Below are positions 1 through 64,000 of a stretch of DNA of 64,000 nt, piece by piece. The number at the start of each line of letters is the position of its first letter. Positions within the stretch are counted from its first letter, which is position 1. Both the position numbers and the translations under genes were made by a program. The stretch spans positions 1 through 64,000 of the forward strand of contig NZ_VSLG01000013.1 of NCBI RefSeq assembly GCF_008919445.1, in the 5' to 3' direction. The notes below the pieces were generated by a model, which was given only the letters and a program-made list of their open reading frames with translations, was not told where the DNA came from and did no database searches. This DNA is from Serinicoccus kebangsaanensis. Its GTDB lineage: Bacteria > Actinomycetota > Actinomycetes > Actinomycetales > Dermatophilaceae.

Positions 1-1
1 C

Positions 2-94
2 CGACCACGCAAGACACTCGACTGGGCCACCCCCGCCGAGGCCATGGCCGAGCTACTCTCACTCACACCACCCGGTGGTGCAACCACGCTCTGA
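2..94 (+). CDS. IS30 family transposase, C-terminal end (partial)
   Basis: The first reading frame in the window is open from its edge and ends with a TGA. It encodes RPRKTLDWATPAEAMAELL followed by a short tail. The pattern RPRKTLxWxTPAEA is the hallmark of the extreme C-terminus of IS30-family DDE transposases, which catalyse cut-and-paste or circle-mediated transposition. Only the last 30 residues are visible, so it cannot be said whether the element is intact. It lies about 140 bp from a tRNA-Ser gene that points toward it. The element's right inverted repeat should lie just past the stop, but I could not identify it without the left end. Confidence 0.8.
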   Translation, partial: RPRKTLDWATPAEAMAELLSLTPPGGATTL

Positions 95-176
95 GACCGC
101 CGTGCCTGAGCCGTTCTCGACGGGCGTGTCGTCGGGACGAGCGCCTCACGGGCACAGGGACGCCCGGCATACACAG

Positions 177-211
177 GAACGGGCCGACCCGCACTGCGGA
201 TCGACCCGTTC
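177..211 (-). terminator. Hairpin downstream of tRNA-Ser
   Basis: GAACGGG and CCCGTTC close a stem that continues inward with one mismatch as CGACCCGC against GCGGATCG, around a 3-nt loop. It lies about 20 bp beyond the 3' end of the minus-strand tRNA-Ser gene. There is no clear T-run, as is common in high-GC actinomycetes. Confidence 0.5.
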
Positions 212-231
212 GTTTCCCCTGAGGGGGTGGG

Positions 232-318
232 CGGTGGCGGTGGGATTTGAACCCACGGAGGACTTGCGCCCTCACACGCTTTCGAGGCGTGCTCCTTAGG
301 CCGCTCGGACACGCCACC
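232..318 (-). tRNA. tRNA-Ser(CGA)
   Basis: On the minus strand the gene starts GGTGGCG and ends CGCCACC plus a G discriminator, which pair as the acceptor stem. The anticodon loop reads CTCGAAA (anticodon CGA, codon UCG). The T arm is GTGGG-TTCAAAT-CCCAC and there is a long class II variable arm typical of serine tRNAs. CCA is not encoded. The gene is 87 nt long. Confidence 0.95.
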
Positions 319-366
319 GCCGCCGAGGTTACCTGACGGGTCGGGGGCCACCCAAAACTGCCGAGG

Positions 367-873
367 TCAGCGACGAGGCCCGAAGAAGCCGGTCAGCAGG
401 GCGGCGCAGTCCTGCTCCAGCACCCCCCCGACCACCTCCGGCCGGTGCAGCGCCCGGCGGTCCCTCGGCAGGTCCCAGACCGATCCGCAGGCCCCGGCCT
501 TGTCGTCCCAGGCGCCGAAGACGATCCGGTCGACGCGCGCCAGCAGGGCCGCGCCCGCACACATCGCGCACGGCTCCAGGGTGACGACCAGGGTGCAGCC
601 CTCGAGCCGCCACGCGGAGCGGGCACGCCCAGCCTGGCGCAGGGCGACGATCTCCGCGTGCCCGGTGGGGTCGTGCTCCGCCTCCCGCACGTTGTGCCCG
701 CGCCCGACCACCTCGCCCCCGCCGTCCACGACGAGCGCACCGATCGGCACGTCCCCGGCGGCGCCCACCCGCCGCGCCTCGAGGACCGCCTCACGCACCC
801 AGGAGGCATACCGGTCCGTCCCCCAGGAGGCACCCACGGGTCCGTCGGGCGAGGTGTCGGCGGTGCGGCTCAC
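367..873 (-). CDS. tadA: tRNA-specific adenosine(34) deaminase TadA
   Basis: This is a cytidine/deoxycytidylate-deaminase-fold zinc enzyme of 168 aa. It carries the HAE motif (His72, Glu74) and PCAMC (Cys102, Cys105), the zinc-binding and proton-shuttle residues. The spacing and the sequence around GALVV and [15 protein letters not shown] match TadA, which converts A34 to inosine in tRNA-Arg(ACG). A tRNA-Arg(ACG) gene, its expected substrate, lies at 15.1 kb. The start codon is GTG. The gene is divergent from upp with only 17 bp between start codons, so the two -10 boxes must overlap. A generic nucleoside deaminase is the alternative, but length and context favour TadA. Confidence 0.85.
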
Positions 874-877
874 GCCC

Positions 878-883
878 TAGAGT
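878..883 (+). promoter_or_regulatory. -10 box (TAGAGT) of a leaderless upp transcript
   Basis: TAGAGT ends 7 nt before the ATG of upp, so transcription would start at or next to the A of the start codon. No ribosome binding site fits between. The same arrangement recurs throughout the window. Confidence 0.6.
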
Positions 884-890
884 CTGGCGT

Positions 891-1529
891 ATGCGCGTCC
901 ACGTTGCCGACCACCCGCTCATCGCCCACAAGCTGACCTACCTGCGCGACAAGCGGACCGACACCCCGACCTTCCGGCGGCTGGCGGACGAGCTGGTGAC
1001 GCTGCTGGCCTACGAGGCGACCCGCGAGGTCCGGGTCTCCCCCTTCGAGATCGAGACCCCGGTGGCGGCCACGACCGGCATCCACCTCGCGACGCCCAAG
1101 CCGCTGGTCGTGCCGATCCTGCGCGCCGGGCTGGGCATGCTGGACGGCATGATGCGGATGCTGCCGACCGCCGAGGTCGGCTTCCTCGGCATGGTGCGCA
1201 ACGAGGAGACGCTCGAGGCCCACACCTACGCCAACCGGCTCCCGGACGACCTGGACAAGCGGCAGTGCTACGTGCTGGACCCGATGCTGGCGACCGGCGG
1301 CACGCTCATCGCCGCGATCCGCTACCTCGTCGAGCGGGGGGCCGACGACATCACCGCCATCACCCTCCTCTCCGCGCCCGAGGGCATCGAGAAGGTCCAG
1401 GCGGGCCTCGCCGACGTCGAGCCGCCGATCACCCTGGTCACCGGCGCCATCGACGAGCGGCTCAACGAGCAGGGCTACATCGTGCCCGGGCTGGGCGACG
1501 CCGGCGACCGGCTCTACGGCATCGTCTGA
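891..1529 (+). CDS. upp: Uracil phosphoribosyltransferase
   Basis: This 212-aa cytosolic salvage enzyme condenses uracil with PRPP to give UMP. The PRPP-binding loop [11 protein letters not shown] is at residues 128-138, and the C-terminal uracil-binding segment GDAGDRLYG is at about 200-209. Length and motif order match the Upp family over the full protein. The start is the ATG placed 7 nt after a TAGAGT box; no Shine-Dalgarno sequence is visible. The divergent tadA lies immediately upstream and an aminotransferase gene follows after 8 nt, possibly co-transcribed. Confidence 0.97.
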
Positions 1530-1537
1530 GCAGGGGT

Positions 1538-2734
1538 ATGCCTCCCGACCAGCCCGCGCGCACCCGCTCCGCGCGGGTCTCGGCCCGGTCGGCCGTGGAG
1601 CCGTTCCACGTCATGGAGGTGCTCAAGGCCGCCGCGGCACGGCAGCGCAGCCACGGTGACGTGATCATGCTGTGCGCCGGCCAGCCGTCGACGCCGGCAC
1701 CCGCTGTCGCCCGGGCGGCCGCCATCGAGGCGCTGGACACCGACGTGCTGGGCTACACCGAGTCCACCGGGATCCTGCCGTTGCGGCGCGCGGTCGCGGC
1801 CTATCACCAGCAGATGTCCGGCGTGGAGGTGTCACCCGAGGACGTGGTGGTCTTCCCCGGCAGCTCCGGTGCGTTCACCGCGCTCTTCCTCGCCGCCTTC
1901 GACCCCGGCGACCGGGTGGCGATGACGCGGCCCGGCTACCCGGCATACCGCAACAGCCTTGCGGCCCTCGGGTGCGAGGTGGTCGAGCTGGACTGCGGTC
2001 CGGGCACGAGGTTCCAGCCCACCGTCGCAATGCTGGAGTCGCTGCCCGAGCCGCCCGCCGGGTTGATCGTCGCCTCCCCCGCCAACCCGACCGGCACCGT
2101 CATCGACCCCACCGAGCTCGCCAGCCTGGCCCTCTGGTGCGAAGAGCACGGGACGCTGCTCATCAGCGACGAGATCTACCACGGCCTCAGCTACGGGCGG
2201 CAGACTGCGAGCGCCTGGGAGACGAGCCGGGAGAGCGTCGTCGTCGGCTCGGTGAGCAAGTACTTCTCGATGACCGGCTGGCGGGTCGGCTGGCTACTGG
2301 CGCCCGCGTCCCTGCGCCGACCGCTGGAGATCATCACCGGCAACCTCAACATCTGCCCGCCCGCCGTCGGGCAGCACGCGGCCATCGCCGCGCTCGGCGA
2401 GTCCGCGCGTTGCGAGCTGGACACCCACCGCGAGCGGTATGCCACGACCCGCCAGGTGCTGCTGCGGCGGCTGCCGGAGATCGGGTTGCGGGACTACGCC
2501 CCGCCGGACGGCGCCTTCTACGCCTGGTGCGACATCGGGCACCTCACCGAGGACTCGGTGCGGTGGTGCCGGGACCTGCTCGACGACTGCGGCGTGGCCC
2601 TCACGCCCGGGGTCGACTTCGACACGGTCGAGGGCCACCGCAAGGTGCGGCTCAGCTTCGCCGGGTCGACCGCCGAGGTGGAGGAGGCGCTGGACCGGAT
2701 GGCGGCCTCCCCGCTGCTGCGGCCCACCACCTGA
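1538..2734 (+). CDS. Class I/II pyridoxal-phosphate aminotransferase
   Basis: This 398-aa fold-type I aminotransferase probably acts on aspartate, alanine or a related amino acid. It shows the PLP landmarks PANPTG (residues 181-186), SDEIYHGLSYG (from 210) and SVSKYFSMTGWRVGW with the Schiff-base lysine at about Lys241. The reading frame is open further upstream inside upp, but that part is a shadow frame; the ATG at 1538, 8 nt after the upp stop and preceded by CAGGGG, is the sensible start. That start codon lies inside the over-represented motif GGTATGCC. Substrate cannot be set from sequence alone. Confidence 0.85.
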   Translation: MPPDQPARTRSARVSARSAVEPFHVMEVLKAAAARQRSHGDVIMLCAGQPSTPAPAVARAAAIEALDTDVLGYTESTGILPLRRAVAAYHQQMSGVEVSPEDVVVFPGSSGAFTALFLAAFDPGDRVAMTRPGYPAYRNSLAALGCEVVELDCGPGTRFQPTVAMLESLPEPPAGLIVASPANPTGTVIDPTELASLALWCEEHGTLLISDEIYHGLSYGRQTASAWETSRESVVVGSVSKYFSMTGWRVGWLLAPASLRRPLEIITGNLNICPPAVGQHAAIAALGESARCELDTHRERYATTRQVLLRRLPEIGLRDYAPPDGAFYAWCDIGHLTEDSVRWCRDLLDDCGVALTPGVDFDTVEGHRKVRLSFAGSTAEVEEALDRMAASPLLRPTT

Positions 2735-2765
2735 CCGGTGAGGGTGCTCGCAGGGCTCACCCCGC

Positions 2766-3755
2766 TCAGACCGAGGTGTGCCGCCGCTCCAGCTCACGCT
2801 CCCCAGCACCCGGCGCCCGCTCCGACAGGTCCGCGAGCGCTCGCCGCAGCATGGACCGGATCACGAGCGGGTGCGCGACCCGGACCACGGTCAGGTAGAG
2901 GCGGCCCACCGTGGTGTGCGGTCGGGCGAGGGTGCTCAGGGTGACCGACCGCTCCTCCACCAGGACGGAGGCGTGGAAGTCCAGGTGCGAGGCGCCCGTG
3001 CTCACCAGAGCCTCCGTCCCGCTCGCCGCCGCGAGGTCGAAGGACGAGCGGTCGCCCTGCTCGATGCCGACCAGGGGCACGAGCAGCTGACGCGCCACCA
3101 GGGCCGCCGCGACCCAGGGCGGGACCGTGCCGAAGATCGCGCGGTGCCACTCGCGCGGGTCGCGGCTCACGTGCCGGGGTAGAGGCACCTGCCAGGCGTC
3201 CCGCAGCGACCAGTCCTGCCCCTCCTCGGCCCGGCGGAGCAGGACGGCCGCCTCGGGGATCCGCACCTCCCGGACCGACCGCTCGAAGGCCGTGCGCAGC
3301 ACCCGCACGTAGGGCGTCCAGCGGGCGGGCCGGCGCACAGTGCCGGTCGCGATCAGCTCGGCGTTGTCGAGCAGGTCCTCCAGCACCGCGTCGTGCATCC
3401 AGCGCACCGCCAGCGGCCACAGCGCACGCATGGCACCTCGCGGCCGCGCCCGGATCTCATGGGTCAGCCGGGAGGCTGCCGGGCCGGCCGGGTCGATCCG
3501 GAGCTCGTGCCACCCGTCGAGGCCGACCTCCGGCGCGAAGCGGAACCGCACCCGGGCACCCGGCTCGAGCTCCTCGACCCGGTAGCGGACCTCGCCGTGT
3601 CCCCCGTGCGCGCCGACGACCAGTCCGGGGTCCAGCCGCATCGGCACCCATGCCGGAGCCGGCCACAGCGGGTCGTCGGCCCCGCCGAGCCGGGCGAGCA
3701 GGGGCGCCACGGTGGCGGCCGGGGCGGTGACGACTCGTCGGTGGAGGTTGCGCAT
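2766..3755 (-). CDS. SRPBCC-like / DUF2867 protein
   Basis: A 329-aa protein with two parts. The N-terminal half (about 1-145) resembles the SRPBCC/START-like fold, with alternating strands such as EVRYRVEELEPGARVRFRF. The C-terminal half (about 150-310) matches the DUF2867 pattern, with W-rich DAWQVPLPRHVSRDP and FGTVPPW. No catalytic residues are obvious and the function is unknown; a lipid- or ligand-binding role is inference from the fold. It ends convergently 31 nt from the aminotransferase. The RBS AAGGGAG precedes the ATG. The divergent cupin gene starts 42 nt away. Confidence 0.65.
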   Translation of the reverse strand: MRNLHRRVVTAPAATVAPLLARLGGADDPLWPAPAWVPMRLDPGLVVGAHGGHGEVRYRVEELEPGARVRFRFAPEVGLDGWHELRIDPAGPAASRLTHEIRARPRGAMRALWPLAVRWMHDAVLEDLLDNAELIATGTVRRPARWTPYVRVLRTAFERSVREVRIPEAAVLLRRAEEGQDWSLRDAWQVPLPRHVSRDPREWHRAIFGTVPPWVAAALVARQLLVPLVGIEQGDRSSFDLAAASGTEALVSTGASHLDFHASVLVEERSVTLSTLARPHTTVGRLYLTVVRVAHPLVIRSMLRRALADLSERAPGAGERELERRHTSV

Positions 3756-3783
3756 GATGCTCCCTTCCCTCTGCGGCTGACGG

Positions 3784-3789
3784 TAGCGT
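3784..3789 (+). promoter_or_regulatory. -10 box (TAGCGT), leaderless cupin transcript
   Basis: TAGCGT lies 7 nt before the ATG of the cupin gene and there is no room for a ribosome binding site, so the mRNA is probably leaderless. Confidence 0.5.
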
Positions 3790-3796
3790 CACGCGC

Positions 3797-4141
3797 ATGG
3801 ACGGACACGTGCTCGATCGCTCCGACGGCCGCGACGACGGCGAGGACTGGACCGAGAACTTCACCGAGCTCCCCGGCGGGGCGGGCATCTCGATCATCCT
3901 GGAGTCGACCGGCGAGGCCGGCGTGGGTCCGCGGTTGCACCGGCACCCGTATGCCGAGACCTTCATCATCCGACGCGGCAGCGCCCTCTTCACCATCGGC
4001 GCGGACCAGGTCGAGGGCAGGGCCGGTCAGGTGCTCGTCGTCCCGGCGGGCACTCCGCACACGTTCCGCACCGGCCCTGGGGGCTACGAGGCGGTGCACA
4101 TCCACGCCAGTGCGACCTTCGAGACCGAGTGGCTGGAGTGA
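3797..4141 (+). CDS. Cupin-domain protein
   Basis: A 114-aa single-domain small beta-barrel. Cupin motif 1 is seen as PRLHRHPYAETFIIRRGSA, giving His-x-His and Glu metal ligands at about residues 48-54, and motif 2 as GTPHTF (about 85-90). Such stand-alone cupins are often mononuclear metal enzymes or ligand-binding barrels; the substrate is not predictable. It is transcribed divergently from the DUF2867 gene. Confidence 0.8.
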   Translation: MDGHVLDRSDGRDDGEDWTENFTELPGGAGISIILESTGEAGVGPRLHRHPYAETFIIRRGSALFTIGADQVEGRAGQVLVVPAGTPHTFRTGPGGYEAVHIHASATFETEWLE

Positions 4142-4245
4142 GCTCGGGGGCGACACGCGCGCGGGGATGAGAGTCGGCATACCTCGTCACATCTGCCACA
4201 CTGACAACAGACCCGTGTCCACTCGTCCAGCGAAAGGCACCTGAC

Positions 4246-4416
4246 ATGCCGTCCACGGTCAAGAAGGTCCTGCACTGGCTGCTGTGGGGCTTCCTCATCT
4301 ACGCGGTGATCACCAACCCGGACCGGGCCGCCGACATCGTCCGCGCCGTCTGGGACATCATCAGTCAGGGCTTCCTCAACATCGGCCGGTTCTTCAACCA
4401 GCTGATGGGGACCTGA
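4246..4416 (+). CDS. Small membrane protein, 56 aa
   Basis: This short gene starts at ATG with a good RBS (GAAAGG, 8 nt spacing) and encodes 56 residues. It has one hydrophobic stretch (HWLLWGFLIYAVI, about residues 10-22), followed by an amphipathic segment with DRAADIVRAVWDIISQGF. Third-codon G/C use and the RBS argue that it is real. It ends 14 nt before the PH-domain gene and is likely in the same operon. Small one-helix proteins of this type are common in actinomycetes; the function is unknown. Confidence 0.7.
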   Translation: MPSTVKKVLHWLLWGFLIYAVITNPDRAADIVRAVWDIISQGFLNIGRFFNQLMGT

Positions 4417-4430
4417 CCGCGGCCGGACCG

Positions 4431-5174
4431 ATGCCCGGTCTCGGCCCGCCGCAGATCAGCCGCCGCGTCGCCCAGCGCTACCTGCTGGCCGACGAGCAGG
4501 TCGTCGTGTCCACCCGGTGGCACTGGGCCAAGCTCGTGCGACCCGCGGCCGTCGTGCTGCTGGGCATGTTCCTCACCCTGTGGGTCGCCGCGTCGGTCAC
4601 CGACCCCGCCGCCACCGGGCTCGCCCTGTGCGTGCTCGCGGTGGTCTGCGCCTGGGCGGGGTGGCAGGTGCTGGAGTGGCGCTGCGAGTGGTTCATCGCC
4701 ACCGACCGGCGGCTGCTCAAGACCTACGGCCTGATCACCCAGCGGGTCGCGATGATGCCGTTGGTGAAGGTCACAGACATGAGCTACGACCGGACCATCC
4801 TGGGGCGGATGCTCGGCTACGGACGCTTCGTGATGGAGTCGGCCGGCCAGGACCAGGCGCTGAGCCACATCGACTACATCCCCGAGCCCGACGAGAAGTA
4901 CCAGGCGATGTGCGAGACCATCTTCGGCCGCGACGTCCGCGACCCGGGCGAGGACGAGGAGGCCTGGGACGACGAGCCGGACGGTCCCGGACCGGACCGC
5001 ACCGGGGTGCGTTCTCGCCTCGCCGCCTCGACCGGGGAGGCGCGACGGTGGGAGCCGGTGGACCGTCGTGAGCTGCCCCGAGACTGGGACTGGGTGGACG
5101 AGGAGGCCCGTGGGGGTCGGGCCGCCACGCGGCGCCGGGTGGCCGTCGACCCGGACCCGACGCCGCTGCGCTGA
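4431..5174 (+). CDS. PH-domain (bPH2-like) membrane protein
   Basis: A 247-aa protein with two adjacent transmembrane helices (about residues 38-80, rich in L/V/A) followed by the pattern CEWFIATDRRLLKTYGLITQ and MMPLVKVTDMSYDRTILGRM. This is the bacterial PH-like domain formerly called DUF304/YdbS-like. The C-terminal third is highly charged and probably disordered (DPGEDEEAWDDEPDGPGPD). The frame is open upstream, but the ATG at 4431 follows the small membrane gene and fits the family start. Members are membrane-anchored with unknown ligands. Confidence 0.75.
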   Translation: MPGLGPPQISRRVAQRYLLADEQVVVSTRWHWAKLVRPAAVVLLGMFLTLWVAASVTDPAATGLALCVLAVVCAWAGWQVLEWRCEWFIATDRRLLKTYGLITQRVAMMPLVKVTDMSYDRTILGRMLGYGRFVMESAGQDQALSHIDYIPEPDEKYQAMCETIFGRDVRDPGEDEEAWDDEPDGPGPDRTGVRSRLAASTGEARRWEPVDRRELPRDWDWVDEEARGGRAATRRRVAVDPDPTPLR

Positions 5175-5193
5175 GCCCCGGGAGACCGGTCGC

Positions 5194-5817
5194 TCAGGCC
5201 GCCTGCTGGACGTCCAGGGCCCACCGGTCGCCGGTGGGTCGGAAGCCGATCCGCTCGTAGTAGGGCTGGCGCATCCCGGCCGGCGACAGCACCCGGCTGA
5301 ACCCGCGCCGGGCGAACAGCCCGGACTCGCGGTAGACGAACTCGCCCGGGGAGAAGTCGCGGTGGCTGGGGGTGACCCAGTCCAGCACGATCTCAGCCGT
5401 GCCCTCCCCCGCGTCCCGCGCGAGCACGACCCCGACCGTCTCGTCGCCCTGCAGCACGAGGAAGGCGGAGTGCTCCGCGGCCGGCTCGTGCGCGAAGTCC
5501 GGGTTGTAGCGGGCGATGTCGTCCTGGTGGACCGACAGGACGTGGCCGAGGTAGCGGTCGTCCGGCTCCACCTCCAGCACGGTGTAGGCCGCGGCGTCGT
5601 GCCGGGTGCGCAGCATCCGCCACAGGTAGACGACGTTGATGATCGCCAGCACGACGTTCAGCCCGACCATCGGCCACACCCCGACGATCGCGTTGTAGCC
5701 GATGAGCACGATGCATCCCACGAGGTTGATCCACCGCAGCCGCAGCACCCGGGTCTGCAGCAGCGACACCACGAGGATGGCGGAGCCGACCCAGCCGAGG
5801 ATCTCGATCCAGTTCAT
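5194..5817 (-). CDS. YgjV-like membrane protein with C-terminal soluble domain
   Basis: A 207-aa protein. Residues 1-70 hold three short hydrophobic helices in a PQ-loop/YgjV-like arrangement (WIEILGWVGSAILVVSLLQ, then LRLRWINLVGCIVLIGYN). Residues 95-207 form a soluble alpha/beta domain containing YYERIGFRP near the end, a phrase typical of GNAT-like acetyltransferase folds. The longer upstream reading frame overlaps the def promoter on the other strand, so the ATG at 5817 was chosen. It is divergent from def. The function is unknown. Confidence 0.65.
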   Translation of the reverse strand: MNWIEILGWVGSAILVVSLLQTRVLRLRWINLVGCIVLIGYNAIVGVWPMVGLNVVLAIINVVYLWRMLRTRHDAAAYTVLEVEPDDRYLGHVLSVHQDDIARYNPDFAHEPAAEHSAFLVLQGDETVGVVLARDAGEGTAEIVLDWVTPSHRDFSPGEFVYRESGLFARRGFSRVLSPAGMRQPYYERIGFRPTGDRWALDVQQAA

Positions 5818-5852
5818 GACAGGCAGGGTAGGGGGCGGGCCCGCCGCATACC

Positions 5853-5858
5853 TAGAAT
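5853..5858 (+). promoter_or_regulatory. -10 box (TAGAAT), leaderless def transcript
   Basis: TAGAAT lies 8 nt before the ATG of def with no ribosome binding site between them. Confidence 0.55.
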
Positions 5859-5866
5859 CTGCTCCC

Positions 5867-6436
5867 ATGGCAGTCCGACCCATCACCGTCATCGGCCACA
5901 AGGCCCTCCATGCGCGCACCAAGAAGGTGCGCGAGGTCACCGACGAGGTGCGCAGCCTGGTCGACGACATGTTCGACACGATGGCGGCGGCCGAGGGAGT
6001 GGGGCTCGCGGCGAACCAGGTGGGATCACGGCTGCGGCTGTTCGTCTACGACTGCCCGGTCCCGGGTGAGGACAACGCCCGCGGCGTGATCGTGAACCCG
6101 GTCCTGGAGCGGCTCGGCACCCCGGCACCGCTGGACCAGGAGGAGGACGGCGAGGGCTGCCTGTCCGTCCCCGGTGAGTGGTTCCCCCTGGCACGTCACC
6201 CTCGGGCGCGGGTCACCGGCACCGACCTGGACGGCACCGAGCTCGTCGTGGAGGGCGAGGGTCTGCTGGCCCGCTGCCTGCAGCACGAGACCGACCACCT
6301 CGACGGCTACCTCTACGTCGACAAACTGACCGGGCCGATCAGGGCCGAGGCCCGCGAGGCGGTCAAGGACCGCGGCTGGGCAGCCGACGGCATCGTGAGG
6401 TGGGACCCGTCGACGACCACGGCCGACGAGGTCTGA
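5867..6436 (+). CDS. def: Peptide deformylase
   Basis: A 189-aa metalloenzyme that removes the N-formyl group from nascent proteins. All three family motifs are present: GVGLAANQVG (residues 44-53), EGCLSVPG (96-103, metal ligand Cys98) and QHETDHLDG (139-147, His140/His144 and catalytic Glu141). The longer frame upstream has no family similarity; the ATG at 5867 sits 8 nt after TAGAAT. The following lipoprotein gene begins 26 nt after the stop, preceded by GAGGAGG. Confidence 0.97.
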   Translation: MAVRPITVIGHKALHARTKKVREVTDEVRSLVDDMFDTMAAAEGVGLAANQVGSRLRLFVYDCPVPGEDNARGVIVNPVLERLGTPAPLDQEEDGEGCLSVPGEWFPLARHPRARVTGTDLDGTELVVEGEGLLARCLQHETDHLDGYLYVDKLTGPIRAEAREAVKDRGWAADGIVRWDPSTTTADEV

Positions 6437-6462
6437 CCCGCGCGCGAGGAGGCGCTGCAGGT

Positions 6463-7365
6463 ATGTCCCGGCCCGGCTCCGTGAGCAGGCGCACCGTGCT
6501 CGCCGCCCTCACCGGCACCGGTGCGCTGGCGGCCTGCTCGGGCCAGGTCGACGAGCCGGACCGCTCGTCGACGACCCCGGGAGACGGGACGGACAGGACC
6601 GGAGAGGAGAGCGGGATGACCGCTGACGGAGACCAGGCCCTGGGCGAGGGGCGGATCTCCTACGGCGACGACGAGTCGCAGTGGGTCGAGCGGCTGGTGC
6701 CGGAGGGCAGCAGCCGGGGCACCGTGGTGGTCATCCACGGCGGCTTCTGGAGGGAGCGGTATGCCGCCGACCTGGGGACGCCGTTGGCGCGCGACCTGAC
6801 GTCGCGAGGTTGGACCACGCTCAACGTGGAGTACCGGCGGGTCGGCAACGGTGGCGGGTTCCCCCAGACGTTCGACGACGTCCACGCCGCCATCGAGCTC
6901 GCGGACGGTGACGGACCGGTGGTCACCCTCGGCCACTCCGCCGGCGGCCAGCTCGCGACCTGGGCCGCGGGTCGGCTGCGGACCGGACGGTGGGACGGTC
7001 AGGTCGAGGTGACCCATGTCCTGTCCCAGGCGGGGGTGCTGGACCTCGGCACGGCATACCAGGAGCGCCTGGGCGGCGGCGCGGTCGAGGACTTCCTCGC
7101 CGCGACCCCGGACGATCCGCTCTACGACCTGGTGGACCCGATCCGGCAGGTGCCCGTGCCCGCCCCGGTCTGGGCGCTGCACGCCCCCGACGACGGGCAG
7201 GTCCCGATCACCCAGTCGGAGGACTACGTGGCAGCCGCTCGTACCGCCGGAGGCGACGCCGAGCTGGTCGAGGTCACGGGCGGCCACTTCGACCTGATCG
7301 ACGTCGGCTCGCCGGCCTGGGCCGCCGTCGTCGGCATCCTCGACGGCATCACCGAGGCCCGCTGA
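6463..7365 (+). CDS. Alpha/beta-hydrolase lipoprotein
   Basis: A 300-aa exported esterase-like protein. It begins with an RR-containing signal (VSRRTVLAALTG) and lipobox LAAC at about Cys25. The domain has an HGG oxyanion motif (VIHGGFW), the nucleophile elbow GHSAGG (Ser159), an acid in APDDGQVP, and His275 in GGHFDL. This order matches arylformamidase/BD-FAE-like carboxylesterases. Residues 26-60 are a polar, probably disordered linker. The RBS GAGGAGG precedes the ATG. The substrate is not known. Confidence 0.8.
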   Translation: MSRPGSVSRRTVLAALTGTGALAACSGQVDEPDRSSTTPGDGTDRTGEESGMTADGDQALGEGRISYGDDESQWVERLVPEGSSRGTVVVIHGGFWRERYAADLGTPLARDLTSRGWTTLNVEYRRVGNGGGFPQTFDDVHAAIELADGDGPVVTLGHSAGGQLATWAAGRLRTGRWDGQVEVTHVLSQAGVLDLGTAYQERLGGGAVEDFLAATPDDPLYDLVDPIRQVPVPAPVWALHAPDDGQVPITQSEDYVAAARTAGGDAELVEVTGGHFDLIDVGSPAWAAVVGILDGITEAR

Positions 7366-7399
7366 CGAACCCTCTCCCCACCTCGACCGCCCACGGGTT

Positions 7400-7465
7400 C
7401 TCCTACGCAGAAGGTGTTCCTCTGCGGTGATACATCACGGCCGAGGAGCAACTGCTGCATAGGAG
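7400..7465. repeat. Palindromic repeat, left copy flanking the DUF559 gene
   Basis: A 66-bp imperfect palindrome whose outer arms are CTCCTACGCAGAAG and CTGCTGCATAGGAG. It aligns without gaps to the repeat at 8560-8625 with about 57 of 66 bases identical, so the two are homologous direct copies. The stop codon of the DUF559 gene (7435-7437) lies near the repeat centre, so the last dozen or so codons of that gene are repeat sequence. Confidence 0.85.
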
Positions 7466-8454
7466 TGCAGCAGCAGCCCGTCCCACGTGGCACCGGTCCG
7501 ACGCCGGTGCGCCGCCACCGCCTCAGTGCTCCTCACCAGGGAGCGAGTGCCGAGGCCGCGGGCACGCTCCACGATGGACCGCATGCGCTCCAGGTCGTCG
7601 AGGTCCGACCAGACGAGTCGCGCCACGCCATAGCCCAGGCGACGTATGGCGTCCTCCCGGCACTTCTCCCGGACCAGCGCCGCGCGTCCCTCGGCGCCGG
7701 CATACTTCACCGCACCATCGACCTCGACGACGACGCCCAGGTCGGGGAGCAGGAAGTCCACCCTGGCCACGAAGGCCCCGCTCTCCTCGTCGACCACGAA
7801 CTGGGGGATGACGCGGTAGCCGAGCGCGAGCAGCCGGAGCCTCGCCTTCGACTCGGCCGCCGACTCTGCGGTGGGGCTCACCTGGGCGACGACGTGCCGA
7901 GCCGTCGACAGGTGCGGGCGGTGACGCATCGACTCCACCCAGCTCAGCATGGCCTCCCTGGTGGCGAGGCCGGCGCGCAGGGCCGCGTCACCAGCGCAGA
8001 TGCCGGCATCCGCACCCGCCTCGACCGCGGTGCCGACGACGGCCAGCGCCGGCGTCACCACCGGGTGCCGACCCACGAGGCCGAAGGCGTCCCGCCGAGC
8101 GGGGCACGCGTGCACCGTGAGGCCGCCGTGGCTGCGGGTGGCCGCGGTCCCAGCCGTGCGGCTGAGATGCACCCTCGTGAGAGCACCGGACAGGACGGGC
8201 AGCCGCCAGAGCAGGGCGCCGCTCTGGTGGCTGGCGGCCACCTCCGTGCGCCCCCGGAGCATCGCGACCACGGTGCGGGTGGCATCCGTCGTCAGGTCTG
8301 TGGACGGCTGCACGTAGGCACCGCGGCCCACCCTGCGCAGCCTCCCCCGCGAGCTGAGCCGGCGCAGGTCGTTCGGACCGAGCCCGAGCCTCCTGGCCTC
8401 GGCCGAGGTGATCGCGCCGTCGTGAGCGGCGAGGAAGGCCGCGAGCTGGTCCAT
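7435..8454 (-). CDS. AbiEi-like / DUF559 (Vsr-fold) domain protein
   Basis: A 339-aa protein. Residues 1-50 form the winged-helix type found at the start of type IV antitoxins of the AbiEi kind (DQLAAFLAAHDGAITSAEARRLGLG). The middle resembles the AbiEi family body (RGAYVQPS, ASHQSGALLWRLP). The C-terminal third holds a DUF559 nuclease-like domain: ESKARLRLLALGYRVIPQF, VARVDFLLPDLGVVVEVDG and a KCREDAIRRLGYGVARL segment, in which E...D...ExD resembles a PD-(D/E)xK/Vsr core. No AbiEii toxin gene lies beside it. The start at 8454 fits the family; a longer frame runs upstream to 8598. It is bracketed by two copies of a palindromic repeat. Confidence 0.75.
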   Translation of the reverse strand: MDQLAAFLAAHDGAITSAEARRLGLGPNDLRRLSSRGRLRRVGRGAYVQPSTDLTTDATRTVVAMLRGRTEVAASHQSGALLWRLPVLSGALTRVHLSRTAGTAATRSHGGLTVHACPARRDAFGLVGRHPVVTPALAVVGTAVEAGADAGICAGDAALRAGLATREAMLSWVESMRHRPHLSTARHVVAQVSPTAESAAESKARLRLLALGYRVIPQFVVDEESGAFVARVDFLLPDLGVVVEVDGAVKYAGAEGRAALVREKCREDAIRRLGYGVARLVWSDLDDLERMRSIVERARGLGTRSLVRSTEAVAAHRRRTGATWDGLLLHSYAAVAPRP

Positions 8455-8557
8455 GCCTGCGATCGTGGGCGCCCCGCTCTCCACCTGCCAGGCGGATGCC
8501 CGGATCTGTGGACGACCCCCCGCCCGCCAGCCGGGATGTGGACGCACGGCCGGGGCG

Positions 8558-8627
8558 CACTCATACGCAGAAGCTGTTCCTCTGCGGTGATGCATCACGA
8601 CAGAGGAACAACTTCTGCGTATGAGTG
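8558..8627. repeat. Near-perfect 70-bp palindrome, right copy flanking the DUF559 gene
   Basis: The arms CACTCATACGCAGAAG and CTTCTGCGTATGAGTG are perfect reverse complements. They continue inward as TGTTCCTCTG / CAGAGGAACA and a central TGATGCATCA, with only three unpaired positions per arm. It could extrude as a cruciform or form a strong RNA hairpin. A diverged copy is at 7400-7465. It lies 20 bp beyond the stop of the sugar transporter gene. Confidence 0.9.
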
Positions 8628-8647
8628 TGGCTGAGCTGCCCGGCTCG

Positions 8648-10051
8648 CTACATGTCCTCGAGCTCGCGGCCCTTGGTCTCCGGCACGAACTTCAGCACGA
8701 AGAAGAGGCTCAGCAGGGCGAAGAGGGTGTAGAAGCCGTAGGCGAAGCCCAGGCCCACGTCAGCCATGGCCGGGAAGCTCGTGGAGATGAGGAAGTTGGC
8801 GAGCCACTGTGCCGCAGCCGCCACACCCAGCGCGGTGGCGCGGATCGCGTTGTTGAACATCTCGCCGAGCAGCACCCACACCGCCGGGCCCCAGGACATA
8901 CCGAAGAAGACCACGAAGGCGTTCGCGGCGAGCAGGGCCACCAAGCCGGTGGAGTCGCTCAGCTGCGGCGCCTCGTCCACGATCGGCGCGTTGGCGAAGA
9001 TCCAGGCCATCGTCCCCAGCGAGAGGAACATGCCGGAGGAGCCGATGATCAGCAGCAGCCGACGACCGATCTTGTCGATGAGCGCGATGGCGACGACGGT
9101 CACCACGATGTTGGTCACCGAGGTGATGACGGTCTGGGTGAGCGCGTCCTCCTCGGTGAAGCCGACCGCCTGCCACAGCGTCGAGGAGTAGTAGAAGATC
9201 ACGTTGATCCCGACGAACTGCTGGAAGACGGACAGCGCGATGCCGACCCAGACGATCGGCAGCAGCCCGCCGCCCGGCTTCATCAGGTCGCGCAGCGATG
9301 CCTTGGCCTCCCGGCGCACGGTGCGCTGGATCTCCTTGATCCGCTCCGGTATGCCCGTCATCATCACCCGGCCGAGCACCTCGCGCGCCTCGTCCAGCCG
9401 CCCGAGGGTCACCAGGTAGCGCGGGGACTCGGGGATCGTGGTCGCGAGCACGCCGTAGGCGACGGCGGGGATGATCTCCGCCCAGAACATCCACCGCCAG
9501 GCGGTGCTGCCCCAGAGCGCCTCGCCGGAGCCGCCGGCGACGTTGGCGAGGAAGGCGTCGGACAGCAGCGCGATGAAGATGCCGACGACGATCGCCATCT
9601 GCTGCAGCGACCCGAGCCGTCCGCGGATCGACGCGGGGGCGATCTCGGCGATGTAGGCGGGTGCGATCACCGAGGCCGCACCGACACCGAGGCCGCCGAC
9701 GACCCGCCAGAAGAGCATGTCCACCGGGCCGAAGGCGAAGCCCGAGCCGATGGCGGAGATGGTGAACAGCGCGGAGGCGATCATCATCACCCGGATGCGA
9801 CCGAGCCGCTCCGCAAGGCGTCCGGCCAGGTAGGCGCCCGCGACGCAGCCGAGCAGCGCCGAGCTCACGACGAAGCCGGTGAGGACCGAGCCCATCTCGA
9901 AGTCCGCGCGCATGGCGTTGACCGCACCGTTGATGACGGCCGTGTCGAAGCCGAAGAGGAACCCTCCGAGCGCCGCCACCGACGCCAGCAGGATCGCCTT
10001 GCCCAAGTAGTAGTCGCGCTCCCCGACCTGCACCCGCGGACTCTGGGTCAT
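8648..10051 (-). CDS. MFS sugar transporter (sugar porter family)
   Basis: A 467-aa protein with 12 predicted transmembrane helices. Sugar-porter signatures are clear: GFLFGFDTAVINGA (helix 1), RLAERLGRIRVMM (loop 2-3), PESPRYL after helix 6, QQFVGINVIFYYSSTLW (helix 7), DKIGRR and the terminal PETKGREL. It is likely a proton-coupled sugar importer in the cytoplasmic membrane; the sugar is unknown. The ATG at 10051 lies 9 nt after AGGAAG; a GTG three codons upstream abuts that RBS and is less likely. It is divergent from an aminotransferase, with two palindromic operator-like sites between them. Confidence 0.9.
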   Translation of the reverse strand: MTQSPRVQVGERDYYLGKAILLASVAALGGFLFGFDTAVINGAVNAMRADFEMGSVLTGFVVSSALLGCVAGAYLAGRLAERLGRIRVMMIASALFTISAIGSGFAFGPVDMLFWRVVGGLGVGAASVIAPAYIAEIAPASIRGRLGSLQQMAIVVGIFIALLSDAFLANVAGGSGEALWGSTAWRWMFWAEIIPAVAYGVLATTIPESPRYLVTLGRLDEAREVLGRVMMTGIPERIKEIQRTVRREAKASLRDLMKPGGGLLPIVWVGIALSVFQQFVGINVIFYYSSTLWQAVGFTEEDALTQTVITSVTNIVVTVVAIALIDKIGRRLLLIIGSSGMFLSLGTMAWIFANAPIVDEAPQLSDSTGLVALLAANAFVVFFGMSWGPAVWVLLGEMFNNAIRATALGVAAAAQWLANFLISTSFPAMADVGLGFAYGFYTLFALLSLFFVLKFVPETKGRELEDM

Positions 10052-10089
10052 GTCTGCCACCTTCCTCCCCTGTCCACCTTGACGGGGGG

Positions 10090-10110
10090 TCAGGTCACAG
10101 TGTGACCTGA
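10090..10110. promoter_or_regulatory. Perfect 10-1-10 palindrome, operator candidate
   Basis: Arms TCAGGTCACA and TGTGACCTGA are exact reverse complements around a single G. The site is 39-59 nt upstream of the sugar transporter start, where a repressor or activator would overlap the promoter. The TCACA/TGTGA half-sites recall CRP- or GntR-type sites in inverse order. Confidence 0.6.
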
Positions 10111-10155
10111 GACACGTCCAGGAGCCAAGGCGAGCGGCCTCCCAGTCTCAGGACG

Positions 10156-10168
10156 TTGTGACCCACAA
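10156..10168. promoter_or_regulatory. TTGTG-ACC-CACAA palindrome
   Basis: A 5-3-5 inverted repeat in the same divergent intergenic region, sharing TGTG/CACA half-sites with the larger palindrome 46 bp away. It lies about 75 nt upstream of the aminotransferase gene. Confidence 0.35.
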
Positions 10169-10241
10169 TTCGGCATCTGATCCGGAGTTACCGCTGCGCT
10201 ACGGTGTCCTCGCCACCTCACCACACCCAAGGACGTGACTC

Positions 10242-11441
10242 ATGCGGCTCGCCAGCAGACTCGACAACCTCGGCACGGAGACCGCTTTCGCGGTGGCCGC
10301 CGCTGCCGCGGACTGGAAGGCGAGGGGCAACGAGGTCTACCCGTTCCACCTGGGTGACCTCGACTTCCCGCTGGCCGACCACATCGTCGAGGCGATGAAC
10401 GCGGCGATCGCGGACGGCAGGACGGGCTACTGCCCGGGACCGGGCATACCGGAGCTGCGGGCCGCTCTGGCCGACGACATCGGCACCCGCCGCGGCATGT
10501 CCTTCGACCCCGACGAGGTGACGGTGATGACCGGCGGCAAGCCGGTGATCACCAAGTTCCTGCAGGCGGTGATGAACCCGGGCGACGAGGTGCTCTACCC
10601 CAACCCCGGGTTCCCGATCTACGAGTCGCAGATCGAGTACCTCGGTGGCGTGGGGAAGGCATACCGCTACCTGCCGACCGACGACGGCTTCGCGATCGAC
10701 CTGGACCAGGTGCGCGACGCCATCACCGACAAGACCGTGGCGATCATCTACAACGACCTGCAGAACCCGATCTCGGCGGAGTCGACCGACGCCGAGCGGG
10801 AGGCGATCGCCGCGCTCGCGCAGGAGCACGACCTGTGGGTGCTCTCCGACGAGGCCTACTTCGAGATGCGCTACGAGGGCGGGTCGACCTCGATCGCCAG
10901 TCTGCCCGGGATGCGCGACCGGACGTGCATCCTCTACACCTTCTCCAAGAAGTTCGCGATGACCGGCTCCCGCCTCGGCTGTGCGGTGGCGCCGCCCGAG
11001 CTGGGCAAGGTCTTCTCCACGATGAACACCAACGACGAGTCGTGCACCACGCACTACGTCCAATGGGCCGGGATCGCGGCCCTGCAGGGCACCCAGCAAC
11101 CGGTGGCCGACATGCTGGACACCTTGCGCGCCCGCCGCGACGCGGCGTGCGAGATCGTCGGCTCGACCCCGGGGATGTCGGTGGAGACCCCGCGCTCGAC
11201 GTTCTACCTCTTCCCGGACGTCACCGAGGCGATCGCGCTGGTCGGGGCGGACGGGCTGGCCGACTTCGCCCAGCAGGCGCTGCACCAGACCGGGGTCAGC
11301 TTCTGCACCCGCAACCACTTCGGCAGGCCGCAGGGCGGCGAGGACCGCAGCTACATCCGGTTCGCCTACTCCGGGCTCTCCGAGGAGAGGATCCGCAGAG
11401 GCCTCGGCGGGCTGCGCGACTGGATCGGGAGCCACGCATGA
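10242..11441 (+). CDS. Class I/II aminotransferase
   Basis: A 399-aa PLP-dependent fold-type I aminotransferase. It has GYCPGPGIPELR (about 62-73), LSDEAYFEMRY (from 201) and TFSKKFAMTGSRLG with Schiff-base Lys236. The usual NPxNPTG loop is altered to NDLQNPISAE (171-180), lacking the TG, so the active-site loop is unusual. Its 3' end overlaps the hydroxyacid dehydrogenase start by ATGA, which means translational coupling. Together the two enzymes could convert an amino acid to a 2-oxo acid and then a D-2-hydroxy acid, or the reverse. That pathway link is inference. Confidence 0.85.
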   Translation: MRLASRLDNLGTETAFAVAAAAADWKARGNEVYPFHLGDLDFPLADHIVEAMNAAIADGRTGYCPGPGIPELRAALADDIGTRRGMSFDPDEVTVMTGGKPVITKFLQAVMNPGDEVLYPNPGFPIYESQIEYLGGVGKAYRYLPTDDGFAIDLDQVRDAITDKTVAIIYNDLQNPISAESTDAEREAIAALAQEHDLWVLSDEAYFEMRYEGGSTSIASLPGMRDRTCILYTFSKKFAMTGSRLGCAVAPPELGKVFSTMNTNDESCTTHYVQWAGIAALQGTQQPVADMLDTLRARRDAACEIVGSTPGMSVETPRSTFYLFPDVTEAIALVGADGLADFAQQALHQTGVSFCTRNHFGRPQGGEDRSYIRFAYSGLSEERIRRGLGGLRDWIGSHA

Positions 11442-12400
11442 GCAGGGTCGTCGTCACCGGCAGGATCCCGAAGCCCGGGCTGGACATCCTGCGGCGGGCC
11501 GGGCACGAGGTCGACGTGTGGGACACCGAGGACCAGCAGCCGCGCGAGCAGCTGCTGCAGCAGGTGCGGGGCGCCGACGCCCTGCTCACCCTGCTGACGG
11601 AGAAGGTCGACGCGGAGCTGCTGGACGCCGCCGGGGACCAGCTGCAGGTCGTCGCCAACGTGGCGGTGGGCTACAACAACGTCGATGTGGAGGTATGCCG
11701 GGAGCGCGGCGTCGTGGCGACCAACACCCCCGGGGTGCTCACCGAGGCGACGGCGGACATCGCGATGGGGCTGATGCTCATGGCGACCCGCCGGCTCGGC
11801 GAGGGGGAACGCATCATCCGCGGCGGCACGCCCTGGCAGTGGGGCATGTTCTACCTGCTCGGGTCGGGGCTGCAGCGCAAGACCCTGGGCGTCGTCGGGC
11901 TCGGCGAGATCGGCGCCGCGACCGCGCGACGGGCCAGGGCCTTCGGGATGAACGTCATCTACTCCTCCCGCTCGCAGGCCGCACGCGACCTGGAGCTGGA
12001 GCTGGGCGCGCACAGGGTGGACATGGACACGCTGCTCGCGGAGTCCGACGTGCTGTCCCTGCACTGCCCCTACTCCCCCGCGACGCACCACCTGCTCAGC
12101 GCCGACCAGTTCGCGGCCATGAAGCAGAGCGCCTACGTCATCAACACCGCCCGCGGCCCGGTCATCGACGAGGCCGCCCTGGTGGAGGCCCTGCGCACCG
12201 GCCAGATCGCGGGTGCCGGCCTGGACGTCTTCGAGGACGAACCGCAGGTGCACCCCGGGCTGGTCGAGTGCGAGAACGCGGTGCTGGTGCCCCACCTGGG
12301 CTCGGCCACGATCGAGACGCGGACGGCCATGGCCACGCTCGCGGCGGACAACGCCGTGGCGGTCCTCGCCGGCGAGGAGCCTCCCTCACCCATCCGGTGA
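11438..12400 (+). CDS. D-2-hydroxyacid dehydrogenase (glyoxylate/hydroxypyruvate reductase type)
   Basis: A 320-aa NAD(P)-dependent oxidoreductase. The nucleotide-binding motif GVVGLGEIG is at 151-159. The catalytic residues are Arg239 (NTARGP), Glu268 (FEDEP) and His286 (VPHLGSA). The pattern ANVAVGYNNVD and the short length fit the glyoxylate reductase/D-glycerate dehydrogenase (GyaR-like) branch. It begins within the stop of the upstream aminotransferase (ATGA). A 9-bp stem hairpin follows the stop and separates it from the convergent arsenic regulator. Confidence 0.85.
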   Translation: MSRVVVTGRIPKPGLDILRRAGHEVDVWDTEDQQPREQLLQQVRGADALLTLLTEKVDAELLDAAGDQLQVVANVAVGYNNVDVEVCRERGVVATNTPGVLTEATADIAMGLMLMATRRLGEGERIIRGGTPWQWGMFYLLGSGLQRKTLGVVGLGEIGAATARRARAFGMNVIYSSRSQAARDLELELGAHRVDMDTLLAESDVLSLHCPYSPATHHLLSADQFAAMKQSAYVINTARGPVIDEAALVEALRTGQIAGAGLDVFEDEPQVHPGLVECENAVLVPHLGSATIETRTAMATLAADNAVAVLAGEEPPSPIR

Positions 12401-12437
12401 CCGACCGCGGACGTGCCGACGACGCGCACGTCCGGAA

Positions 12438-12469
12438 CGGCTCAGGGGCGCACGTGCATACCTGAGCCG
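12438..12469. terminator. Hairpin between convergent genes
   Basis: CGGCTCAGG and CCTGAGCCG form a perfect 9-bp stem around a 14-nt loop. It lies between the convergent dehydrogenase and ArsR-fusion genes and could terminate both directions. There is no T-run. Confidence 0.5.
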
Positions 12470-12470
12470 G

Positions 12471-13154
12471 TCATCGCGGGCGTGTCGCCGGGACCACCTC
12501 GGCCAGGGCCGCCACCCGCGGGGACAGTCGCTCGAGCGCCGCGTCGAAGGCCGCGTCGGTGGCGGCCCGCACCGGGTCGGGCACCGACCAGTGCAACGCA
12601 TCAGCACCGCCGAGCTCCTCGTGCGCCCGGTCGCAGACCGTGACGACCAGGTCGCTCGGGGTCAGCAGCCCGTCGACCTGGCGTGGGTCGATCTCGGGCA
12701 GGTCGAGTCCGTGCCGCCGGGCGGTCGCCAGCGCACCGGGCGCGATCCGTTCTCCCGGGTGGGTCCCCGCGGAGAGGGTGGCGACCGAGCTGGCCGACCG
12801 CCACAGGGCCGCCGCGAGATGGGACCGGGCGGTGTTGGCCGTGCAGACGAAGACGACGCGGCCGGCTGGCCCGAGGTCCGGCGCGGGGTGCTCCTCGCGC
12901 GGCGGGCCGTCGAGGGAGACGTAGGTGCGCCGCCCGTCTCCCTCCGAACGCTGCCGGCGCACCAGACCGGCGTCCTCGAGCACCTTGAGGTGGTGGGCGA
13001 GCAGGTTCGACGAGAGCCCGAGATGCTCGCCGAGGGCCGAGACGGCACGGTCGGAGAGCGCGAGCGCGTCGACGATCCGCAGCCGCGTGGCGTCGGCCAG
13101 GGCCGCGTGGCGCTGCACCCGACGCTGCAGCGTGTCCGTTCGCTCGATGTTCAT
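12471..13154 (-). CDS. arsR: ArsR repressor fused to an LMW-phosphatase/arsenate-reductase domain
   Basis: A 227-aa two-domain protein. Residues 15-85 are an ArsR/SmtB winged helix (LADATRLRIVDAL, LGLSSNLLAHHLKVLEDAGLV). Residues 98-220 are a low-molecular-weight phosphatase/arsenate-reductase fold starting with VVFVCTANTARS, giving the CX5R loop Cys104-Arg110. The fusion couples an arsenic sensor to a possible reductase or a degenerate ligand-binding copy of one. The usual ELCVC metalloid site of classical ArsR is not visible. It is divergent from the aquaporin and arsC genes, with an ArsR-like palindrome overlapping its start codon, so autoregulation is likely. Confidence 0.8.
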   Translation of the reverse strand: MNIERTDTLQRRVQRHAALADATRLRIVDALALSDRAVSALGEHLGLSSNLLAHHLKVLEDAGLVRRQRSEGDGRRTYVSLDGPPREEHPAPDLGPAGRVVFVCTANTARSHLAAALWRSASSVATLSAGTHPGERIAPGALATARRHGLDLPEIDPRQVDGLLTPSDLVVTVCDRAHEELGGADALHWSVPDPVRAATDAAFDAALERLSPRVAALAEVVPATRPR

Positions 13155-13163
13155 TGACTCAAT
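13153..13163. promoter_or_regulatory. ArsR-type operator candidate
   Basis: ATTGA-C-TCAAT is an 11-bp palindrome that overlaps the ArsR start codon and lies just upstream of the -35 TTGACT of the aquaporin operon. AT-rich short palindromes in this position are typical ArsR-family sites. Confidence 0.5.
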
Positions 13164-13164
13164 C

Positions 13165-13193
13165 TTGACTGAGCAACCTTTGCTGCGTCAAGA
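13165..13193 (+). promoter_or_regulatory. Promoter of the arsenic operon
   Basis: TTGACT (13165-13170), a 17-bp spacer and TCAAGA (13188-13193) form a sigma-70-like promoter ending 7 nt before the GTG of the aquaporin gene. The transcript would be leaderless. The -35 lies next to the operator palindrome, so repressor binding should block it. Confidence 0.5.
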
Positions 13194-13200
13194 TGCCGAC

Positions 13201-13941
13201 GTGACGACACCACCGCTCCCCCGACGGCTGCTGGCCGAGGGCGTCGGGACCGCGCTCCTCGTGACGACCGTCGTGGGCTCCGGGATCATGGCCCAGCAGC
13301 TCTCCCCGCACGACGTGGGCCTGCAGCTGCTGCAGAACTCGACGGCCACCGTGCTGGGCCTCTCCGTCCTCATCCTCGCGCTCGGCCCGGTGTCCGGCGC
13401 CCACCTCAACCCCGTGGTCACGCTCGCGGCGTGGTTCCTCGGACGTCGGGACGGGTCCGGACCCACGGCCGCCGAGGGGATGGCGTATGCCCTCACCCAG
13501 GTCCTCGGCGGCGTCGCCGGGTGCGTGCTCGCCAACCTGATGTTCGCCGTCCCGACGAGCCTGGCGACCACGGACCGGGCCACCGGCCCGCACCTGCTGG
13601 CCGAGGTCGTCGCCACAGCGGGCCTGGTCGGGCTGATCTTCGCGCTCCTGCGGGCCGGCCGGGAGGCCGTCGTGGCGCCCGCGGTGGGCGCCTACATCGG
13701 CGCCGCCTACTGGTTCACCAGCTCGACCTCCTTCGCCAACCCGGCCGTGACCGTCGGCCGCGTCTTCTCCGACACCTTCGCCGGGATCGCTCCCGCGTCG
13801 GCTCCTGCCTTCGTCCTGGCCCAGGTGGTCGGTGCCGCGGTCGGGGTGACGGCCGTCCTCGCGCTCTACCCGTCCCCGCGGGAGTCCACACCCGTCGCCG
13901 TCCCGGACGAGCCGGCACCGACCACGGAGGCAGCATCATGA
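13201..13941 (+). CDS. MIP-family channel (aquaporin/aquaglyceroporin) in an ars operon
   Basis: A 246-aa membrane channel with six helices and two half-helix motifs: SGAHLNPVVT (Asn70-Pro71-Val72, variant NPV) and SFANPAVTVGR (Asn180-Pro-Ala). It lies between arsR and arsC, and the ATGA overlap with arsC shows co-expression. In Sinorhizobium an aquaporin called AqpS replaces the ArsB/Acr3 pump and lets arsenite flow out after arsenate reduction; the same role is inferred here. No ArsB or Acr3 gene is in this cluster. The GTG start was chosen; an upstream in-frame ATG lies over the promoter. Confidence 0.85.
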   Translation: MTTPPLPRRLLAEGVGTALLVTTVVGSGIMAQQLSPHDVGLQLLQNSTATVLGLSVLILALGPVSGAHLNPVVTLAAWFLGRRDGSGPTAAEGMAYALTQVLGGVAGCVLANLMFAVPTSLATTDRATGPHLLAEVVATAGLVGLIFALLRAGREAVVAPAVGAYIGAAYWFTSSTSFANPAVTVGRVFSDTFAGIAPASAPAFVLAQVVGAAVGVTAVLALYPSPRESTPVAVPDEPAPTTEAAS

Positions 13942-14564
13942 CCAGTCCGCTCCCCACCCGGGACGATCCCTACGCCGGGATCGTGGACGACCTGTCCTAC
14001 AGCTACGAGGGAGTCTTCTCGCGGGAGAGCGTGGTGGCTGCTGTCCGCGAGGCCCGCGACCTGCTCGAGCCCCGCTCCACCATCCGCACCTTCCTGCCCG
14101 TGCTGGTCGCCCGGCAGGCGCGGGAGCAGCTGATGGCGGCGGCGCAGGCCGAGGGCACGATGGCCAAGAGGGTGCCCGAGATCCTCTTCGTCTGCGTGCA
14201 CAACGCGGGCCGCTCCCAGATGGCTGCGGCCCTGGCCGAGCACCTGTCCGCCCGCCGGGTGCACGTGCGGTCCGCCGGGTCGGCCCCCACCGGGGAGATC
14301 AACCCCCTCGTGGTGGACGCACTGGCCGAGCGCGGGATCAGCCTCGGCGAGGCATACCCCAAGCCGCTCACCGACTCGGTCATGCACGCGGCCGACGTCA
14401 TCATCACCATGGGGTGCGGCGACGCCTGCCCGGTCTTTCCCGGCAAGCGCTACGAGGACTGGGACGTCGCCGACCCCGCCGGTCGCCCGATCGAGACGAT
14501 CCGCCAGATCCGTGACGACATCCAAGGCAGGGTCACCGTCCTGCTGGGGCAGATCCTCGACTGA
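13938..14564 (+). CDS. arsC: Arsenate reductase (LMW-phosphatase type) with N-terminal helical domain
   Basis: A 208-aa enzyme. Residues 1-78 form a helical extension (SYEGVFSRESVVAAVREARDLL) of the kind found in actinobacterial arsenate reductases. The catalytic domain begins EILFVCVHNAGRSQ, with CX5R Cys86-Arg92, and has MGCGDACPVFPGKRYEDW supplying Cys160 and Cys164 for the thiol relay. It reduces arsenate to arsenite using thioredoxin or mycothiol/mycoredoxin; the donor cannot be decided by eye. The ATG overlaps the aquaporin stop (ATGA) and follows GGAGG. Confidence 0.88.
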   Translation: MTSPLPTRDDPYAGIVDDLSYSYEGVFSRESVVAAVREARDLLEPRSTIRTFLPVLVARQAREQLMAAAQAEGTMAKRVPEILFVCVHNAGRSQMAAALAEHLSARRVHVRSAGSAPTGEINPLVVDALAERGISLGEAYPKPLTDSVMHAADVIITMGCGDACPVFPGKRYEDWDVADPAGRPIETIRQIRDDIQGRVTVLLGQILD

Positions 14565-14596
14565 GCACCCACCACCCGTCACCTCAGGAGGAGCCG

Positions 14597-15049
14597 ATGC
14601 GCACCACTCCCACCCCGGCAGCCCGCCCGTCCGTCCTCTACGTCTGCGTGCACAACGCGGGGCGCTCCCAGATGGCGGCGGCCTACACCCATCATCTCTC
14701 CGGCGGCGCGGTCGAGGTCCGCTCTGCGGGATCGGCACCCGCCGACTCGATCAACCCCGCCGTCCGGGACGCTCTGCTGGAGGAGGGCATCGACATCTCC
14801 GCCGAGACACCCACGGTCCTGACCACCGAGGCCGTGCAGGCCTCCGACGTCGTCATCACCATGGGGTGCGGCGACGCCTGCCCGATCTTCCCCGGCCGGC
14901 GCTACGAGGACTGGGACCTGGCCGACCCGGCGGGGCAGGGCGTCGAGGCGGTCCGACCGATCCGCGACGAGGTCCGTGCCCGGGTGCTCGCCCTGCTGAA
15001 GGAACTCGGCGTCGATCGCCCCCGGGACGAGGACGGCGGACCGACATGA
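14597..15049 (+). CDS. arsC: Second arsenate reductase (LMW-phosphatase type)
   Basis: A 150-aa catalytic-domain-only paralogue of the preceding enzyme. YVCVHNAGRSQMAAAY gives Cys17 and Arg23, and ITMGCGDACPIFPGRRYEDW repeats the Cys pair. It lacks the N-terminal helical domain. The RBS AGGAGGAG precedes the ATG, and the gene lies 32 nt after the first arsC in the same operon. Having two reductases in one operon may reflect different electron donors, which is inference. Confidence 0.88.
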   Translation: MRTTPTPAARPSVLYVCVHNAGRSQMAAAYTHHLSGGAVEVRSAGSAPADSINPAVRDALLEEGIDISAETPTVLTTEAVQASDVVITMGCGDACPIFPGRRYEDWDLADPAGQGVEAVRPIRDEVRARVLALLKELGVDRPRDEDGGPT

Positions 15050-15088
15050 GCGTCGATCCGCCGGGTGGTGCGGCTGCCCCACCGGGAG

Positions 15089-15161
15089 CGCGCCCGAAGG
15101 GATTCGAACCCCTAACCTTCTGATCCGTAGTCAGATGCTCTATCCGTTGAGCTACGGGCGC
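15089..15161 (-). tRNA. tRNA-Arg(ACG)
   Basis: Minus-strand gene with acceptor GCGCCCG/CGGGCGC, D arm from TAGCTCAACGGATAGA, anticodon loop CTACGGA (anticodon ACG) and T arm AGGGG-TTCGAAT-CCCTT. It is 73 nt with no encoded CCA. A34 is the expected substrate of the TadA enzyme encoded at the start of the window. Confidence 0.95.
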
Positions 15162-15337
15162 TGGCGAACGACAACTCTAACGGATCGCCCAGGGGGCACG
15201 AAATCTGCGCAGCTTTCCGCTGCGGCAGTGTGACCAACGACGCATCGGGGGTATGCCGTCGCGCCGCTACCGTGGGAGCGGTCGGGCAGCGCAGCCCGGC
15301 GGACACGACTGGCAAGGGCGCCAGGAAGGGATGTGCG

Positions 15338-17164
15338 ATGCACGACGTCATGACCGCGGCTGGGACCACCCACACCGAGCTCGACACCTGGGTGAGGGAG
15401 GTGGCGGCGCACACCCGGGCGGATCAGGTGGTCTGGGTCGACGGCTCCGAGGAGGAGGGGCGGGCGATCGAGCAGCTCCTCGTGGACACGGGCACCGCCA
15501 GCCCGCTGGCGCAGGACCAGGTCCCGCACTCCTATCTCGCCCTGTCCGACCCGGACGACGTGGCCCGGGTGGAGGACCGCACGTTCATCTGCTCGGTCCG
15601 CGAGCAGCACGCCGGGCATACCAACAACTGGGTCGCCCCGGAGCGGATGAAGACCGAGCTCTGGCCCCGCTTCGCCGGGTCGATGGCGGGACGGACGATG
15701 TATGTCATCCCCTTCGTCATGGGCCACCTGGACGCCGCCGACCCGAAGTTCGGGGTGGAGCTGACCGACAGCCCGTACGTCGTCGCGTCGATGCGGATCA
15801 TGGCCCGGGTCGGCTCCGCCGTCCGGGAGCGGATGGAGGAGCTGGACGCGGCCTACGTCAAGGGGCTGCACTCGCTCGGGGCACCGCTGCAGCCCGGTGA
15901 GCAGGACGTCCCGTGGCCGTGCAACGAGGAGAAGTACATCGTGCACTTCCCGGAGGAGCGGGCGATCTGGTCCTACGGCTCGGGCTACGGCGGCAACGCG
16001 CTGCTCGGCAAGAAGTGCTACGCCCTGCGCATCGCCTCGGCGATCGCGCGGGACGAGGGCTGGCTGGCCGAGCACATGCTCATCCTCAAGCTCACCGGGC
16101 CGGAGGGGCAGGTGCACTACGTCGCGGGCGCCTTCCCGTCCGCGTGCGGCAAGACCAACCTGGCGATGATCCGACCGACGCTGCCGGGCTGGGAGGCCGA
16201 GCTCGTCGGTGACGACATCGCCTGGATGCGCTTCGGCGACGACGGACGGCTGTATGCCGTGAACCCGGAGTTCGGCCTCTTCGGCGTCGCGCCCGGCACG
16301 AACGCGCGCACCAACCCGGTCGCGATGGAGACGATCCGGGCGGGCGGGTCGATCTTCACGAATGTCGCGCGGACCCGCGAGGGTGGCGTGTGGTGGGAGG
16401 GGATGACCGAGGACGAGCCCGAGGAGCTGACCGACTGGCACGGGCAGGCGTGGACCCCGGCCTCCGGGACGCCGGCGGCCCACCCGAACAGCCGCTTCTG
16501 CACACCGATCACGCAGTGCCCGACGCTGGCGCCGGAGTACCACCGGCCCGAGGGCGTGCCGATCTCGGCCATCATCTTCGGCGGCCGGCGCAAGACCACC
16601 GTCCCGCTGGTGACCCAGGCCCGCGACTGGCAGCACGGCACCTTCATGGGCGGGACCCTCTCCTCGGAGACCACGGCCGCCGCCAAGGGTGCCGTCGGGG
16701 TCGTCCGCCGCGACCCCATGGCGATGCTGCCCTTCCTGGGCTACGACGCCGGCGACTACCTCGGGCACTGGCTGGACGTCGGCAAGCAGGCCGATGCCGG
16801 GAAGCTGCCGCAGATCTTCCTGGTCAACTGGTTCCGACGCGCGAAGGACGGCTCCTTCCTCTGGCCCGGTTTCGGCGAGAACTCGCGGGTGCTCTCGTGG
16901 ATGGTCCGGCGTCTCGAGGGGGCGGTGGGCGCCCAGGAGTCCCCGATCGGCAACCAGCCCCTGCCCGAGGACATCGACCTCGACGGCCTGGACCTGTCGA
17001 CCGAGGAGGTGGCGGCAGCGCTGGAGTTCGACGCCGCGGAGTGGGAGGCTGAGATCGGCCTGATCAAGGAGTGGTTCGCCGCCTTCAACCCGGGCTCGCT
17101 GCCCGCGGCGATGGAGGACGAGCTGGCCATCCTCGAGCAACGACTGCAGGAGGTTACGCGCTGA
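15338..17164 (+). CDS. pckG: Phosphoenolpyruvate carboxykinase (GTP)
   Basis: A 608-aa GTP-type PEPCK that interconverts oxaloacetate and PEP in gluconeogenesis. The kinase-1a loop [10 protein letters not shown], with the reactive cysteine that defines the GTP class, is at 265-274. [17 protein letters not shown] and [13 protein letters not shown](N) are further family blocks. The start is the ATG 7 nt after AGGAAGGG; the longer upstream frame covers the leader. The leader between the tRNA-Arg and the start is about 176 bp and holds no recognisable riboswitch. Its stop shares one base with the next small gene. Confidence 0.97.
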
Positions 17165-17379
17165 TGAGCATCATCCCGGGCTCGGAGCCCCGCCCACCCG
17201 GCTCCGACCCCATGCTGGCGGACGAGCCGCTCCCCCCGGGCGAGCACGACATCGAGGACACGGTCGACGGTCTAGACCAGCTGGTCCGGGAAGGCGGGTC
17301 GGACGAGATCGCCGACGCCCAGGAGTCCAAGGAGCAGCCGGACGAGCCGAACGAGGACGAGGACGAGCCGCCCTCCTGA
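17164..17379 (+). CDS. Small acidic protein, 71 aa
   Basis: A short reading frame whose ATG shares its A with the pckG stop (TGATG). It encodes a very acidic, Pro- and Glu-rich protein (PLPPGEHDIEDTVDGLDQLV near the middle, many E/D at the end) with no hydrophobic segment. It is followed at once by a strong hairpin terminator, which supports it being the last gene of the pckG operon. Family and function are unknown. Confidence 0.55.
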   Translation: MSIIPGSEPRPPGSDPMLADEPLPPGEHDIEDTVDGLDQLVREGGSDEIADAQESKEQPDEPNEDEDEPPS

Positions 17380-17410
17380 CGGGTCCGCAGCACGCCCACG
17401 ACCCACGACA

Positions 17411-17440
17411 GAACCCCCGAGCGATCGCGCTCGGGGGTTC
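17411..17440. terminator. Perfect 13-bp stem terminator after pckG operon
   Basis: Arms GAACCCCCGAGCG and CGCTCGGGGGTTC surround the tetraloop ATCG. It lies 31 bp beyond the small acidic gene and 24 bp from the 3' end of the convergent tRNA-Ser, so it may act in both directions. Confidence 0.8.
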
Positions 17441-17464
17441 GTGTCGATCCGGGAAGGACCTGGG

Positions 17465-17556
17465 CGGAGGTGGAGGGATTTGAACCCTCGATCGAGCTAT
17501 AAACCCGAAACCCGCTTAGCAGGCGGGCGCCATAGACCAGACTAGGCGACACCTCC
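17465..17556 (-). tRNA. tRNA-Ser(GCU)
   Basis: Minus-strand gene starting GGAGGTG and ending CACCTCC plus G. The anticodon loop is CTGCTAA (anticodon GCU, codons AGC/AGU). It has a long variable arm and T arm GAGGG-TTCAAAT-CCCTC. It is 92 nt with no encoded CCA. Confidence 0.95.
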
Positions 17557-17676
17557 ACGGCGTGGATCAGGGTACCCGGCCTGGTGGGCACGACCAAACA
17601 CGCTCTCCCAGCCCGCCACCAGCCTCGCCTGATAGGAGAGTATGGTGCCCATCGACCCCGAAAGGTTCTCTCCCCC

Positions 17677-19293
17677 ATGACCGACGCCCGCGACACACCC
17701 GATCGCGGATCCGATGCACCCGTGTCTCGCTCGGAATGGGTCTCCCGGCACCAGTCCGGTGGCCACGACGTGCGTCGGGCGATGGGGCTGACGACCCTCA
17801 GCGCCGTGCTGCCCGGCTCCGGGCTGCTGGGGACCCCCCGCCGCCGGCTGGGCCTGGTCCTCGTCGGGCTGGCGCTCCTGACGGTGGTCCTGATCCTCGG
17901 GTATGCCCTGAGCAACGGGTTGACGACGACCGCACTGCAGACGGCTGCGGACACCGGTCGGCTGCGCACGATCTCGGTCGTGCTGGTCCTGGGGACCCTG
18001 GTCTGGGTCGGGGCGATCGCGCTGACCGCGCTGACCTCCGCCCCCCGCCGGGCCACCGCCGGCGGTCGCGCGGCACTGACGACGCTGACCGCGGTGCTGT
18101 GCCTGGCGGTGACCGCACCGGCGGTCCTCGGGGTGCGCTACATCGACGCCCACGTCGACGCGGTGGACCAGGTCTTCGGGTCCAGCGGCGCGGTCGGCGG
18201 TGGCAGCGGCAACGCCGACTCCACCCCGACGTCCGTCCTCGGCGACAACCCGGACGACCCGTGGGAGGACCTGCCCAGGGTCAACGTGATGCTGCTGGGC
18301 TCGGACGCCGCGGAGGCCCGTGAGGGCACCCGCACCGACACGATGATCGTCGCGAGCATCGACACCCGCACCGGCGACAGCGTGCTCTTCTCGGTCCCCC
18401 GCAACCTGCAGCGCGTCCCGCTCCCCCGCGACAACCCGCTCTACGACGTCTACGGCCCGGTCTACGACTGCGGCGACCAGTGCCTGATGAACAGCATCTG
18501 GACCGAGGCGGAGACCGTCGCCGAGGAGCACCCGGAGTGGTATGCCGACGACCCCACCCCGGGTCAGACCGCCACCAAGGAGGTGCTCTCCGGCATCCTC
18601 GGCATCCCGATCCACCACACCGTCATCGTCAACATGGAGGGTTTCGCGGACCTGGTGGACGCCATGGGTGGGGTCCTGGTCAACGTCCAGGAGCGCATCC
18701 CGATCGGCGGCTACACCTACACCGACGCCAACGGCACCCTGCAGCTGGACCCGACGTCTGACTTCGAGTGGCTCGAGCCCGGCTCGCACCGGCTGACCGG
18801 ACCCCAGGCCCTGGCCTACTCGCGCTCGCGGGTCACCTCCGACGACTTCTCCCGGATGCGGCGCCAGCGCTGCATGGTGGCGGCCGTCGTGGACCAGGTC
18901 AACCCGATGACGATGCTGCAGCGCTACCCCCAGATCATCGGGGCCGTCGGCGACAACGTCGTGACGGACCTGCCGCAGCAGGACCTGGACGAGTGGGCGG
19001 CGCTGGTCCTGGACGTCCAGGCGGGCACCATGAGCAGCCTGCCGTTCACCGGCGCCAACACGGACACCACCGACCCCAACTACTCGCGGATCCGCGCCCG
19101 CGTCTACGAGGCGCTGCACCCGCAGCCGGCGCCCGAGCCGCCGGCGGATGCGGCCGCCACCACCTCTGCGGGTGGCGACGAGGCTGAGCAGACGTCGGAG
19201 GCTCCGACGCCGACCGAGCCGGACGACGGCGCGGCCCCCACCACCGAGGAGCCCACCGACGAGCTCGAGGACGTCGGCGCGGTCTGCGGCTGA
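17677..19293 (+). CDS. LytR-CpsA-Psr (LCP) family protein
   Basis: A 538-aa membrane protein. Residues 35-170 contain about four hydrophobic helices (VLVGLALLTVVLILGYAL; TISVVLVLGTLVWVGAIAL; TAVLCLAVTAPAVLGV). The LCP domain spans about 200-450: NVMLLGSDAAEAREGTRTDT and SVPRNLQRVPL carry the conserved Asp and Arg residues that bind pyrophosphate of polyprenyl-linked glycans. A disordered Thr/Pro/Glu-rich tail ends in a Cys. LCP enzymes attach teichoic acid-like or arabinogalactan-type polymers to peptidoglycan. AAAGG precedes the ATG. A 38-bp tandem array starts 12 nt after the stop. Confidence 0.88.
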   Translation: MTDARDTPDRGSDAPVSRSEWVSRHQSGGHDVRRAMGLTTLSAVLPGSGLLGTPRRRLGLVLVGLALLTVVLILGYALSNGLTTTALQTAADTGRLRTISVVLVLGTLVWVGAIALTALTSAPRRATAGGRAALTTLTAVLCLAVTAPAVLGVRYIDAHVDAVDQVFGSSGAVGGGSGNADSTPTSVLGDNPDDPWEDLPRVNVMLLGSDAAEAREGTRTDTMIVASIDTRTGDSVLFSVPRNLQRVPLPRDNPLYDVYGPVYDCGDQCLMNSIWTEAETVAEEHPEWYADDPTPGQTATKEVLSGILGIPIHHTVIVNMEGFADLVDAMGGVLVNVQERIPIGGYTYTDANGTLQLDPTSDFEWLEPGSHRLTGPQALAYSRSRVTSDDFSRMRRQRCMVAAVVDQVNPMTMLQRYPQIIGAVGDNVVTDLPQQDLDEWAALVLDVQAGTMSSLPFTGANTDTTDPNYSRIRARVYEALHPQPAPEPPADAAATTSAGGDEAEQTSEAPTPTEPDDGAAPTTEEPTDELEDVGAVCG

Positions 19294-19305
19294 TCAGCAC
19301 GACCT

Positions 19306-19541
19306 ACCGCGGTGGCTTGCTGTTGCCCTGGCGACACATACCCACCGCGGTGGCTTGCTGCTGCCCTGGCCGCACATACCCACCGCGGTGGCTTGCTGCT
19401 GCCCTGGCCACACAGACCTACCGCGGTGGCTTGCTGTTGCCCTGGCCACACAGACCTACCGCGGTGGCTTGCTATTGCCCTGGCCGCACATACCCACCGC
19501 GGTGGCTTGCTGTTGCCCTGGCCGCACAGACCCACCGCGGT
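19306..19541 (+). repeat. Tandem array, 38-bp unit, six full copies plus a partial
   Basis: Units start at 19306, 19344, 19382, 19420, 19458, 19496 and 19534, an exact 38-bp period. Each starts ACCGCGGTGGCTTGCT, has a variable CTGTTG/CTGCTG/CTATTG, then GCCCTGGC and a variable end CACATACCC or CACAGACCT. ACCGCGGT is itself a palindrome. Open frames across it are artefacts of repetition. This accounts for most of the 324-bp gap between the LCP and cold-shock genes. Confidence 0.95.
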
Positions 19542-19610
19542 CGTTCCAGGTATGCCGAAGGCCCCCGCCACCAGCTGGTGACGGGGGCCTTCGCGGAAGG
19601 TCCTGGAACG
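19542..19610. terminator. Two-tier palindrome between the tandem array and csp
   Basis: Outer arms CGTTCCAGG (19542-19550) and CCTGGAACG (19602-19610) enclose an inner stem GAAGGCCCCCGCCACC / GGTGACGGGGGCCTTC (19557-19592, one mismatch). It probably terminates the minus-strand cold-shock gene that ends 8 bp away, and perhaps also the LCP transcript. The flank between the tiers contains GTATGCC. Confidence 0.7.
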
Positions 19611-19617
19611 GCCTACC

Positions 19618-19821
19618 TCAGAGCGGGCGAACGGCGTCCGCCTGCGGCCCCTTGGGGCTCTGGGTGACGTCGAACTCGACCCGCTGGGCCTCCTCGAGCG
19701 TCCGGTAGCCGTTGGTCTCGATGGCCGAGTAGTGGACGAACACGTCGGGGCCACCGCCATCCTGAGCGATGAAACCAAAGCCCTTCTCCGCGTTGAACCA
19801 CTTCACGGTTCCCTGTGCCAT
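19618..19821 (-). CDS. cspA: Cold-shock domain protein
   Basis: A 67-aa single cold-shock domain that binds single-stranded RNA/DNA. RNP1 is KGFGFIAQ (about 14-21) and RNP2 is DVFVHYSAI (about 27-35). [14 protein letters not shown] is diagnostic. GAAAGAAG precedes the ATG. The upstream region to the tRNA-Ser is about 200 bp, enough for the long 5' leader usual for csp genes; no specific element was identified. A large palindrome lies just beyond the stop. Confidence 0.95.
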
Positions 19822-20030
19822 GGGCGATCTTCTTTCTGCTGTGCTTGTGCATGTGCAACTGCCCGCAGGGCGCGGACAGTGGTGGTGGTGAACCCCCCAG
19901 CTCACTCGCGAGAAGATACAACGCCAACCAGACACCACGCTATCAGCCGAACGGCCCGAAAGTGGCATCCGCCTCCCGTGCGATGATGGAGCGATCCCAG
20001 GTTCGGCCCGATCCGGGTCGTCCCGGGTCT

Positions 20031-20113
20031 GGAGGGTTCGCATAGTGGCCTAGTGCAGGCGCCTTGAAAGCGCCCGAGGGAAACCTCCGTGGGTTCGAAT
20101 CCCACACCCTCCG
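20031..20113 (+). tRNA. tRNA-Ser(UGA)
   Basis: Acceptor GGAGGGT/ACCCTCC with G discriminator. The anticodon loop CTTGAAA gives anticodon UGA (codons UCN). It has a class II variable arm and T arm GTGGG-TTCGAAT-CCCAC. Length 83 nt, no encoded CCA. Confidence 0.93.
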
Positions 20114-20198
20114 CCGGGCAGGCAACTCCGCACGGGCGACGAGCCGCCCCTCGCTGTATGGTCGGGGCGAACGCACGACCCACGAGAAGGAGTCAACG

Positions 20199-20546
20199 AT
20201 GCGCAACAAGCTGATGCTGCTCGTCGGTGCGGCCGCCGGGTACGTCCTCGGCGCCCGGGCCGGGCGCGAGCGCTACGACCAGATCGCCGACCAGGCCAAC
20301 AAGGCGTGGAGCAACCCCAAGGTCCAGGAGACCGTCGAGCAGGTCAAGGCCAAGGCCCCCGAGCTCAGCCAGAAGGTGAGCGAGCAGGCCAAGGCGACGG
20401 CCGACGGCGTCAAGTCCAAGGTCACCGGCCACGAGGCCACCGGCGCGGACGGCTCCTACGAGAACGCCAGCGGCAGCCTCGACGGCGACGGCGAGGCGAC
20501 CGTGGACACGACCGGCTTCGGGCCCGGTGGAGAGAAGCTGCCCTGA
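20199..20546 (+). CDS. YtxH-like small protein
   Basis: A 115-aa protein starting with a short hydrophobic segment containing small residues ([21 protein letters not shown]), which matches the YtxH/general-stress-like N-terminus. A Lys/Ala/Glu-rich amphipathic helix follows ([19 protein letters not shown]), and then an acidic Gly/Ser-rich tail. It is probably membrane-associated; the function is unknown. A strong RBS (GAGAAGGAG) precedes the ATG. Confidence 0.7.
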
Positions 20547-20571
20547 CCGGGCGCCAGACCACCGAGGACCG

Positions 20572-20604
20572 CGGCGGCCCACCCCGACCAGGGGTGGGCC
20601 GCCG
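20572..20604 (+). terminator. 14-bp stem hairpin after the YtxH-like gene
   Basis: CGGCGGCCCACCCC and GGGGTGGGCCGCCG form a perfect stem around GACCA. It lies 25 bp after the stop and 31 bp before the GH1 gene start. Confidence 0.75.
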
Positions 20605-20635
20605 TCCCGGTTCTGAGCACGGTGCGGCCACACCC

Positions 20636-22060
20636 GTGAGGGACCCCCACTACCGCGACTCCGGCCTGGTCCTCCCACCGGGCTTCGTCCTCGGGTCGGC
20701 GACCGCCGCCTACCAGGTCGAGGGCGCCGCCCGCGAGGACGGCCGGGGGCCAAGCATCTGGGACGTGTTCAGCCACACCCCCGGCCGGGTGTGGAACGGC
20801 GACACCGGTGACGTGGCCGACGACCACTACCACCGGCTGGACGAGGACCTGGACCTCATGTCCGAGCTGGGCCTGGACGCCTACCGGTTCTCCATCTCCT
20901 GGCCGCGGGTGGTCCCCGACGGTGTCGGCGCCATCAACCGAGCGGGTCTGGACTTCTACTCCCGGCTGGTGGACGGGTTGCTGGCGCGGGACATCGCCCC
21001 GATCGCCACGCTCTACCACTGGGACCTGCCCCAACCGCTGGAGGAGGCGGGCGGCTGGCCGACCCGGCAGGTGGCCGAGGCCTTCGCCCGGTATGCCGAG
21101 GTCGTCGGGCAGGCGCTGGGCGACCGGGTGGACACCTGGACCACGCTGAACGAGCCGTGGTGCACCGCCTACCTGGGCTACGGCTCCGGCGCCCACGCCC
21201 CGGGGCGCACCGAGCCGGCATCCGCCCTGGCTGCGGTGCACCACCTCAACCTCGCTCACGGCTGGGGGGTCCAGTCGCTGCGTCAGGTCGTCGACGAGCG
21301 GGCGAAGATGTCGATCACCCTCAACCTGCACGTGCTGCGCGGCGAGGGGGAGCACGGCGCCGAGGCGGCGCGCCAGATCGACGGGATCGCCAACCGGGTC
21401 TTCCTGCAGCCCCTGCTGGAGGGCGGCTACCCCACGGACGTGCTGGAGGACACCGCCGGCATCACCGACTGGTCCTTCGTGCAGGAGGGGGACGAGGCAG
21501 CGATCCGGCAGCCGCTGGACCTGCTCGGGGTCAACTACTACTCCACCACCGGGGTGCGGGTCTGGGACGGGACGACCACGCGGGAGATGGCCGACGGCCA
21601 CAAGGACGTCGGCGCCTCGCCCTGGCCGGGCGCGGACCGGATCGAGTTCGTCGCGCAGCCCGGGCCGTACACGGCCATGGGGTGGAACATCGACCCGTCC
21701 GGTCTGGAGGAGCTCCTGGTGGACCTGTCGGGTCGCTACCCGGGCCTGCCGCTGATGGTCACCGAGAACGGCGCGGCCTTCGAGGACGAGGTCACCGACG
21801 GACCGGACGGCCCCCGCGTGCACGACCCTGCCCGGGTCGACTACCTGCACCGGCACCTGGCTGCCTGCCACCGGGCCGTCGGTCGGGGCGTCGATCTGCG
21901 CGGCTACCTGGTGTGGTCACTGCTGGACAACTTCGAGTGGGGCTACGGCTACGCCAAGCGGTTCGGCATCGTCCGGGTGGACTACGACACCCTGGAACGC
22001 GTGCCGAAGGACAGCGCCCGCTGGTATGCCCGGCTGACCCGGACCCGACGCCTCGACTGA
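20636..22060 (+). CDS. Beta-glucosidase, glycoside hydrolase family 1
   Basis: A 474-aa retaining glycosidase. The acid/base Glu173 is in TLNEPW and the nucleophile Glu377 in VTENG. The N-terminal [15 protein letters not shown] and the C-terminal [20 protein letters not shown] are hallmark GH1 blocks. There is no signal peptide, so it acts on imported or phosphorylation-free disaccharides in the cytosol. The GTG at 20636 matches the family N-terminus; the longer frame upstream overlaps the hairpin. It ends convergently with cysE within CTGACCGGTCAG, which holds both stop codons. Confidence 0.93.
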
Positions 22061-22064
22061 CCGG

Positions 22065-22688
22065 TCAGATCCAGATCGCCGGGTCGTCGTAGAGCGCCTG
22101 CTGCGGGTCCAGGCCCGGCTCCGGGCGGCGGACGGCCGCCGGGATCCCGGTGGCCACCGCCATCGAGGGCACGTCCTTGGTGACCACCGCGTTGGCGCCG
22201 ACCTGGGCACCGTGACCGATGACGATGTCTCCGAGGATCTTGGCCCCGGCGCCGACGGTGACGCCGTCACCCAGGGTGGGGTGCCGCTTGATGGTGGGGT
22301 CCAGCGAGCGCCCGCCGAGGGTCACGCCGTGGTAGAGCATCACGTCGTCGCCGATCTCGGCGGTCTCGCCGATGACGACGCCCATGCCGTGGTCCACGAA
22401 GAAGCGTCGCCCGATCGTGGCCCCGGGGTGGATCTCCACGCCGGTCGCGGCGCGCGCCGCCTGGGAGAGGAGGCGGGCCGGCAGCCGCAGCCCGGATCCC
22501 CACATCGCGTGACTCGCGCGGTGCGTCCAGAGGGCGTGCAGCCCGGGTGAGGCCAGCGCCATCTCCAGCCGGCTGCTGGTGGCCGGGTCGCGCTCCACCG
22601 CGGCGTCGAGATCCTCGCGGACCTCGGCGACGGCGCGGCCGAGCATGGCGGCGCCGCGCCGGGCCCCTCGCGTCAGCCTGCCGGGCAT
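22065..22688 (-). CDS. cysE: Serine O-acetyltransferase (EpsC type)
   Basis: A 207-aa enzyme that acetylates L-serine with acetyl-CoA, the first step of cysteine synthesis. It has an N-terminal helical part and a left-handed beta-helix of hexapeptide repeats ([52 protein letters not shown]). His in FVDHGMG and MLYHGV are catalytic-site residues in the family. It begins 2 nt after the cysK stop, so the two are one transcript. A start 18 residues later (MLGRAV) is possible. Confidence 0.93.
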
Positions 22689-22690
22689 GA

Positions 22691-23626
22691 TCAGTCCCGC
22701 AGGTCCTCGAAGAGCACCGTGGACAGGTAGCGCTCGCCGAAGGAGGGGATGACGACCACGATCGTCTTGCCCGCGTTCTCCGGCCGCCTGGCCACCTCGA
22801 GGGCGCCCCAGACGTTGGCGCCGGAGGAGATGCCGGCCAGCACGCCCTCGTCGGTGGCCAGCGACCGCGCCACCCGGAGCGCGTCGTCCAGGGCGACGTC
22901 GACGACCTCGTCGTAGAGCTCGGTGTCCAGGATCTCCGGCACGAAGTTCGCGCCCAGGCCCTGGATCTTGTGCGGTCCGGGCTGCCCGCCGGTGAGGATC
23001 GGGCTGTCGGCGGGCTCCACGACCACCAGGCCGACGTCGGGCTTCTGCTCCCGCAGGTAGCGCCCCGCGCCGGTGATCGTCCCGCCGGTGCCGACGCCGG
23101 CGACGAAGATGTCCACCTCGCCGTCGGTGTCGTCCCACACCTCGGGGCCGGTCGTCTCGTAGTGCACCTTGATGTTGGCGGGGTTGGCGAACTGGCGCGC
23201 CCGCACCGCGCCCCGCTCCTCGGCGATCTCGTCGGCCTTGGCGACGGCGCCCTTCATGCCCTCCGCGCCCGGGGTGAGCACCAGCTCGGCGCCGTAGGCG
23301 CGCAGCAGCGCACGGCGCTCCAGGCTCATGGTCTCCGGCATCGCCAGCACCACCTTGTAGCCCCGCGCGGCGCCGACCATCGCCAGCGCGATGCCGGTGT
23401 TGCCGGACGTGCCCTCGACGATGGTGCCGCCGGGCTGCAGCTCGCCCGCCTCGACCGCCGCGTCGATGATCGAGGCGCCGATGCGGTCCTTGACCGAGGC
23501 GGCCGGGTTCTGGGACTCCATCTTGAGCAGGACCTGGGTCCCCTCGGGAAGTCCGTCGGCGAGGCGGTTGAGCCGCACCAGCGGGGTGCCGCCGATCGCC
23601 TGGGTGATGTCGTCGTACACGCGCAC
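22691..23626 (-). CDS. cysK: Cysteine synthase A (O-acetylserine sulfhydrylase)
   Basis: A 311-aa PLP enzyme that makes cysteine from O-acetylserine and sulfide. Schiff-base Lys46 is in [10 protein letters not shown], the substrate loop TSGNTG is at 73-78, and the phosphate cradle GTGGTITG is in the middle. The GTG at 23626 follows GAAAGG with 7 nt spacing. The upstream AT-rich stretch on the minus strand contains TATAAC, a likely -10 box. It is co-transcribed with cysE, the partner with which it forms the cysteine synthase complex. Confidence 0.95.
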
Positions 23627-23756
23627 GGGAGGGCCTTTCGTCGGGGTCGATGGTGATGCTCTCAGCAAGTTATACATCACTCAACACCACGTTATTCCAT
23701 CCGGTTCGTGCGGCGCACACGCTGCGACGCGTCGGGCGTCCGGAGGTGCTGGCGAT

Positions 23757-23762
23757 TAGGCT
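23757..23762 (+). promoter_or_regulatory. -10 box (TAGGCT), leaderless transcript of the Fe-S reductase
   Basis: TAGGCT lies 6 nt before the ATG at 23769 with no ribosome binding site between. Confidence 0.5.
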
Positions 23763-23768
23763 GCGGTC

Positions 23769-26126
23769 ATGTCGTTCGGTGTGCTGCAGGTCCTCGCCAT
23801 CGTGGTCGCGGGCCTGGTGACCTTGGCCGCGGTCGCCCTGTTCGTGCGCACGATCGTCGGCTTCGTCGCGCAGTTCCGGCTGGGGCAACCGACCAGCCGC
23901 TCCGACGAGCCCGGTCGGCGCACGGCCACCCTGGTGCGGGAGGTGCTCGGGCACACCCGGATGGCCCGCAAGCCGTGGGTCGCCGTCGCGCACTGGGTGG
24001 TGATGGTCTCCTTCGGTCTGCTCTTCCTCACCCTCGTCACCGCCTACGGCCAACTGGTGGACCCGCACTTCGCGCTGCCGCTCATCGGCCACTTCTGGCC
24101 CTACGAGTGGCTGACCGAGCTCTTCGGCTGGGGTGCCGTCATCGGGATCGTCGGTCTCATCGTCGTGCGCCAGCGGCAGCACCCGCGCGCGCTCGGCCGG
24201 CGCTCCCGCTTCTGGGGGTCGACCTTCTGGCAGGCGTATGTCGTGGAGCTGGTGATCCTCGGCGTCGGCATCGCGATCGTCACCCTCCGCGCCCTTGAGC
24301 ACGCGCTCGGGAGCGCCACCGGGGAGACCTGGGCCACGGCGCTGCACTTCCCGCTCACGGCCTGGCTCGGTGGGCTGCTCGACGGGCTGTCCACGGACCG
24401 CGTGGAGGGCGCGATCATCGCGGTCGCGCTGGCCAAGATCCTCATCTCGATGGCGTGGATGATCATCATCGCCCGCACCCCCACCATGGGCGTGGCATGG
24501 CACCGCTTCCTGGCCTTCTTCAACATCTGGTTCCGGCGGCACCCCGACGGGGCGACCTCCCTGGGCGCGGTGCAACCCATCGCGGTCGGGGGCGAGCCGG
24601 TCGACTTCGAGAACATCGAGGACCTGGACGAGGACGCCGCGCTCGGCGTGGGCAAGGTCGAGGACTTCACCTGGAAGGGGCTGCTCGACTTCTCCACGTG
24701 CACCGAGTGCGGTCGCTGCCAGGAGCAGTGCCCGGCCTGGCACACCGAGAAGCCGCTCTCCCCCAAGATGCTGGTGAAGAACCTGCGCGACCAGCACCAC
24801 GCCGTCGCCCCCTGGCTGCAGGCCGGCGAGCAGCACCGGGAGGCGGCCGCCCAGGCGCTCGAGGCCGCCGGTGGCCCCGGCGCCGAGGGACTCCCGGACG
24901 AGCTGCACGGCATACCCACCTCCGCCGTGGTCGCCGCCCAGCGCCCGCTGGTCGGCGAGACCGAGGGCGACCCGACCGTCCCCGACGGCGGCGGGGTCAT
25001 CGACCCGGACGTGCTGTGGTCGTGCACCACCTGCGGCGCGTGCGTGGAGCAGTGCCCGGTCGACATCGAGCACGTCGACGCGATCGTGGACATGCGCCGC
25101 TACCAGAACCTCATCGAGTCCGCCTTCCCCTCCGAGCTCGGCGGGTTGTTCAAGAACCTCGAGAACAAGGGCAACCCGTGGGGCATGAACGCCCGGCTGC
25201 GGATGGACTGGGCCAAGGACCTCGACTTCGAGATCCCGATCGCGGGTGAGGACCTGGAGGACCTGTCGCAGGTGGACTACCTCTTCTGGGTCGGCTGCGC
25301 CGGGGCCTTCGAGGACCGCGCCAAGAAGACCACCCGCGCCGTCGCCGAGCTGCTGCACACGGCGGGGGTCAGCTTCGCCGTCCTGGGCGACGGCGAGAGC
25401 TGCACCGGCGACCCGGCGCGGCGCAGCGGCAACGAGTTCCTCTTCCAGATGCTGGCGATGCAGAACGTCGAGGTGCTGGGCGAGCTGGGCGCCACCCGGA
25501 TCGTCGTCACCTGTGCCCACTGCTTCAACACGATCAAGAACGAGTACCCCCAGCTCGGCGGCTCGTTCGAGGTGGTCCACCACACCCAGCTGCTCAACAA
25601 GCTGGTGCGCGACAAGAGGCTGACCCCGGTCTCCCGGCCGGACGGGGCGGACACCTCGGGCGTCGCGTCCACGGCCGGGACCGTGACCTACCACGACCCC
25701 TGCTACCTCGGTCGGCACAACCAGGTGTATGCCCCGCCCCGCGAGCTGCTGGGCGCGCTGCCGGGGGTGGAGCTCACCGAGATGCCCCGGCACGCGGAGA
25801 AGTCGTTCTGCTGCGGCGCGGGGGGTGCGCGGATGTGGATGGAGGAGAAGCTCGGCACCCGCATCAACCTGAACCGCACCGACGAGGCGCTGGCGACCGG
25901 GGCCGACCGGATCGCGATCGGGTGCCCCTTCTGCCGGGTCATGCTGTCCGACGGCCTCACCCAGAAGCAGGCCGAGGGGGCCCGGGACGAGGTCGAGGTG
26001 GTCGACGTGGCCCAGATGCTGCTGGCCGCCGTCCGCCGGGGTCAGGCTCCCGGGGGGGGCGACCCGGCCGACGAGGACGACCCGGCCGACGAGCCGGTGG
26101 AGGCTCAGCCCTCGTCCGAGGCCTGA
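23769..26126 (+). CDS. Membrane Fe-S oxidoreductase with CCG domains (heterodisulfide-reductase-like)
   Basis: A 785-aa multidomain protein. Residues 1-240 contain about five to six transmembrane helices of the NarI/HdrE type. Two 4Fe-4S motifs follow: CTECGRCQEQCP (from Cys311) and CTTCGACVEQCP (from Cys419). Two cysteine-rich CCG domains complete it (CAHCFNTIKNEY; DPCYLGRHN with CCGAGGARMW and GCPFC). The plan matches actinobacterial heterodisulfide-reductase-like proteins such as mycobacterial Rv0338c, proposed to shuttle electrons between membrane carriers and cytosolic enzymes. An acidic tail ends the protein. No partner subunits lie nearby. Confidence 0.85.
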   Translation: MSFGVLQVLAIVVAGLVTLAAVALFVRTIVGFVAQFRLGQPTSRSDEPGRRTATLVREVLGHTRMARKPWVAVAHWVVMVSFGLLFLTLVTAYGQLVDPHFALPLIGHFWPYEWLTELFGWGAVIGIVGLIVVRQRQHPRALGRRSRFWGSTFWQAYVVELVILGVGIAIVTLRALEHALGSATGETWATALHFPLTAWLGGLLDGLSTDRVEGAIIAVALAKILISMAWMIIIARTPTMGVAWHRFLAFFNIWFRRHPDGATSLGAVQPIAVGGEPVDFENIEDLDEDAALGVGKVEDFTWKGLLDFSTCTECGRCQEQCPAWHTEKPLSPKMLVKNLRDQHHAVAPWLQAGEQHREAAAQALEAAGGPGAEGLPDELHGIPTSAVVAAQRPLVGETEGDPTVPDGGGVIDPDVLWSCTTCGACVEQCPVDIEHVDAIVDMRRYQNLIESAFPSELGGLFKNLENKGNPWGMNARLRMDWAKDLDFEIPIAGEDLEDLSQVDYLFWVGCAGAFEDRAKKTTRAVAELLHTAGVSFAVLGDGESCTGDPARRSGNEFLFQMLAMQNVEVLGELGATRIVVTCAHCFNTIKNEYPQLGGSFEVVHHTQLLNKLVRDKRLTPVSRPDGADTSGVASTAGTVTYHDPCYLGRHNQVYAPPRELLGALPGVELTEMPRHAEKSFCCGAGGARMWMEEKLGTRINLNRTDEALATGADRIAIGCPFCRVMLSDGLTQKQAEGARDEVEVVDVAQMLLAAVRRGQAPGGGDPADEDDPADEPVEAQPSSEA

Positions 26127-26139
26127 GCGGCGCCCTGCG

Positions 26140-26721
26140 TCAGCTGCGCACGTCGCTGCGGTGGAAGTTGGACCAGGACCGGCTGGCCGTCGGGCCGCGC
26201 TGGCCCTGGTAGTGGCTCCCCTTGGCCGAGCTCCCGTAGGGGTGCTCGGACGCGGAGCTGAGCCGGAAGAAGCACAGCTGCCCGATCTTCATGCCGGGGT
26301 GCAGCACGATCGGCAGGGTGGCGACGTTGGACAGCTCGAGCGTCACGTGCCCGGTGAAGCCGGGGTCCACGAAGCCCGCGGTCGCGTGCGTGAGCAGGCC
26401 CAGCCGCCCCAGCGAGGACTTCCCCTCGACCCGGGCGGCGACGTCGTCCGGGAGGCTGACCTGCTCGTAGGTCGACCCCAGCACGAACTCGCCGGGGTGC
26501 AGCACGAAGCTCTCCCCGGGGTCGACCTCGACCAGCCTGGTCAGGTCGGGCTGCTCCTGCGCCGGGTCGATCACCGCGTACTTGTGGTTGTCGAAGAGGC
26601 GGAAGTAGCGGTCCAGCCGGATGTCGATGCTGGAGGGTTGCACCATCTGCGGGTCCCACGGGTCCAGGCGGACCCTCCCGGCGTCGATGGCGGCGAGGAT
26701 GTCGCGGTCGGAGAGCAGCAC
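26140..26721 (-). CDS. dcd: dCTP deaminase (probably dUMP-forming)
   Basis: A 193-aa trimeric nucleotide enzyme of the dUTPase fold. It has [15 protein letters not shown] near the N-terminus, [15 protein letters not shown] (about 98-112) and [12 protein letters not shown] (113-124), holding the catalytic Glu and the substrate loop. The C-terminal [12 protein letters not shown] is the lid. Actinobacterial enzymes often carry out both deamination and dUTP hydrolysis; that is known of the family rather than seen here. The start is GTG, 6 nt after a TAGGGT box. It is convergent with the Fe-S reductase. Confidence 0.95.
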
Positions 26722-26727
26722 GCTGAC

Positions 26728-26733
26728 ACCCTA
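26728..26733 (-). promoter_or_regulatory. -10 box (TAGGGT), leaderless dcd transcript
   Basis: On the minus strand TAGGGT ends 6 nt before the GTG start of dcd. Confidence 0.5.
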
Positions 26734-26801
26734 GCCGGGCCGACTTTGGTGAGCGGAAGCGCCGATGGTTATCATGGCTGCGCCCTCGTGATCGAGGCGC
26801 T

Positions 26802-26875
26802 GCGGGCGTAGTTCAATGGTAGAACATCAGCTTCCCAAGCTGAATACGCGAGTTCGATTCTCGTCGCCCGCTCCA
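26802..26875 (+). tRNA. tRNA-Gly(CCC)
   Basis: Acceptor GCGGGCG/CGCCCGC, anticodon stem TCAGC/GCTGA with loop TTCCCAA (anticodon CCC), T arm CGAG-TTCGATT-CTCG. A CCA triplet follows the T discriminator in the DNA. Confidence 0.93.
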
Positions 26876-26883
26876 CCGCCGCC

Positions 26884-27249
26884 CTAGCCTGTCGGGCGAG
26901 CCTCCCGGCCGGCACCGTCCTCCCCCTTGAGGTGGTCGGTGATCCAGTCGACGTACTCGCCCAGGGCGTGCGTCACCGGCACCGCCAGCACCTCCGGCAC
27001 CTCGTAGCCGTGGAGCGACTTGATGGCGAGGAGGAGGTCCGAGAACTGGCCCTGCGTGGTCTTCGCCAGCAGCAGCCACTCCTGGCTCTCGTGCACCTCG
27101 CTGCGCCAGCTGTAGACCGAGGTCATCGGTCCGAGGATCTGGACGCAGCCGGCCAGCCGCCGGGCCACGAGTTGCTCGGCGATGTGCCTGGCCGACTCCA
27201 TGGTCGGGACGCTGATGCGCACCTCGACCAGCTCTGGTCTGTCGTTCAT
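26884..27249 (-). CDS. cutA: CutA1 divalent-ion tolerance protein
   Basis: A 121-aa protein of the trimeric CutA1 family with ferredoxin-like fold. ISVPTMESARHIAEQLVARRLAGCVQI, read in part, and VYSWRSEVHESQEWLLLAKT are diagnostic, and YEVPEVLAVPV carries the conserved Pro-Glu. Originally linked to copper tolerance; the true role is unclear. It lies 22 nt from the class III aminotransferase gene upstream and may be co-transcribed with it. Confidence 0.93.
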   Translation of the reverse strand: MNDRPELVEVRISVPTMESARHIAEQLVARRLAGCVQILGPMTSVYSWRSEVHESQEWLLLAKTTQGQFSDLLLAIKSLHGYEVPEVLAVPVTHALGEYVDWITDHLKGEDGAGREARPTG

Positions 27250-27271
27250 GTTCCTGCTTTCGTCACGGGCG

Positions 27272-28594
27272 TCACGGGATCGCGTCCGCCAGCGCGTCGG
27301 CGAGGATCCCGACCCCGCGGTCGGCGTCCTCGTGGCTGATCACGCACGGTGGCACGAGGTGCACCCGGTTGCCCACGATCAGCGGCCACATCCCCCGCCT
27401 CACGCATCCGGCCTGCACTGCGCTCATCGTCTCACCGGAGGCGGGCTCGCGCGACATCTGATCCACAACCAGCTCGACCGCCCAGAAGACGCCGAGCCCC
27501 CGCACGTCGCCGACCAGCGGGTTCGTCCCGAGCAGGGCCCGTGCCGCCGGACCGAGACTTCGTCGCCCGACCTCGGCCGCGTGCTCCACGACGCCCTCGT
27601 CCTGCATGATCCGGACCGCCGCGACCGCCGAGGCGGTCGCCAACGCGTGGCCGGAGTAGGTCAGGCCGCCGGGGAACGGCCGCCGGTCGAAGGAGGCGGC
27701 CACCTCGTCCGCGATGATCACCCCGCCGAGCGGGACATACCCCGAGTTGACCCCCTTGGCGAAGGCGACCAGGTCCGGCCGCACGCCCCAGTGGTCGAAG
27801 GCGAACCACGCTCCCGTCCGCCCGAAGCCGGCCATCACCTCGTCCAGGATCAGCAGGATGCCGAACTCGTCGCACAGCGCCCGCACCCCCTCCAGGTAGC
27901 CGGGCGGCGGGACCAGGATGCCGTTGGACCCGACCACGGTCTCCAGGACGACCGCGGCGACCTGGTGCGGGCCCTCGACCTCGAGCGTGTGCCGCAGGTG
28001 CTCCAGGGCCCGGGCGCTCTCCTCCTCCGGGGTGCTGGCGTGGAACTCGCTGCGGTAGAGGTAGGGGCCCCAGAAGTGGACCACCCCGGGCAGCCCTGGC
28101 TCGCCGCCCCACCGGCGCGGCTCCCCGGTGAGCGTGATCGCCCCCGCGGTGGCGCCGTGGTAGCTGCGGTAGGCCGCGAGGATCTTGTGCCGCCCGGTGT
28201 GCACCCGCGCCATCCGGAGGGCGTTCTCGACCGCCTCCGCGCCTCCGCCCGTGAAGAAGACCTTGCTCAGCCCTTCGGGCGCCAGCCCGGCGATGAGCGC
28301 CGCCGCCTCCGCCCGGCTCTCGGCGGCGAAGGACGGTGCGACCGTGGTCAGTCCGCCGGCCGCCTCGGCGATCGCCGCCGACAGCCGGGGGTGCTGGTAG
28401 CCGATGTTGACGTTCACCAGCTGCGAGGTGAAGTCGAGGAAGCGTCGGCCCTCGTGGTCCCAGAAGTAGGCTCCCTCCCCGCCCGCGAGCGGCAGGGGGT
28501 CGATCGACGCCTGCGCCGACCAGGACGTCATCACGTGCGCCCGGGACAGGGCGCGGATGCGCGCGTCGCGCTCGGTGTCTGCGGTGGTCGTCAT
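27272..28594 (-). CDS. Class III aminotransferase (omega-amino acid type)
   Basis: A 440-aa PLP enzyme. It has GAYFWDHEGRRFLDFTSQLV (N-terminal), FFTGGGAEAVENALRMAR for the phosphate cradle, LILDEVMAGFGRTGAWFAF carrying the PLP-ring Asp, and FAKGVNSGYVPLGGVI with the Schiff-base Lys. Such enzymes transfer amino groups from beta-alanine, GABA, diamines or taurine to pyruvate or 2-oxoglutarate. The longer upstream frame lacks homology; the ATG at 28594 lies 7 nt after TAGAGT. The neighbouring acyl-CoA synthetase is divergent. Confidence 0.88.
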   Translation of the reverse strand: MTTTADTERDARIRALSRAHVMTSWSAQASIDPLPLAGGEGAYFWDHEGRRFLDFTSQLVNVNIGYQHPRLSAAIAEAAGGLTTVAPSFAAESRAEAAALIAGLAPEGLSKVFFTGGGAEAVENALRMARVHTGRHKILAAYRSYHGATAGAITLTGEPRRWGGEPGLPGVVHFWGPYLYRSEFHASTPEEESARALEHLRHTLEVEGPHQVAAVVLETVVGSNGILVPPPGYLEGVRALCDEFGILLILDEVMAGFGRTGAWFAFDHWGVRPDLVAFAKGVNSGYVPLGGVIIADEVAASFDRRPFPGGLTYSGHALATASAVAAVRIMQDEGVVEHAAEVGRRSLGPAARALLGTNPLVGDVRGLGVFWAVELVVDQMSREPASGETMSAVQAGCVRRGMWPLIVGNRVHLVPPCVISHEDADRGVGILADALADAIP

Positions 28595-28601
28595 GGTCGT
28601 G

Positions 28602-28607
28602 ACTCTA
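28602..28607 (-). promoter_or_regulatory. -10 box (TAGAGT), leaderless aminotransferase transcript
   Basis: On the minus strand TAGAGT ends 7 nt before the ATG of the class III aminotransferase. Sequence and spacing match the box upstream of upp. Confidence 0.55.
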
Positions 28608-28658
28608 GGGCAGCGGGCATCCCTGGTGCCTGTGCGTCGCGGACGGCAGGATGGGGTC

Positions 28659-30293
28659 ATGGCTGAGGCACTGGCGCACACCACCGGGGCGAGCGAGCCC
28701 CCGTTGCTGGAGGAGACGATCGGGGAGAGCCTGGACCGGACCGCGGCCGAGCACGGCACCCGCGAGGCGCTGGTCGACGTCGCCTCCGGGCGGCGCTGGA
28801 CGTATGCCGAGCTGGTGTCCGACGTGAACCTGCTGGCGCGGGCCTTCATCGCGGCGGGCGTACGCACCGGTGACCGGGTGGGGATCTGGGCCCCCAACTG
28901 CCCGGAGTGGACCCTGGTCCAGTTCGCGACCGCCAAGATCGGCGCCATCCTGGTGAACATCAACCCGGCATACCGGGCGCACGAGCTCGCCTTCGTGCTC
29001 CGTCAGGCCGGCGTGCGCAGCTTGGTGGTGGCCCCGGAGTTCAAGGGCACGCGCTACCCGGACGTGGTGGAGGAGGTGCGCGGAGAGTGCCCCGATCTGG
29101 TGCAGGTCCTGGTCGTCGGCGGTGAGGGCTGGGACGACTTCCTGGCCGGCGCGCACCAGGTCAGCCCGGAGCGGCTGGCCGAGCTGCAGGCGACGCTGCG
29201 CCCGGAGGAGCCGATCAACATCCAGTACACCTCGGGGACGACCGGGTTCCCCAAGGGAGCGACGCTCTCGCACCACAACATCCTCAACAACGGCTACTTC
29301 GTCGGGGAGGGCTGCCGCTACACCGAACGTGACGTGATCTGCATACCCGTGCCCTTCTACCACTGCTTCGGCATGGTGATGGGCAACCTGGCGGCGATCA
29401 CCCACGGCGCCTCCATGGTGATCCCCGGTCCCGGTTTCGACCCCGCGGCGACCCTGCGCGCGGTGCGCGAGGAGCAGTGCACCTCGCTCTACGGCGTGCC
29501 GACGATGTTCATCGCGGAGCTGGAGCTGATCGAGTCCGACGACGACTTCTCGCTCGAGGACCTGGCGTCGGTGCGGACGGGCATCATGGCCGGGTCGCTC
29601 TGCCCCGCGTCGGTGATGCGCTCGCTGGTCGACGCCGGGGTGCGCGGTATGACCATCTGCTACGGCATGACCGAGACCTCGCCGGTGTCGACCCAGACCG
29701 CTCCGTCGGACCCGTTCGCGAAGAAGGTCGGCACGGTCGGCCGGGTGATGCCGCACCTCGAGGTGCAGATCGTCGACCCCTCCTCCCGCGAGGTCGTGCC
29801 CCGGGGGGAGCCGGGCGAGTTCTGCACCAAGGGCTACTCGGTCATGCTCGGCTACTGGGAGGAGCCGGAGCGGACCGCGGAGGTCGTCCGGGACGGCTGG
29901 ATGGCCACCGGCGACATCGGCGTCATGGACGACGAGGGCTACGTCGAGATCACCGGCCGGATCAAGGACATGGTGATCCGCGGCGGGGAGAACATCTACC
30001 CCCGCGAGGTGGAGGAGTTCCTCTACACCCACCCGGACGTCGTGGACGCCCAGGTGGTGGGCGTCCCGGACGAGCGGTACGGCGAGGAGCTGATGGCGTG
30101 GGTGCGGCTGCGCGAGGGCGCCGAGCCGCTGACGCCGGACGCGCTGAAGGAGTTCTGCAACGGCAAGCTGGCGCACTACAAGATCCCGCGCCACGTCCAG
30201 GCCATCGACGAGTTCCCGATGACCGTCACCGGCAAGGTGCGCAAGGTGGAGCTGCGCGAGCGCGGCGAGGAGCTGCTCCGCGGCTCCACCTGA
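28659..30293 (+). CDS. AMP-binding acyl-CoA synthetase (FadD-like)
   Basis: A 544-aa adenylate-forming ligase that activates a carboxylic acid to acyl-AMP and then acyl-CoA. The P-loop-like motif [11 protein letters not shown] begins at about Tyr190. [30 protein letters not shown] and the C-terminal catalytic lysine in [11 protein letters not shown] complete the family set. It resembles medium/long-chain fatty acyl-CoA synthetases. CAGGAT lies 6 nt before the ATG as a probable leaderless -10 box. A 32-bp tandem array begins inside its stop codon. Confidence 0.9.
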
Positions 30294-30414
30294 CCGAGCG
30301 TCGCCCGTGGTTGCCCTCACACCCACCGAGCGTCGCCCGTGGTTGCCCTCAGCCCCACCGAGCGTCGCCCGTGGTTTGCCCTCACACCCACCGAGCGTCG
30401 CTCGTGGTTGCTGG
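30293..30414 (+). repeat. Tandem array, 32-bp unit, four copies
   Basis: Units start at 30293 (last base of the stop codon), 30325, 30357 and 30390. Each begins ACCGAGCGTCGCCCGTGG, followed by TTGCCCTCA and CCCC or CACCC. The third copy carries one extra T. The array fills the whole space between the acyl-CoA synthetase and the -10 region of the next gene. Frames across it are artefacts. Confidence 0.95.
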
Positions 30415-30426
30415 CAGGATCGGAGC

Positions 30427-31197
30427 ATGAGCCTGGACTACTCCCAGATGTTCCGCCTGGACGGTCGACGCGCGGTGGTCGTCGGATGCGGGGGGATCGG
30501 TGCCGAGATCGTCGCCGGTCTGGCCGCGCAGGGCGCCACGGTGACCTGCCTGGACAAGGACGTCAGCACCGCCGAGTCCGCCCTGGAGCGCGCGCCGGGC
30601 GGGACGGCATACGCCGTGGACGTGCTCGACCCCGCCGCCCTCGAGCGGCGCGCGGCCGACCTCGGCGACGTCGACGTGCTGGTGCTGACCGCGGCGATGA
30701 ACGTCCGCAAGCGGCTGCTCGACTACAGCGCCGAGGAGTTCGCGCGGGTGGTCGACCTCAACCTGCGGGGCACGTTCGACGCGGTGCGCGCGTTCGCGCC
30801 ACGGATGGTCGAGCGGGGCACGGGGTCGATCGTGGCCCTCACCTCCATCCGCGCGGTCACCGTGGAGCCCGGCCAGGGCGTGTATGCCGCCACCAAGGCG
30901 GGCGTCGTCCAGCTGGTCCGCACCTGGGCCGCGGAGCTGGGGCCGGCCGGCGTCCGGATCAACGCGGTGGCACCGGGTGTCGTCGAGACCCCGCTGACCC
31001 AGCAGATCCGGGACGACCGGGAGTGGGACCAGGCGTATGCCCAGAAGTCGGCCCTGGGGCGCTGGGCCAGGCCCGAGGAGATCGTCGGCGCGACCTGCTG
31101 GCTCGCCTCGGACGCCGCGAGCTTCGTGACCGGGAGCCAGGTGATGGTGGACGGCGGCTGGACCGCCATCGACGGTCGCTTCACCCCGCCGACCTGA
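30427..31197 (+). CDS. Short-chain dehydrogenase/reductase
   Basis: A 256-aa Rossmann-fold NAD(P)(H) enzyme. The nucleotide motif is VVVGCGGIGAEI, a GxGGxG variant, at about 17-28. Catalytic Ser140 is in ALTSIRA and Tyr153/Lys157 in YAATKAG. INAVAPGVVETPL and the C-terminal VMVDGGWTA are typical of classical SDRs acting on 3-oxoacyl or sugar substrates. CAGGAT 6 nt before the ATG gives a leaderless promoter directly after the tandem array. Confidence 0.88.
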   Translation: MSLDYSQMFRLDGRRAVVVGCGGIGAEIVAGLAAQGATVTCLDKDVSTAESALERAPGGTAYAVDVLDPAALERRAADLGDVDVLVLTAAMNVRKRLLDYSAEEFARVVDLNLRGTFDAVRAFAPRMVERGTGSIVALTSIRAVTVEPGQGVYAATKAGVVQLVRTWAAELGPAGVRINAVAPGVVETPLTQQIRDDREWDQAYAQKSALGRWARPEEIVGATCWLASDAASFVTGSQVMVDGGWTAIDGRFTPPT

Positions 31198-31251
31198 GCT
31201 CGCTGACCAGGGATGATCGGTGCAGCCGCACCCGACCTCCCCGGCCGATCG

Positions 31252-32118
31252 TCAGGAGAAGACGATGGTCCGCCCGCCGCGCAGCACCACGCGGTGCTGC
31301 GCGTGCCAGGTGATCGCCCGGGAGAAGGCCGCCGCCTCCACCTCCTGCCCCTGCTGCGCGAGCTGGGCCGGGGTGAGCCGGTGGTCGACCCGCCGGAAGT
31401 CCTGCTCGATGATCGGCCCCTCGTCCAGGTCGGCGGTGACGTAGTGCGCGGTCGCACCGATCACCTTGACGCCCCGGTCGTGCGCCTGGGTGTAGGGCTT
31501 GGCGCCCTTGAAGCTCGGCAGCAGCGAGTGGTGGATGTTGATGATCCGCCCGGAGTAGTCGCGGCACAGGTCGGCCGACAGCACCTGCATGTAGCGCGCG
31601 AGCGCGATGGTGTCCACGTCGTGCTCGTCGACGAGGCGCCGCAGCCGCTCCTCGGCCTCGGGCTTGGTGTCGACGGTGACCGGCACGTGGTGGAACGGGA
31701 TCTCGTGCCACTCCGCCAGACTGCGGAAGTCCTCGTGGTTGGACACGATGGCGGGGATCGTCACCGGCAGCTGACCGGTGCGCGCCCGGAAGAGCAGGTC
31801 GTTGAGGCAGTGCCCCATGCGGCTCACCATGACGAGCAACCGGTGCGGCTCGGCGCGGTCGTGCACCTGCCACTGCCCCTCGAGCTCGGCAGCCACCGGC
31901 GTCAGCGCCTCCCGCAGATCCTCGACCCCGATGGGGTCACCGTCGGCGTGCGCCTCGATCCGAAGGTGGTACTCCCCGCTGCTCGGGTCGGCGAACTGCT
32001 GACTGTCGGTGAAGGACAGGTCGTGCTCCAGCAGGGTGCGCGAGACCGCGTGGACGATGCCCTTGCGATCGGGGCACGACAGGGTCAGCACGAAGTCACG
32101 GTTCTTCTCAGGGGTCAC
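31252..32118 (-). CDS. purU: Formyltetrahydrofolate deformylase
   Basis: A 288-aa enzyme that hydrolyses 10-formyl-THF to THF and formate. Residues 1-85 are an ACT domain (LTLSCPDRKGIVHAVSRTL). The formyltransferase-fold domain has the VMVSRMGHCLNDLLFR motif, with INIHHSLLPSFKGAKPY and VIGATAHYVT giving the catalytic Asn-His-Asp set. The GTG at 32118, 8 nt after TAGACT on the minus strand, was chosen; the longer frame upstream runs into the next gene. It ends about 55 bp from the SDR stop. Confidence 0.95.
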   Translation of the reverse strand: MTPEKNRDFVLTLSCPDRKGIVHAVSRTLLEHDLSFTDSQQFADPSSGEYHLRIEAHADGDPIGVEDLREALTPVAAELEGQWQVHDRAEPHRLLVMVSRMGHCLNDLLFRARTGQLPVTIPAIVSNHEDFRSLAEWHEIPFHHVPVTVDTKPEAEERLRRLVDEHDVDTIALARYMQVLSADLCRDYSGRIINIHHSLLPSFKGAKPYTQAHDRGVKVIGATAHYVTADLDEGPIIEQDFRRVDHRLTPAQLAQQGQEVEAAAFSRAITWHAQHRVVLRGGRTIVFS

Positions 32119-32126
32119 GGCGCTCA

Positions 32127-32132
32127 AGTCTA
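32127..32132 (-). promoter_or_regulatory. -10 box (TAGACT), leaderless purU transcript
   Basis: On the minus strand TAGACT ends 8 nt before the GTG start of purU. Confidence 0.5.
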
Positions 32133-32158
32133 GGACCAGGTATGCCGTGTCCCGGCGG

Positions 32159-33334
32159 TCAGGCTCGTGCGACGCCGGCGTCCCCGGCACGCTTCCAGAC
32201 CCACTCCACCGGGCCGGTCGAGAATCGCCGCAGCCACGCATGGGCGAAGACGGCGACCGCCGTGACGATCACGACATACCCGAGCATCGTCAGGGGAACC
32301 CGCCAGGACCCGAGCTCGGCGGCCAGCCCGAGCCCCCAGCCGTAGAACACCGCCCCACCGAGCAGGTTCTGCAGCAGGTAGCAGCTCAGCGCCGTCCGAC
32401 CGACCTCCTGCAGCCGTCGCGCGACCCAGCCACCGGTCCCCCTGCGCAGGCAGATCTCGACCACCCCCGCCAGCAGACCGAGCGACACGAACGGGGCGAC
32501 CACGTAGCGCTCCAGCAGCAGGCCGGCGACCCCGCCCCACGTGCCGAGCGCGAGGTCCACGGGCAGGGCCACGGCGCCGACGACGAGGAGCCGGCGACGG
32601 ATCCGCGCCCCCTCGACCCCGAGAACACCAGCGCGGAACAGGAGCGCCCCGAGCAGGAAGAGCGCGATCGTGCCCAGCAGGATGAAGACCGGCTCAGCCC
32701 GGAACGTGAGGACCTGGTCGACACGGAAGCGCACGAGATCCAGGAACCTGCCGTCGGCGTAGGGGTTGGGACCGGACCAGCCGCCGCCGTCGAGCTGATC
32801 CTGGTAGATGAGGACCAGCCCGGAGACCAGCGCCACGAGGAGGACGTGGCCCGCGGCGAAGACCGTCACCAGGCGGCGCTGGAAGCGTTCGCTCGTGAGG
32901 AGCATCCAGGAGACGAGTGCCGCGGTCACGGCATACCCCATGAGGACGTCGAACTCGGCGATGAGCAGGTAGTTGACCGCCCCGTCCAGGAAGAGCAGCG
33001 CGGCACGCCAGAGGTAGCGGCCGGGCCAGGCGCGTCCGCGACGCACCGCAGCCCTGTGCTGGATGGCCAGCCCCATCCCGAACATCATCGACAGCAGGGC
33101 AAGGAACTTGCCCTGGCTCAGCGCGGTGAGGGCGTTCTGCACCAGGACGTGTCCGTCGGCCGTGCCCTCGGTCACCGGGTCGAGCAGGTAGCCGGCCATC
33201 CCGTGGGTGTGGGTGAACAACCAGATGTTGGTCCACAGGGTGCCGAGGATCGCCACACCGCGGACCACGTCGAGGGCCTCGATCCGACGCGTCCCGCCGC
33301 TCGACCCCTGCTCCAATACGGTCGTATTGTCCAT
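32159..33334 (-). CDS. DUF418 family membrane protein
   Basis: A 391-aa protein with about ten transmembrane helices. It opens with RRIEALDVVRGVAILGTLWTN, the standard start of the DUF418/heparan acyltransferase-like superfamily, and has the C-terminal DUF418 block RLQEVGRTALSCYLLQNLLG. The function is unknown; related proteins are membrane acyltransferases. The ATG overlaps a region with two copies of a CAATACG/CGTATTG operator shared with the divergent TetR gene, so it is probably the repressed target. Confidence 0.85.
   Translation of the reverse strand: MDNTTVLEQGSSGGTRRIEALDVVRGVAILGTLWTNIWLFTHTHGMAGYLLDPVTEGTADGHVLVQNALTALSQGKFLALLSMMFGMGLAIQHRAAVRRGRAWPGRYLWRAALLFLDGAVNYLLIAEFDVLMGYAVTAALVSWMLLTSERFQRRLVTVFAAGHVLLVALVSGLVLIYQDQLDGGGWSGPNPYADGRFLDLVRFRVDQVLTFRAEPVFILLGTIALFLLGALLFRAGVLGVEGARIRRRLLVVGAVALPVDLALGTWGGVAGLLLERYVVAPFVSLGLLAGVVEICLRRGTGGWVARRLQEVGRTALSCYLLQNLLGGAVFYGWGLGLAAELGSWRVPLTMLGYVVIVTAVAVFAHAWLRRFSTGPVEWVWKRAGDAGVARA
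33314..33329. promoter_or_regulatory. TetR operator O1, perfect palindrome
   Basis: CAATACGGTCGTATTG has 7-bp perfect arms around GT. It sits inside the first codons of the DUF418 gene, so a bound repressor would also block that promoter or elongation. Confidence 0.75.
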
Positions 33335-33348
33335 GCGGCGAGACGGTA

Positions 33349-33364
33349 CCATACATTCGTATTG
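33349..33364. promoter_or_regulatory. TetR operator O2, imperfect copy
   Basis: The right half CGTATTG is identical to O1 and the left half CCATACA matches CAATACG at 5 of 7 positions. Centre-to-centre distance from O1 is 35 bp. It lies 19 nt before the TetR start codon. Confidence 0.6.
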
Positions 33365-33383
33365 GCCAGGAGGTAGGGAGACC

Positions 33384-33974
33384 ATGAGCGCCAGCCCACA
33401 CATTCTCGACGCCGCCCTCGAGGTGGTCGCGACGCGCGGCCTGGAAGGCACCAGTGTGCGCACCGTGGCCGCCGCGGCCGGGGTCTCGGTGGGAGCTGTC
33501 CAACACCACTTCGCGACCAAGGATGCCCTGCTGACCGCCGCCATGGACCGCGTCAGCGCGGGCTTCCAGCAGGAGATCCAGCAGCGTATCGAGGCCGCCA
33601 CCGACCCACGCGGAGCCCTGCGCGAGGTGTTGCTCGTGCTCGCCTGCGCCCACGAGGAGGACACCCGTGGGGCGCGGGTGTGGGCAGCCTTCGCCACGCG
33701 GGCGGCCGTCGACCCGCAGATCGCCGCGGGCTATGCGGCCGCCTGGCAGCAGCTCGAGACCTTCCTCGTCGGCCTGCTCGAGCCCCTCCGCCCGCCACCC
33801 CCTCCCCTCGGCGTCACCGGGAACGCTGACGTCGCGGCAGTCCTCCTGGCGCTCGTGGACGGTCTCGCGATCGCCCGGGCGGCCGAGCCGGGCCGTATGC
33901 CGGCCGATCGGGCCGACCGCATGGTGGAGACGGCCCTGTCCGCACTGCTGGGTGACGGCGGTCCGCGCGGCTGA
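33384..33974 (+). CDS. TetR/AcrR family regulator
   Basis: A 196-aa repressor. The helix-turn-helix is at about 20-45 (TSVRTVAAAAGVSVGAVQHHFATKDALL). The C-terminal ligand-binding half is helical and contains a PRPPPPPLGV linker. AGGAGG precedes the ATG by 10 nt. It is divergent from the DUF418 gene with two operator copies between them, the classic plan of a TetR repressor controlling itself and one neighbour. The ligand is unknown. Confidence 0.9.
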   Translation: MSASPHILDAALEVVATRGLEGTSVRTVAAAAGVSVGAVQHHFATKDALLTAAMDRVSAGFQQEIQQRIEAATDPRGALREVLLVLACAHEEDTRGARVWAAFATRAAVDPQIAAGYAAAWQQLETFLVGLLEPLRPPPPPLGVTGNADVAAVLLALVDGLAIARAAEPGRMPADRADRMVETALSALLGDGGPRG

Positions 33975-33997
33975 GGGTCGCGCGAGGTGGGCCCTTC

Positions 33998-35077
33998 TCA
34001 GTCGCCAGCAGCGCTGGGGAACGCGTCGCGGTAGCTGCGCCAGCCGCCCGCCGGGGTGGTGATGCTCTCGGCGGCGAGGAGGCCACGGACCATCGCCCGG
34101 GTCACCACCTCTCCCGCCGCCTGCAGCACGGCGTGGAAGCCCGCGACGTCGGGCGCGGGACGCTGGGCGGTGGACAGGCCGAAGAGCGCGTCGCCGTCGA
34201 ACATCGTGTGGATCGGGTTGATCGCCCGCGCCATGCCGTCGTGCCCGCTCGTCGCCAGCCGGGAGCACTGGGCCGGCGTGAGCGAGGCGTCCGTCGCGAC
34301 GACGCCGATCGTCGTGGCGAGCGACCTGGGGACCCGGCTGGTCGCATTGGCCTCGTCGGCGACCCGGCGTGCGGACTCCAGCTCGGCGGCGTCCGGCCGG
34401 GAGGGGATCACGCCGTCCGGCCACCCCGGTATGCCGTGCACGTCGCGGGCGAGCAGGTGGCGGGCGCCCCACAGCTCACCGGTGTCGAGGTCGACCGCCG
34501 ACCCGACGGCGTTGACGACGACCAGTGCCGCCACGGTCGTGCCGTCGGCGAGCACGGCGCTGGCCGTGCCCACGCCGCCGCGCAGCCCGCCCACCTGGGT
34601 GCCGGTGCCCGCACCGACATTGCCCTGCGCCACCTCCTCGCCGGCCTCGGCGGCCGCGAGCGCCTCGGTCCCGAAGGTCGCGTCCGGGAAGGCCCCGAAG
34701 TCCCCTCCGCGCCCCAGGTCGAAGCACACGGCCGCAGGGACGATCGGCACCACCTCGCCCTCCCCGCCCATCGGGAAGCCTCGGCCCCGGGCATACAGCT
34801 CGCGCATCACGCCGTCCGCGGTGGCCAGCCCGAAGGCGGACCCGCCGGACAGCACGACGGCGTGCACCCGCTCGACCAGGTTGCGCGGGTCGAGCAGGTC
34901 GGTCTCCCGCGTGCCCGGTGCCCCGCCGCGCACGTCGGCCCCGGCGACCGCCCCCTCGGGCGGGCAGAGCACCACCGTGGTGCCGGTCAGGGACCCGTCG
35001 CCGACCCGGTGGTGGTGGCCGACGGACATCCCGGCGACGTCCAGCAGGGAGTTGGTGGGGCCGGCGCCGGTGTCCAT
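33998..35077 (-). CDS. P1 family peptidase (DmpA/S58 type)
   Basis: A 359-aa Ntn-type aminopeptidase. GTTVVLCPPEGAVAGADVRGG, read in part, and VVLSGGSAFGLATADGV are family blocks. GNVGAGTGTQVGGLRGG then VGTAS hold the self-cleavage region that releases the catalytic Ser/Thr in DmpA-like enzymes. Known members are D-aminopeptidases or beta-aminopeptidases; the substrate here is unknown. It starts 4 nt after the pntB stop and may be the last gene of the pnt operon. Confidence 0.85.
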   Translation of the reverse strand: MDTGAGPTNSLLDVAGMSVGHHHRVGDGSLTGTTVVLCPPEGAVAGADVRGGAPGTRETDLLDPRNLVERVHAVVLSGGSAFGLATADGVMRELYARGRGFPMGGEGEVVPIVPAAVCFDLGRGGDFGAFPDATFGTEALAAAEAGEEVAQGNVGAGTGTQVGGLRGGVGTASAVLADGTTVAALVVVNAVGSAVDLDTGELWGARHLLARDVHGIPGWPDGVIPSRPDAAELESARRVADEANATSRVPRSLATTIGVVATDASLTPAQCSRLATSGHDGMARAINPIHTMFDGDALFGLSTAQRPAPDVAGFHAVLQAAGEVVTRAMVRGLLAAESITTPAGGWRSYRDAFPSAAGD

Positions 35078-35081
35078 GGCC

Positions 35082-36485
35082 TCAGCCTGCCAGCGCGGTG
35101 AGGATCTCCTCCACCTTGGCCTTGGCGTCCCCGAAGATCATCTGCGTGTTGTCGCGGAAGAAGAGCGGGTTCTGCACGCCGGCGTAGCCGGTCGCCATCG
35201 ACCGCTTGAAGACCACCACGTCGCGGGCGTTCCACACCTCGAGCACGGGCATACCGGCGATGGGGCTGCCCGGCTGCTCGATGGCGGCGGGGTTGACCGT
35301 GTCGTTGGCACCGATCACCAGCACGACGTCGGTGCCGGCGAGGTCGTCGTTGATCTCGTCCATGCCGAGCACGATGTCGTAGGGGACGCGTGCCTCGGCG
35401 AGCAGGACGTTCATGTGCCCCGGGAGGCGCCCCGCGACCGGGTGGATGCCGAAGCGCACGTCGACGCCGAGCTCCTCGAGCCGCTCCACCAGCCGGGCGA
35501 CCGGATGCTGCGCGTGCGCGACCGCCATGCCGTAGCCGGGCGTGATCACGACCGTCCGGGCCTGCCGCAGCAGCTCCGCGACGCCCTCGGCCACCACCTC
35601 GCGGTGGGTGCCCTCCTGCTCGCCGTCGCCCACCAGCCCGACGGGATCCGCCCCGAAGCCACCGGCGATGACCGAGACGAAGGAGCGGTTCATCGCCTTG
35701 CACATGATGTAGGACAGGATCGCGCCCGAGCTGCCGACCAGGGCCCCGGTGATGATGAGCAGGTCGTTGCCGAGCATGAAGCCGGCGGCGGCTGCGGCCC
35801 AGCCGCTGTAGGAGTTGAGCATCGAGACGACGACCGGCATGTCGCCGCCGCCGATGGAGGCCACCAGGTGAGCGCCCAGCAGCAGGGCCAGGGCGGTGAG
35901 GATCAGCAGGGGCGTCAGGCTGGGTGCCGCGACGAACCACGCCGACGTCGCCAGGCTGGCCAGCAGGACGAGCAGGTTGAGCAGGTGCCGGCGGGGCAGC
36001 ATCAGCGGCGCGCTCTTCATCCGCGCGGACAGCTTGGCCCAGGCCACCACCGAGCCGGTGAAGGTGACCGCACCGATGAAGACGCCTGCGGCGATCTCGA
36101 TCCGCTGGCTGACCCCGGCGGCGCCGGCGTGCCCTTCCCCGAGGGAGGTGTTGATCCCCACGAGCACGGCGGCGACGCCGACGAAGCTGTGCAGGATCGC
36201 GACGAGCTCGGGCATACCGGTCATCGCCACCTGACGCGCCCGCCAGATGCCGATGACGGCACCGAGCGACATCGCGGCGGCGATGAGCAGGAAGGTGGTG
36301 AGCGCCGCGCGCTCCGCGGTGCTGACCGCGAGCGCCACCGTCGCGACCAGCGCCAGCGCCATGCCCGTGATGCCCAGCAGGTTGCCGCGCCGCGCCGACT
36401 CGTGGCGCGAGAGTCCGGCCAGCGCGCCGAGGAAGAGCAGCGCCGCGACGAGGTAGGCGGCGTCGACCGCCGAGGCGAGCGTCAC
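35082..36485 (-). CDS. pntB: NAD(P) transhydrogenase subunit beta
   Basis: A 467-aa proton-translocating transhydrogenase subunit. Residues 1-270 hold about nine transmembrane helices ([39 protein letters not shown]). The C-terminal domain III binds [45 protein letters not shown] and [12 protein letters not shown]. The GTG start overlaps the pntA stop by GTGA. With PntA it uses the proton gradient to make NADPH from NADH. Confidence 0.95.
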
Positions 36486-38059
36486 GACTCGGCCCTCCGG
36501 AACATCCCGAGCATCCGGTGGGTCACCGTGAATCCGCCGAAGATGTTGATCGAGGCGACCGTGATGCCGAGCAGCGCGAGCGCGGTGACCCAGGTGCTCT
36601 CGCTGCCGACCTGCAGGATCGCCCCGACGCAGATGATGCCGCTGATCGCGTTGGTCACCGACATCAGCGGCGTGTGCAGGGCGTGGGTGACGTGCGAGAT
36701 GACGTAGTAGCCGGCGATCACCGCGAGCGCGAAGACGGTGAGGTGCATCCGCAGCTCGTCCGGGGCGAACGCCGCGCCGAGCGCGCCCAGCACGGCGAGG
36801 GCGAGCAGCACCGCGCGGCGCCGGCGGGGGTCGGGCGCGCCGCCTTGGGTATGCCCGTGCGCCGGCTCCGCCGCGGGGTCGGCGGCCGGCGCGGGCGCCG
36901 GGGCGGCGCTCACCGAGATCTGCGGCGGGGGCCACAGCACCTGCCCGTCGTGCGCCACGGTCATCGCCCGCAGCACCTGGTCCTCCAGGTCGAGCACGAG
37001 GGGCGGGCCGTCGGCGTCGGGGTCCCCCTCCTCCGGCTCCCCGGAGAGCAGACCGACCAGGTTGACCATGTTGGTGCCGTAGAGCTGGCTGGCCTGCGAG
37101 GGCATCCGCCCGGCGAGGTCGGTCCACCCGAGCAGCACGACCCCGGAGTCGGTCACCACCCGCTCGTCCGCCCGGCTGCCCTCGACGTTGCCGCCGTTGG
37201 CGGCGGCCAGGTCGACGACGACCGAGCCGGGGCGCATCGCCGCGACCGTCCCGGCGTCGACCAGGCGCGGCGCGGGGCGGCCGGGGATGAGCGCCGTGGT
37301 GATGACGATGTCGGCGGTGATCGCCTCCTGGGCGTAGAGCTCCTGGGTGGCCCGCTCAGCGTCCTCGCTGAGCTCACCGGCATACCCGTCGCTGCGGCCG
37401 CTGCTGGTGTCGACGTCGAGCCGGACGAAGGTCGCGCCCATCGACTCGACCTGCTCGGCGACCTCGGGGCGCACGTCGAAGGCGCGGACCTGGGCCCCGA
37501 GCGACTGCGCCGCGCCGATCGCGGCGAGCCCGGCGACCCCGGCACCGACGACGAAGACGGTGGCGGGCGGGGTGGTGCCGGCCGCCGTGACCTGGCCGGC
37601 GAGCATGCCGCCGTACTCGTGGGCCGCCTCGATCACCGCGCGGTATCCGGCCAGGTTGGCCATCGAGCTCAGCACGTCGAGGCTCTGCGCGCGGGAGATC
37701 CGCGGCACCGCATCCATGGCCAGCGCCGTCACCCCGTGGTCGGCCAGCGCCTCGAGCAGGCCGGCCGAGCGGGCCGGTGCCATGAGCGAGGCGACGGTGA
37801 TGCCGCGCGGGAGGGCCGCGACCTCGGCCGGCGTCGGCGGGTCCACGGCGGCGAGCAGGTCGACGTCACCGAGCCCACCGGGGTCGACGAGCGTGGCGCC
37901 GGCGTCGCGGTAGGCGACGTCGGGGCAGGCCGCGCGCTCCCCGGCACCCCGCTCCACGAGCACCCGGTGACCACGCTTGCGCAGCGTGGCGACCGTGCTG
38001 GGCGTGGCAGCGACGATCGCCTGGGCCTCCCGCGCCTGTCGGGGTATGCCGATCAGCAC
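36482..38059 (-). CDS. pntA: NAD(P) transhydrogenase subunit alpha, fused PntAA-PntAB
   Basis: A 525-aa protein. Residues 1-370 are the alanine-dehydrogenase-like NAD domain I ([33 protein letters not shown], the [12 protein letters not shown] region). A Pro/Ala linker follows, and then a four-helix transmembrane part ([20 protein letters not shown]). Many actinomycetes split these into two genes; here they are fused. The start is GTG with GGAGGAG upstream; on the minus strand TAGGGT at 38098-38103 would be the -10 box. Confidence 0.95.
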
Positions 38060-38158
38060 CCTGCTCCCCTCTCCTCCTCGAGCCTCGAAGCGAGATCGAC
38101 CCTAGCGGGGCATACCGACGGCGCCGCAGCCGACCCACCCACTCCGAGTGTGGTCGGG

Positions 38159-38204
38159 ATAGCACAACCTTCATCGGCGAACTTCCTCATGAGGCTTGTG
38201 CTAT
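38159..38204. terminator. Imperfect inverted repeat between pntA and the ABC operon
   Basis: Arms ATAGCACAACCTTCAT and ATGAGGCTTGTGCTAT pair at 13 of 16 positions around a 14-nt loop. It lies 30 bp beyond the stop of the last ABC transporter gene, so it may be that operon's terminator. Confidence 0.55.
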
Positions 38205-38233
38205 GCCGACGTTGGTCCGCGCGAGGGGGCGGG

Positions 38234-39091
38234 TCAGTCGGGCGCGTCCGGAGAGGCGCCGCGGGCCAGGTCCTGCGCGGTGCGCCCGGCCAGCGCCGCG
38301 TGCAGGTCGGGGATGGCCGCCAGCAACGACCGGGTGTATGCGTGCTGCGGCTCGGCGAAGAGCTGCTCGGTCTCCCCGACCTCGACGACCTCCCCCGCCT
38401 GCATCACCGCGATCCGGTCGCACACGTGCCGCACGACGGACAGGTCGTGGCTGACGAAGACGAGCGTGAGGTCCAGCCCCTCGACCACCTCGTCGACGAG
38501 GTTGAGCACCTGGGCCCGGACGGACACGTCGAGCGCGGATACCGGCTCGTCGGCGACGAGGATGTCCGGGTCGGGCGCGAGCGCGCGGGCCACCGAGATC
38601 CGCTGCCGCTGCCCGCCGGAGAACTGGTGCGGGTAGCGGTCCGCCGCCTCCGGGTCCAGACCGACCCGCTCCAGCAGCTCGCGCACCCGCCGCGTGTGGT
38701 CGCCCCCGATCCCCTGCGCCACCAGCGGCTCGGCGACGATGTCGCGCACCCGCATCCGGGGGTCCAGGCTGCTCATCGGGTCCTGGAAGACCAGCTGCAG
38801 CCGCTCCCGCAGCCAGCCCAGCCGCCGGTGCGGCTGGTCGCCCACCGACCGGCCCTCGACCAGCACCTCGCCGGAGGTCGGCCGGTCCAGCCCGCAGATC
38901 AGCCGCAGCAGCGTCGACTTGCCGGAGCCCGACTCGCCCACGATGCCGAAGCGCTCGCCCCGCCCGACGGTGAGGCTGACGTCGCGGACCGCCCGGACCA
39001 CCGGGGGCGCCTCCCGCAGCGACGTGCGGGGGCGGCGGAAGTCGCGGTATACCTCACGCAGCTCGATCGCGGGGGTGTCGGGGTCAGCCAC
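38234..39091 (-). CDS. Peptide-type ABC transporter ATP-binding protein (DppF/OppF)
   Basis: A 285-aa ATPase. Walker A GESGSGKST, signature FSGGQRQR, Walker B ILVADEPVSALD and the switch His in FVSHDLSVV are all present. The C-terminal part shows EPQHAYTRSLLAAIPD, typical of OppF/DppF subunits. The GTG start overlaps the end of the preceding ATPase gene by 8 nt. It is the last gene of a five-gene importer operon. Confidence 0.92.
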   Translation of the reverse strand: MADPDTPAIELREVYRDFRRPRTSLREAPPVVRAVRDVSLTVGRGERFGIVGESGSGKSTLLRLICGLDRPTSGEVLVEGRSVGDQPHRRLGWLRERLQLVFQDPMSSLDPRMRVRDIVAEPLVAQGIGGDHTRRVRELLERVGLDPEAADRYPHQFSGGQRQRISVARALAPDPDILVADEPVSALDVSVRAQVLNLVDEVVEGLDLTLVFVSHDLSVVRHVCDRIAVMQAGEVVEVGETEQLFAEPQHAYTRSLLAAIPDLHAALAGRTAQDLARGASPDAPD

Positions 39092-40238
39092 GGTGCTGCT
39101 CCATCTCGACCGTGCTTCCCTCGGCAAGGGCGCCAGCAGGCGAGGTCGAGTGCGACGGGCGCTCCCCCGCGGGGTGGTGGCAGGCGAAGCCGTATGCCCG
39201 GTCCCCGGCCGGGTGCTCGCCGCGCGGGGTCCACGGCGGCAGCGAGGCGCAGAGGTCGTTGGCGTGGTCGCAGCGGCTGCGGAAGACACAGCCGTCGGGG
39301 AAGCGACCCGCGGCGGGGACCGTGCCCGGGATCGTCGGCAGCGCGGCCCGCCCGCGGCGCCCACCCTCGCCCACCAGGTCGGACGCGGCGATGAGGCCCT
39401 GCGTGTAGCGGTGCCGCGGATCACCGAAGACCTCGGCCACCGGGCCGGCCTCGACGATCCGCCCGCCGTACATCACGAGCACCCGCTCGCACACCGTCGC
39501 CACCACCGCGAGGTCGTGCGTGATGAAGAGCATTGCGGCGTCCCGCTCCTCCACGCCGCGGACCACGAGGTCGAGCACGGTCGCCTGGACGGTGACGTCC
39601 AGCGCCGTGGTCGGCTCGTCGCAGATGAGCAGGGCGGGGTCGTTGGCCAGCGCGATCGCGAGCACGACCCGCTGCCGCTGACCGCCGGAGAGCTCGTGCG
39701 GGTAGGACCGGGCCAGGTGCGCCGGGTCGGGCAGGCCGACCTGGTCGAGCAGCTCCACCACGCGCCGGCGCGCGCCGGTCGTGCTCTGCGTCCCGTGGAT
39801 GCGCATCACCTCGGCGACCTGGGCGCCCACCCGCATCGTCGGGTTGAGCGCGGTCATCGGCTCCTGGAAGACCATCGACATCGCGTCGCCGCGCAGCCGC
39901 GCCATCTCCCGCTCGCCGACGTCGAGCAGGTTGCGGGTCGCGGCGGTGCGCCCGGAGAGCCGCACGTCGCCGCCCGCGCGCAGCCCCTCCCCCAGCAGCC
40001 CCATGACCGCGAGCGCGGTCAGCGACTTCCCCGACCCGGACTCCCCGATCAGCCCGACCCGCTCGCCGCGGTGCAGGGAGAACGTGACGTCGTGCAGCAG
40101 CGGGGTATGCCGGGTCCCCACGTCGAGCCCCTCGACCGCCAGCACGGTGCGGTCACCGGGCATACCTCTTTTTCGACCTCTCGAATCGTCGCCATGGCGA
40201 GCATTCCCACGGTCGAATTCCGGCGCCGGCGCGCTCAT
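39084..40238 (-). CDS. Peptide-type ABC transporter ATP-binding protein (DppD/OppD)
   Basis: A 384-aa ATPase with Walker A GESGSGKSL, signature LSGGQRQR, Walker B LLICDEPTTALD and FITHDLAVV. The C-terminal Cys-rich extension (FPDGCVFRSRCDHANDLCASLPP) is the Fe-S-like motif of OppD/DppD subunits. The ATG at 40238 overlaps the permease stop (ATGA). The first 25 residues are atypical and a second start, MPGDRTVL at 40163, fits the family better but has a poorly spaced RBS; the start is uncertain. Confidence 0.9.
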   Translation of the reverse strand: MSAPAPEFDRGNARHGDDSRGRKRGMPGDRTVLAVEGLDVGTRHTPLLHDVTFSLHRGERVGLIGESGSGKSLTALAVMGLLGEGLRAGGDVRLSGRTAATRNLLDVGEREMARLRGDAMSMVFQEPMTALNPTMRVGAQVAEVMRIHGTQSTTGARRRVVELLDQVGLPDPAHLARSYPHELSGGQRQRVVLAIALANDPALLICDEPTTALDVTVQATVLDLVVRGVEERDAAMLFITHDLAVVATVCERVLVMYGGRIVEAGPVAEVFGDPRHRYTQGLIAASDLVGEGGRRGRAALPTIPGTVPAAGRFPDGCVFRSRCDHANDLCASLPPWTPRGEHPAGDRAYGFACHHPAGERPSHSTSPAGALAEGSTVEMEQHRG

Positions 40239-41116
40239 CGACCCTCCAGCTTCGGGTCCAGCCAGTCCCGCAGACCGTCGCCGAAGAGGTTGAAGCCCAG
40301 CACGGACAGCGCGATCGCGCCGCCGGGGATGAGCGCCAGGTGCGGGGCGGACCGCAGCGTGGTCTGCGCCTCGTAGAGCATCCGGCCCCAGCTCGCCTGA
40401 CCCGTCGGCGTGCCGAGCCCGAGGTAGGCCAGCGCCGCCTCGGCGAGGATCGCGATGGCGAAGGAGACCGACGCCTGGACGATGATCAGCCCGGCCACGT
40501 TGGGTATGACGTGGCGCACCGCGATCCCCAGCGGCGAGCGGCCGGCGGCCCGGGCGGCGACGACGTACTCCGTCTTCATCACCCCGAGCGCCCCGGACCG
40601 GGTGATCCGCGCGAAGGCCGGGATGGTCGCGATGCCGATGGCGATCATCGCCACCCGGGTCGACCCGCCGTAGAGCGCCGCGAACATGATCGCCAGGAGC
40701 AGGGCGGGGAAGGCCAGCAGCACGTCGTTGGAACGCATGACCAGCTGCCCGAGCCAGCCCGGCGACATGGCGGCCAGGATCCCGAGCGGCACCCCGACGA
40801 GCGCCGCGACGCCCACGGCGACGAAGCCGACATACAGCGTCGTCCTGGCCCCGACGAGGATCTGGGTGAAGACATCCCGCCGCAGCCGGTCGGTGCCGAG
40901 CCAGTGCTCGGCGTTCGGCGTCTGGTAGGGCTCGACGGCCAGCACCCGCATCGGGGTGTACGGGGTCCAGACGTAGGACACCAGCGCCAGCACGACGACC
41001 ACCGCCACGATCCCGCCGCCGATGAGCAGCGAGGGGTTCAGCCGGCGCCCGGAGGACCCGCCGGCGGCGGCCTGCCCCTCGAGCCCCTGCGCGGGCGCAC
41101 CCTGGATCTCGCTCAT
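40235..41116 (-). CDS. Peptide-type ABC transporter permease (DppC/OppC)
   Basis: A 293-aa permease. It has a Gly/Ala-rich cytoplasmic N-terminus, a first helix at about 30-50, then HWLGTDRLRRDVFTQILVGARTTL, the DppC-type signature, and the EAA loop region EYVVAARAAGRSPLGIAVRHVIPN. About six transmembrane helices. It overlaps both neighbours by ATGA. Confidence 0.93.
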   Translation of the reverse strand: MSEIQGAPAQGLEGQAAAGGSSGRRLNPSLLIGGGIVAVVVVLALVSYVWTPYTPMRVLAVEPYQTPNAEHWLGTDRLRRDVFTQILVGARTTLYVGFVAVGVAALVGVPLGILAAMSPGWLGQLVMRSNDVLLAFPALLLAIMFAALYGGSTRVAMIAIGIATIPAFARITRSGALGVMKTEYVVAARAAGRSPLGIAVRHVIPNVAGLIIVQASVSFAIAILAEAALAYLGLGTPTGQASWGRMLYEAQTTLRSAPHLALIPGGAIALSVLGFNLFGDGLRDWLDPKLEGR

Positions 41117-42063
41117 CGCGACCCCGTCCGCAGCCGCGGGTCGATGACGAGGTAGAGCGCGTCGACGAGGAAGTTGATGAGCAGGGTGGCGACGACCAGC
41201 ACCATCACCACGGTCTGCACCGTGAGCAGCTCGCGCTGGGCGACCGAGTCCAGCAGCAGCGACCCCAGGCCGGGGATGACGAAGACCCGCTCGATCACGA
41301 CGGCACCGATGAGCAGGGTCGCGAGCTGCAGGCCGAGCACGGTGACCACCGGGACCGCGGCGTTGCGCAGCCCGTGCCGCCACAGCGCCTGCACCGGGCG
41401 CAGCCCCTTGGCCCGTGCGGTGCGCAGGTAGTCCTCCCGCAGCACGTCCAGGACGGCCGAGCGGACGTAGCGCGCCAGCACGGCCGCCTGCACCATCGCC
41501 AGCGAGACCGACGGCAGCGCGATCCGCTGCAGGAAGCCGACCGGGTCCTGCGCCGGGACGACCCAGCCCCCGCTGGGCACCCAGCGCAGCCGGACGGCGA
41601 AGACCGAGATGAGCACGATGCCGGCCAGGAAGGCGGGGATCGCCACCCCGACCTGCGACACCGCCGACATCACCAGGCCGTCGAGGTGCCGGTGCCGCAC
41701 CGCCATCCAGATCCCGACCGGGACGGCCACCAGGACGGCCAGGACCATGGCCGTGACCACGAGGATGAGGGTGACCTGCAGCCGGTCGGCGATCTGCGGG
41801 CCGATCGCCGCCTTGGAGATGAACTCGATGCCCGGGTCGAGGGTGACCAGGCCGCGCATCCAGTCGAGGTACTGCACCACGACCGGCCGGTCCAGGCCGA
41901 ACTGCTCGCGCAGCCGGGCCACGGCCTCGTCCGAGGCGTTGATGCCCAGCGCCACCCGGGCCGGGTCGCCGGGGAGGACGCGCATGAAGGCGAAGACCAG
42001 CACCGACGCCGCGAGCACGCTGGCCACGAAGACCATCGCGCGGTGCAGCAGGCGCAGGAGCAT
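41113..42063 (-). CDS. Peptide-type ABC transporter permease (DppB/OppB)
   Basis: A 316-aa permease with six helices. The N-terminal FMRVLPGDPARVALG and the EAA-loop segment EDYLRTARAKGLRPVQALWRHGLRNA are diagnostic of DppB-type subunits. A long imperfect palindrome lies in the gap between it and the upstream binding-protein gene. Confidence 0.93.
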   Translation of the reverse strand: MLLRLLHRAMVFVASVLAASVLVFAFMRVLPGDPARVALGINASDEAVARLREQFGLDRPVVVQYLDWMRGLVTLDPGIEFISKAAIGPQIADRLQVTLILVVTAMVLAVLVAVPVGIWMAVRHRHLDGLVMSAVSQVGVAIPAFLAGIVLISVFAVRLRWVPSGGWVVPAQDPVGFLQRIALPSVSLAMVQAAVLARYVRSAVLDVLREDYLRTARAKGLRPVQALWRHGLRNAAVPVVTVLGLQLATLLIGAVVIERVFVIPGLGSLLLDSVAQRELLTVQTVVMVLVVATLLINFLVDALYLVIDPRLRTGSR

Positions 42064-42116
42064 GGTCTCAGCACCCTAAGGCAGGTCGGCCCGCCAGGTG
42101 GTCCCCGGCCGGTCGG

Positions 42117-42193
42117 ACCGACCTGGGCACGGTTGTGCACCGGATGCGCCCTACTCGACGGTGCATCTGGTGCGCAACCTTGCCCAGGTCGGG
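42117..42193. repeat. 77-bp imperfect palindrome between binding-protein and permease genes
   Basis: Arms of about 34 nt, starting CGACCTGGGCA and ending TGCCCAGGTCG, pair with four evenly spaced mismatches around a 9-nt loop (42151-42159). It is internal to the importer operon. In other operons such hairpins allow the binding protein to be made in excess of the membrane subunits; that role is inferred. Confidence 0.85.
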
Positions 42194-42204
42194 ATCCGGC
42201 GCGG

Positions 42205-43800
42205 TCAGCCGCGGGCCAGCTCGCCCAGGTCGAAGGACTCCTTGATCGCGTTGGTCGGCAGCCCGGTGATGTCCGGGTCGGCGACCATGAGGTTGGGCAG
42301 CAGGAAGAGGAAGTCGGCGGCGGCGTCCTCGCTGATGAGCGTCGCGGCCTCGGCCAGCTTGGCGACCTGCTCCTCCTCGGTGCCGGTGTCCGCCTCCTCG
42401 AAGAGCGTCTGGACCTGCTCGGTGCCGTAGGTCGTGTAGTAGTCCGGGCTGCCGAAGACGTTGGCCATGTCGCGCGGCTCGACGTGCGCCACGATCGACA
42501 TGTCGAAGTCCTTGTTGGTGAAGACCGTCTCCAGCCACGCGGCCGGGAACTCCAGCTCGTCGATCGTCACCTGCAGCCCGGCGTCCTCCAGCATGGACTC
42601 GACGACGGTGCCGCAGGAGACGGCATACGGCAGCGACGGTATGCGCAGCCGCAGCTCGGTGCCCTCGGCGCCGGCCTCGGCGATCAGCTCCTCGGCGCGG
42701 GCCAGGTCGAAGGGGTAGTCCCCGGTGCGATCCTCGTACCACGGGTCGGTGGGCGGGGCCATCGAGCCGATGAGCTCGCCGCGACCGGCCCAGCAGGTGT
42801 CCATCAGCGCCTGGTGGTCGATGGCGTGCCGCACCGCCTGCCGCAGGTCGGCGTCGGCCAGCGGGTTGCCCTCCTCCTGGTTCATCGACAGCACGACCTC
42901 GCCGTTGGTCGTGCCCTCGACGATCTGGAAGTCGCCGCCCTCGAATTCGGCGAGCGACTCCGGCGCCTGCACCGTCGACACGACGTCGATGGAGTCGGTG
43001 AGCATGGCGTTGTTGAGCGCGTTGGCGTCGTCGAAGTAGCGCATTTCGACGGCGGCGAAATAGGGCGCCTCGTCGTGGTAGTCGGGGTTGCGCTCCAGGG
43101 TGATCTGGGTGCCGCGGTCCCAGGTGCCGAAGGTGTACGGCCCGGTGCCGAGCGCCTCCTCCGCGAGGTTGTCGACCCCCTCGGTGTCGAACATCGCGCC
43201 GACCCGGGTGGTGAGCGCATACAGGAAGGAGTTGGACGGCCGCGACAACGTGACCTCCAGGGTCGTGTCGTCCACCGCCTCGACCGACTCGACGACGTCC
43301 AGCTGCGACTTCAGGCTGATCGTCCAGGCGTCGGAGGAGACCCGCTCGAGCGAGAAGGCGGCGTCCTCGGCGGTGAACTCGCTGCCGTCGGAGAAGGTGA
43401 CGCCGTCCTTGAGCGTGAAGGTGTAGGTCAGCCGGTCCTCGCTGACCTCCCACTCGGTGGCCAGCGCCGGGACGATCTCCCCGGACTCGACGTCGACGCT
43501 CACCAGCGTCTCGTAGACGTTGTCCAGCAGCAGCTGCGGGATGGCCGCGCCGTCGGTCGTGGTGAAGTCCAGGCTGGCCGGCTCCGCGACCAGGCCGATG
43601 CGCACCGTCTCGTCCGAGCCGCCGGGCGCGGGGGCCTGCGCGGTGTCGTCGCCGGTGTCCTCACCTCCCTCGGCCTCGCTGCCGGTCCCGTCCTGCGAGC
43701 CGGTGTCCGAGCTGGTGCTCGAGCCGGCGTTGCAGCCCGCCAGCAGAGCGGTCACGGCGACCGCCGCGACGAGGGAGCGAGTCTTCGTTGACGTCCTCAT
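42205..43800 (-). CDS. Peptide-type ABC transporter substrate-binding lipoprotein
   Basis: A 531-aa SBP family 5 lipoprotein. The signal peptide ends at lipobox LLAGC and is followed by a Ser/Thr/Asp/Gly-rich linker to about residue 60. The domain has YTFTLKDGVTFSDGSEFTAEDAAF, read in part, and RQAVRHAIDHQALM, both typical of DppA/OppA. It delivers oligopeptides or similar solutes to the membrane subunits encoded downstream. The ATG at 43800 (MRTSTKTRS) gives a normal signal peptide; the longer frame adds 17 unlikely residues. Confidence 0.9.
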   Translation of the reverse strand: MRTSTKTRSLVAAVAVTALLAGCNAGSSTSSDTGSQDGTGSEAEGGEDTGDDTAQAPAPGGSDETVRIGLVAEPASLDFTTTDGAAIPQLLLDNVYETLVSVDVESGEIVPALATEWEVSEDRLTYTFTLKDGVTFSDGSEFTAEDAAFSLERVSSDAWTISLKSQLDVVESVEAVDDTTLEVTLSRPSNSFLYALTTRVGAMFDTEGVDNLAEEALGTGPYTFGTWDRGTQITLERNPDYHDEAPYFAAVEMRYFDDANALNNAMLTDSIDVVSTVQAPESLAEFEGGDFQIVEGTTNGEVVLSMNQEEGNPLADADLRQAVRHAIDHQALMDTCWAGRGELIGSMAPPTDPWYEDRTGDYPFDLARAEELIAEAGAEGTELRLRIPSLPYAVSCGTVVESMLEDAGLQVTIDELEFPAAWLETVFTNKDFDMSIVAHVEPRDMANVFGSPDYYTTYGTEQVQTLFEEADTGTEEEQVAKLAEAATLISEDAAADFLFLLPNLMVADPDITGLPTNAIKESFDLGELARG

Positions 43801-43850
43801 AGCAGGCATCTTCGTCCATCCCGGCGCAGCTGCGCCAATCCTCCCTGCCA

Positions 43851-43856
43851 TAGGGT
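43851..43856 (+). promoter_or_regulatory. -10 box (TAGGGT), leaderless glycerate kinase transcript
   Basis: TAGGGT ends 6 nt before the GTG start at 43863. Confidence 0.5.
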
Positions 43857-43862
43857 CAACCT

Positions 43863-44912
43863 GTGAGCACCGCAGCCGAGGACACCACGAGACCGGTCGT
43901 GCTGGTCGCGCCGGACAAGTTCCGCGGGTCGCTGACCGCGCCGGAGGTGGTGGACGCCGCCCGCGCCGCCGCCGAGGGAGCAGGCTGGGAGGTGATCGGT
44001 ATGCCCATGGCCGACGGCGGCGAGGGCATGCTGGACGCCTTCGGCGGCGCCAACCGCACGAGCACCGTCACCGGTCCGCTCGGTGACCCGGTGCGGGCCG
44101 CCTGGCGGCTCGGCGACGACGGCGTGGCGGTGGTCGAGTCGGCCGCGGCGAGCGGGCTGGTGCTGGCCGGCGGCAAGCAGGACAACGACCCGGTGGGGGC
44201 GACCAGCGCCGGCACCGGTGAGCTGGTCGCCGAGGCGGTGCGAGCCGGCGCCACGCGGATCATCGTGGGGCTCGGGGGGTCGGCGATGAGCGACGGCGGG
44301 CTCGGGGCGGTGGTGGCAGCGCGCGCCGGGCTGGACGGCCGGACGCCGGCCGAGCTCGGGGTCGAGCTGCTCGCGGCCTGCGACGTGCAGACGCCGTTCG
44401 TCGAGGCCGCGCAGGTCTTCGGGCCGCAGAAGGGTGCCGACGCCGACCAGGTGATCGAGCTCACCGGGCGGCTCTTCGTGCTGCAGGGTCGCTACGTCGA
44501 GGAGTTCGGCGTCGACGTGTCGGCCACCCCGGGGGCCGGGGCGGCCGGGGGCCTCGGTGGTGGGCTGCTCGTGCTCGGCGGCTCCCTCGTGCCCGGGCTG
44601 CGCCTGGTCGCCGAGCAGCTGGGGCTGGCCGACGCCGTCGCCCGCGCCGACGCGATCGTCACCGGCGAGGGCGCCCTGGACGCTGAGTCGTTCAACGGCA
44701 AGGTGGTCGGGGGCGTCGTCGACGAGGCCGAGCCCTACGGCATACCGGTCGTCGTCGTGGCCGGGATCGTGCGCGAGGACGCGCCCGCCGTGCGTCTCTC
44801 CGGGCTGCGCGTGGTGGACCTGTCCGAGACCTTCGGCGCCAACGCGTCGTGGAACGACACCGCCTCCTGCATCCGACGCGCCGTCGCCGAGCAGCTCTCC
44901 ACCCTCTCCTGA
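43863..44912 (+). CDS. Glycerate kinase (GlxK/GarK family)
   Basis: A 349-aa enzyme phosphorylating D-glycerate. VLVAPDKFRGSLTAPEV (12-28), PMADGGEGML (about 48-57), GLGGSAMSDGGLG and TGEGALDAESFNGKV are the family motifs. It may use glycerate from a hydroxypyruvate reductase such as the one at 11.4 kb, though that gene is far away. The GTG start lies 6 nt after TAGGGT. Its stop codon is followed directly by a 22-bp tandem array. Confidence 0.92.
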   Translation: MSTAAEDTTRPVVLVAPDKFRGSLTAPEVVDAARAAAEGAGWEVIGMPMADGGEGMLDAFGGANRTSTVTGPLGDPVRAAWRLGDDGVAVVESAAASGLVLAGGKQDNDPVGATSAGTGELVAEAVRAGATRIIVGLGGSAMSDGGLGAVVAARAGLDGRTPAELGVELLAACDVQTPFVEAAQVFGPQKGADADQVIELTGRLFVLQGRYVEEFGVDVSATPGAGAAGGLGGGLLVLGGSLVPGLRLVAEQLGLADAVARADAIVTGEGALDAESFNGKVVGGVVDEAEPYGIPVVVVAGIVREDAPAVRLSGLRVVDLSETFGANASWNDTASCIRRAVAEQLSTLS

Positions 44913-45022
44913 CCGGCCGCACGGTTTGCGCGCGCCGACCGCACGGTTTGCGCGCACCGGCCGCACGGTCTGCGCGCACCGACCGCACGGTCTGCGCGCA
45001 CCGGCCGCACGATCTGCGATCC
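44913..45022 (+). repeat. Tandem array A, 22-bp unit, five copies
   Basis: Five units of exactly 22 bp start at 44913, 44935, 44957, 44979 and 45001, directly after the glycerate kinase stop. The unit is CCGRCCGCACGGTYTGCGCG plus CA. Units alternate GGCC, GACC, GGCC, GACC, GGCC, giving a 44-bp higher-order period. The array is followed at once by a mirrored array. Confidence 0.95.
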
Positions 45023-45130
45023 AGGGACGCAAAGTGCGCGGCCAGTCGACACAAAGTGCGCGGTCGGTCGACGCAAAGCGTGCGGCCAGTCGACGCAAAG
45101 CGTGCGGTCGGTCGGGCAAAAGCGCGGGTT
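45023..45130 (-). repeat. Tandem array B, inverted copies of the 22-bp unit
   Basis: The marker GACGCAAAG (or variant) recurs at 45026, 45048, 45070, 45092 and, degenerate, 45114, an exact 22-bp period. Read on the minus strand each unit starts CCGACCGCACGCTTTGCG, matching array A at 17 of 18 bases. The GGCC/GACC alternation is mirrored about the junction. Arrays A and B together form a near-palindrome of about 218 bp. Confidence 0.9.
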
Positions 45131-45180
45131 ACCCATGAGTAGGGCTGCGCCGGTGCGGTATACACTGGGCGCAGAACCGC

Positions 45181-45193
45181 GTACTGACAGTAC
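45181..45193. promoter_or_regulatory. GTACTG-A-CAGTAC palindrome upstream of the acyl-CoA dehydrogenase
   Basis: A perfect 6-1-6 inverted repeat 35 nt before the start codon, next to a TATACAC stretch (from about 45160) that could be a -10 region. It is a plausible operator for a TetR- or GntR-type fatty-acid regulator. Confidence 0.45.
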
Positions 45194-45228
45194 CGCATAC
45201 CTCCCGGCCTCACCCTCAGGAGCCACCG

Positions 45229-47133
45229 TTGGGCCACTACCGCAGCAACGTCCGCGACGCCGAGTTCATGCTGTTCGACGTCCTGCGCCGCCAGGAGGTG
45301 CTGGGGCGGGCACCCTACGAGGAGATCGACACCGAGACCGCCCGGGAGGCGCTGCACGCGGTCGCCGAGCTCGCGGAGGGCCCCATCGCCGCGTCGTTCA
45401 CCGAGTCCGACCGCACCCCGCCCGTGCTCGACCCCGCCACCGGCCAGGTCAGCATGCCGGAGAGCTTCGTGCGCTCCTACCAGACCTGGGTGGAGAACGA
45501 GTGGTGGCGGCTGGAGATCGAGGAGGGCCTGGGCGGCACGCCTGCTCCCCCGAGCCTGACCTGGGCGATGTCCGAGCTGGTGCTCGGCGCCAACCCGGCG
45601 GTCAAGATGTTCGCCGCGGGCTACACCTTCTCCAACGTGCTCTACCGCCTCGGCACCCCGGAGCAGCAGCAGCTCGCGCAGCTCATGGTGGACCACGCCT
45701 GGGGCGCGACGATGATGCTCACCGAGCCGGACGCCGGCAGCGACGTCGGCGCCGGCCGCAGCAAGGCGGTCAAGGCCGGTGACGGCAGCTGGCACCTCAC
45801 CGGCACCAAGCGCTTCATCACCAGCGGTGTCGCCCCGTTCTACGACAACGTCATCCACTTCGTCCTCGCCCGCCCCGAGGGCGCCGGACCGGGCACCAAG
45901 GGCCTGTCCCTCTTCATCGTCCCGGACCGGCACGTCACCGACCTGGACACCGGCGAGCTCGGCGACAAGAACGGCGTGACCATCACCGCCATCGAGCACA
46001 AGATGGGGCTCAAGGTCTCGACCACCTGCGAGGTCGCGCTCGGGGAGGATCCCGACCGTCCGGCCGTCGGCTACCTGCTGGGTGAGGTCCACGACGGCAT
46101 CGCCCAGATGTTCCGGATCATCGAGTATGCCCGGATGCTGGTCGGCACGAAGGCGATCGCCACCCTGTCGGCGGGCTACCAGGCCGCGCTGGACTACGCC
46201 AAGGAGCGGGTCCAGGGGGCCGACCTCACCCGGATGACGGACAAGAACGCGCCCCGGGTGAAGATCACCGCGCACCCGGACGTGCGCCGCTCGCTGCTGC
46301 TGCAGAAGGCGTATGCCGAGGGGCTGCGGGCGCTCATGCTCTACACCGCGAGCGTCCAGGACCAGGTGCACGGCGCCCAGGACCTCACCGGGGAGGAGCG
46401 GCCCGGCGACATCGACCGGGACACGGCGCTGGCGGCGAGGGTAAACGACCTGCTGCTGCCGCTGGTCAAGGGCTGCGGCAGCGAGCGCGCCTTCACCCTG
46501 CTCGGCACGGAGTCGCTGCAGACCCTCGGCGGCTCGGGCTTCCTGCAGGACTACCCGATCGAGCAGTACGTCCGCGACGCCAAGATCGACAGCCTCTACG
46601 AGGGCACCACGGCCATCCAGGGCATGGACTTCTTCTTCCGCAAGATCCTGCGCGACCGGGGCGAGGCGCTCGGGCACGTCGCCGCCCAGGTCCAGCAGAC
46701 CGCGTCCGCGCAGGTGGACGACGGGCTCGCCGAGGTCCGCGCCGCGGTCCTGCGCGCCCTCGGGGAGGTCTCCGCGATGGTCGAGTTCATGACCGGGCGG
46801 GCGATCGAGAGCCAGACCCGGCCGGACGCGGTGTATGCCGTGGGCCTGGGCACCACCCGCCTGCTGCTCGCCGCCGGCGACCTGCTCATCGGCTGGCTGC
46901 TGCTGCGCGAGGCGGAGGTCGCCCAGCGGCTGCTCACCTCCGGGGAGACCGGGGTCAGCGGGGTGAGCGCCGCCGACGAGGACGGGCGGGCCTACCTGCT
47001 GGGCAAGGTGGCGGCCGCGCGCTTCTTCGCGACCGAGGTGCTCCCGCGCCTCGGGGCCGACCGGCGCACGGTCACCGCGGCCGATGACGGTCAGGTGGCG
47101 TCCGTGATGGACCTGCCGGAGGCGGCGTTCTGA
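45229..47133 (+). CDS. Acyl-CoA dehydrogenase, long form with C-terminal extension
   Basis: A 634-aa flavoenzyme. MMLTEPDAGSDVGAGRSKAV, LTGTKRFITSG and DSLYEGTTAIQGMDFFFRKI are the FAD- and substrate-binding blocks of the ~600-aa FadE-type dehydrogenases that have an N-terminal extension (HYRSNVRDAEFMLFDVL) and an extra C-terminal helical domain. It catalyses the first oxidation of beta-oxidation. The start is TTG with CAGGAG upstream. No electron-transfer flavoprotein gene is nearby. A 13-bp palindrome upstream suggests repressor control. Confidence 0.93.
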   Translation: MGHYRSNVRDAEFMLFDVLRRQEVLGRAPYEEIDTETAREALHAVAELAEGPIAASFTESDRTPPVLDPATGQVSMPESFVRSYQTWVENEWWRLEIEEGLGGTPAPPSLTWAMSELVLGANPAVKMFAAGYTFSNVLYRLGTPEQQQLAQLMVDHAWGATMMLTEPDAGSDVGAGRSKAVKAGDGSWHLTGTKRFITSGVAPFYDNVIHFVLARPEGAGPGTKGLSLFIVPDRHVTDLDTGELGDKNGVTITAIEHKMGLKVSTTCEVALGEDPDRPAVGYLLGEVHDGIAQMFRIIEYARMLVGTKAIATLSAGYQAALDYAKERVQGADLTRMTDKNAPRVKITAHPDVRRSLLLQKAYAEGLRALMLYTASVQDQVHGAQDLTGEERPGDIDRDTALAARVNDLLLPLVKGCGSERAFTLLGTESLQTLGGSGFLQDYPIEQYVRDAKIDSLYEGTTAIQGMDFFFRKILRDRGEALGHVAAQVQQTASAQVDDGLAEVRAAVLRALGEVSAMVEFMTGRAIESQTRPDAVYAVGLGTTRLLLAAGDLLIGWLLLREAEVAQRLLTSGETGVSGVSAADEDGRAYLLGKVAAARFFATEVLPRLGADRRTVTAADDGQVASVMDLPEAAF

Positions 47134-47167
47134 CCCCTCCTGCCGACCCCGGTGCTTGACTGGGGCG

Positions 47168-47749
47168 ATGCAGGTCGAGACGCACCCGGTGACGCCGGAC
47201 CGGTTCGAGGACTTCGCCGACGTGGTGAACCCCAACCGGCGCGCGACGCACTGCTGGTGCGTGACGCACCGGCTGCGGCAGGCAGACGTCCACGAGCTCG
47301 GCGGCGACGGCGACGACGCCCGCGAGCGGGCGATGCTCGCCCTCTGCGAGCGCGACCAGCCGCCCGGGGTGGTGGCCTATGCCGACGGCACACCCGTCGC
47401 CTGGTGCAACATCGGTCGCCGGGCCGACATGCCGTTCCTGGCCAGGTCGAGCAAGATCCGGCCGGTCGACGACGTCGACGTGTGGAGCATCGTCTGCGTA
47501 GTGGTCCGCGGCGGTCACCGCAAGCGCGGCCACACCACCCCGCTGCTCGAGGGGGCGGTGGCCTATGCCGCCGCCCACGGCGCCCCGGCGGTCGAGGCCT
47601 ACCCGGTGGAGCCCGAGGGACGGATGGACACCACGATGGCCTTCGTCGGGACGCGGCAGATGTTCGAGAAGGTCGGCTTCGAGGTGATCGGCAGGACGGA
47701 CGCCGTGGCCAGCCGGCTGCCGCGCATCGTCATGCGCCGCACCCTCTGA
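47168..47749 (+). CDS. GNAT-like acetyltransferase
   Basis: A 193-aa protein with a GNAT-type core: VAYADGTPVAWCNIGRR, then VWSIVCVVVRGGHRKRGHTTPLLEGAVAYA, read in part, for the acetyl-CoA loop (variant RKRGH in place of RGxGx), and MFEKVGFEVIGR near the end. The N-terminus contains an unusual THCWCVTHRL segment with two Cys. The substrate is unknown. The ATG at 47168 was preferred over an in-frame TTG 12 nt upstream. Confidence 0.75.
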   Translation: MQVETHPVTPDRFEDFADVVNPNRRATHCWCVTHRLRQADVHELGGDGDDARERAMLALCERDQPPGVVAYADGTPVAWCNIGRRADMPFLARSSKIRPVDDVDVWSIVCVVVRGGHRKRGHTTPLLEGAVAYAAAHGAPAVEAYPVEPEGRMDTTMAFVGTRQMFEKVGFEVIGRTDAVASRLPRIVMRRTL

Positions 47750-47776
47750 CCAGCGGGGACGCGGACGGCGGCCGCC

Positions 47777-48235
47777 TCAGGTGTAGCGCTTGATGCGGAA
47801 GACGAAGCTGCGCATCATGAGATACATGAAGACCGCCTCGCAGGCGCCCGCGATCAGGCGCGCCGCGAGGAACTGCACGCCCACCCACTCCAGGGTCGTG
47901 GACAGCGCCAGGATGAAGAGCAGGTAGTTGGCGACCACGGTGACGACGTAGCGCCAGGTCTGCCGCCCCACCGGGCCGTGGCTCTGGAAGTTGAGCCACC
48001 GGTTGAGCACGAACGCCAGCCCGAAGGCCACGACGTAGCCCGTGGTGACCGCGAGCGGGTAGGGCCAGCGCAGGACGTCGAAGAGGATCGCCAGCAGGGT
48101 CAGGTCGAGGGCATAGGTGAAGCTGCTGATCGCGGCGAAGCCGATCGCGGTCTCCGGGATGATCCGTCGGACGGCCGACGGGAGCAGCGCGTAGACCCGC
48201 GCGCGGGTCAGCGCGAAGCGGTCGGCGGCGTTCAG
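47777..48235 (-). CDS. GtrA-like membrane protein with apparent CTG start
   Basis: A protein of about 152 aa with four hydrophobic helices (TAIGFAAISSFTYALDLTLLA; PLAVTTGYVVAFGLAFVL with NRWLNF; YVVTVVANYLLFILALS; the last with FMYLMMRSFVFR). FGLAFVLNRWLNFQ is the GtrA/DPMS signature; such proteins move polyprenyl-linked sugars. The first ATG/GTG/TTG in frame is a GTG at 48031, which would cut off two helices. In-frame coding homology extends up to a CTG at 48235 that overlaps the stop of the preceding gene (CTGA), suggesting a CTG start or coupling by reinitiation. Confidence 0.7.
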   Translation of the reverse strand: MNAADRFALTRARVYALLPSAVRRIIPETAIGFAAISSFTYALDLTLLAILFDVLRWPYPLAVTTGYVVAFGLAFVLNRWLNFQSHGPVGRQTWRYVVTVVANYLLFILALSTTLEWVGVQFLAARLIAGACEAVFMYLMMRSFVFRIKRYT

Positions 48236-48471
48236 TAGCCGTCGCGATCCCGGTAGCGGGAGTCACCACGGGCGTTCCGCTCGATGATCTCGCGGTGGGT
48301 CGTGTTGGATCGCTGGGTGTTCATCACCAGCCCGAGCAGCAGCGAGAGCACCCCCGCGGCCATGAGGATGTAGCCGACCGTCACCAGGTCGACGACGCTC
48401 GTGAGGTCGCCCACGGCGAAGGACAGGATGGCTCCGACGGCGAGCAGGAAGATTCCGAGGCCGATGCCCAT
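48232..48471 (-). CDS. DUF6458-like small membrane protein
   Basis: A 79-aa protein with two transmembrane helices (GIFLLAVGAILSFAVG and VGYILMAAGVLSLLLGLVM) and a charged C-terminal tail ending in RDRDGY. This matches a family of small actinobacterial membrane proteins of unknown role. GAAAGGATC precedes the ATG. Its stop overlaps the likely start of the GtrA-like gene. Confidence 0.8.
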   Translation of the reverse strand: MGIGLGIFLLAVGAILSFAVGDLTSVVDLVTVGYILMAAGVLSLLLGLVMNTQRSNTTHREIIERNARGDSRYRDRDGY

Positions 48472-48517
48472 GAGTGATCCTTTCGGTGTGGCTGCCGCCC
48501 AGCCTAACGGGACGCCC

Positions 48518-49348
48518 TCACAGCCGCCGGTCAGACAGCACGGGGAACCCCTCGCGCACCCGCTCGACCTCGCCGGCGTCGATCTCCACCGACAGCGTCT
48601 CCTCCCCCGCGCCGGCCTCGGCCAGCACAGCACCCGTGGGGTCGACGACCGCGCTGTGCCCGCCCATCTCCACCCCCGCGTGGGTGCCCGCAGTGTTGCC
48701 GGCGACGACGAAGCACTGGTTCTCGATCGCCCGGGCGCGCAGCAGCAGCCGCCAGTGCTCCACCCGGGCCATCGGCCAGGCGGAGGGGATGACGAAGAGC
48801 TGGGCGCCCCGGTCCAGCTGGGCACGGTAGAGCTCGGGGAAGCGCAGGTCGTAGCAGGTGGACAGCCCGGCCCGCAGCCCGTCCGCCGGCGCGGGGAGGT
48901 CGGTCACCACGAGCTCGCCGCCCGCCTCCATCAGCTTGGGCTCCCCCCCGCCGAAGCCGAAGCGGTGGATCTTGCGGTAGGTCGCGCGGACCCGCCCCTC
49001 CCCGTCCAGGACGACCGAGGTGTTCCACAGGTGCCGCCCCTCCTCGCCCGGCTCGGCCGTGCGCTCGGCCACGGAGCCGGTATGCACCACCGCACCGATC
49101 TCCCGGGTCGCCTCGGCCACGGGGACCAGGGCGGGGGGCAGCTCGCCGCGGTCCAGGCCGGAGAGGTCCTGGCTGCGCTCCTCCCACTCCGCGGAGGCGA
49201 AGCCGCCGGCGCTCCACAGCTCGGGCAGCAGCACCAGGTCGTGGCCGGCGCCGGCCGAGCGGACCAGGCCCGCCGCTCGGTCGGCACGTGCCGCGACGCT
49301 CTCCTGCGCCCCCTCGGCATACCCGAGCTGGATGACTGCGACTCTCAT
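48518..49348 (-). CDS. Carbon-nitrogen hydrolase (nitrilase superfamily)
   Basis: A 276-aa amidase. The Glu-Lys-Cys triad is visible: Glu43 in LLPELW, Lys126 in TYRKIHRF and Cys165 in STCYDLRFPELYR. The last motif resembles omega-amidase/deaminated-glutathione amidase enzymes (Nit1/Nit2, YafV), so a metabolite-repair role is a fair guess. Its ATG overlaps the stop of the CopD-CtaG gene (ATGA). Confidence 0.9.
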   Translation of the reverse strand: MRVAVIQLGYAEGAQESVAARADRAAGLVRSAGAGHDLVLLPELWSAGGFASAEWEERSQDLSGLDRGELPPALVPVAEATREIGAVVHTGSVAERTAEPGEEGRHLWNTSVVLDGEGRVRATYRKIHRFGFGGGEPKLMEAGGELVVTDLPAPADGLRAGLSTCYDLRFPELYRAQLDRGAQLFVIPSAWPMARVEHWRLLLRARAIENQCFVVAGNTAGTHAGVEMGGHSAVVDPTGAVLAEAGAGEETLSVEIDAGEVERVREGFPVLSDRRL

Positions 49349-51333
49349 CGCCCGCTCCTCTCCGCCAACCTGGCCAACCGCGCGTTGTAGGCCGCGAGCT
49401 CGGCGTCGTCGTCGCGCTCGGCCCGCCGGTCGGACCGCTCGCTCTCCCGCTCGTCGCGGCGCATCCAGTCCACCATGACCATGAGCACCAGCACCACCGT
49501 CGGCAGCTCGCCGACGCCCCAGGCGATCGCGCCGCCCACCTGCTGGTCGGCGAGCAGGTCCGGGACCCAGGGGACCTCGATGGTTTTGAAGAAGGCCGGC
49601 GCCAGCAGCCAGCTGCCCTGCATGATGGCCAGGCCGAAGAAGGCGTGCGCGGCCAGCGTGACGAGCAGCACCATGATCCGCAGCGGGGGCTCCCAGCGCG
49701 GGGGTCCGGGGTCCTGCCCCACCAGGGACCAGACGAAGGCGAAGCCGGCGAGGGTGAAGTGCAGCACCATGAGCACGTGCCCGGTGTGGGTCGTCAGGGC
49801 CAGCTCGAAGAGGCCGGTCCAGTAGAACGCGATGAGGCTGCCGAAGAAGACCGCGCCGGCCACCACCGGGTTGGCGACGACCCGGGCCCAGCGGGAGTGC
49901 ACCACCGCGGCGAGCACCTCGCGGGGACCCAGGGTGCGGTCGGTGCGGGCCGGGAGGGCGCGGTAGGCCAGCGTGATCGCCTGCGCCGGCACGAGGAAGA
50001 TCGGGACCGCCATCATCAGCGTCATGTGCATGACCATGTGCTGGGAGAACATGATCCGGCCGTAGACGCCGGGCGCCCCGTTGGTGGCGTAGACGAAGAC
50101 CGCCCACCCCAGCACCCAGACCAGCAGCCGCCACCACGGCCACCGGTCGCCCCGCCGCCACAGCCGGACGCAGCCAGCGGCATACAGCCCGACGGCGACG
50201 AGGGCGAGGAGCAGGAAGAACCAGTTGACCTGCCAGACGTCCAGCAGGCGGGCGGCCTCGTACGGGGGCGGCAAGGGGTAGCCGGTCAGCGCGTAGACCG
50301 CCGTGTCCGTGCCCTCGGAGGCCTCGATCGACGGCGGCGGCGTGCGGGAGAGCACCGTGCCCAGCGCCACCGCGGCGCCCATCACGGCCAGCTCCCCCGC
50401 CGCCAGGGCGCCGAAGAGCCACGGGCGGTCCGCGCCGCGGTCGATGATCGCGCGCCGCTGCACGGCCCCGAAGCAGCCGAGCATCCCCAGCAGCAGCACC
50501 TTGGCCCAGATGATCACCCAGTAGGACGTGCCCAGGTCGCCGAGGTCGTCGGCGGTGAGCAGCGCGAAGAGCACGCCGGAGAGGCCGATCGCGACGAAGG
50601 ACCAGGTGGCGAGGCTGGAGTAGCGGCGCAGGGTGTCGGGCAGGGCGGACCCCAGGACCGGCAGCAGCAGCCCGAGCGCCATCAGGCCGCCGACCCAGAC
50701 GGTCATCCCGCCCAGGTGCAGCAGCAGCGCGGTCACCGCGGTCTCGTGCCCGTCGGTGCCGCTCGCGTGCCCGCCGTAGGCCAGCGGCAGCAGCGCGGCG
50801 AGCGCCAGCGCGGCGGCCCACGCCAGCGCGCCGCGGGTGCGGGCAGCAGCCGCCAGCGGCACCAGCAGAGCGACCATGAGCACCTCGATCAGCCGCAGCC
50901 GCATCAGCTCTAGCCCCCACAGATTGGCCACGAGGTCGGACAGGTAGCCCGGGCTGCTCGGAGGTATGCCCGCCAGGTCGCCGAAGCCGACGACCAGGAT
51001 GGCCGCGGCGCAGACAGCCCACAGCAGCGCCGAGAGCGCCGCGACCCGGGCGGCGCTGCGGCGGCGGTGCGTCCCCCGGCCCTCGCGCACCAGGAAGCCG
51101 GCCACGACGAGCAGCCCGATGGTGAGCGCGGCGGCCAGGTGGTGCACCGTCTCGATCAGCACCATCCCCCACCGCACGAACGGCCCCGCGTCACCCAGCG
51201 CCAGCGGCGCCGCGGCGCCGCTGAGGGCCGCCGCGGGGACGGCGACCACGATCGCGGTCAGCACCGTGGTCACCGGCACCGTCCAGCGCAGCGCGGGAGT
51301 CGTCTCGGGCGGGGGCACGGGCATACCACCCAT
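49345..51333 (-). CDS. CopD-CtaG fusion membrane protein (copper handling / cytochrome oxidase assembly)
   Basis: A 662-aa polytopic membrane protein. The N-terminal half (about 1-330) has eight or so helices of the CopD copper-resistance family (TVHHLAAALTIGLLVVAGF, YGGHASGTDGHETAV, LLLHLGGMTVWVGGL). The C-terminal half is a caa3-type CtaG domain (FSQHMVMHMTLMMAVPIFLV). Conserved His/Met residues suggest copper transfer to cytochrome c oxidase. The start is ambiguous: the ATG at 51333 has GAGGAG 7 nt upstream, while the ATG at 51324 lies 7 nt after TAGCAT. Confidence 0.9.
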   Translation of the reverse strand: MGGMPVPPPETTPALRWTVPVTTVLTAIVVAVPAAALSGAAAPLALGDAGPFVRWGMVLIETVHHLAAALTIGLLVVAGFLVREGRGTHRRRSAARVAALSALLWAVCAAAILVVGFGDLAGIPPSSPGYLSDLVANLWGLELMRLRLIEVLMVALLVPLAAAARTRGALAWAAALALAALLPLAYGGHASGTDGHETAVTALLLHLGGMTVWVGGLMALGLLLPVLGSALPDTLRRYSSLATWSFVAIGLSGVLFALLTADDLGDLGTSYWVIIWAKVLLLGMLGCFGAVQRRAIIDRGADRPWLFGALAAGELAVMGAAVALGTVLSRTPPPSIEASEGTDTAVYALTGYPLPPPYEAARLLDVWQVNWFFLLLALVAVGLYAAGCVRLWRRGDRWPWWRLLVWVLGWAVFVYATNGAPGVYGRIMFSQHMVMHMTLMMAVPIFLVPAQAITLAYRALPARTDRTLGPREVLAAVVHSRWARVVANPVVAGAVFFGSLIAFYWTGLFELALTTHTGHVLMVLHFTLAGFAFVWSLVGQDPGPPRWEPPLRIMVLLVTLAAHAFFGLAIMQGSWLLAPAFFKTIEVPWVPDLLADQQVGGAIAWGVGELPTVVLVLMVMVDWMRRDERESERSDRRAERDDDAELAAYNARLARLAERSGR

Positions 51334-51348
51334 GCTAGGTCTCCTCGT

Positions 51349-51354
51349 TACGCT
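51349..51354 (+). promoter_or_regulatory. -10 box (TACGCT), leaderless transcript
   Basis: TACGCT ends 6 nt before the ATG at 51361. Confidence 0.45.
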
Positions 51355-51360
51355 GGACGT

Positions 51361-52254
51361 ATGGTCGTCCACCCCGCCCCGCCCGCCGACGTGCCCGGCT
51401 TCGTCGAGGCCTACCGCCAGGTGCTGCTCTCCCTGGTCAACACCTGCGACGGGCTCCGCGAGAGCGACTGGGAGCTGCCGACCGACTGCCCGGGCTGGAC
51501 GGTCCGCGACCACGTGGCGCACGTGGTGCACCTCGAGGACTACCTCTCCGGCTCCGAGCACCCGGTGGTGGAGGACACCATCGAGGTCGGCTCCCCCGAG
51601 CACGTGCGCAACGACCTCGGCGTCTGGATGGAGCAGGGCGTGCGCTCCCGCGCCGCGCTCACCCCCGAGCAGCTGCTCACCGAGCTGCGGGGGCTGGTCG
51701 AGATCCGGACCGCCGATCTCTACGAGGGCGACCTCACGCTGGAGTCGACGGTGCGCTCGGTGATGGGCAACGAGGCGCGCTTCGCCGACCTGGTCCGGCT
51801 TCGGCTGTGCGACCTGTGGATCCACGAGCAGGACATCCGCGCCGCGGTCGACCGGCCCGGGTCGCTGGACGGCCCCGGGGCCGCGCAGTGGACGTCCGTG
51901 GTGCTGGACGCCGTGCCGCGCGTGGTGCTGCGCCGGGTCGCCCCCGACCCGGGGACGGTGCTGATCGTCGAGAGCACCGGCCCGGTGACGGGCCGGGCGG
52001 GCGTGCGGATCGACGTCGACGAGGCGGGCGAGCCGGTCGCGCACGAGCTCTTCACCGGGCACGCGGCGGCCGAGGAGGAGGACGACGTGCCGGTCGAGGC
52101 CGGGACCGAGGCGACGACCACGATCTCGCTGTCCACCCACGCCCTCGCCCGGCGCACCGCCGGCCGGACGCCGACGGCCGACACGGCATACCACGTCAGC
52201 GGGGACGAGGAGCTCGCCGCGCGCGTCCTGGACGCGCTCACCCTCACCCGGTGA
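51361..52254 (+). CDS. Maleylpyruvate isomerase-type (mycothiol-dependent) protein
   Basis: A 297-aa protein. The N-terminal DinB/MDMPI helical bundle is seen as LRESDWELPTDCPGWTVRDHVAHVVHLEDYL, read in part: CPGWTVRDHVAHV with later LWIHEQDIRAAV provides the metal-binding His/Glu/His set. The C-terminal part is a sterol-carrier-like domain. Family members use mycothiol, the actinomycete thiol, so this gene supports the taxonomic assignment. The actual substrate is unknown. It is divergent from the CopD-CtaG gene. Confidence 0.85.
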   Translation: MVVHPAPPADVPGFVEAYRQVLLSLVNTCDGLRESDWELPTDCPGWTVRDHVAHVVHLEDYLSGSEHPVVEDTIEVGSPEHVRNDLGVWMEQGVRSRAALTPEQLLTELRGLVEIRTADLYEGDLTLESTVRSVMGNEARFADLVRLRLCDLWIHEQDIRAAVDRPGSLDGPGAAQWTSVVLDAVPRVVLRRVAPDPGTVLIVESTGPVTGRAGVRIDVDEAGEPVAHELFTGHAAAEEEDDVPVEAGTEATTTISLSTHALARRTAGRTPTADTAYHVSGDEELAARVLDALTLTR

Positions 52255-52257
52255 GGC

Positions 52258-52668
52258 TCAGCGCGGGGCCGACCTCGCCTGCCGGCTGAACCACCACAGG
52301 CCGCCGACGAAGAGCGCGAGCACCACCAGCGCCGTGCCGGCGACCCAGAGCCCGGGAGCCCACTGCAGGGTGAACTCGAGGATCACCCCGACCAGCGCGA
52401 TGAGCAGCGCCCCCTGCCCGGCCAGCCGCGTCGCGCGGAACTGCGCCATCGCCTCGGCCCGGTCCGCCTCGCTCCCGGTGAGCAGCCGCGCCGCCGGCTC
52501 GAGCCGCCGGGTCACCGCGTGCAGGACGCCGTAGCCGAGGAAGAAGGCCGCGCCGAGGACCGCCACCCGGGTGTTGCCGCGGGAGATCCCGGCGACGAAG
52601 ATCGCCACCGCCGCGAGCGTGGTCAGGACGGTGAAGAGACGGTCCTTGAGACGGGGGCGGGCAGGCAT
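52258..52668 (-). CDS. Small membrane protein, 136 aa
   Basis: A protein with four hydrophobic helices (TVLTTLAAVAIFVAGIS, VAVLGAAFFLGYGVLHAV, GQGALLIALVGVILEF, VAGTALVVLALFVGGLWW). No family is recognised. The ATG lies 7 nt after a minus-strand TACGAT box. It ends convergently 3 nt from the maleylpyruvate isomerase-like gene. Confidence 0.65.
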   Translation of the reverse strand: MPARPRLKDRLFTVLTTLAAVAIFVAGISRGNTRVAVLGAAFFLGYGVLHAVTRRLEPAARLLTGSEADRAEAMAQFRATRLAGQGALLIALVGVILEFTLQWAPGLWVAGTALVVLALFVGGLWWFSRQARSAPR

Positions 52669-52675
52669 GGCTCCG

Positions 52676-52681
52676 ATCGTA
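52676..52681 (-). promoter_or_regulatory. -10 box (TACGAT), leaderless transcript
   Basis: On the minus strand TACGAT ends 7 nt before the ATG of the 136-aa membrane protein gene. Confidence 0.45.
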
Positions 52682-52712
52682 TGCGCCGCAGGCAGCTGCC
52701 AGCACCGGCACG

Positions 52713-52718
52713 TAGGCT
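52713..52718 (+). promoter_or_regulatory. -10 box (TAGGCT), leaderless DUF368 transcript
   Basis: TAGGCT ends 7 nt before the GTG at 52726. Confidence 0.5.
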
Positions 52719-52725
52719 GCTCGGC

Positions 52726-53694
52726 GTGACCGACGCCCTCTCCTCCACCACGCCGCAGACGCCCGCGCGCAGCCGGCTGCTGCTCCCCCTGGACCTGCTC
52801 CGGGGCTTCCTCATCGGGATGGCCGAGCTCATCCCCGGGGTCTCCGGCGGCACGGTGGCGCTGGTGACCGGCCTCTACGAGCAGCTCATCGGGTCCGCGT
52901 CGCACGTCGTCTCCGCGGCGAAGGCCCTGGTGGTGGGGGGTGAGCGTGGCCGGGTCGGGGGCGCCGTGGCCGAGCTGCGCCGCACCGACTGGTGGCTGCT
53001 GGTGCCGGTCGTCGCGGGCATGGGCCTGGCGGTGCTGACCATGGCCGGGGTGATGAGCAGCTTCGTCACCACCACCCCCGAGCACGCGCGCGGGCTGTTC
53101 CTCGGCATGGTGGCGATGAGCGTGCTGGTGCCGCTGCGGATGCTGCCGGAGCGGAGGCGCTCGGTCCTGCTGGAGGTGGTGCTGGTCGTCGGGGCCGCCG
53201 TGCTGGCGTGGACCCTGATCGGGTTCGCCGGGGGCCAGGCGGTCGCCGACCCGCCGTTGGTGGTCGTCTTCGGCGCGGCCGCGGTGGCCATCTGCGCGCT
53301 CGTCGTGCCGGGCGTGTCCGGCTCGTTCTTCCTGCTCGCCGTGGGGCTCTACACGACCACGTTGGACGCGGTGGACTCGCGCGACCTCGGCTACATCGCC
53401 GTCTTCGCCCTCGGGGCGATCACCGGCCTGGCGTCCTTCGTGCAGCTGCTGACCTGGCTGCTCTCACGGCACCGGCGCAGCACGCTGCTGGTCATGGCCG
53501 GCCTGATGGTCGGCTCGTTGCGGGCGCTGTGGCCCTGGCAGGAGGCCGCCGGCGGTGAGGACCACGGCCCGGGTGCCCTGGTGGGGCCCTACGACCCGGT
53601 GCTCGGGCCGGTCCTGCTCGCGCTGCTCGGCGCGGCGGTGGTGGCGGCGCTGATCCTCGTCGAGGCCCGCAGCAGCTCCTCCGACGCCACCTGA
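52726..53694 (+). CDS. DUF368 membrane protein (polyprenyl-phosphate translocase family)
   Basis: A 322-aa membrane protein with about eight helices. The signatures GFLIGMAELIPGVSGGTVALVTGLYE, read in part, and the repeated VVPGVSGSFFLLAVGLY are diagnostic of DUF368. Recent work showed that DUF368 proteins (PopT) recycle undecaprenyl phosphate across the membrane; that function is carried over by family. The GTG start follows a TAGGCT box. Its stop codon TGA lies within CCTGACC, just before the left palindromic repeat of the vapBC region. Confidence 0.88.
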   Translation: MTDALSSTTPQTPARSRLLLPLDLLRGFLIGMAELIPGVSGGTVALVTGLYEQLIGSASHVVSAAKALVVGGERGRVGGAVAELRRTDWWLLVPVVAGMGLAVLTMAGVMSSFVTTTPEHARGLFLGMVAMSVLVPLRMLPERRRSVLLEVVLVVGAAVLAWTLIGFAGGQAVADPPLVVVFGAAAVAICALVVPGVSGSFFLLAVGLYTTTLDAVDSRDLGYIAVFALGAITGLASFVQLLTWLLSRHRRSTLLVMAGLMVGSLRALWPWQEAAGGEDHGPGALVGPYDPVLGPVLLALLGAAVVAALILVEARSSSSDAT

Positions 53695-53704
53695 CCTCCC
53701 GAAG

Positions 53705-53760
53705 TGGACATCGCTTCCTGGGGACCGGGTCCCAGAAAGCGATGTCCAGAAGGTCAGGTC
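53705..53760. repeat. 56-bp palindromic repeat, left copy flanking vapBC
   Basis: An inverted repeat with 18-bp arms beginning TGGACATCGCTTCCTGGG and ending GCGATGTCCA (one mismatch), followed by GAAGGTCAGGTC. All 56 bases are identical to the copy at 54463-54518. The upstream CCTGACC pairs with the downstream GGTCAGG, extending the hairpin through the DUF368 stop codon. Confidence 0.95.
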
Positions 53761-53768
53761 GCGGAAAG

Positions 53769-53796
53769 ACATACACATGCTAATGTATGTGTATGT
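53769..53796. promoter_or_regulatory. vapBC operator-promoter
   Basis: ACATACACAT and ATGTGTATGT are perfect inverted 10-mers around GCTAATGT. The -10 box TAATGT (53781-53786) is inside the palindrome and lies 6 nt before the ATG at 53793. An antitoxin bound here would cover both the promoter and the start codon. Confidence 0.7.
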
Positions 53797-54053
53797 CTGT
53801 GATGGAGCGCCGCCTGCAGCTCCTGCTCGACCAGCAGCGCTACACCGCGGTGTCCGACGAGGCCGAGCGCAGCGGCCGGAGCGTCGCTGCGGTGATCCGC
53901 AGCGCCATCGACGTCTACCTCGACCAGGACATCGCCGTCCGGCAGGCCGGCCTGGACCGGTTCCTGCGCCTCGTCCCCGACGAGGACGGCTCGGACACCT
54001 GGGACGACACTCGCCGACTCCTCGAGGCCGACCCGCTCCCCGACGTCCCGTGA
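53793..54053 (+). CDS. vapB: Antitoxin, ribbon-helix-helix type (VapB-like)
   Basis: An 86-aa protein. The first 45 residues (MERRLQLLLDQQRYTAVSDEA, then SGRSVAAVIRSAIDVYLDQD) form a ribbon-helix-helix DNA-binding domain. The acidic C-terminus (PDEDGSDTWDDTRRLLEADPL) would wrap and block the toxin. Starts are possible at 53783, 53787, 53793 and 53802; 53793 has the best leaderless spacing. The stop overlaps the toxin's GTG start by GTGA. Confidence 0.85.
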   Translation: MSVMERRLQLLLDQQRYTAVSDEAERSGRSVAAVIRSAIDVYLDQDIAVRQAGLDRFLRLVPDEDGSDTWDDTRRLLEADPLPDVP

Positions 54054-54454
54054 CGGGCTACTTCGTCGACACCGCCGTCTTCGCGTATGCCGTCGGCGCG
54101 CCGCACCCCCACCGCGACGGGTGCCGCTCGTTCCTCCGGTCCGCCGCGAGACACCGCATACCGCTGCACGCCAGCTCCGAGGCGGTCCAGGAGTTCCTCT
54201 TCCACCGTCTGCGACGGGGAGGTCGTGCCGCTGCTGTCGCCCAGACGCGCGCGATGATGGACGGCCTGGTCCTGCACCCGGTGGACCAGCAGGTGCTCGA
54301 CCGCTGCCTCGAGCTCGTCACGACGACGCCGCTGCGCGGGCGTGACGCGGTGCACGCCGCCACCGCCTTGCTCGCGGGCTTCGACGAGATCGTCACGACG
54401 GACGCAGACTTCGCGGGCTGCGGCCTCCGCGTAGTCCCCCCCGCGCGGGCCTGA
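54050..54454 (+). CDS. vapC: Toxin, PIN-domain ribonuclease (VapC-like)
   Basis: A 134-aa PIN nuclease. The acidic residues are Asp7 (FVDTAVF), Glu44 (SSEAVQEF), Asp99 (GRDAVHAAT) and Asp118/Asp120 (TTDADF), the Mg-binding cluster of VapC toxins, which cleave tRNA or rRNA. The GTG start is coupled to the antitoxin stop. The stop lies in CCTGACC at the edge of the right palindromic repeat, just as the DUF368 stop lies at the left one. Confidence 0.9.
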   Translation: MTGYFVDTAVFAYAVGAPHPHRDGCRSFLRSAARHRIPLHASSEAVQEFLFHRLRRGGRAAAVAQTRAMMDGLVLHPVDQQVLDRCLELVTTTPLRGRDAVHAATALLAGFDEIVTTDADFAGCGLRVVPPARA

Positions 54455-54462
54455 CCCCGTTC

Positions 54463-54518
54463 TGGACATCGCTTCCTGGGGACCGGGTCCCAGAAAGCGA
54501 TGTCCAGAAGGTCAGGTC
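54463..54518. repeat. 56-bp palindromic repeat, right copy flanking vapBC
   Basis: Identical at all 56 positions to the repeat at 53705-53760. Here the arms extend by TC before TGGACA and GA after, and by CCTGACC / GGTCAGG. The right end touches the stop codon of the minus-strand bkd E2 gene (54517-54519). The two copies are direct repeats 758 bp apart. Confidence 0.95.
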
Positions 54519-55971
54519 AGGCCCAGGCGAGGGCCCGGGCAGGGTCCTCCAGGAGGGCCGCCAGGTCGGCGAGGAACATCGAGCCCAGCTCGCCGTCGAT
54601 GAGGCGGTGGTCGAAGCTCACCGCCAGCTGGGTCACCCAGCGCGGCTCGATCCGCTCCTGCTCCCCGCTGCCCACGACCCACGGCATACGCCGGACCGCG
54701 CCGAAGCACACGATCGCCGACTCCCCCGGGTTGATGATCGGCGTGCCCGTGTCGACGCCGAAGACGCCGACGTTGGTGATGGTGATCGTCCCGCCGGACA
54801 TGTCCGCCGGCTGGGTGCGCCCGGCCTTCGCGGTCGCGACCAGGTCGGTCATCGCCTCCGCGAGCTGGCGCAGGTCCATCAGGTCGGCGTCCTTGATGTT
54901 GGGCACCACGAGGCCGCGCGGGGTGGCGGCGGCGATGCCCAGGTTGAGGTAGTTGCGCTGCACGATCTGCTGCGCGTCCTCGTCCCACACGGCGTTCACG
55001 CCCGGGTTGCGGCGCACCGCCACGGTCATCGCCTTGGCCAGGACGAGCAACGGGTTGATCCGCAGGTCGCGCAGGGCACGGTCCGCCTTGAGCCGCTCGA
55101 TGAGCTCCATCGTGCGGGTCACGTCGACGGTGATGAACTCGGTGACGTGCGGCGCGCTGAACGCCGACCCGACCATGGCCTGGGCGGTCATCTTCCGGAC
55201 GCCCTTGACGTCGATCCGCTCCTCGCGCTCGCCGGAGCGGTCGAGCACCGGCCGCTGGTATGCGCTCGCGCCGGTCGCCGGGGCGGAGGCGCCCTCGACC
55301 TCCGGTGCGGTCGGGGCGCCACCAGGGTCGTCGCCCGGTGCAGCAGGTGAGGACCCTCCGTCGACGAAGGCATCGATGTCGGAGCGCCGGACGATCCCGG
55401 TCGGGCCGGCGGCCGTGACCTGGTTGATGTCCACGCCGCGGTCCTGGGCGTACTTGCGCACCGGGGGCGAGGCCTTGGCCTTGCGCTGCGGCGTGGCGTC
55501 CGCCTCGGCCTCGGCACCGGACGCGCCCCGCCGCCGCTTGCGCCGGGTCGTCGACCCCTCGATCGCGCCGTAGCCGACGAGCATCGCCTCCCGCTTGCTC
55601 TCGGTGCCGCCCTGCCCGCCCTCGGGCGCCGTGGGGACCAGGTCGTCGGAGGCCGCGGTCGCCTCGTCGGTGACCTCGGCCGGGTCGTTCCCGCCGGACG
55701 CGGCGGCACCCCCACCGCCGCTCGCGCCGCCCCCGTCGCCGTTGTCGATGAGCACGATCGGGGTGCCGACCTCCACCTCGTCGCCCTCGGCGGCGAGCAG
55801 CTCGGTCACCGTCCCGTCCCAGGGGATGGGCAGCTCGACCAGGGACTTCGCGGTCTCCACCTCGACGACGATGTCGTTGGTCTTCACGGTGTCGCCGACG
55901 GCGACCTTCCACTGGATGATCGTGGCCTCGACGAGACCTTCACCCGGGTCGGGGAGCTTGAACTCTGGCAC
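54517..55971 (-). CDS. 2-oxo-acid dehydrogenase E2 (dihydrolipoyl acyltransferase)
   Basis: A 484-aa protein. The lipoyl domain is at 1-80, with the lipoylated Lys in VVEVETAKSLVEL. A Gly/Ala-rich linker and the peripheral subunit-binding domain (VRKYAQDRGVDINQVTAAGPTG, read in part) follow at about 175-215. The acyltransferase core ends with SFDHRLIDGELG, holding the catalytic His and Asp. With the two E1 genes upstream it forms a branched-chain 2-oxo-acid or pyruvate dehydrogenase complex. No E3 gene is in the cluster. The GTG start matches the family N-terminus. Confidence 0.92.
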   Translation of the reverse strand: MPEFKLPDPGEGLVEATIIQWKVAVGDTVKTNDIVVEVETAKSLVELPIPWDGTVTELLAAEGDEVEVGTPIVLIDNGDGGGASGGGGAAASGGNDPAEVTDEATAASDDLVPTAPEGGQGGTESKREAMLVGYGAIEGSTTRRKRRRGASGAEAEADATPQRKAKASPPVRKYAQDRGVDINQVTAAGPTGIVRRSDIDAFVDGGSSPAAPGDDPGGAPTAPEVEGASAPATGASAYQRPVLDRSGEREERIDVKGVRKMTAQAMVGSAFSAPHVTEFITVDVTRTMELIERLKADRALRDLRINPLLVLAKAMTVAVRRNPGVNAVWDEDAQQIVQRNYLNLGIAAATPRGLVVPNIKDADLMDLRQLAEAMTDLVATAKAGRTQPADMSGGTITITNVGVFGVDTGTPIINPGESAIVCFGAVRRMPWVVGSGEQERIEPRWVTQLAVSFDHRLIDGELGSMFLADLAALLEDPARALAWA

Positions 55972-55999
55972 GAGGGTCGCCTCTCCTTGGCGTCGGTCT

Positions 56000-57046
56000 T
56001 CAGTATGCGAGCAGGGTCTCGACCGCGTGCAGCACACGGTCCAGGTCGGGGAGGAAGACCTCCTCGTGCCGGCTCGGCGGGTAGGGGATGTTGTAGCCGC
56101 CGACCCGGAGCACCGGGGCCTCGAGGTGGTAGAAGCAGTGCTCCTGCACGTGGGCGGCCAGCTCGGAGGTGATGCTGGAGAAGGTCTGCGCCTCGGACAG
56201 CGCGATGCACCGACCGGTCTTGCGCACCGACTCCTCGATGAGCTCGGTGTCCAACGGCGACAGCGAGCGCAGGTCGACGACCTCGATGGAGGGTCCGTCC
56301 TCCAGCTCGGCCGCCTGCGCCGCCGCGTGGGCCACCTTGACCATGGGGCCGTAGGTGAGGACGGTGACGTCGCTGCCCTCGACGCGGACGACGGCCTCGT
56401 CGAGCTGGTTCGGCGCGTCGTCGAGGTCCACTCCCTGGCCACCGTGCTCACCGAGGTCGAGCACGCCGCGCTCGTGGTAGCGGCGCTTGGGCTCGTAGAA
56501 GATCACCGGGTCGTCGCTGGCGATGGCCTGCTGCATCATCCAGTAGGCGTCCTCGGTGCTGGAGCAGGTGACCACCCGCAGCCCGGCGGTGTGGGCGAAG
56601 TAGGACTCGTTGGACTCGCTGTGGTGCTCGACGGCACCGATGCCGCCGCCGTAGGGGATGCGGATGACCATCGGCACCTTGAGCGCGCCCAGGCTGCGGT
56701 TGTGCATCTTGGCGACCTGGCTGACGATGTTGTCGAAGGCGGGGTAGACGAAGCCGTCGAACTGGATCTCGACGACCGGTCGGTAGCCGCGCAGGGCCAG
56801 CCCGATCGCGGAGCCGACGATCCCGGACTCCGCCAGCGGGGTGTCGATGACGCGGTCCTCGCCGAAGTCCTTCTGCAGCCCTTCGGTGATGCGGAAGACC
56901 CCGCCGAGCTTGCCGACGTCCTCGCCCATGAGGACCACCTTGGGGTCCCGCTCCATCGCCGCCCGCATGCCGGCGTTCAGCGCCTTGGCGATGGTCATCC
57001 GGGTCCCGGTGCTGGTGCCGCGTGCGGCGCCGCTCTGCGTGCTCAT
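56000..57046 (-). CDS. 2-oxo-acid dehydrogenase E1 beta
   Basis: A 348-aa subunit. MTIAKALNAGMRAAMERDPKV, read in part, GEDVGKLGGVFRITEGL, RVIDTPLAESGIVGSAIGLAL, read in part, and RIPYGGGIGAVEHHSES are conserved blocks of branched-chain/pyruvate dehydrogenase E1 beta. It forms the heterotetrameric thiamine-diphosphate decarboxylase with E1 alpha. It lies 9 nt after the E1 alpha stop and 28 nt before E2. Confidence 0.95.
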   Translation of the reverse strand: MSTQSGAARGTSTGTRMTIAKALNAGMRAAMERDPKVVLMGEDVGKLGGVFRITEGLQKDFGEDRVIDTPLAESGIVGSAIGLALRGYRPVVEIQFDGFVYPAFDNIVSQVAKMHNRSLGALKVPMVIRIPYGGGIGAVEHHSESNESYFAHTAGLRVVTCSSTEDAYWMMQQAIASDDPVIFYEPKRRYHERGVLDLGEHGGQGVDLDDAPNQLDEAVVRVEGSDVTVLTYGPMVKVAHAAAQAAELEDGPSIEVVDLRSLSPLDTELIEESVRKTGRCIALSEAQTFSSITSELAAHVQEHCFYHLEAPVLRVGGYNIPYPPSRHEEVFLPDLDRVLHAVETLLAY

Positions 57047-57055
57047 CGCGCCCCC

Positions 57056-58243
57056 TCAGTCCTCGAACCCGGCCTGGTAGTCCGCGAACAGCGCGGACTC
57101 GCGCTCGATGAGCGTGTGCGGCTCGGCATACACGTGCGCGAACATCTCCTCGTGCGGCGGGTCGGGCATGGTCTGGCACGCCTTGCGGATCCGCGCGGCG
57201 AGCTGGTCGGCCTCTCCTTCAGTCTGCTCGACCCACGCGTCGTCGATGACTCCCTCGCTGGTGAGGTATGCCGTCATCCGGTCGATCGGGTCCTTCGCCT
57301 TCCAGGCGTCCACCTCGGCGGAGATGCGGTACTTCGTCGGGTCGTCGGAGGTCGTGTGCGCACCCATCCGGTAGGTGAACGCCTCGATCAGCGTCGGCCC
57401 CTGGCCGCTCCGCGCCCGCTCCAGGGCGTGCCGGGTGACGGCATAGCTGGCGAGCACGTCGTTGCCGTCCACCCGGATCCCGGGGAAGCCGAAGCCGTCG
57501 GCGCGGCGGTAGGGCGGGATGGTGAACTGGCGGTCGTTCGGCTCGGAGATGGCCCAGTGGTTGTTCTGCACGTAGAACACGACCGGGGCGTTCGTCACGG
57601 AGGCGAAGACCAACGACTCGTTGAAGTCGCCCTGCGCGGTGCCCCCGTCACCGGTGAACGCCATCACCGCGGTGTCGCGGTCCGGGTCGCCGGTCCCGAC
57701 GTCGCCGTCGCGGGCGGCGCCCATGGCGTACCCGACGGCGTGCAGCATCTGGTTGCCGATGACGATGGTGTAGAGGTGGAAGTTGTTCTCGTTGGAGTCC
57801 CACCCCCCGTGGTTGACCCCGCGGAACATGCCGAGCAGGTTCTCCGGCGGGACGCCCTTGCACCAGGCGACGCCGTGCTCGCGGTAGCCGGGGAAGGCGT
57901 AGTCCTGCGGTCGCATCGCGCGGCCCGCGCCGACCTGGGCGGCCTCCTGGCCGAGCAGGCTGGGCCACAGCCCGAGCTCCCCCTGGCGCTGCAGCGCGAA
58001 CCCCTCGGCGTCCACCCTGCGGACCATGATGAGGTCGCGCAGCATGTCCTTCATCGCGGCCTGGTCGACGTCCTCGAGGTAGGCGGCGTACGGCTCGTTC
58101 GTGGCGGTCAGCTCGACCCGGGTCCCGTCGGCGGCGAGGAACTGGACCATGTCCGGCCCGCCGTCGGTGATGTCCCGCTCCGGCGGTTGGTGGTCCTGGG
58201 TCACCGGGGCGGTGCTGCTCGGCGCGACCTCGTCGTCGCTCAC
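57056..58243 (-). CDS. 2-oxo-acid dehydrogenase E1 alpha
   Basis: A 395-aa subunit. The thiamine-diphosphate motif is GDGGTAQGDFNESLVFAS followed by NNHWAISEP, and the phosphorylation-loop-like YRMGAHTTSDDPTKYR is near 310. The order E1 alpha, E1 beta, E2 is the actinobacterial bkd arrangement for branched-chain amino acid degradation and fatty-acid primer supply. The GTG at 58243 follows GAAGGAG with 6 nt spacing. Upstream TTGACG and TAACGT may belong to its promoter but the spacing is not convincing. Confidence 0.93.
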   Translation of the reverse strand: MSDDEVAPSSTAPVTQDHQPPERDITDGGPDMVQFLAADGTRVELTATNEPYAAYLEDVDQAAMKDMLRDLIMVRRVDAEGFALQRQGELGLWPSLLGQEAAQVGAGRAMRPQDYAFPGYREHGVAWCKGVPPENLLGMFRGVNHGGWDSNENNFHLYTIVIGNQMLHAVGYAMGAARDGDVGTGDPDRDTAVMAFTGDGGTAQGDFNESLVFASVTNAPVVFYVQNNHWAISEPNDRQFTIPPYRRADGFGFPGIRVDGNDVLASYAVTRHALERARSGQGPTLIEAFTYRMGAHTTSDDPTKYRISAEVDAWKAKDPIDRMTAYLTSEGVIDDAWVEQTEGEADQLAARIRKACQTMPDPPHEEMFAHVYAEPHTLIERESALFADYQAGFED

Positions 58244-58343
58244 GCGGAACTCCTTCGTGCTGGGGACGTGGCGAGAGACGTTACCGCAGACGTCAACCTG
58301 ACCTCGGGGCATGTCGTGGGGCCGCCGCCGACGCTCGTCGCGG

Positions 58344-58721
58344 TCATTCGCGGCCGTCGGGGAGCAGCATGCCGACGAACATCGACACGACCGAGATGAT
58401 GATCGAGCCGAGGACGGCGTCCCACCAGAAGTCGTCGACCCGGAAGTCCAGCCCGAGCACGCCCGAGAGCCACGAGGTGAGCAGCAGCATCAGCGCGTTG
58501 ACGACGAGGAGGAACAACCCCAGGGTGAGGATGATCAGCGGCAGCGAGAGCAGCTGGGCCAGGGGACGGACGATCGCGTTGACCAGGCCGAAGACGACGG
58601 CCACCCCGATGATGGTGAGCACCATGGCCCACCCCTGACCGCCGAACTCGATGCCGGAGATGAGGGCCGAGGCGACCCACAGCGCGACGCCGTTCGCGAC
58701 GATGCCAGCAAGGATCTTCAT
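58344..58721 (-). CDS. Phage-holin-like family membrane protein (YvlD type)
   Basis: A 125-aa protein with four transmembrane helices and the family phrases [21 protein letters not shown], read in part, [19 protein letters not shown] and [15 protein letters not shown]. The name is misleading: these are widespread chromosomal envelope proteins with no known phage link. The ATG at 58721 gives the usual KILAG start. It is divergent from the hisC-like gene. Confidence 0.88.
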
Positions 58722-58791
58722 GCCGCCATGCTCCCACGGGAGCGTCGGCACCGCCGCCCACGGCCCGCGGGGTGGTCCGGGCACGGCTGGC

Positions 58792-58797
58792 TAGGCT
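58792..58797 (+). promoter_or_regulatory. -10 box (TAGGCT), leaderless hisC-like transcript
   Basis: TAGGCT ends 7 nt before the ATG at 58805, the same sequence and spacing as upstream of the DUF368 gene. Confidence 0.5.
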
Positions 58798-58804
58798 GAG
58801 CCTC

Positions 58805-59893
58805 ATGACCGAGCAGTCCTCGCCCGTCCGCCTGCGCACCGCCCTGGCCGGAGTGCCTGCCTACGTCCCCGGCAAGCCCCCGGCACCGGTCGAGGGGGTG
58901 AGGGCCTACAAGATCTCCTCCAACGAGAACCCCTACCCCCCGCTGCCGTCGGTCACGCAGGCCATCTCCGACGCCGCGCAGCAGGTCAACCGCTACCCGG
59001 ACATGGGGGTCGTGGCACTGACCGAGGCGCTGTCGGCCGAGCTCGCGCTCCCGGCGGCCCAGCTCGCCACCGGCACCGGCAGCGTCGCGGTGCTCGCCCA
59101 GCTGGTCGCGATCACCTGCGAGCCGGGCGACGAGGTGGTGTATGCCTGGCGCAGCTTCGAGGCATACCCGATCGTCGTGGCGCTGTCCGGGGCGGCCTCG
59201 GTCCAGGTGCCGCTGGACGCGGACGCGCGGCACGACCTGGACGCCATGGCGGACGCGATCACCGACCGCACCCGGCTGGTGCTGGTCTGCACCCCGAACA
59301 ACCCGACCGGGCCGGCGGTCACCGAGGCCGAGCTGCGGGCCTTCCTCGACCGGGTGCCCCGCGACCTGCTGGTGGTCATCGACGAGGCCTACCTGGAGTT
59401 CACCACCGACGAGACCGTGCCGGACGCCCTGGCGCTGGCGCACGAGCGCCCGAACGTCGTCGTGCTACGCACCTTCTCCAAGGCCTACGGGCTGGCCGGG
59501 CTGCGGGTCGGGTATGCCGTCGCGCACCCGGAGATCGCGACCGCGCTGCGCAAGGCGGCGACCCCGTTCGGCGTCACCGACCTGGCCCAGGCGGCGGCGA
59601 TCGCCAGCCTCGGCGCCAAGGACGAGCTGATGGTGCGGGTCAAGGAGCTGGTCGGCGAGCGGGAGCGGGTCGTGGCCGCGTTGCGCGAGCAGGGGTGGGA
59701 CGTGCCGCAGGCGCAGGGCAACTTCTGCTGGCTGCCGCTCGGGGACGAGGCCGTCCCGTTCGCGCAGGCGGCCCAGGCGAAGGGGCTCATGGTGCGGCCG
59801 TTCGCGGGCGACGGCGTCCGCTGCACGATCGGCGAGACCGAGGCCAACGACCGGCTGCTCGAGGTCGCCGCGGACTGGCAGCGGTCGAGCTAG
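58805..59893 (+). CDS. hisC: Histidinol-phosphate / aromatic aminotransferase
   Basis: A 362-aa PLP aminotransferase. [15 protein letters not shown] is the HisC start block, [11 protein letters not shown] (about 169-179) and VIDEAYLEF are cofactor loops, and [16 protein letters not shown] carries the Schiff-base Lys and phosphate-binding Arg. It is isolated from any his operon, so it may instead be the second HisC copy that serves phenylalanine/tyrosine synthesis in actinomycetes. Either substrate is possible. Confidence 0.88.
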
Positions 59894-59930
59894 CCGGCGG
59901 GGCGCACACCTGCGGCCCGCGTCCGCGAGC

Positions 59931-60326
59931 TCACTGCCGACGGCGGACGGTGATCCTGGTCAGGGTGGACACGACCCAGGTCAGCGCCCAGCTGGACACC
60001 GCCACGATGATGGTCGGCACGAGCACACCCTGGCCCTGCTGGGCGACGGCGAGGCCGAAGAACCACGGCACCGTCATCCCGATCGCCCCCGCGGTCGCCA
60101 TCATCCAGGCCCGGCCCCGCGGACCGGCGATGAGCTGCGCGGCGACAGCCATGACGGCGAGGTTGCCGTAGGCCATGAGCACCTGGAAGACCTCGCCCGA
60201 CCCGCGCTGCACGCTCCAGGACTGCCCGGCGACCCAGGCGAGGAGACCGCCGAGCAGCATGATGGGCAGTCCCTTGCGCAACGAACCGGTGGCCACGGCG
60301 CTGGAGCCGTGGGGTGACAGGGTCAT
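59931..60326 (-). CDS. Four-helix membrane protein, 131 aa
   Basis: A protein with four hydrophobic helices (LPIMLLGGLLAWVAG, VFQVLMAYGNLAVMAVAAQLI, read in part, AGAIGMTVPWFFGLAV, VPTIIVAVSSWALTWVVS) and short charged ends. No family is recognised. GGAGGAGG precedes the ATG. It ends convergently 37 nt from the hisC-like gene and starts 54 nt after the GNAT-S4 gene's stop. Confidence 0.65.
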   Translation of the reverse strand: MTLSPHGSSAVATGSLRKGLPIMLLGGLLAWVAGQSWSVQRGSGEVFQVLMAYGNLAVMAVAAQLIAGPRGRAWMMATAGAIGMTVPWFFGLAVAQQGQGVLVPTIIVAVSSWALTWVVSTLTRITVRRRQ

Positions 60327-60380
60327 CGGGCCTCCTCCACGCCACCGAGGATAGACGTCCGGTGGGGTCCGGCGCGTCCG

Positions 60381-60911
60381 CTACGCGCTGCTGGTCGGGG
60401 TGACGGACTCGCCCGCGTAGGTGACGACCTGGCCCGGGCGCACCTGGGTGCCGCGCCGCATCATGGTCTCGCCGTCGACCGTGACCTCGCCGTTCTCGAT
60501 CACCATCCGCGCCATGGCGCCGTCCTGGACCAGGCCGGCCAGCTTGAGCAGCTGCCCCAGCCGGATGCTCTGGTCACGGATCTCGACGGTGGCCGCGTCG
60601 GTGCCGTCGCCGTGCGCGTCGTCGGCGCCCTCGAGCAGGTCGGCGTGCTCCGGGTGCTCGGCGAGGTAGCGGGGGACGAACGGGCAGGTCGGGCGCACCC
60701 GCAGACCCTCGGCACGGGCATACCCCATCGCCTCCTCGACCAGGCGTCCGCCGAGGCCTTGCCCGCGGCCCTCGGGGTCGACGACCGTGTGCTGCAGGTC
60801 GAGGACGTCGCCCTCCAGCTCGTAGGACAGGTGGCCGACGGCGCGGCCCTCGGCCTGCGCCTCGAAGCGGTCCTGGTCAGCCAGGTGGACGATCTCCGGT
60901 CCGGTGCTCAT
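60381..60911 (-). CDS. GNAT-like domain fused to an S4-type RNA-binding domain
   Basis: A 176-aa two-domain protein. Residues 1-95 match small YjdJ-type acetyltransferase-like proteins (VGHLSYELEGDVLDLQHTVV, read in part, EGRGQGLGGRLVEEAMGYA, CPFVPRYLAEHPEHADLL). Residues 108-172 match the YbcJ/YaaA-like S4 RNA-binding fold (IRLGQLLKLAGLVQDGAMAR, IENGEVTVDGETMMRRGTQ, VRPGQVVTYAGE). Both domains are complete and in one frame. The combination suggests acetylation of an RNA-bound or ribosomal target, which is speculation. The ATG lies 7 nt after a TACCCT box. Confidence 0.8.
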   Translation of the reverse strand: MSTGPEIVHLADQDRFEAQAEGRAVGHLSYELEGDVLDLQHTVVDPEGRGQGLGGRLVEEAMGYARAEGLRVRPTCPFVPRYLAEHPEHADLLEGADDAHGDGTDAATVEIRDQSIRLGQLLKLAGLVQDGAMARMVIENGEVTVDGETMMRRGTQVRPGQVVTYAGESVTPTSSA

Positions 60912-60918
60912 GGGGTTC

Positions 60919-60924
60919 AGGGTA
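60919..60924 (-). promoter_or_regulatory. -10 box (TACCCT), leaderless GNAT-S4 transcript
   Basis: On the minus strand TACCCT ends 7 nt before the ATG at 60911. It overlaps a GTATGCC motif. Confidence 0.45.
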
Positions 60925-60931
60925 TGCCTGC

Positions 60932-61711
60932 TCAGAGCCAGCCGACACGCCCGGCGAGCGCGGCGTAGCCGACGAAGGCGACGACGTCGAGCAGCGTGTG
61001 CGCGACCACCAGCGGCATCACCCGCCGGGTGCGGGTGTAGAACCAGCCGAGGATGACCCCCATGGCGACGTTGCCGACGAAGCCCCCGAAGCCCTGGTAG
61101 AGGTGGTAGCTGCCGCGCAGCAGCGCCGAGGTCAGGATGATGGTCCAGGTCGACCAGCCGGCCTGCGCCCAGCGGGTGAAGAGGTAGCCCACCGCGATGA
61201 CCTCCTCGACCACGGCGTTCTGGGCAGCGGCGAGGACGAGGACCGGCACGGCCCACCAGACCGAGGGCAGGTTGGCCGGGGCGACGCTGGTGTTGACGCC
61301 GAGCTCGCGGGCGAGCAGATACAGCCCCAGGCCGGGTATGCCGATCACCGCCGCCAGCATCGTCCCCTGCACCAGGTCTCGCAGCGGCTGGCGCCGGTCC
61401 AGGCCGAGCGCCGCCCACGGCCGCGGCAGCTCACGGGCGAGCAGGTGCAGCGCGAGGACCACGGGGACGAGCGCCAGCGCGATGCCGACGAGCTGGTAGG
61501 CCAGGTCCAGCCAGGGCTGGTCGGGCGCGGAGCTGGTGTTCATGCTGGTGGTCTGCCCCGCCAGACCGCCCTGCGCGGTGAGCTTGCGGAGCAGGCTGAG
61601 CAGGGACCAGACGGCGGACGCGCCCAGGCTGACGCCGAGCACGAGCACGGTCTCGGTCAGCAGGCTGCGGCGGGGCAGCGTGCTGGGTGGTGCCGGCAGC
61701 TGGGTGCTCAC
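60932..61711 (-). CDS. CPBP family intramembrane protease-like protein
   Basis: A 259-aa membrane protein with about seven helices. The CPBP/Rce1 motifs are AAAQNAVVEEVIAVGYLFTRW, read in part (Glu-Glu pair), SALLRGSYHLYQG (His) and LPLVVAHTLLD-like VMPLVVAHTLLD (His). Members cleave prenylated or bacteriocin-related substrates or are scaffolds; the target here is unknown. The GTG start lies 6 nt after a TAGCCT box. Confidence 0.9.
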   Translation of the reverse strand: MSTQLPAPPSTLPRRSLLTETVLVLGVSLGASAVWSLLSLLRKLTAQGGLAGQTTSMNTSSAPDQPWLDLAYQLVGIALALVPVVLALHLLARELPRPWAALGLDRRQPLRDLVQGTMLAAVIGIPGLGLYLLARELGVNTSVAPANLPSVWWAVPVLVLAAAQNAVVEEVIAVGYLFTRWAQAGWSTWTIILTSALLRGSYHLYQGFGGFVGNVAMGVILGWFYTRTRRVMPLVVAHTLLDVVAFVGYAALAGRVGWL

Positions 61712-61717
61712 CCGTCC

Positions 61718-61723
61718 AGGCTA
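61718..61723 (-). promoter_or_regulatory. -10 box (TAGCCT), leaderless CPBP transcript
   Basis: On the minus strand TAGCCT ends 6 nt before the GTG at 61711. Confidence 0.5.
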
Positions 61724-61787
61724 TGTCGTGGCGCCGGCCCGGGGGCTGCCACACCGGACGGTCGAGCCGCCAGGGACGCGGAGGGAC

Positions 61788-61830
61788 GCTGGCCGGGCAC
61801 CCGGTCACGGATCCAGGGTGCCCGGCCAGC
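61788..61830 (-). terminator. 15-bp perfect stem hairpin
   Basis: GCTGGCCGGGCACCC and GGGTGCCCGGCCAGC are exact reverse complements around a 13-nt loop. It lies about 70 bp beyond the stop of the low-complexity secreted protein gene and upstream of the CPBP promoter, so it is probably the terminator of the former. Confidence 0.7.
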
Positions 61831-61897
61831 GGGGCGGGCGGCAGGGAGTGCAGCGCAGGGGTGGCTGCTCCGCCCGGGCCTGACAGGTTAGTCCCCG

Positions 61898-62467
61898 TCA
61901 GTCGTCATCGTCGTCATCGTCGTCGTCCCAGTCGTCATCGTCGTCGTCGCACTCCTCCCAGCCGTCGTCGTCCCAGCACGCGGGAGCGGGCTGGACCGGC
62001 GCCGGCTGGGCCGGGGCGGGCTGCACGGGGGCGGGCTGCACGGGGGCGGGCTGGACGGGGGCGGGCTGGGCCTGCTGCTCGGCCTTGCGGGCGGCCTCCT
62101 GCTCGGCCTTCTTCTTCGCCGCAGCCTTCTCCTCGGCCTTCTTCTTCTCGGCCGCCTTCTTCTTGGCCGCGGCCTGCTCGGCCTTCTTCTCCGCAGCCTG
62201 CTTCTCGGCCGCGTCCCGGGCGTCGTCGAAGCTGCCGGACAGGTCCTGGGTGCCCTGGCGCATCGCGCTGACGAGGTGCAGGCTGATGACGGCCGGTCCG
62301 CCGGCGGTGCGGGCCTGGCCGACGAGGTCGTCGGGGCCGGCGTCCGCCAGGGCGCCGGCGACGACGATCCCCTCGGTCTCCTGGGCGTCCGCGGCTGCGT
62401 CGATCCACAGCCAGCCACCGGTGAGGCCGATGAGGACCAGGGCGAGTGCTGAGGCCACCATCTTCAT
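61898..62467 (-). CDS. Exported low-complexity protein: Lys/Ala coiled coil, QPAPV repeats, poly-Asp tail
   Basis: A 189-aa protein with no recognised family. Residues 1-28 are a signal peptide or membrane anchor (VASALALVLIGLTGGWLW). Residues 30-80 are a small soluble segment. Residues 85-130 are a Lys/Ala/Glu-rich helix (AAAKKKAAEKKKAEEKAAAK). Residues 132-163 are five or more QPAP(V/A) repeats. The last 25 residues contain two Cys and about 17 Asp with Trp interspersed (DDDDDDWDDDDDDDDD). The design looks like a cell-wall-spanning stalk with a cation-binding tip; that is inference. The Asp codons form GTC/GAC-type trinucleotide repeats. Confidence 0.7.
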   Translation of the reverse strand: MKMVASALALVLIGLTGGWLWIDAAADAQETEGIVVAGALADAGPDDLVGQARTAGGPAVISLHLVSAMRQGTQDLSGSFDDARDAAEKQAAEKKAEQAAAKKKAAEKKKAEEKAAAKKKAEQEAARKAEQQAQPAPVQPAPVQPAPVQPAPAQPAPVQPAPACWDDDGWEECDDDDDDWDDDDDDDDD

Positions 62468-62524
62468 GATCGGCAGTCTTCCTGGCCCAGGGGAGAGTCC
62501 GGTGAGACCCGGATGAGAGTCCTC

Positions 62525-64000
62525 TCATCCATCGAGGCCACCCGCCCATTCCTGGTCGGCCCACTCGATCACGCGGTCACGCCACCGGGGCCGGAAGGCA
62601 TAGACCGCCACCAGCCGCGCCACCGTGGCGACGCGGGCGAGCCTCAGTCGCCCTGGGTCCACCTGGTTGTCCGTCACGACCGCCGCCACGGCGTCGCCGA
62701 CCGTGCGCACGGCCTCGTCCGACCACAGTCCCTGAGCGCCGCGCCACCGCGCGTGCACCTCCAGGTTGGCCAGGTCCAGGGCCGGCTCGGCCCGGCACAC
62801 CGTGTCCAGGTCGATGACCGCGAGCCGGCTGCCGTCCCAGAGCAGCTGGCCGTCGTGCAGGTCGCGGTGCGCCGGCACCAGGGGTGTCCCGCCGGAGGCG
62901 GCGAGCCGCTGCGCGGTCCGCTCGATGCGGTCCGGCCACGGCGTCCCCGCGAGCAGTCCCAGGGAGGCCGACCTGGCCGCCCAGGTCCGGAGCACCTCGG
63001 CCTCGTGCCGGGGCGTGTGCTCGGCCCCCTCGGGCCCGTCGAGCCGCTGCCAGCGGGTCCACGCCGCGGCCCAGGTCCGCCAGATCTGCGGCCACCGCGG
63101 GTCGGCGGACAACCGCTGCACGGGTATGCCCCGCAGCGCCTGGTAGCGGACGGTGTCGTCGGTGAGCTCCAGCACGTCGGCGGCCTCCAGCCCGGCGGCG
63201 CGGGCGAGCCGGGCGCCGTCCACCGAGCCGGCGGCCAGGGGCGTGGCCCGTCCGGGACGGACCACCTTCAGGTAGCCGTCCTGCCGGTGCACGACCGCGC
63301 GCCGTCCTGCCCGGTGCACCAGCAGGCTGCCCGCCCGGGCGGCCCCGGCCAGAGCTGGGAGCCGGGGGTCCTGACCGGGTGGGTGGAGCTCGACGTCGCC
63401 GCCGGGGGTGAGGTGGCCCGCGCGCAGGCGACCCCTCGCGTCCCGCCCCTCGACCGCCACCCGCACCGTCCCGTCGCGCTCCGGGGCGGGCCAGGCACGC
63501 GCCACCTCCATGCCCTCCCCGGTGGTCGGGTCCTCGACCCGGGCGGGCACCTGCCAGCCCGGCCAGCGCGCCGGCGGCGCGGTGTGCGCCCACCCGTCCA
63601 CGGCGTGCGCGGCCTGCGCGCCGCGGGCCAGCAGACCGCTGGCGAGCAGGTCCAGCGCGACCCGGCCCAAGGCCTCCGTCCGCTCCTCCCACAGTGGTGC
63701 CTGGGCGCGCCAGGGCTCGGCGATCCGGCCCAGCAGCGCGGCGGCCACCCAGGGTGCGTCGCTGCCGCTGTCCCCGCGGCCGTAGCCCGCCTCGAAGGCT
63801 GCGAGCAGGTCGGACCCTCGCCGATCCTGCTCCACGTCGCCCTCGGCGTCGGCGTCGACCTCCTGGACGATCCGGGCGGCGGCCATCGCGGCGAGGTCGA
63901 CCTCGGGCGGGCCGGTGGCGGCGCGGTCGAGATCGGTCAGCAGCACGGAGCCGTCCGCGGCCACGAGGACCTGGTCGAGGGACAGGTCTCCGTGCAGCAG
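62525..64000 (-). CDS. Phosphotransferase with two APH-like kinase modules (partial, 5' end beyond window)
   Basis: The frame is open to the window edge and 491 residues are visible. A first kinase-like C-lobe appears at once (LLHGDLSLDQVL, then LLTDLDRAA). A second complete lobe holds VPAHRDLHDGQLLWDGSRLAV, read in part, and VIDLDTVCRAEPALDLANLE, the HxD/IDxD pattern of aminoglycoside phosphotransferase-like enzymes. The middle contains a small beta-rich segment (RDARGRLRAGHLTPGGDVEL). Two tandem APH-like modules in one chain suggest a large paired kinase of unknown substrate. No nearby resistance gene supports a drug-modifying role. Confidence 0.75.
   Translation of the reverse strand: MLHGDLSLDQVLVAADGSVLLTDLDRAATGPPEVDLAAMAAARIVQEVDADAEGDVEQDRRGSDLLAAFEAGYGRGDSGSDAPWVAAALLGRIAEPWRAQAPLWEERTEALGRVALDLLASGLLARGAQAAHAVDGWAHTAPPARWPGWQVPARVEDPTTGEGMEVARAWPAPERDGTVRVAVEGRDARGRLRAGHLTPGGDVELHPPGQDPRLPALAGAARAGSLLVHRAGRRAVVHRQDGYLKVVRPGRATPLAAGSVDGARLARAAGLEAADVLELTDDTVRYQALRGIPVQRLSADPRWPQIWRTWAAAWTRWQRLDGPEGAEHTPRHEAEVLRTWAARSASLGLLAGTPWPDRIERTAQRLAASGGTPLVPAHRDLHDGQLLWDGSRLAVIDLDTVCRAEPALDLANLEVHARWRGAQGLWSDEAVRTVGDAVAAVVTDNQVDPGRLRLARVATVARLVAVYAFRPRWRDRVIEWADQEWAGGLDG

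Follow-up and report, generated by a model that had tools for sequence, protein, structure and literature searches.

GTATGCC, an over-represented word in Serinicoccus and its family, as a possible and hitherto undescribed mark of self DNA that is read by direction

GTATGCC sites in the window and across the genome

The stretch of Serinicoccus kebangsaanensis DNA analyzed here (contig NZ_VSLG01000013.1, positions 1 to 64,000; hereafter the window, 64 kb) contains 67 copies of the heptamer GTATGCC, i.e., 37 on the + strand and 30 on the - strand, as compared to 5.9 copies predicted by base composition; the hexamer TATGCC occurs 73 times on both strands. Sites were listed as exact matches to GTATGCC, and genes were called with a small script of our own, with no annotation used.

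On the + strand, copies outside called genes are found at 15251..15257, 19550..19556, 32140..32146 and 60922..60928, and further copies at 1536..1542, 2437..2443, 3949..3955, 6759..6765, 9349..9355, 11693..11699, 13485..13491, 16252..16258, 17901..17907, 18540..18546, 21091..21097, 22024..22030, 25727..25733, 28802..28808, 30882..30888, 31035..31041, 33895..33901, 34429..34435, 36849..36855, 38044..38050, 39192..39198, 40105..40111, 43999..44005, 46125..46131, 46311..46317, 46833..46839, 50964..50970, 54085..54091, 57266..57272, 59512..59518, 61336..61342 and 63124..63130. Copies on the - strand lie outside called genes at 166..172, 4176..4182 and 38109..38115, and also at 805..811, 1942..1948, 7053..7059, 7699..7705, 10443..10449, 10658..10664, 14351..14357, 15615..15621, 24909..24915, 28967..28973, 30606..30612, 32930..32936, 34790..34796, 35248..35254, 36211..36217, 37379..37385, 40159..40165, 42622..42628, 44739..44745, 49316..49322, 50179..50185, 51320..51326, 52185..52191, 54683..54689, 57125..57131 and 60717..60723. 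The copies at 59140..59146 (+) and 59161..59167 (-) represent the left and right arm of an inverted pair.

These counts agree with the initial annotation of this DNA, which had estimated by hand 65 to 75 copies of TATGCC, mostly as GTATGCC, against approx. six expected copies of the heptamer, on both strands and in genes as well as gaps. Its example sites near 10446, 24910 and 44740 start at 10443, 24909 and 44739, and the rarity it reported for GTACGCC/GGCGTAC was borne out by four copies in the window (at 28857, 55447, 57725 and 58085, each within one base of the position it gave). The genome-wide count that it proposed yielded 2,643 copies of GTATGCC in 3.5 Mb (1,323 on the + and 1,320 on the - strand), as compared to 124 copies (67 and 57 per strand) of the reversed word.

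Coding sequence called in this genome (439,623 bases) contained 329 copies of GTATGCC, as compared to 29.1 in a synonymous-codon shuffle, and the excess was present in all six frames; intergenic sequence contained 31 copies as compared to 3.0 expected. The enrichment thus is a DNA-level signal, as the initial annotation had read it. Codon-pair bias, which that annotation had named as the finding that would overturn its reading, does not account for the shuffle result, nor for the counts of TATGCA, TATGCG and TATGCT in the window (4, 12 and 0, respectively, vs. 73 for TATGCC).

Distribution and turnover of the word in the family

Among 149 genomes of the window's family, 86 (in 32 of 53 genera) contained at least 500 copies of GTATGCC, a threshold for high-copy genomes that was our own choice, while the other genomes contained hardly any. 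The high-copy genomes carry 536 to 4,856 copies, and density ranges from approx. 1 per 7 kb in the thinnest of them to 1 per 1.3 kb in S. kebangsaanensis and as much as 1 per 0.7 kb in genome G388. The heptamer is mostly part of GTATGCCG in these genomes, and its flanks vary by genus. Two genomes (G418 and G362) nearly lack the word, though it occurs in >1,000 copies in their congeners. In three congeners of the window, 23 of 45, 20 of 48 and 21 of 48 window sites were kept, which is approximately the rate observed for other heptamers with three A or T bases. These data show that GTATGCC is a fixed word limited to this family, with genus-dependent flanks, and that its sites turn over while density is kept.

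No plasmid record from the family was found among the best 40 of 1,344 listed, and a search of 32 motif genomes for the PF04860 portal, meant to test the word in prophages, gave no match. The literature searched yielded no description of the exact word.

Orientation of neighbouring copies

Pairs of GTATGCC located no more than 40 bp apart were inverted in 47 of 55 cases (8 direct). Neighbours at 60 to 600 bp were also predominantly inverted (446 inverted vs. 191 direct, in pooled counts that take in homologous stretches of related species), as compared to 38-46% inverted for 120 control words, which may include words overlapping GTATGCC. The same bias at 60 to 600 bp was observed within single genomes, i.e., S. 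kebangsaanensis (82 inverted, 37 direct) and its congener G412 (122 inverted, 64 direct); of 274 similarly frequent words in the former, only GTATGCC and its one-base shift had a bias this strong, and of 179 such words in the latter, GTATGCC alone did. Gaps between same-strand copies had no extra regularity at long range (CV 0.98), which indicates short-range avoidance rather than even spacing. As same-orientation copies are depleted at 60 to 600 bp, the reader of the word seems to be direction-sensitive.

The uptake words of Neisseriaceae (DUS) and Pasteurellaceae (USS) provided a small yardstick. From two sets of DUS/USS stretches (44 of 44 and 80 of 88), 20 and 22 were counted after removal of near-copies and low-density loci; as these loci were viral contigs (hosts unchecked) picked for holding an inverted pair, only distances above 60 bp were compared. 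At 60 to 600 bp, 36 pairs were inverted and 34 direct, which differs significantly from the 446 and 191 found for GTATGCC (P = 0.003; Fisher's exact test). This orientation indifference beyond hairpin range is our own measurement and not part of a published definition of DUS or USS.

On the complete chromosome of G412, 20 sampled stretches contained 185 and 193 copies on the two strands; single stretches ranged from 9/1 to 7/14, and long runs of one sign were absent (origin not located). The strong replichore strand skew of a KOPS/AIMS segregation motif was hence not seen in these stretches, and the segregation signal considered in the initial annotation was not upheld. A terminator role of inverted pairs was not shown either: the 34 intergenic inverted pairs with both neighbouring genes called were flanked by 20 tandem, 7 convergent and 7 divergent gene pairs, figures that have no baseline.

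Candidate reader and competing explanations

We tentatively propose that GTATGCC(G) marks self DNA throughout the genome for a direction-reading, sequence-specific DNA-processing machine, the putative reader, most likely acting in uptake of kin DNA during natural transformation. Of the readings offered by the initial annotation, a protein-binding site or uptake signal is thus the one favored here. Kin DNA bearing the word would pass through a receptor and then ComEC; copies would be created and kept by selection or biased import; and each copy would serve the DNA on one side only, so that a nearby second copy in the same orientation would be redundant while an inverted copy would not. Lineages would switch words when the reader changes. 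The word resembles DUS and USS in being short and asymmetric, with copy numbers in the hundreds to thousands and a density of approx. 1 per kb, in occurring in genes as well as intergenic regions without strand bias, in forming close inverted pairs, which are described for DUS/USS (PMC3630211; PMC12616744), and in being limited to a family with flank variants. Its density in S. kebangsaanensis lies near the average spacing of about 1,000 bp reported for the H. influenzae USS (PMC7811141), which favors the uptake reading. On the other hand, GTATGCC differs from DUS and USS by its occurrence in a high-GC actinobacterial family, its core of 7 to 8 bp, and the depletion of like-oriented neighbours up to approx. 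600 bp, a rule unseen in the small yardstick; H. influenzae uptake, moreover, is reported to be orientation-independent (PMC1939737). Both observations count against uptake.

The presence of the ComEC domain in 145 of the 149 genomes (in S. kebangsaanensis as an open frame of 877 residues with no stop) favors this reading, but the distribution of candidate genes otherwise counts against it. ComEC is equally present in genomes without the word, and no gene cluster near comEC separated the 12 genomes with the motif from the 8 without it that were compared (nearest, 4 of 12 vs. 0 of 8, with two contigs covered only in part). The type IV pilus protein PilM was detected in only 5 of 149. Flp pilin scored above the cut-off in 67 of 149, i.e., 49 of 86 high-copy and 18 of 63 other genomes, a weak association not corrected for kinship, and S. 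kebangsaanensis itself fell below the cut-off (best E 0.002). In these comparisons, a difference in competence genes was not supported as an explanation. The 8 matches listed, of 718, from the transformation literature did not name Intrasporangiaceae.

The main rival, although we consider it improbable, is a Chi-like site, i.e., an oriented octamer that marks self DNA for an end-entering helicase-nuclease of the AdnAB, AddAB or RecBCD type and turns degradation into recombination. Chi is reported to be read in one orientation only (PMC5443536), and Chi words to be over-represented and different between lineages (PMC8022716), as are GTATGCCG, GTACGCCG and CCCCTTCG. Like Chi, GTATGCC is short, oriented, lineage-specific and over-represented, and its same-orientation depletion suggests a similarly oriented reading. 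However, the balanced strands in G412 give no sign of the leading-strand polarization of Chi, GTATGCC forms close inverted pairs in excess, and G418 and G362, unlike their congeners, have hardly any copies. Close inverted pairs are not known as a feature of Chi; recognition below 100% would also favor clusters over repulsion.

Some other oriented function, such as a strand-specific repair entry, priming or packing site, is similarly doubtful. The 0.6 to 1 kb range of the same-orientation rule would fit any one-strand process of that length; however, lagging-strand priming or KOPS are unlikely because no replication-strand bias was seen, and a strand-specific nick site should avoid the close inverted pairs that are here in excess.

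It is quite unlikely that GTATGCC is kept by methyltransferase-linked repair, as Elhai's model has it for HIP1 of cyanobacteria. A shared feature is the replacement of one iterated word by another between lineages, reported for alternate HIPs (PMC4390886), but HIPs are palindromic while GTATGCC differs from its own reverse complement, and the model does not predict the orientation rule. The methyltransferase families PF00145 (49 of 86 high-copy vs. 32 of 63 low-copy genomes) and PF01555 (31 of 86 vs. 30 of 63) do not follow the distribution of the word, and neither is found in 28 of the 86 high-copy genomes (several of them incomplete), including G302 with 4,856 copies; for these two families, the methylation site suggested initially thus found no support.

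A dispersed REP/MITE-like element with a GTATGCC foot is very unlikely, also for the window. In Intrasporangium (three loci), 19 of the 27 sites do continue as GTATGCCGCTGRGC, and 3' flanks were more alike than shuffled columns in Terrabacter (0.80 vs. 0.52), Knoellia (0.54 vs. 0.21) and G085 (0.64 vs. 0.42), and slightly so in S. kebangsaanensis (0.69 vs. 0.58) and G412 (0.72 vs. 0.60), although codon rhythm probably explains part of this likeness. Sites in the window's genus, however, differ from those of relatives by point changes, with gap-free alignments for 41 of 45, 46 of 48 and 47 of 48 sites, and the majority of sites lie within called genes.

Decay of methylated GTACGCC to GTATGCC, the C-to-T drift put forward initially, is hardly credible, and neither is codon-pair bias. 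GTAC is scarce in the window (70 on both strands vs. 247.7 expected), which partly explains the lack of GTACGCC, and in the window's genus reaches 0.27 (S. kebangsaanensis) and 0.36 (G412) of the codon shuffle, which favors such decay. However, relatives carry CTACGCC, GTACGCC, GGATGCC, GTAGGCC, GTATGCG and others at positions homologous to window sites, of four gains polarized by outgroups, CTACGCC was the starting word in three and GTACGCC in one (with conflicting evidence for two others), GTATxx words besides GTATGC are mostly not enriched (except GTATGT, 33 vs. 16), and no orientation rule would be expected; the relatives' words, the codon shuffle and the polarized gains refute a mutational origin as the main cause of the excess.

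Sequence-marked DNA uptake is stated in PMC12616744 to occur, as far as known, in only two Gram-negative families; a comparable word shared by a family of actinobacteria would mean that it arose independently once more. A Chi-like word, in contrast, would represent a candidate actinobacterial Chi. The orientation rule would represent a purely computational footprint of reader movement along DNA, and genomes that have lost or changed the word offer natural comparisons in the search for its reader.

Samples of 80 to 120 kb from other actinobacteria revealed different words, CCCCTTCG and GTACGCCG, that follow the same orientation rule. We see an even chance that octamers iterated genome-wide and read by direction (GTATGCCG, GTACGCCG/GTACGTCG and CCCCTTCG) form a hitherto undescribed class in several lineages of actinobacteria, each lineage with its own word at similar density and with like-oriented copies kept apart within approx. 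600 bp, as the footprint of a self-recognizing DNA uptake or end-processing machine of changing specificity, the first in Gram-positive bacteria. A simple two-word C/T dialect was narrowed by G362, where the excess of GTACGCC is present in two frames only and the screen yielded GTACGGCG, a word that fails the orientation rule (11 inverted, 12 direct). At one Luteipulveratus locus, GTACGNCG gave 12 inverted and 12 direct pairs.

Abundance of GTATGCC and its relation to codon usage

In the initial annotation, roughly 65 to 75 copies of TATGCC or GGCATA, mostly within GTATGCC, had been counted in the window, with about six heptamers predicted; we found 37 + 30 copies of GTATGCC and its reverse complement GGCATAC, as compared to 5.9 expected from composition, and the coordinates given there were correct, including those of four GGCGTAC words. 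A genome-wide count, which the annotation had called for, gave 1,323 forward and 1,320 reverse copies in the assembly (37 contigs, 3,503,838 bases), while the control, GTATGCC read backwards, occurred 67 and 57 times. GTATGCC was also the top over-represented heptamer in 464 kb of this genome (352 vs. 21.4 expected; order-2 Markov model), where enrichment among its one-letter neighbours was highest for GTATGTC (36 vs. 8.2 expected) and GTAGGCC (116 vs. 56.5).

A simple codon model served to call genes, across which synonymous codons were then shuffled. Coding sequences of the genome contained 329 GTATGCC copies as compared to 29.1 in the codon shuffle, and each of the six frame/strand classes was enriched; this bears out the earlier suggestion of a DNA-level process rather than codon bias. 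Intergenic copies were likewise in excess (31 vs. 3.0 expected), and density was equal in genic and intergenic sequence (0.75 and 0.74 per kb). In larger sets, density was higher in intergenic than in genic sequence: per 10 kb, 9.0 vs. 7.4 in the genus set, 8.0 vs. 5.8 in other high-copy genera (at least 500 copies per genome) and 11.6 vs. 4.7 in 30 named loci. The reported scarcity of the high-GC counterpart GTACGCC held as well (24 coding copies vs. 149 in the codon shuffle). As a separate observation, GTAC is heavily depleted in the window's genus (0.27 of the codon shuffle in the window's genome, 0.36 in G412, a congener with a complete chromosome), most mildly before T (GTACTC, 94 vs. 117 expected); it is close to normal in two other sampled genomes, G085 (0.84) and G333 (1.08).

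Orientation of neighbouring copies and candidate readers

Strand totals were balanced in the 86 high-copy genomes (maximum deviation 2.3 standard units), totals that alone are blind to replichore skew. Along the complete congener chromosome, 20 stretches summed to 185/193 (single stretches from 9/1 to 7/14), which speaks against a segregation signal, one of the options initially listed.

Pairs of GTATGCC up to 40 bp apart were mostly inverted (47 of 55), and 35 of these 47 were intergenic. Beyond hairpin range, neighbour orientation was also non-random: pooled inverted/direct counts were 15/5 at 41-59 bp, 18/9 at 60-79 bp, 7/5 at 80-100 bp, 48/9 at 101-149 bp, 30/17 at 150-199 bp, 86/31 at 200-299 bp, 91/32 at 300-399 bp, 166/88 at 400-599 bp, 146/93 at 600-799 bp, 149/121 at 800-999 bp, 389/317 at 1-1.5 kb, 340/329 at 1.5-2 kb and 655/662 at 2-3 kb. 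Compared to the 2-3 kb level, we estimate that the deficit lies mainly in direct pairs and is about threefold at short range. Pooled control words (n = 120) were 38-46% inverted from 20 to 600 bp. At 60-600 bp, counts were 82/37 in the window's genome, where among 274 words of similar count only GTATGCC and its one-base shift reached this fraction, and 122/64 in G412, where only GTATGCC did so among 179 words. Inside single genes of the genus (40-600 bp) the counts were 147/63, with 46% inverted expected, and the window by itself gave 16/8. The reader of GTATGCC therefore seems to work in one direction, over a range of some 0.6-1 kb.

PMC4390886 names three kinds of such word, namely uptake sequences, Chi and HIPs. 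Uptake sequences are the best fit, judging by copy density, balanced strands, the inverted pairs, flanks that vary by genus and the loss of the word in close relatives. From this fit and the orientation rule, which suits a direction-reading machine, we tentatively propose that GTATGCC may be a self mark that is read in one direction, with DNA uptake as its likeliest purpose. The orientation rule was not seen in a small yardstick of uptake words in viral contigs (30/23 for the Neisseriaceae DUS, 6/11 for the Pasteurellaceae USS); a Chi-like, i.e., oriented recombination, site ranks second to the uptake reading and appears rather unlikely.

Gene evidence on uptake was neutral. ComEC was found in 145 and PilM in 5 of 149 family genomes, and Flp pilin was commoner in high-copy (49/86) than in low-copy genomes (18/63), a comparison that ignores kinship. 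Two methyltransferase families did not track GTATGCC copy class among the family genomes, and a search for a single phage portal family, PF04860, found it in 0 of 32 high-copy genomes.

Distribution, turnover and shape of the word

The closest named relatives of a protein encoded in the window belong to Serinicoccus and Ornithinimicrobium. In the family sample, 86 of 149 genomes carried at least 500 copies (maximum 4,856) and 63 fewer (minimum 19), and 32 of 53 genera had a high-copy member. Sharp contrasts occurred within genera: G418 had 83 copies vs. 1,307-1,709 in its congeners (genus g3), and G362 had 40 vs. 1,194 and 3,866 (genus g224). Among 293 phylum-sample genomes outside the family, the highest density was about 2.0 per 10 kb (G243), as compared to 7.5 in the window's genome, and the ratio to the reversed word peaked at about 4.5 (G019, G047). 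On a PEPCK tree of 81 proteins, loci whose density reached 3 copies per 10 kb or more clustered, mostly in Intrasporangiaceae and Ornithinimicrobiaceae, with 11 label changes vs. 24.4 in shuffles and apparent loss in places; these labels are noisy (single locus each), the labelled rows include unplaced MAGs, and a 3.6-kb Nocardioidaceae locus owes its label to two copies.

Single sites turn over while density is maintained. In alignments of the window to three congeners (84% identity), 23/45, 20/48 and 21/48 sites were kept, near the conservation of other three-A/T heptamers (0.47, 0.45 and 0.46), and four further alignment sets kept 8/31, 4/15, 5/12 and 4/14. Counterparts at unconserved sites included CTACGCC, GTACGCC, GGATGCC, GTAGGCC and GTATGCG, among others. 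Outgroups polarised four gains, three of them starting from CTACGCC and the fourth from GTACGCC, and two more were in conflict; no polarised losses were seen in this comparison. The variety of counterparts and the predominance of CTACGCC among gains argue against the initially suggested C-to-T drift at GTACGCC.

In other genera (11 sets), 92-100% of copies have G as the eighth base, a preference that is looser in the window's genus (62% in the window's genome, 59% in G412, 85% in G397/G340/G432, 98% in G438/G420). G is also preferred immediately before GTATGCC in the first three of these sets, and 19 of 27 copies in three Intrasporangium loci continue as GTATGCCGCTGRGC. The 12-letter Neisseria DUS has ATGCCG in common with the GTATGCCG core, probably by chance.

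Other iterated words in Actinobacteria

Whole-word searches of the open-access literature did not return GTATGCC; the two matches for GGCATAC, judging by titles and the starts of abstracts, concern prostate cancer and regulatory elements. Among the matches listed by topic searches of open-access literature, none described an iterated word in Actinobacteria.

In a frame-independent word screen that took no account of orientation, the top word was GGTATGCC or GTATGCCG in seven of seven high-copy sets and TATGCCG/GTATGCC in two more such sets. Other words that this screen gave in some actinobacteria follow the same orientation rule at 60-600 bp, in small samples: GTACGCCG in G333 (13/5), both GTACGCCG (10/2) and GTACGTCG (13/7) in four loci of Nocardioidaceae, and the octamer CCCCTTCG in G330 (25/8; 8.0 per 10 kb in L189-L193 and L183). 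The rule failed for GTACGGCG, the word from the screen of G362 (11/12); pooled counts for G333, Nocardioidaceae GTACGCCG and G330 were 48/15, or 59/27 with G362 added. The looser word GTACGNCG gave 48/34 in G333 and, in a single Luteipulveratus locus, 12/12; GTACGYCG gave 53/23 in Nocardioidaceae. In 14 Arthrobacter loci, CGCCGTCG occurred at 9.7 per 10 kb (265 coding vs. 128 in the codon shuffle) with the rule absent (79/96). No word of similar strength emerged from G303, G376, Pseudonocardia, Kineosporia or single 12-22-kb loci of other species.

A false top word in G139 was due to a CRISPR-like array in locus L116, from about 11774 (AAGCACT 57 times in the stretch, the copies listed being mostly 61 bp apart). 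In the window, a 38-bp tandem repeat (19301-19541; 6.3 copies, each with the palindrome ACCGCGGT) lies outside called genes and is followed by a GTATGCC at 19550.
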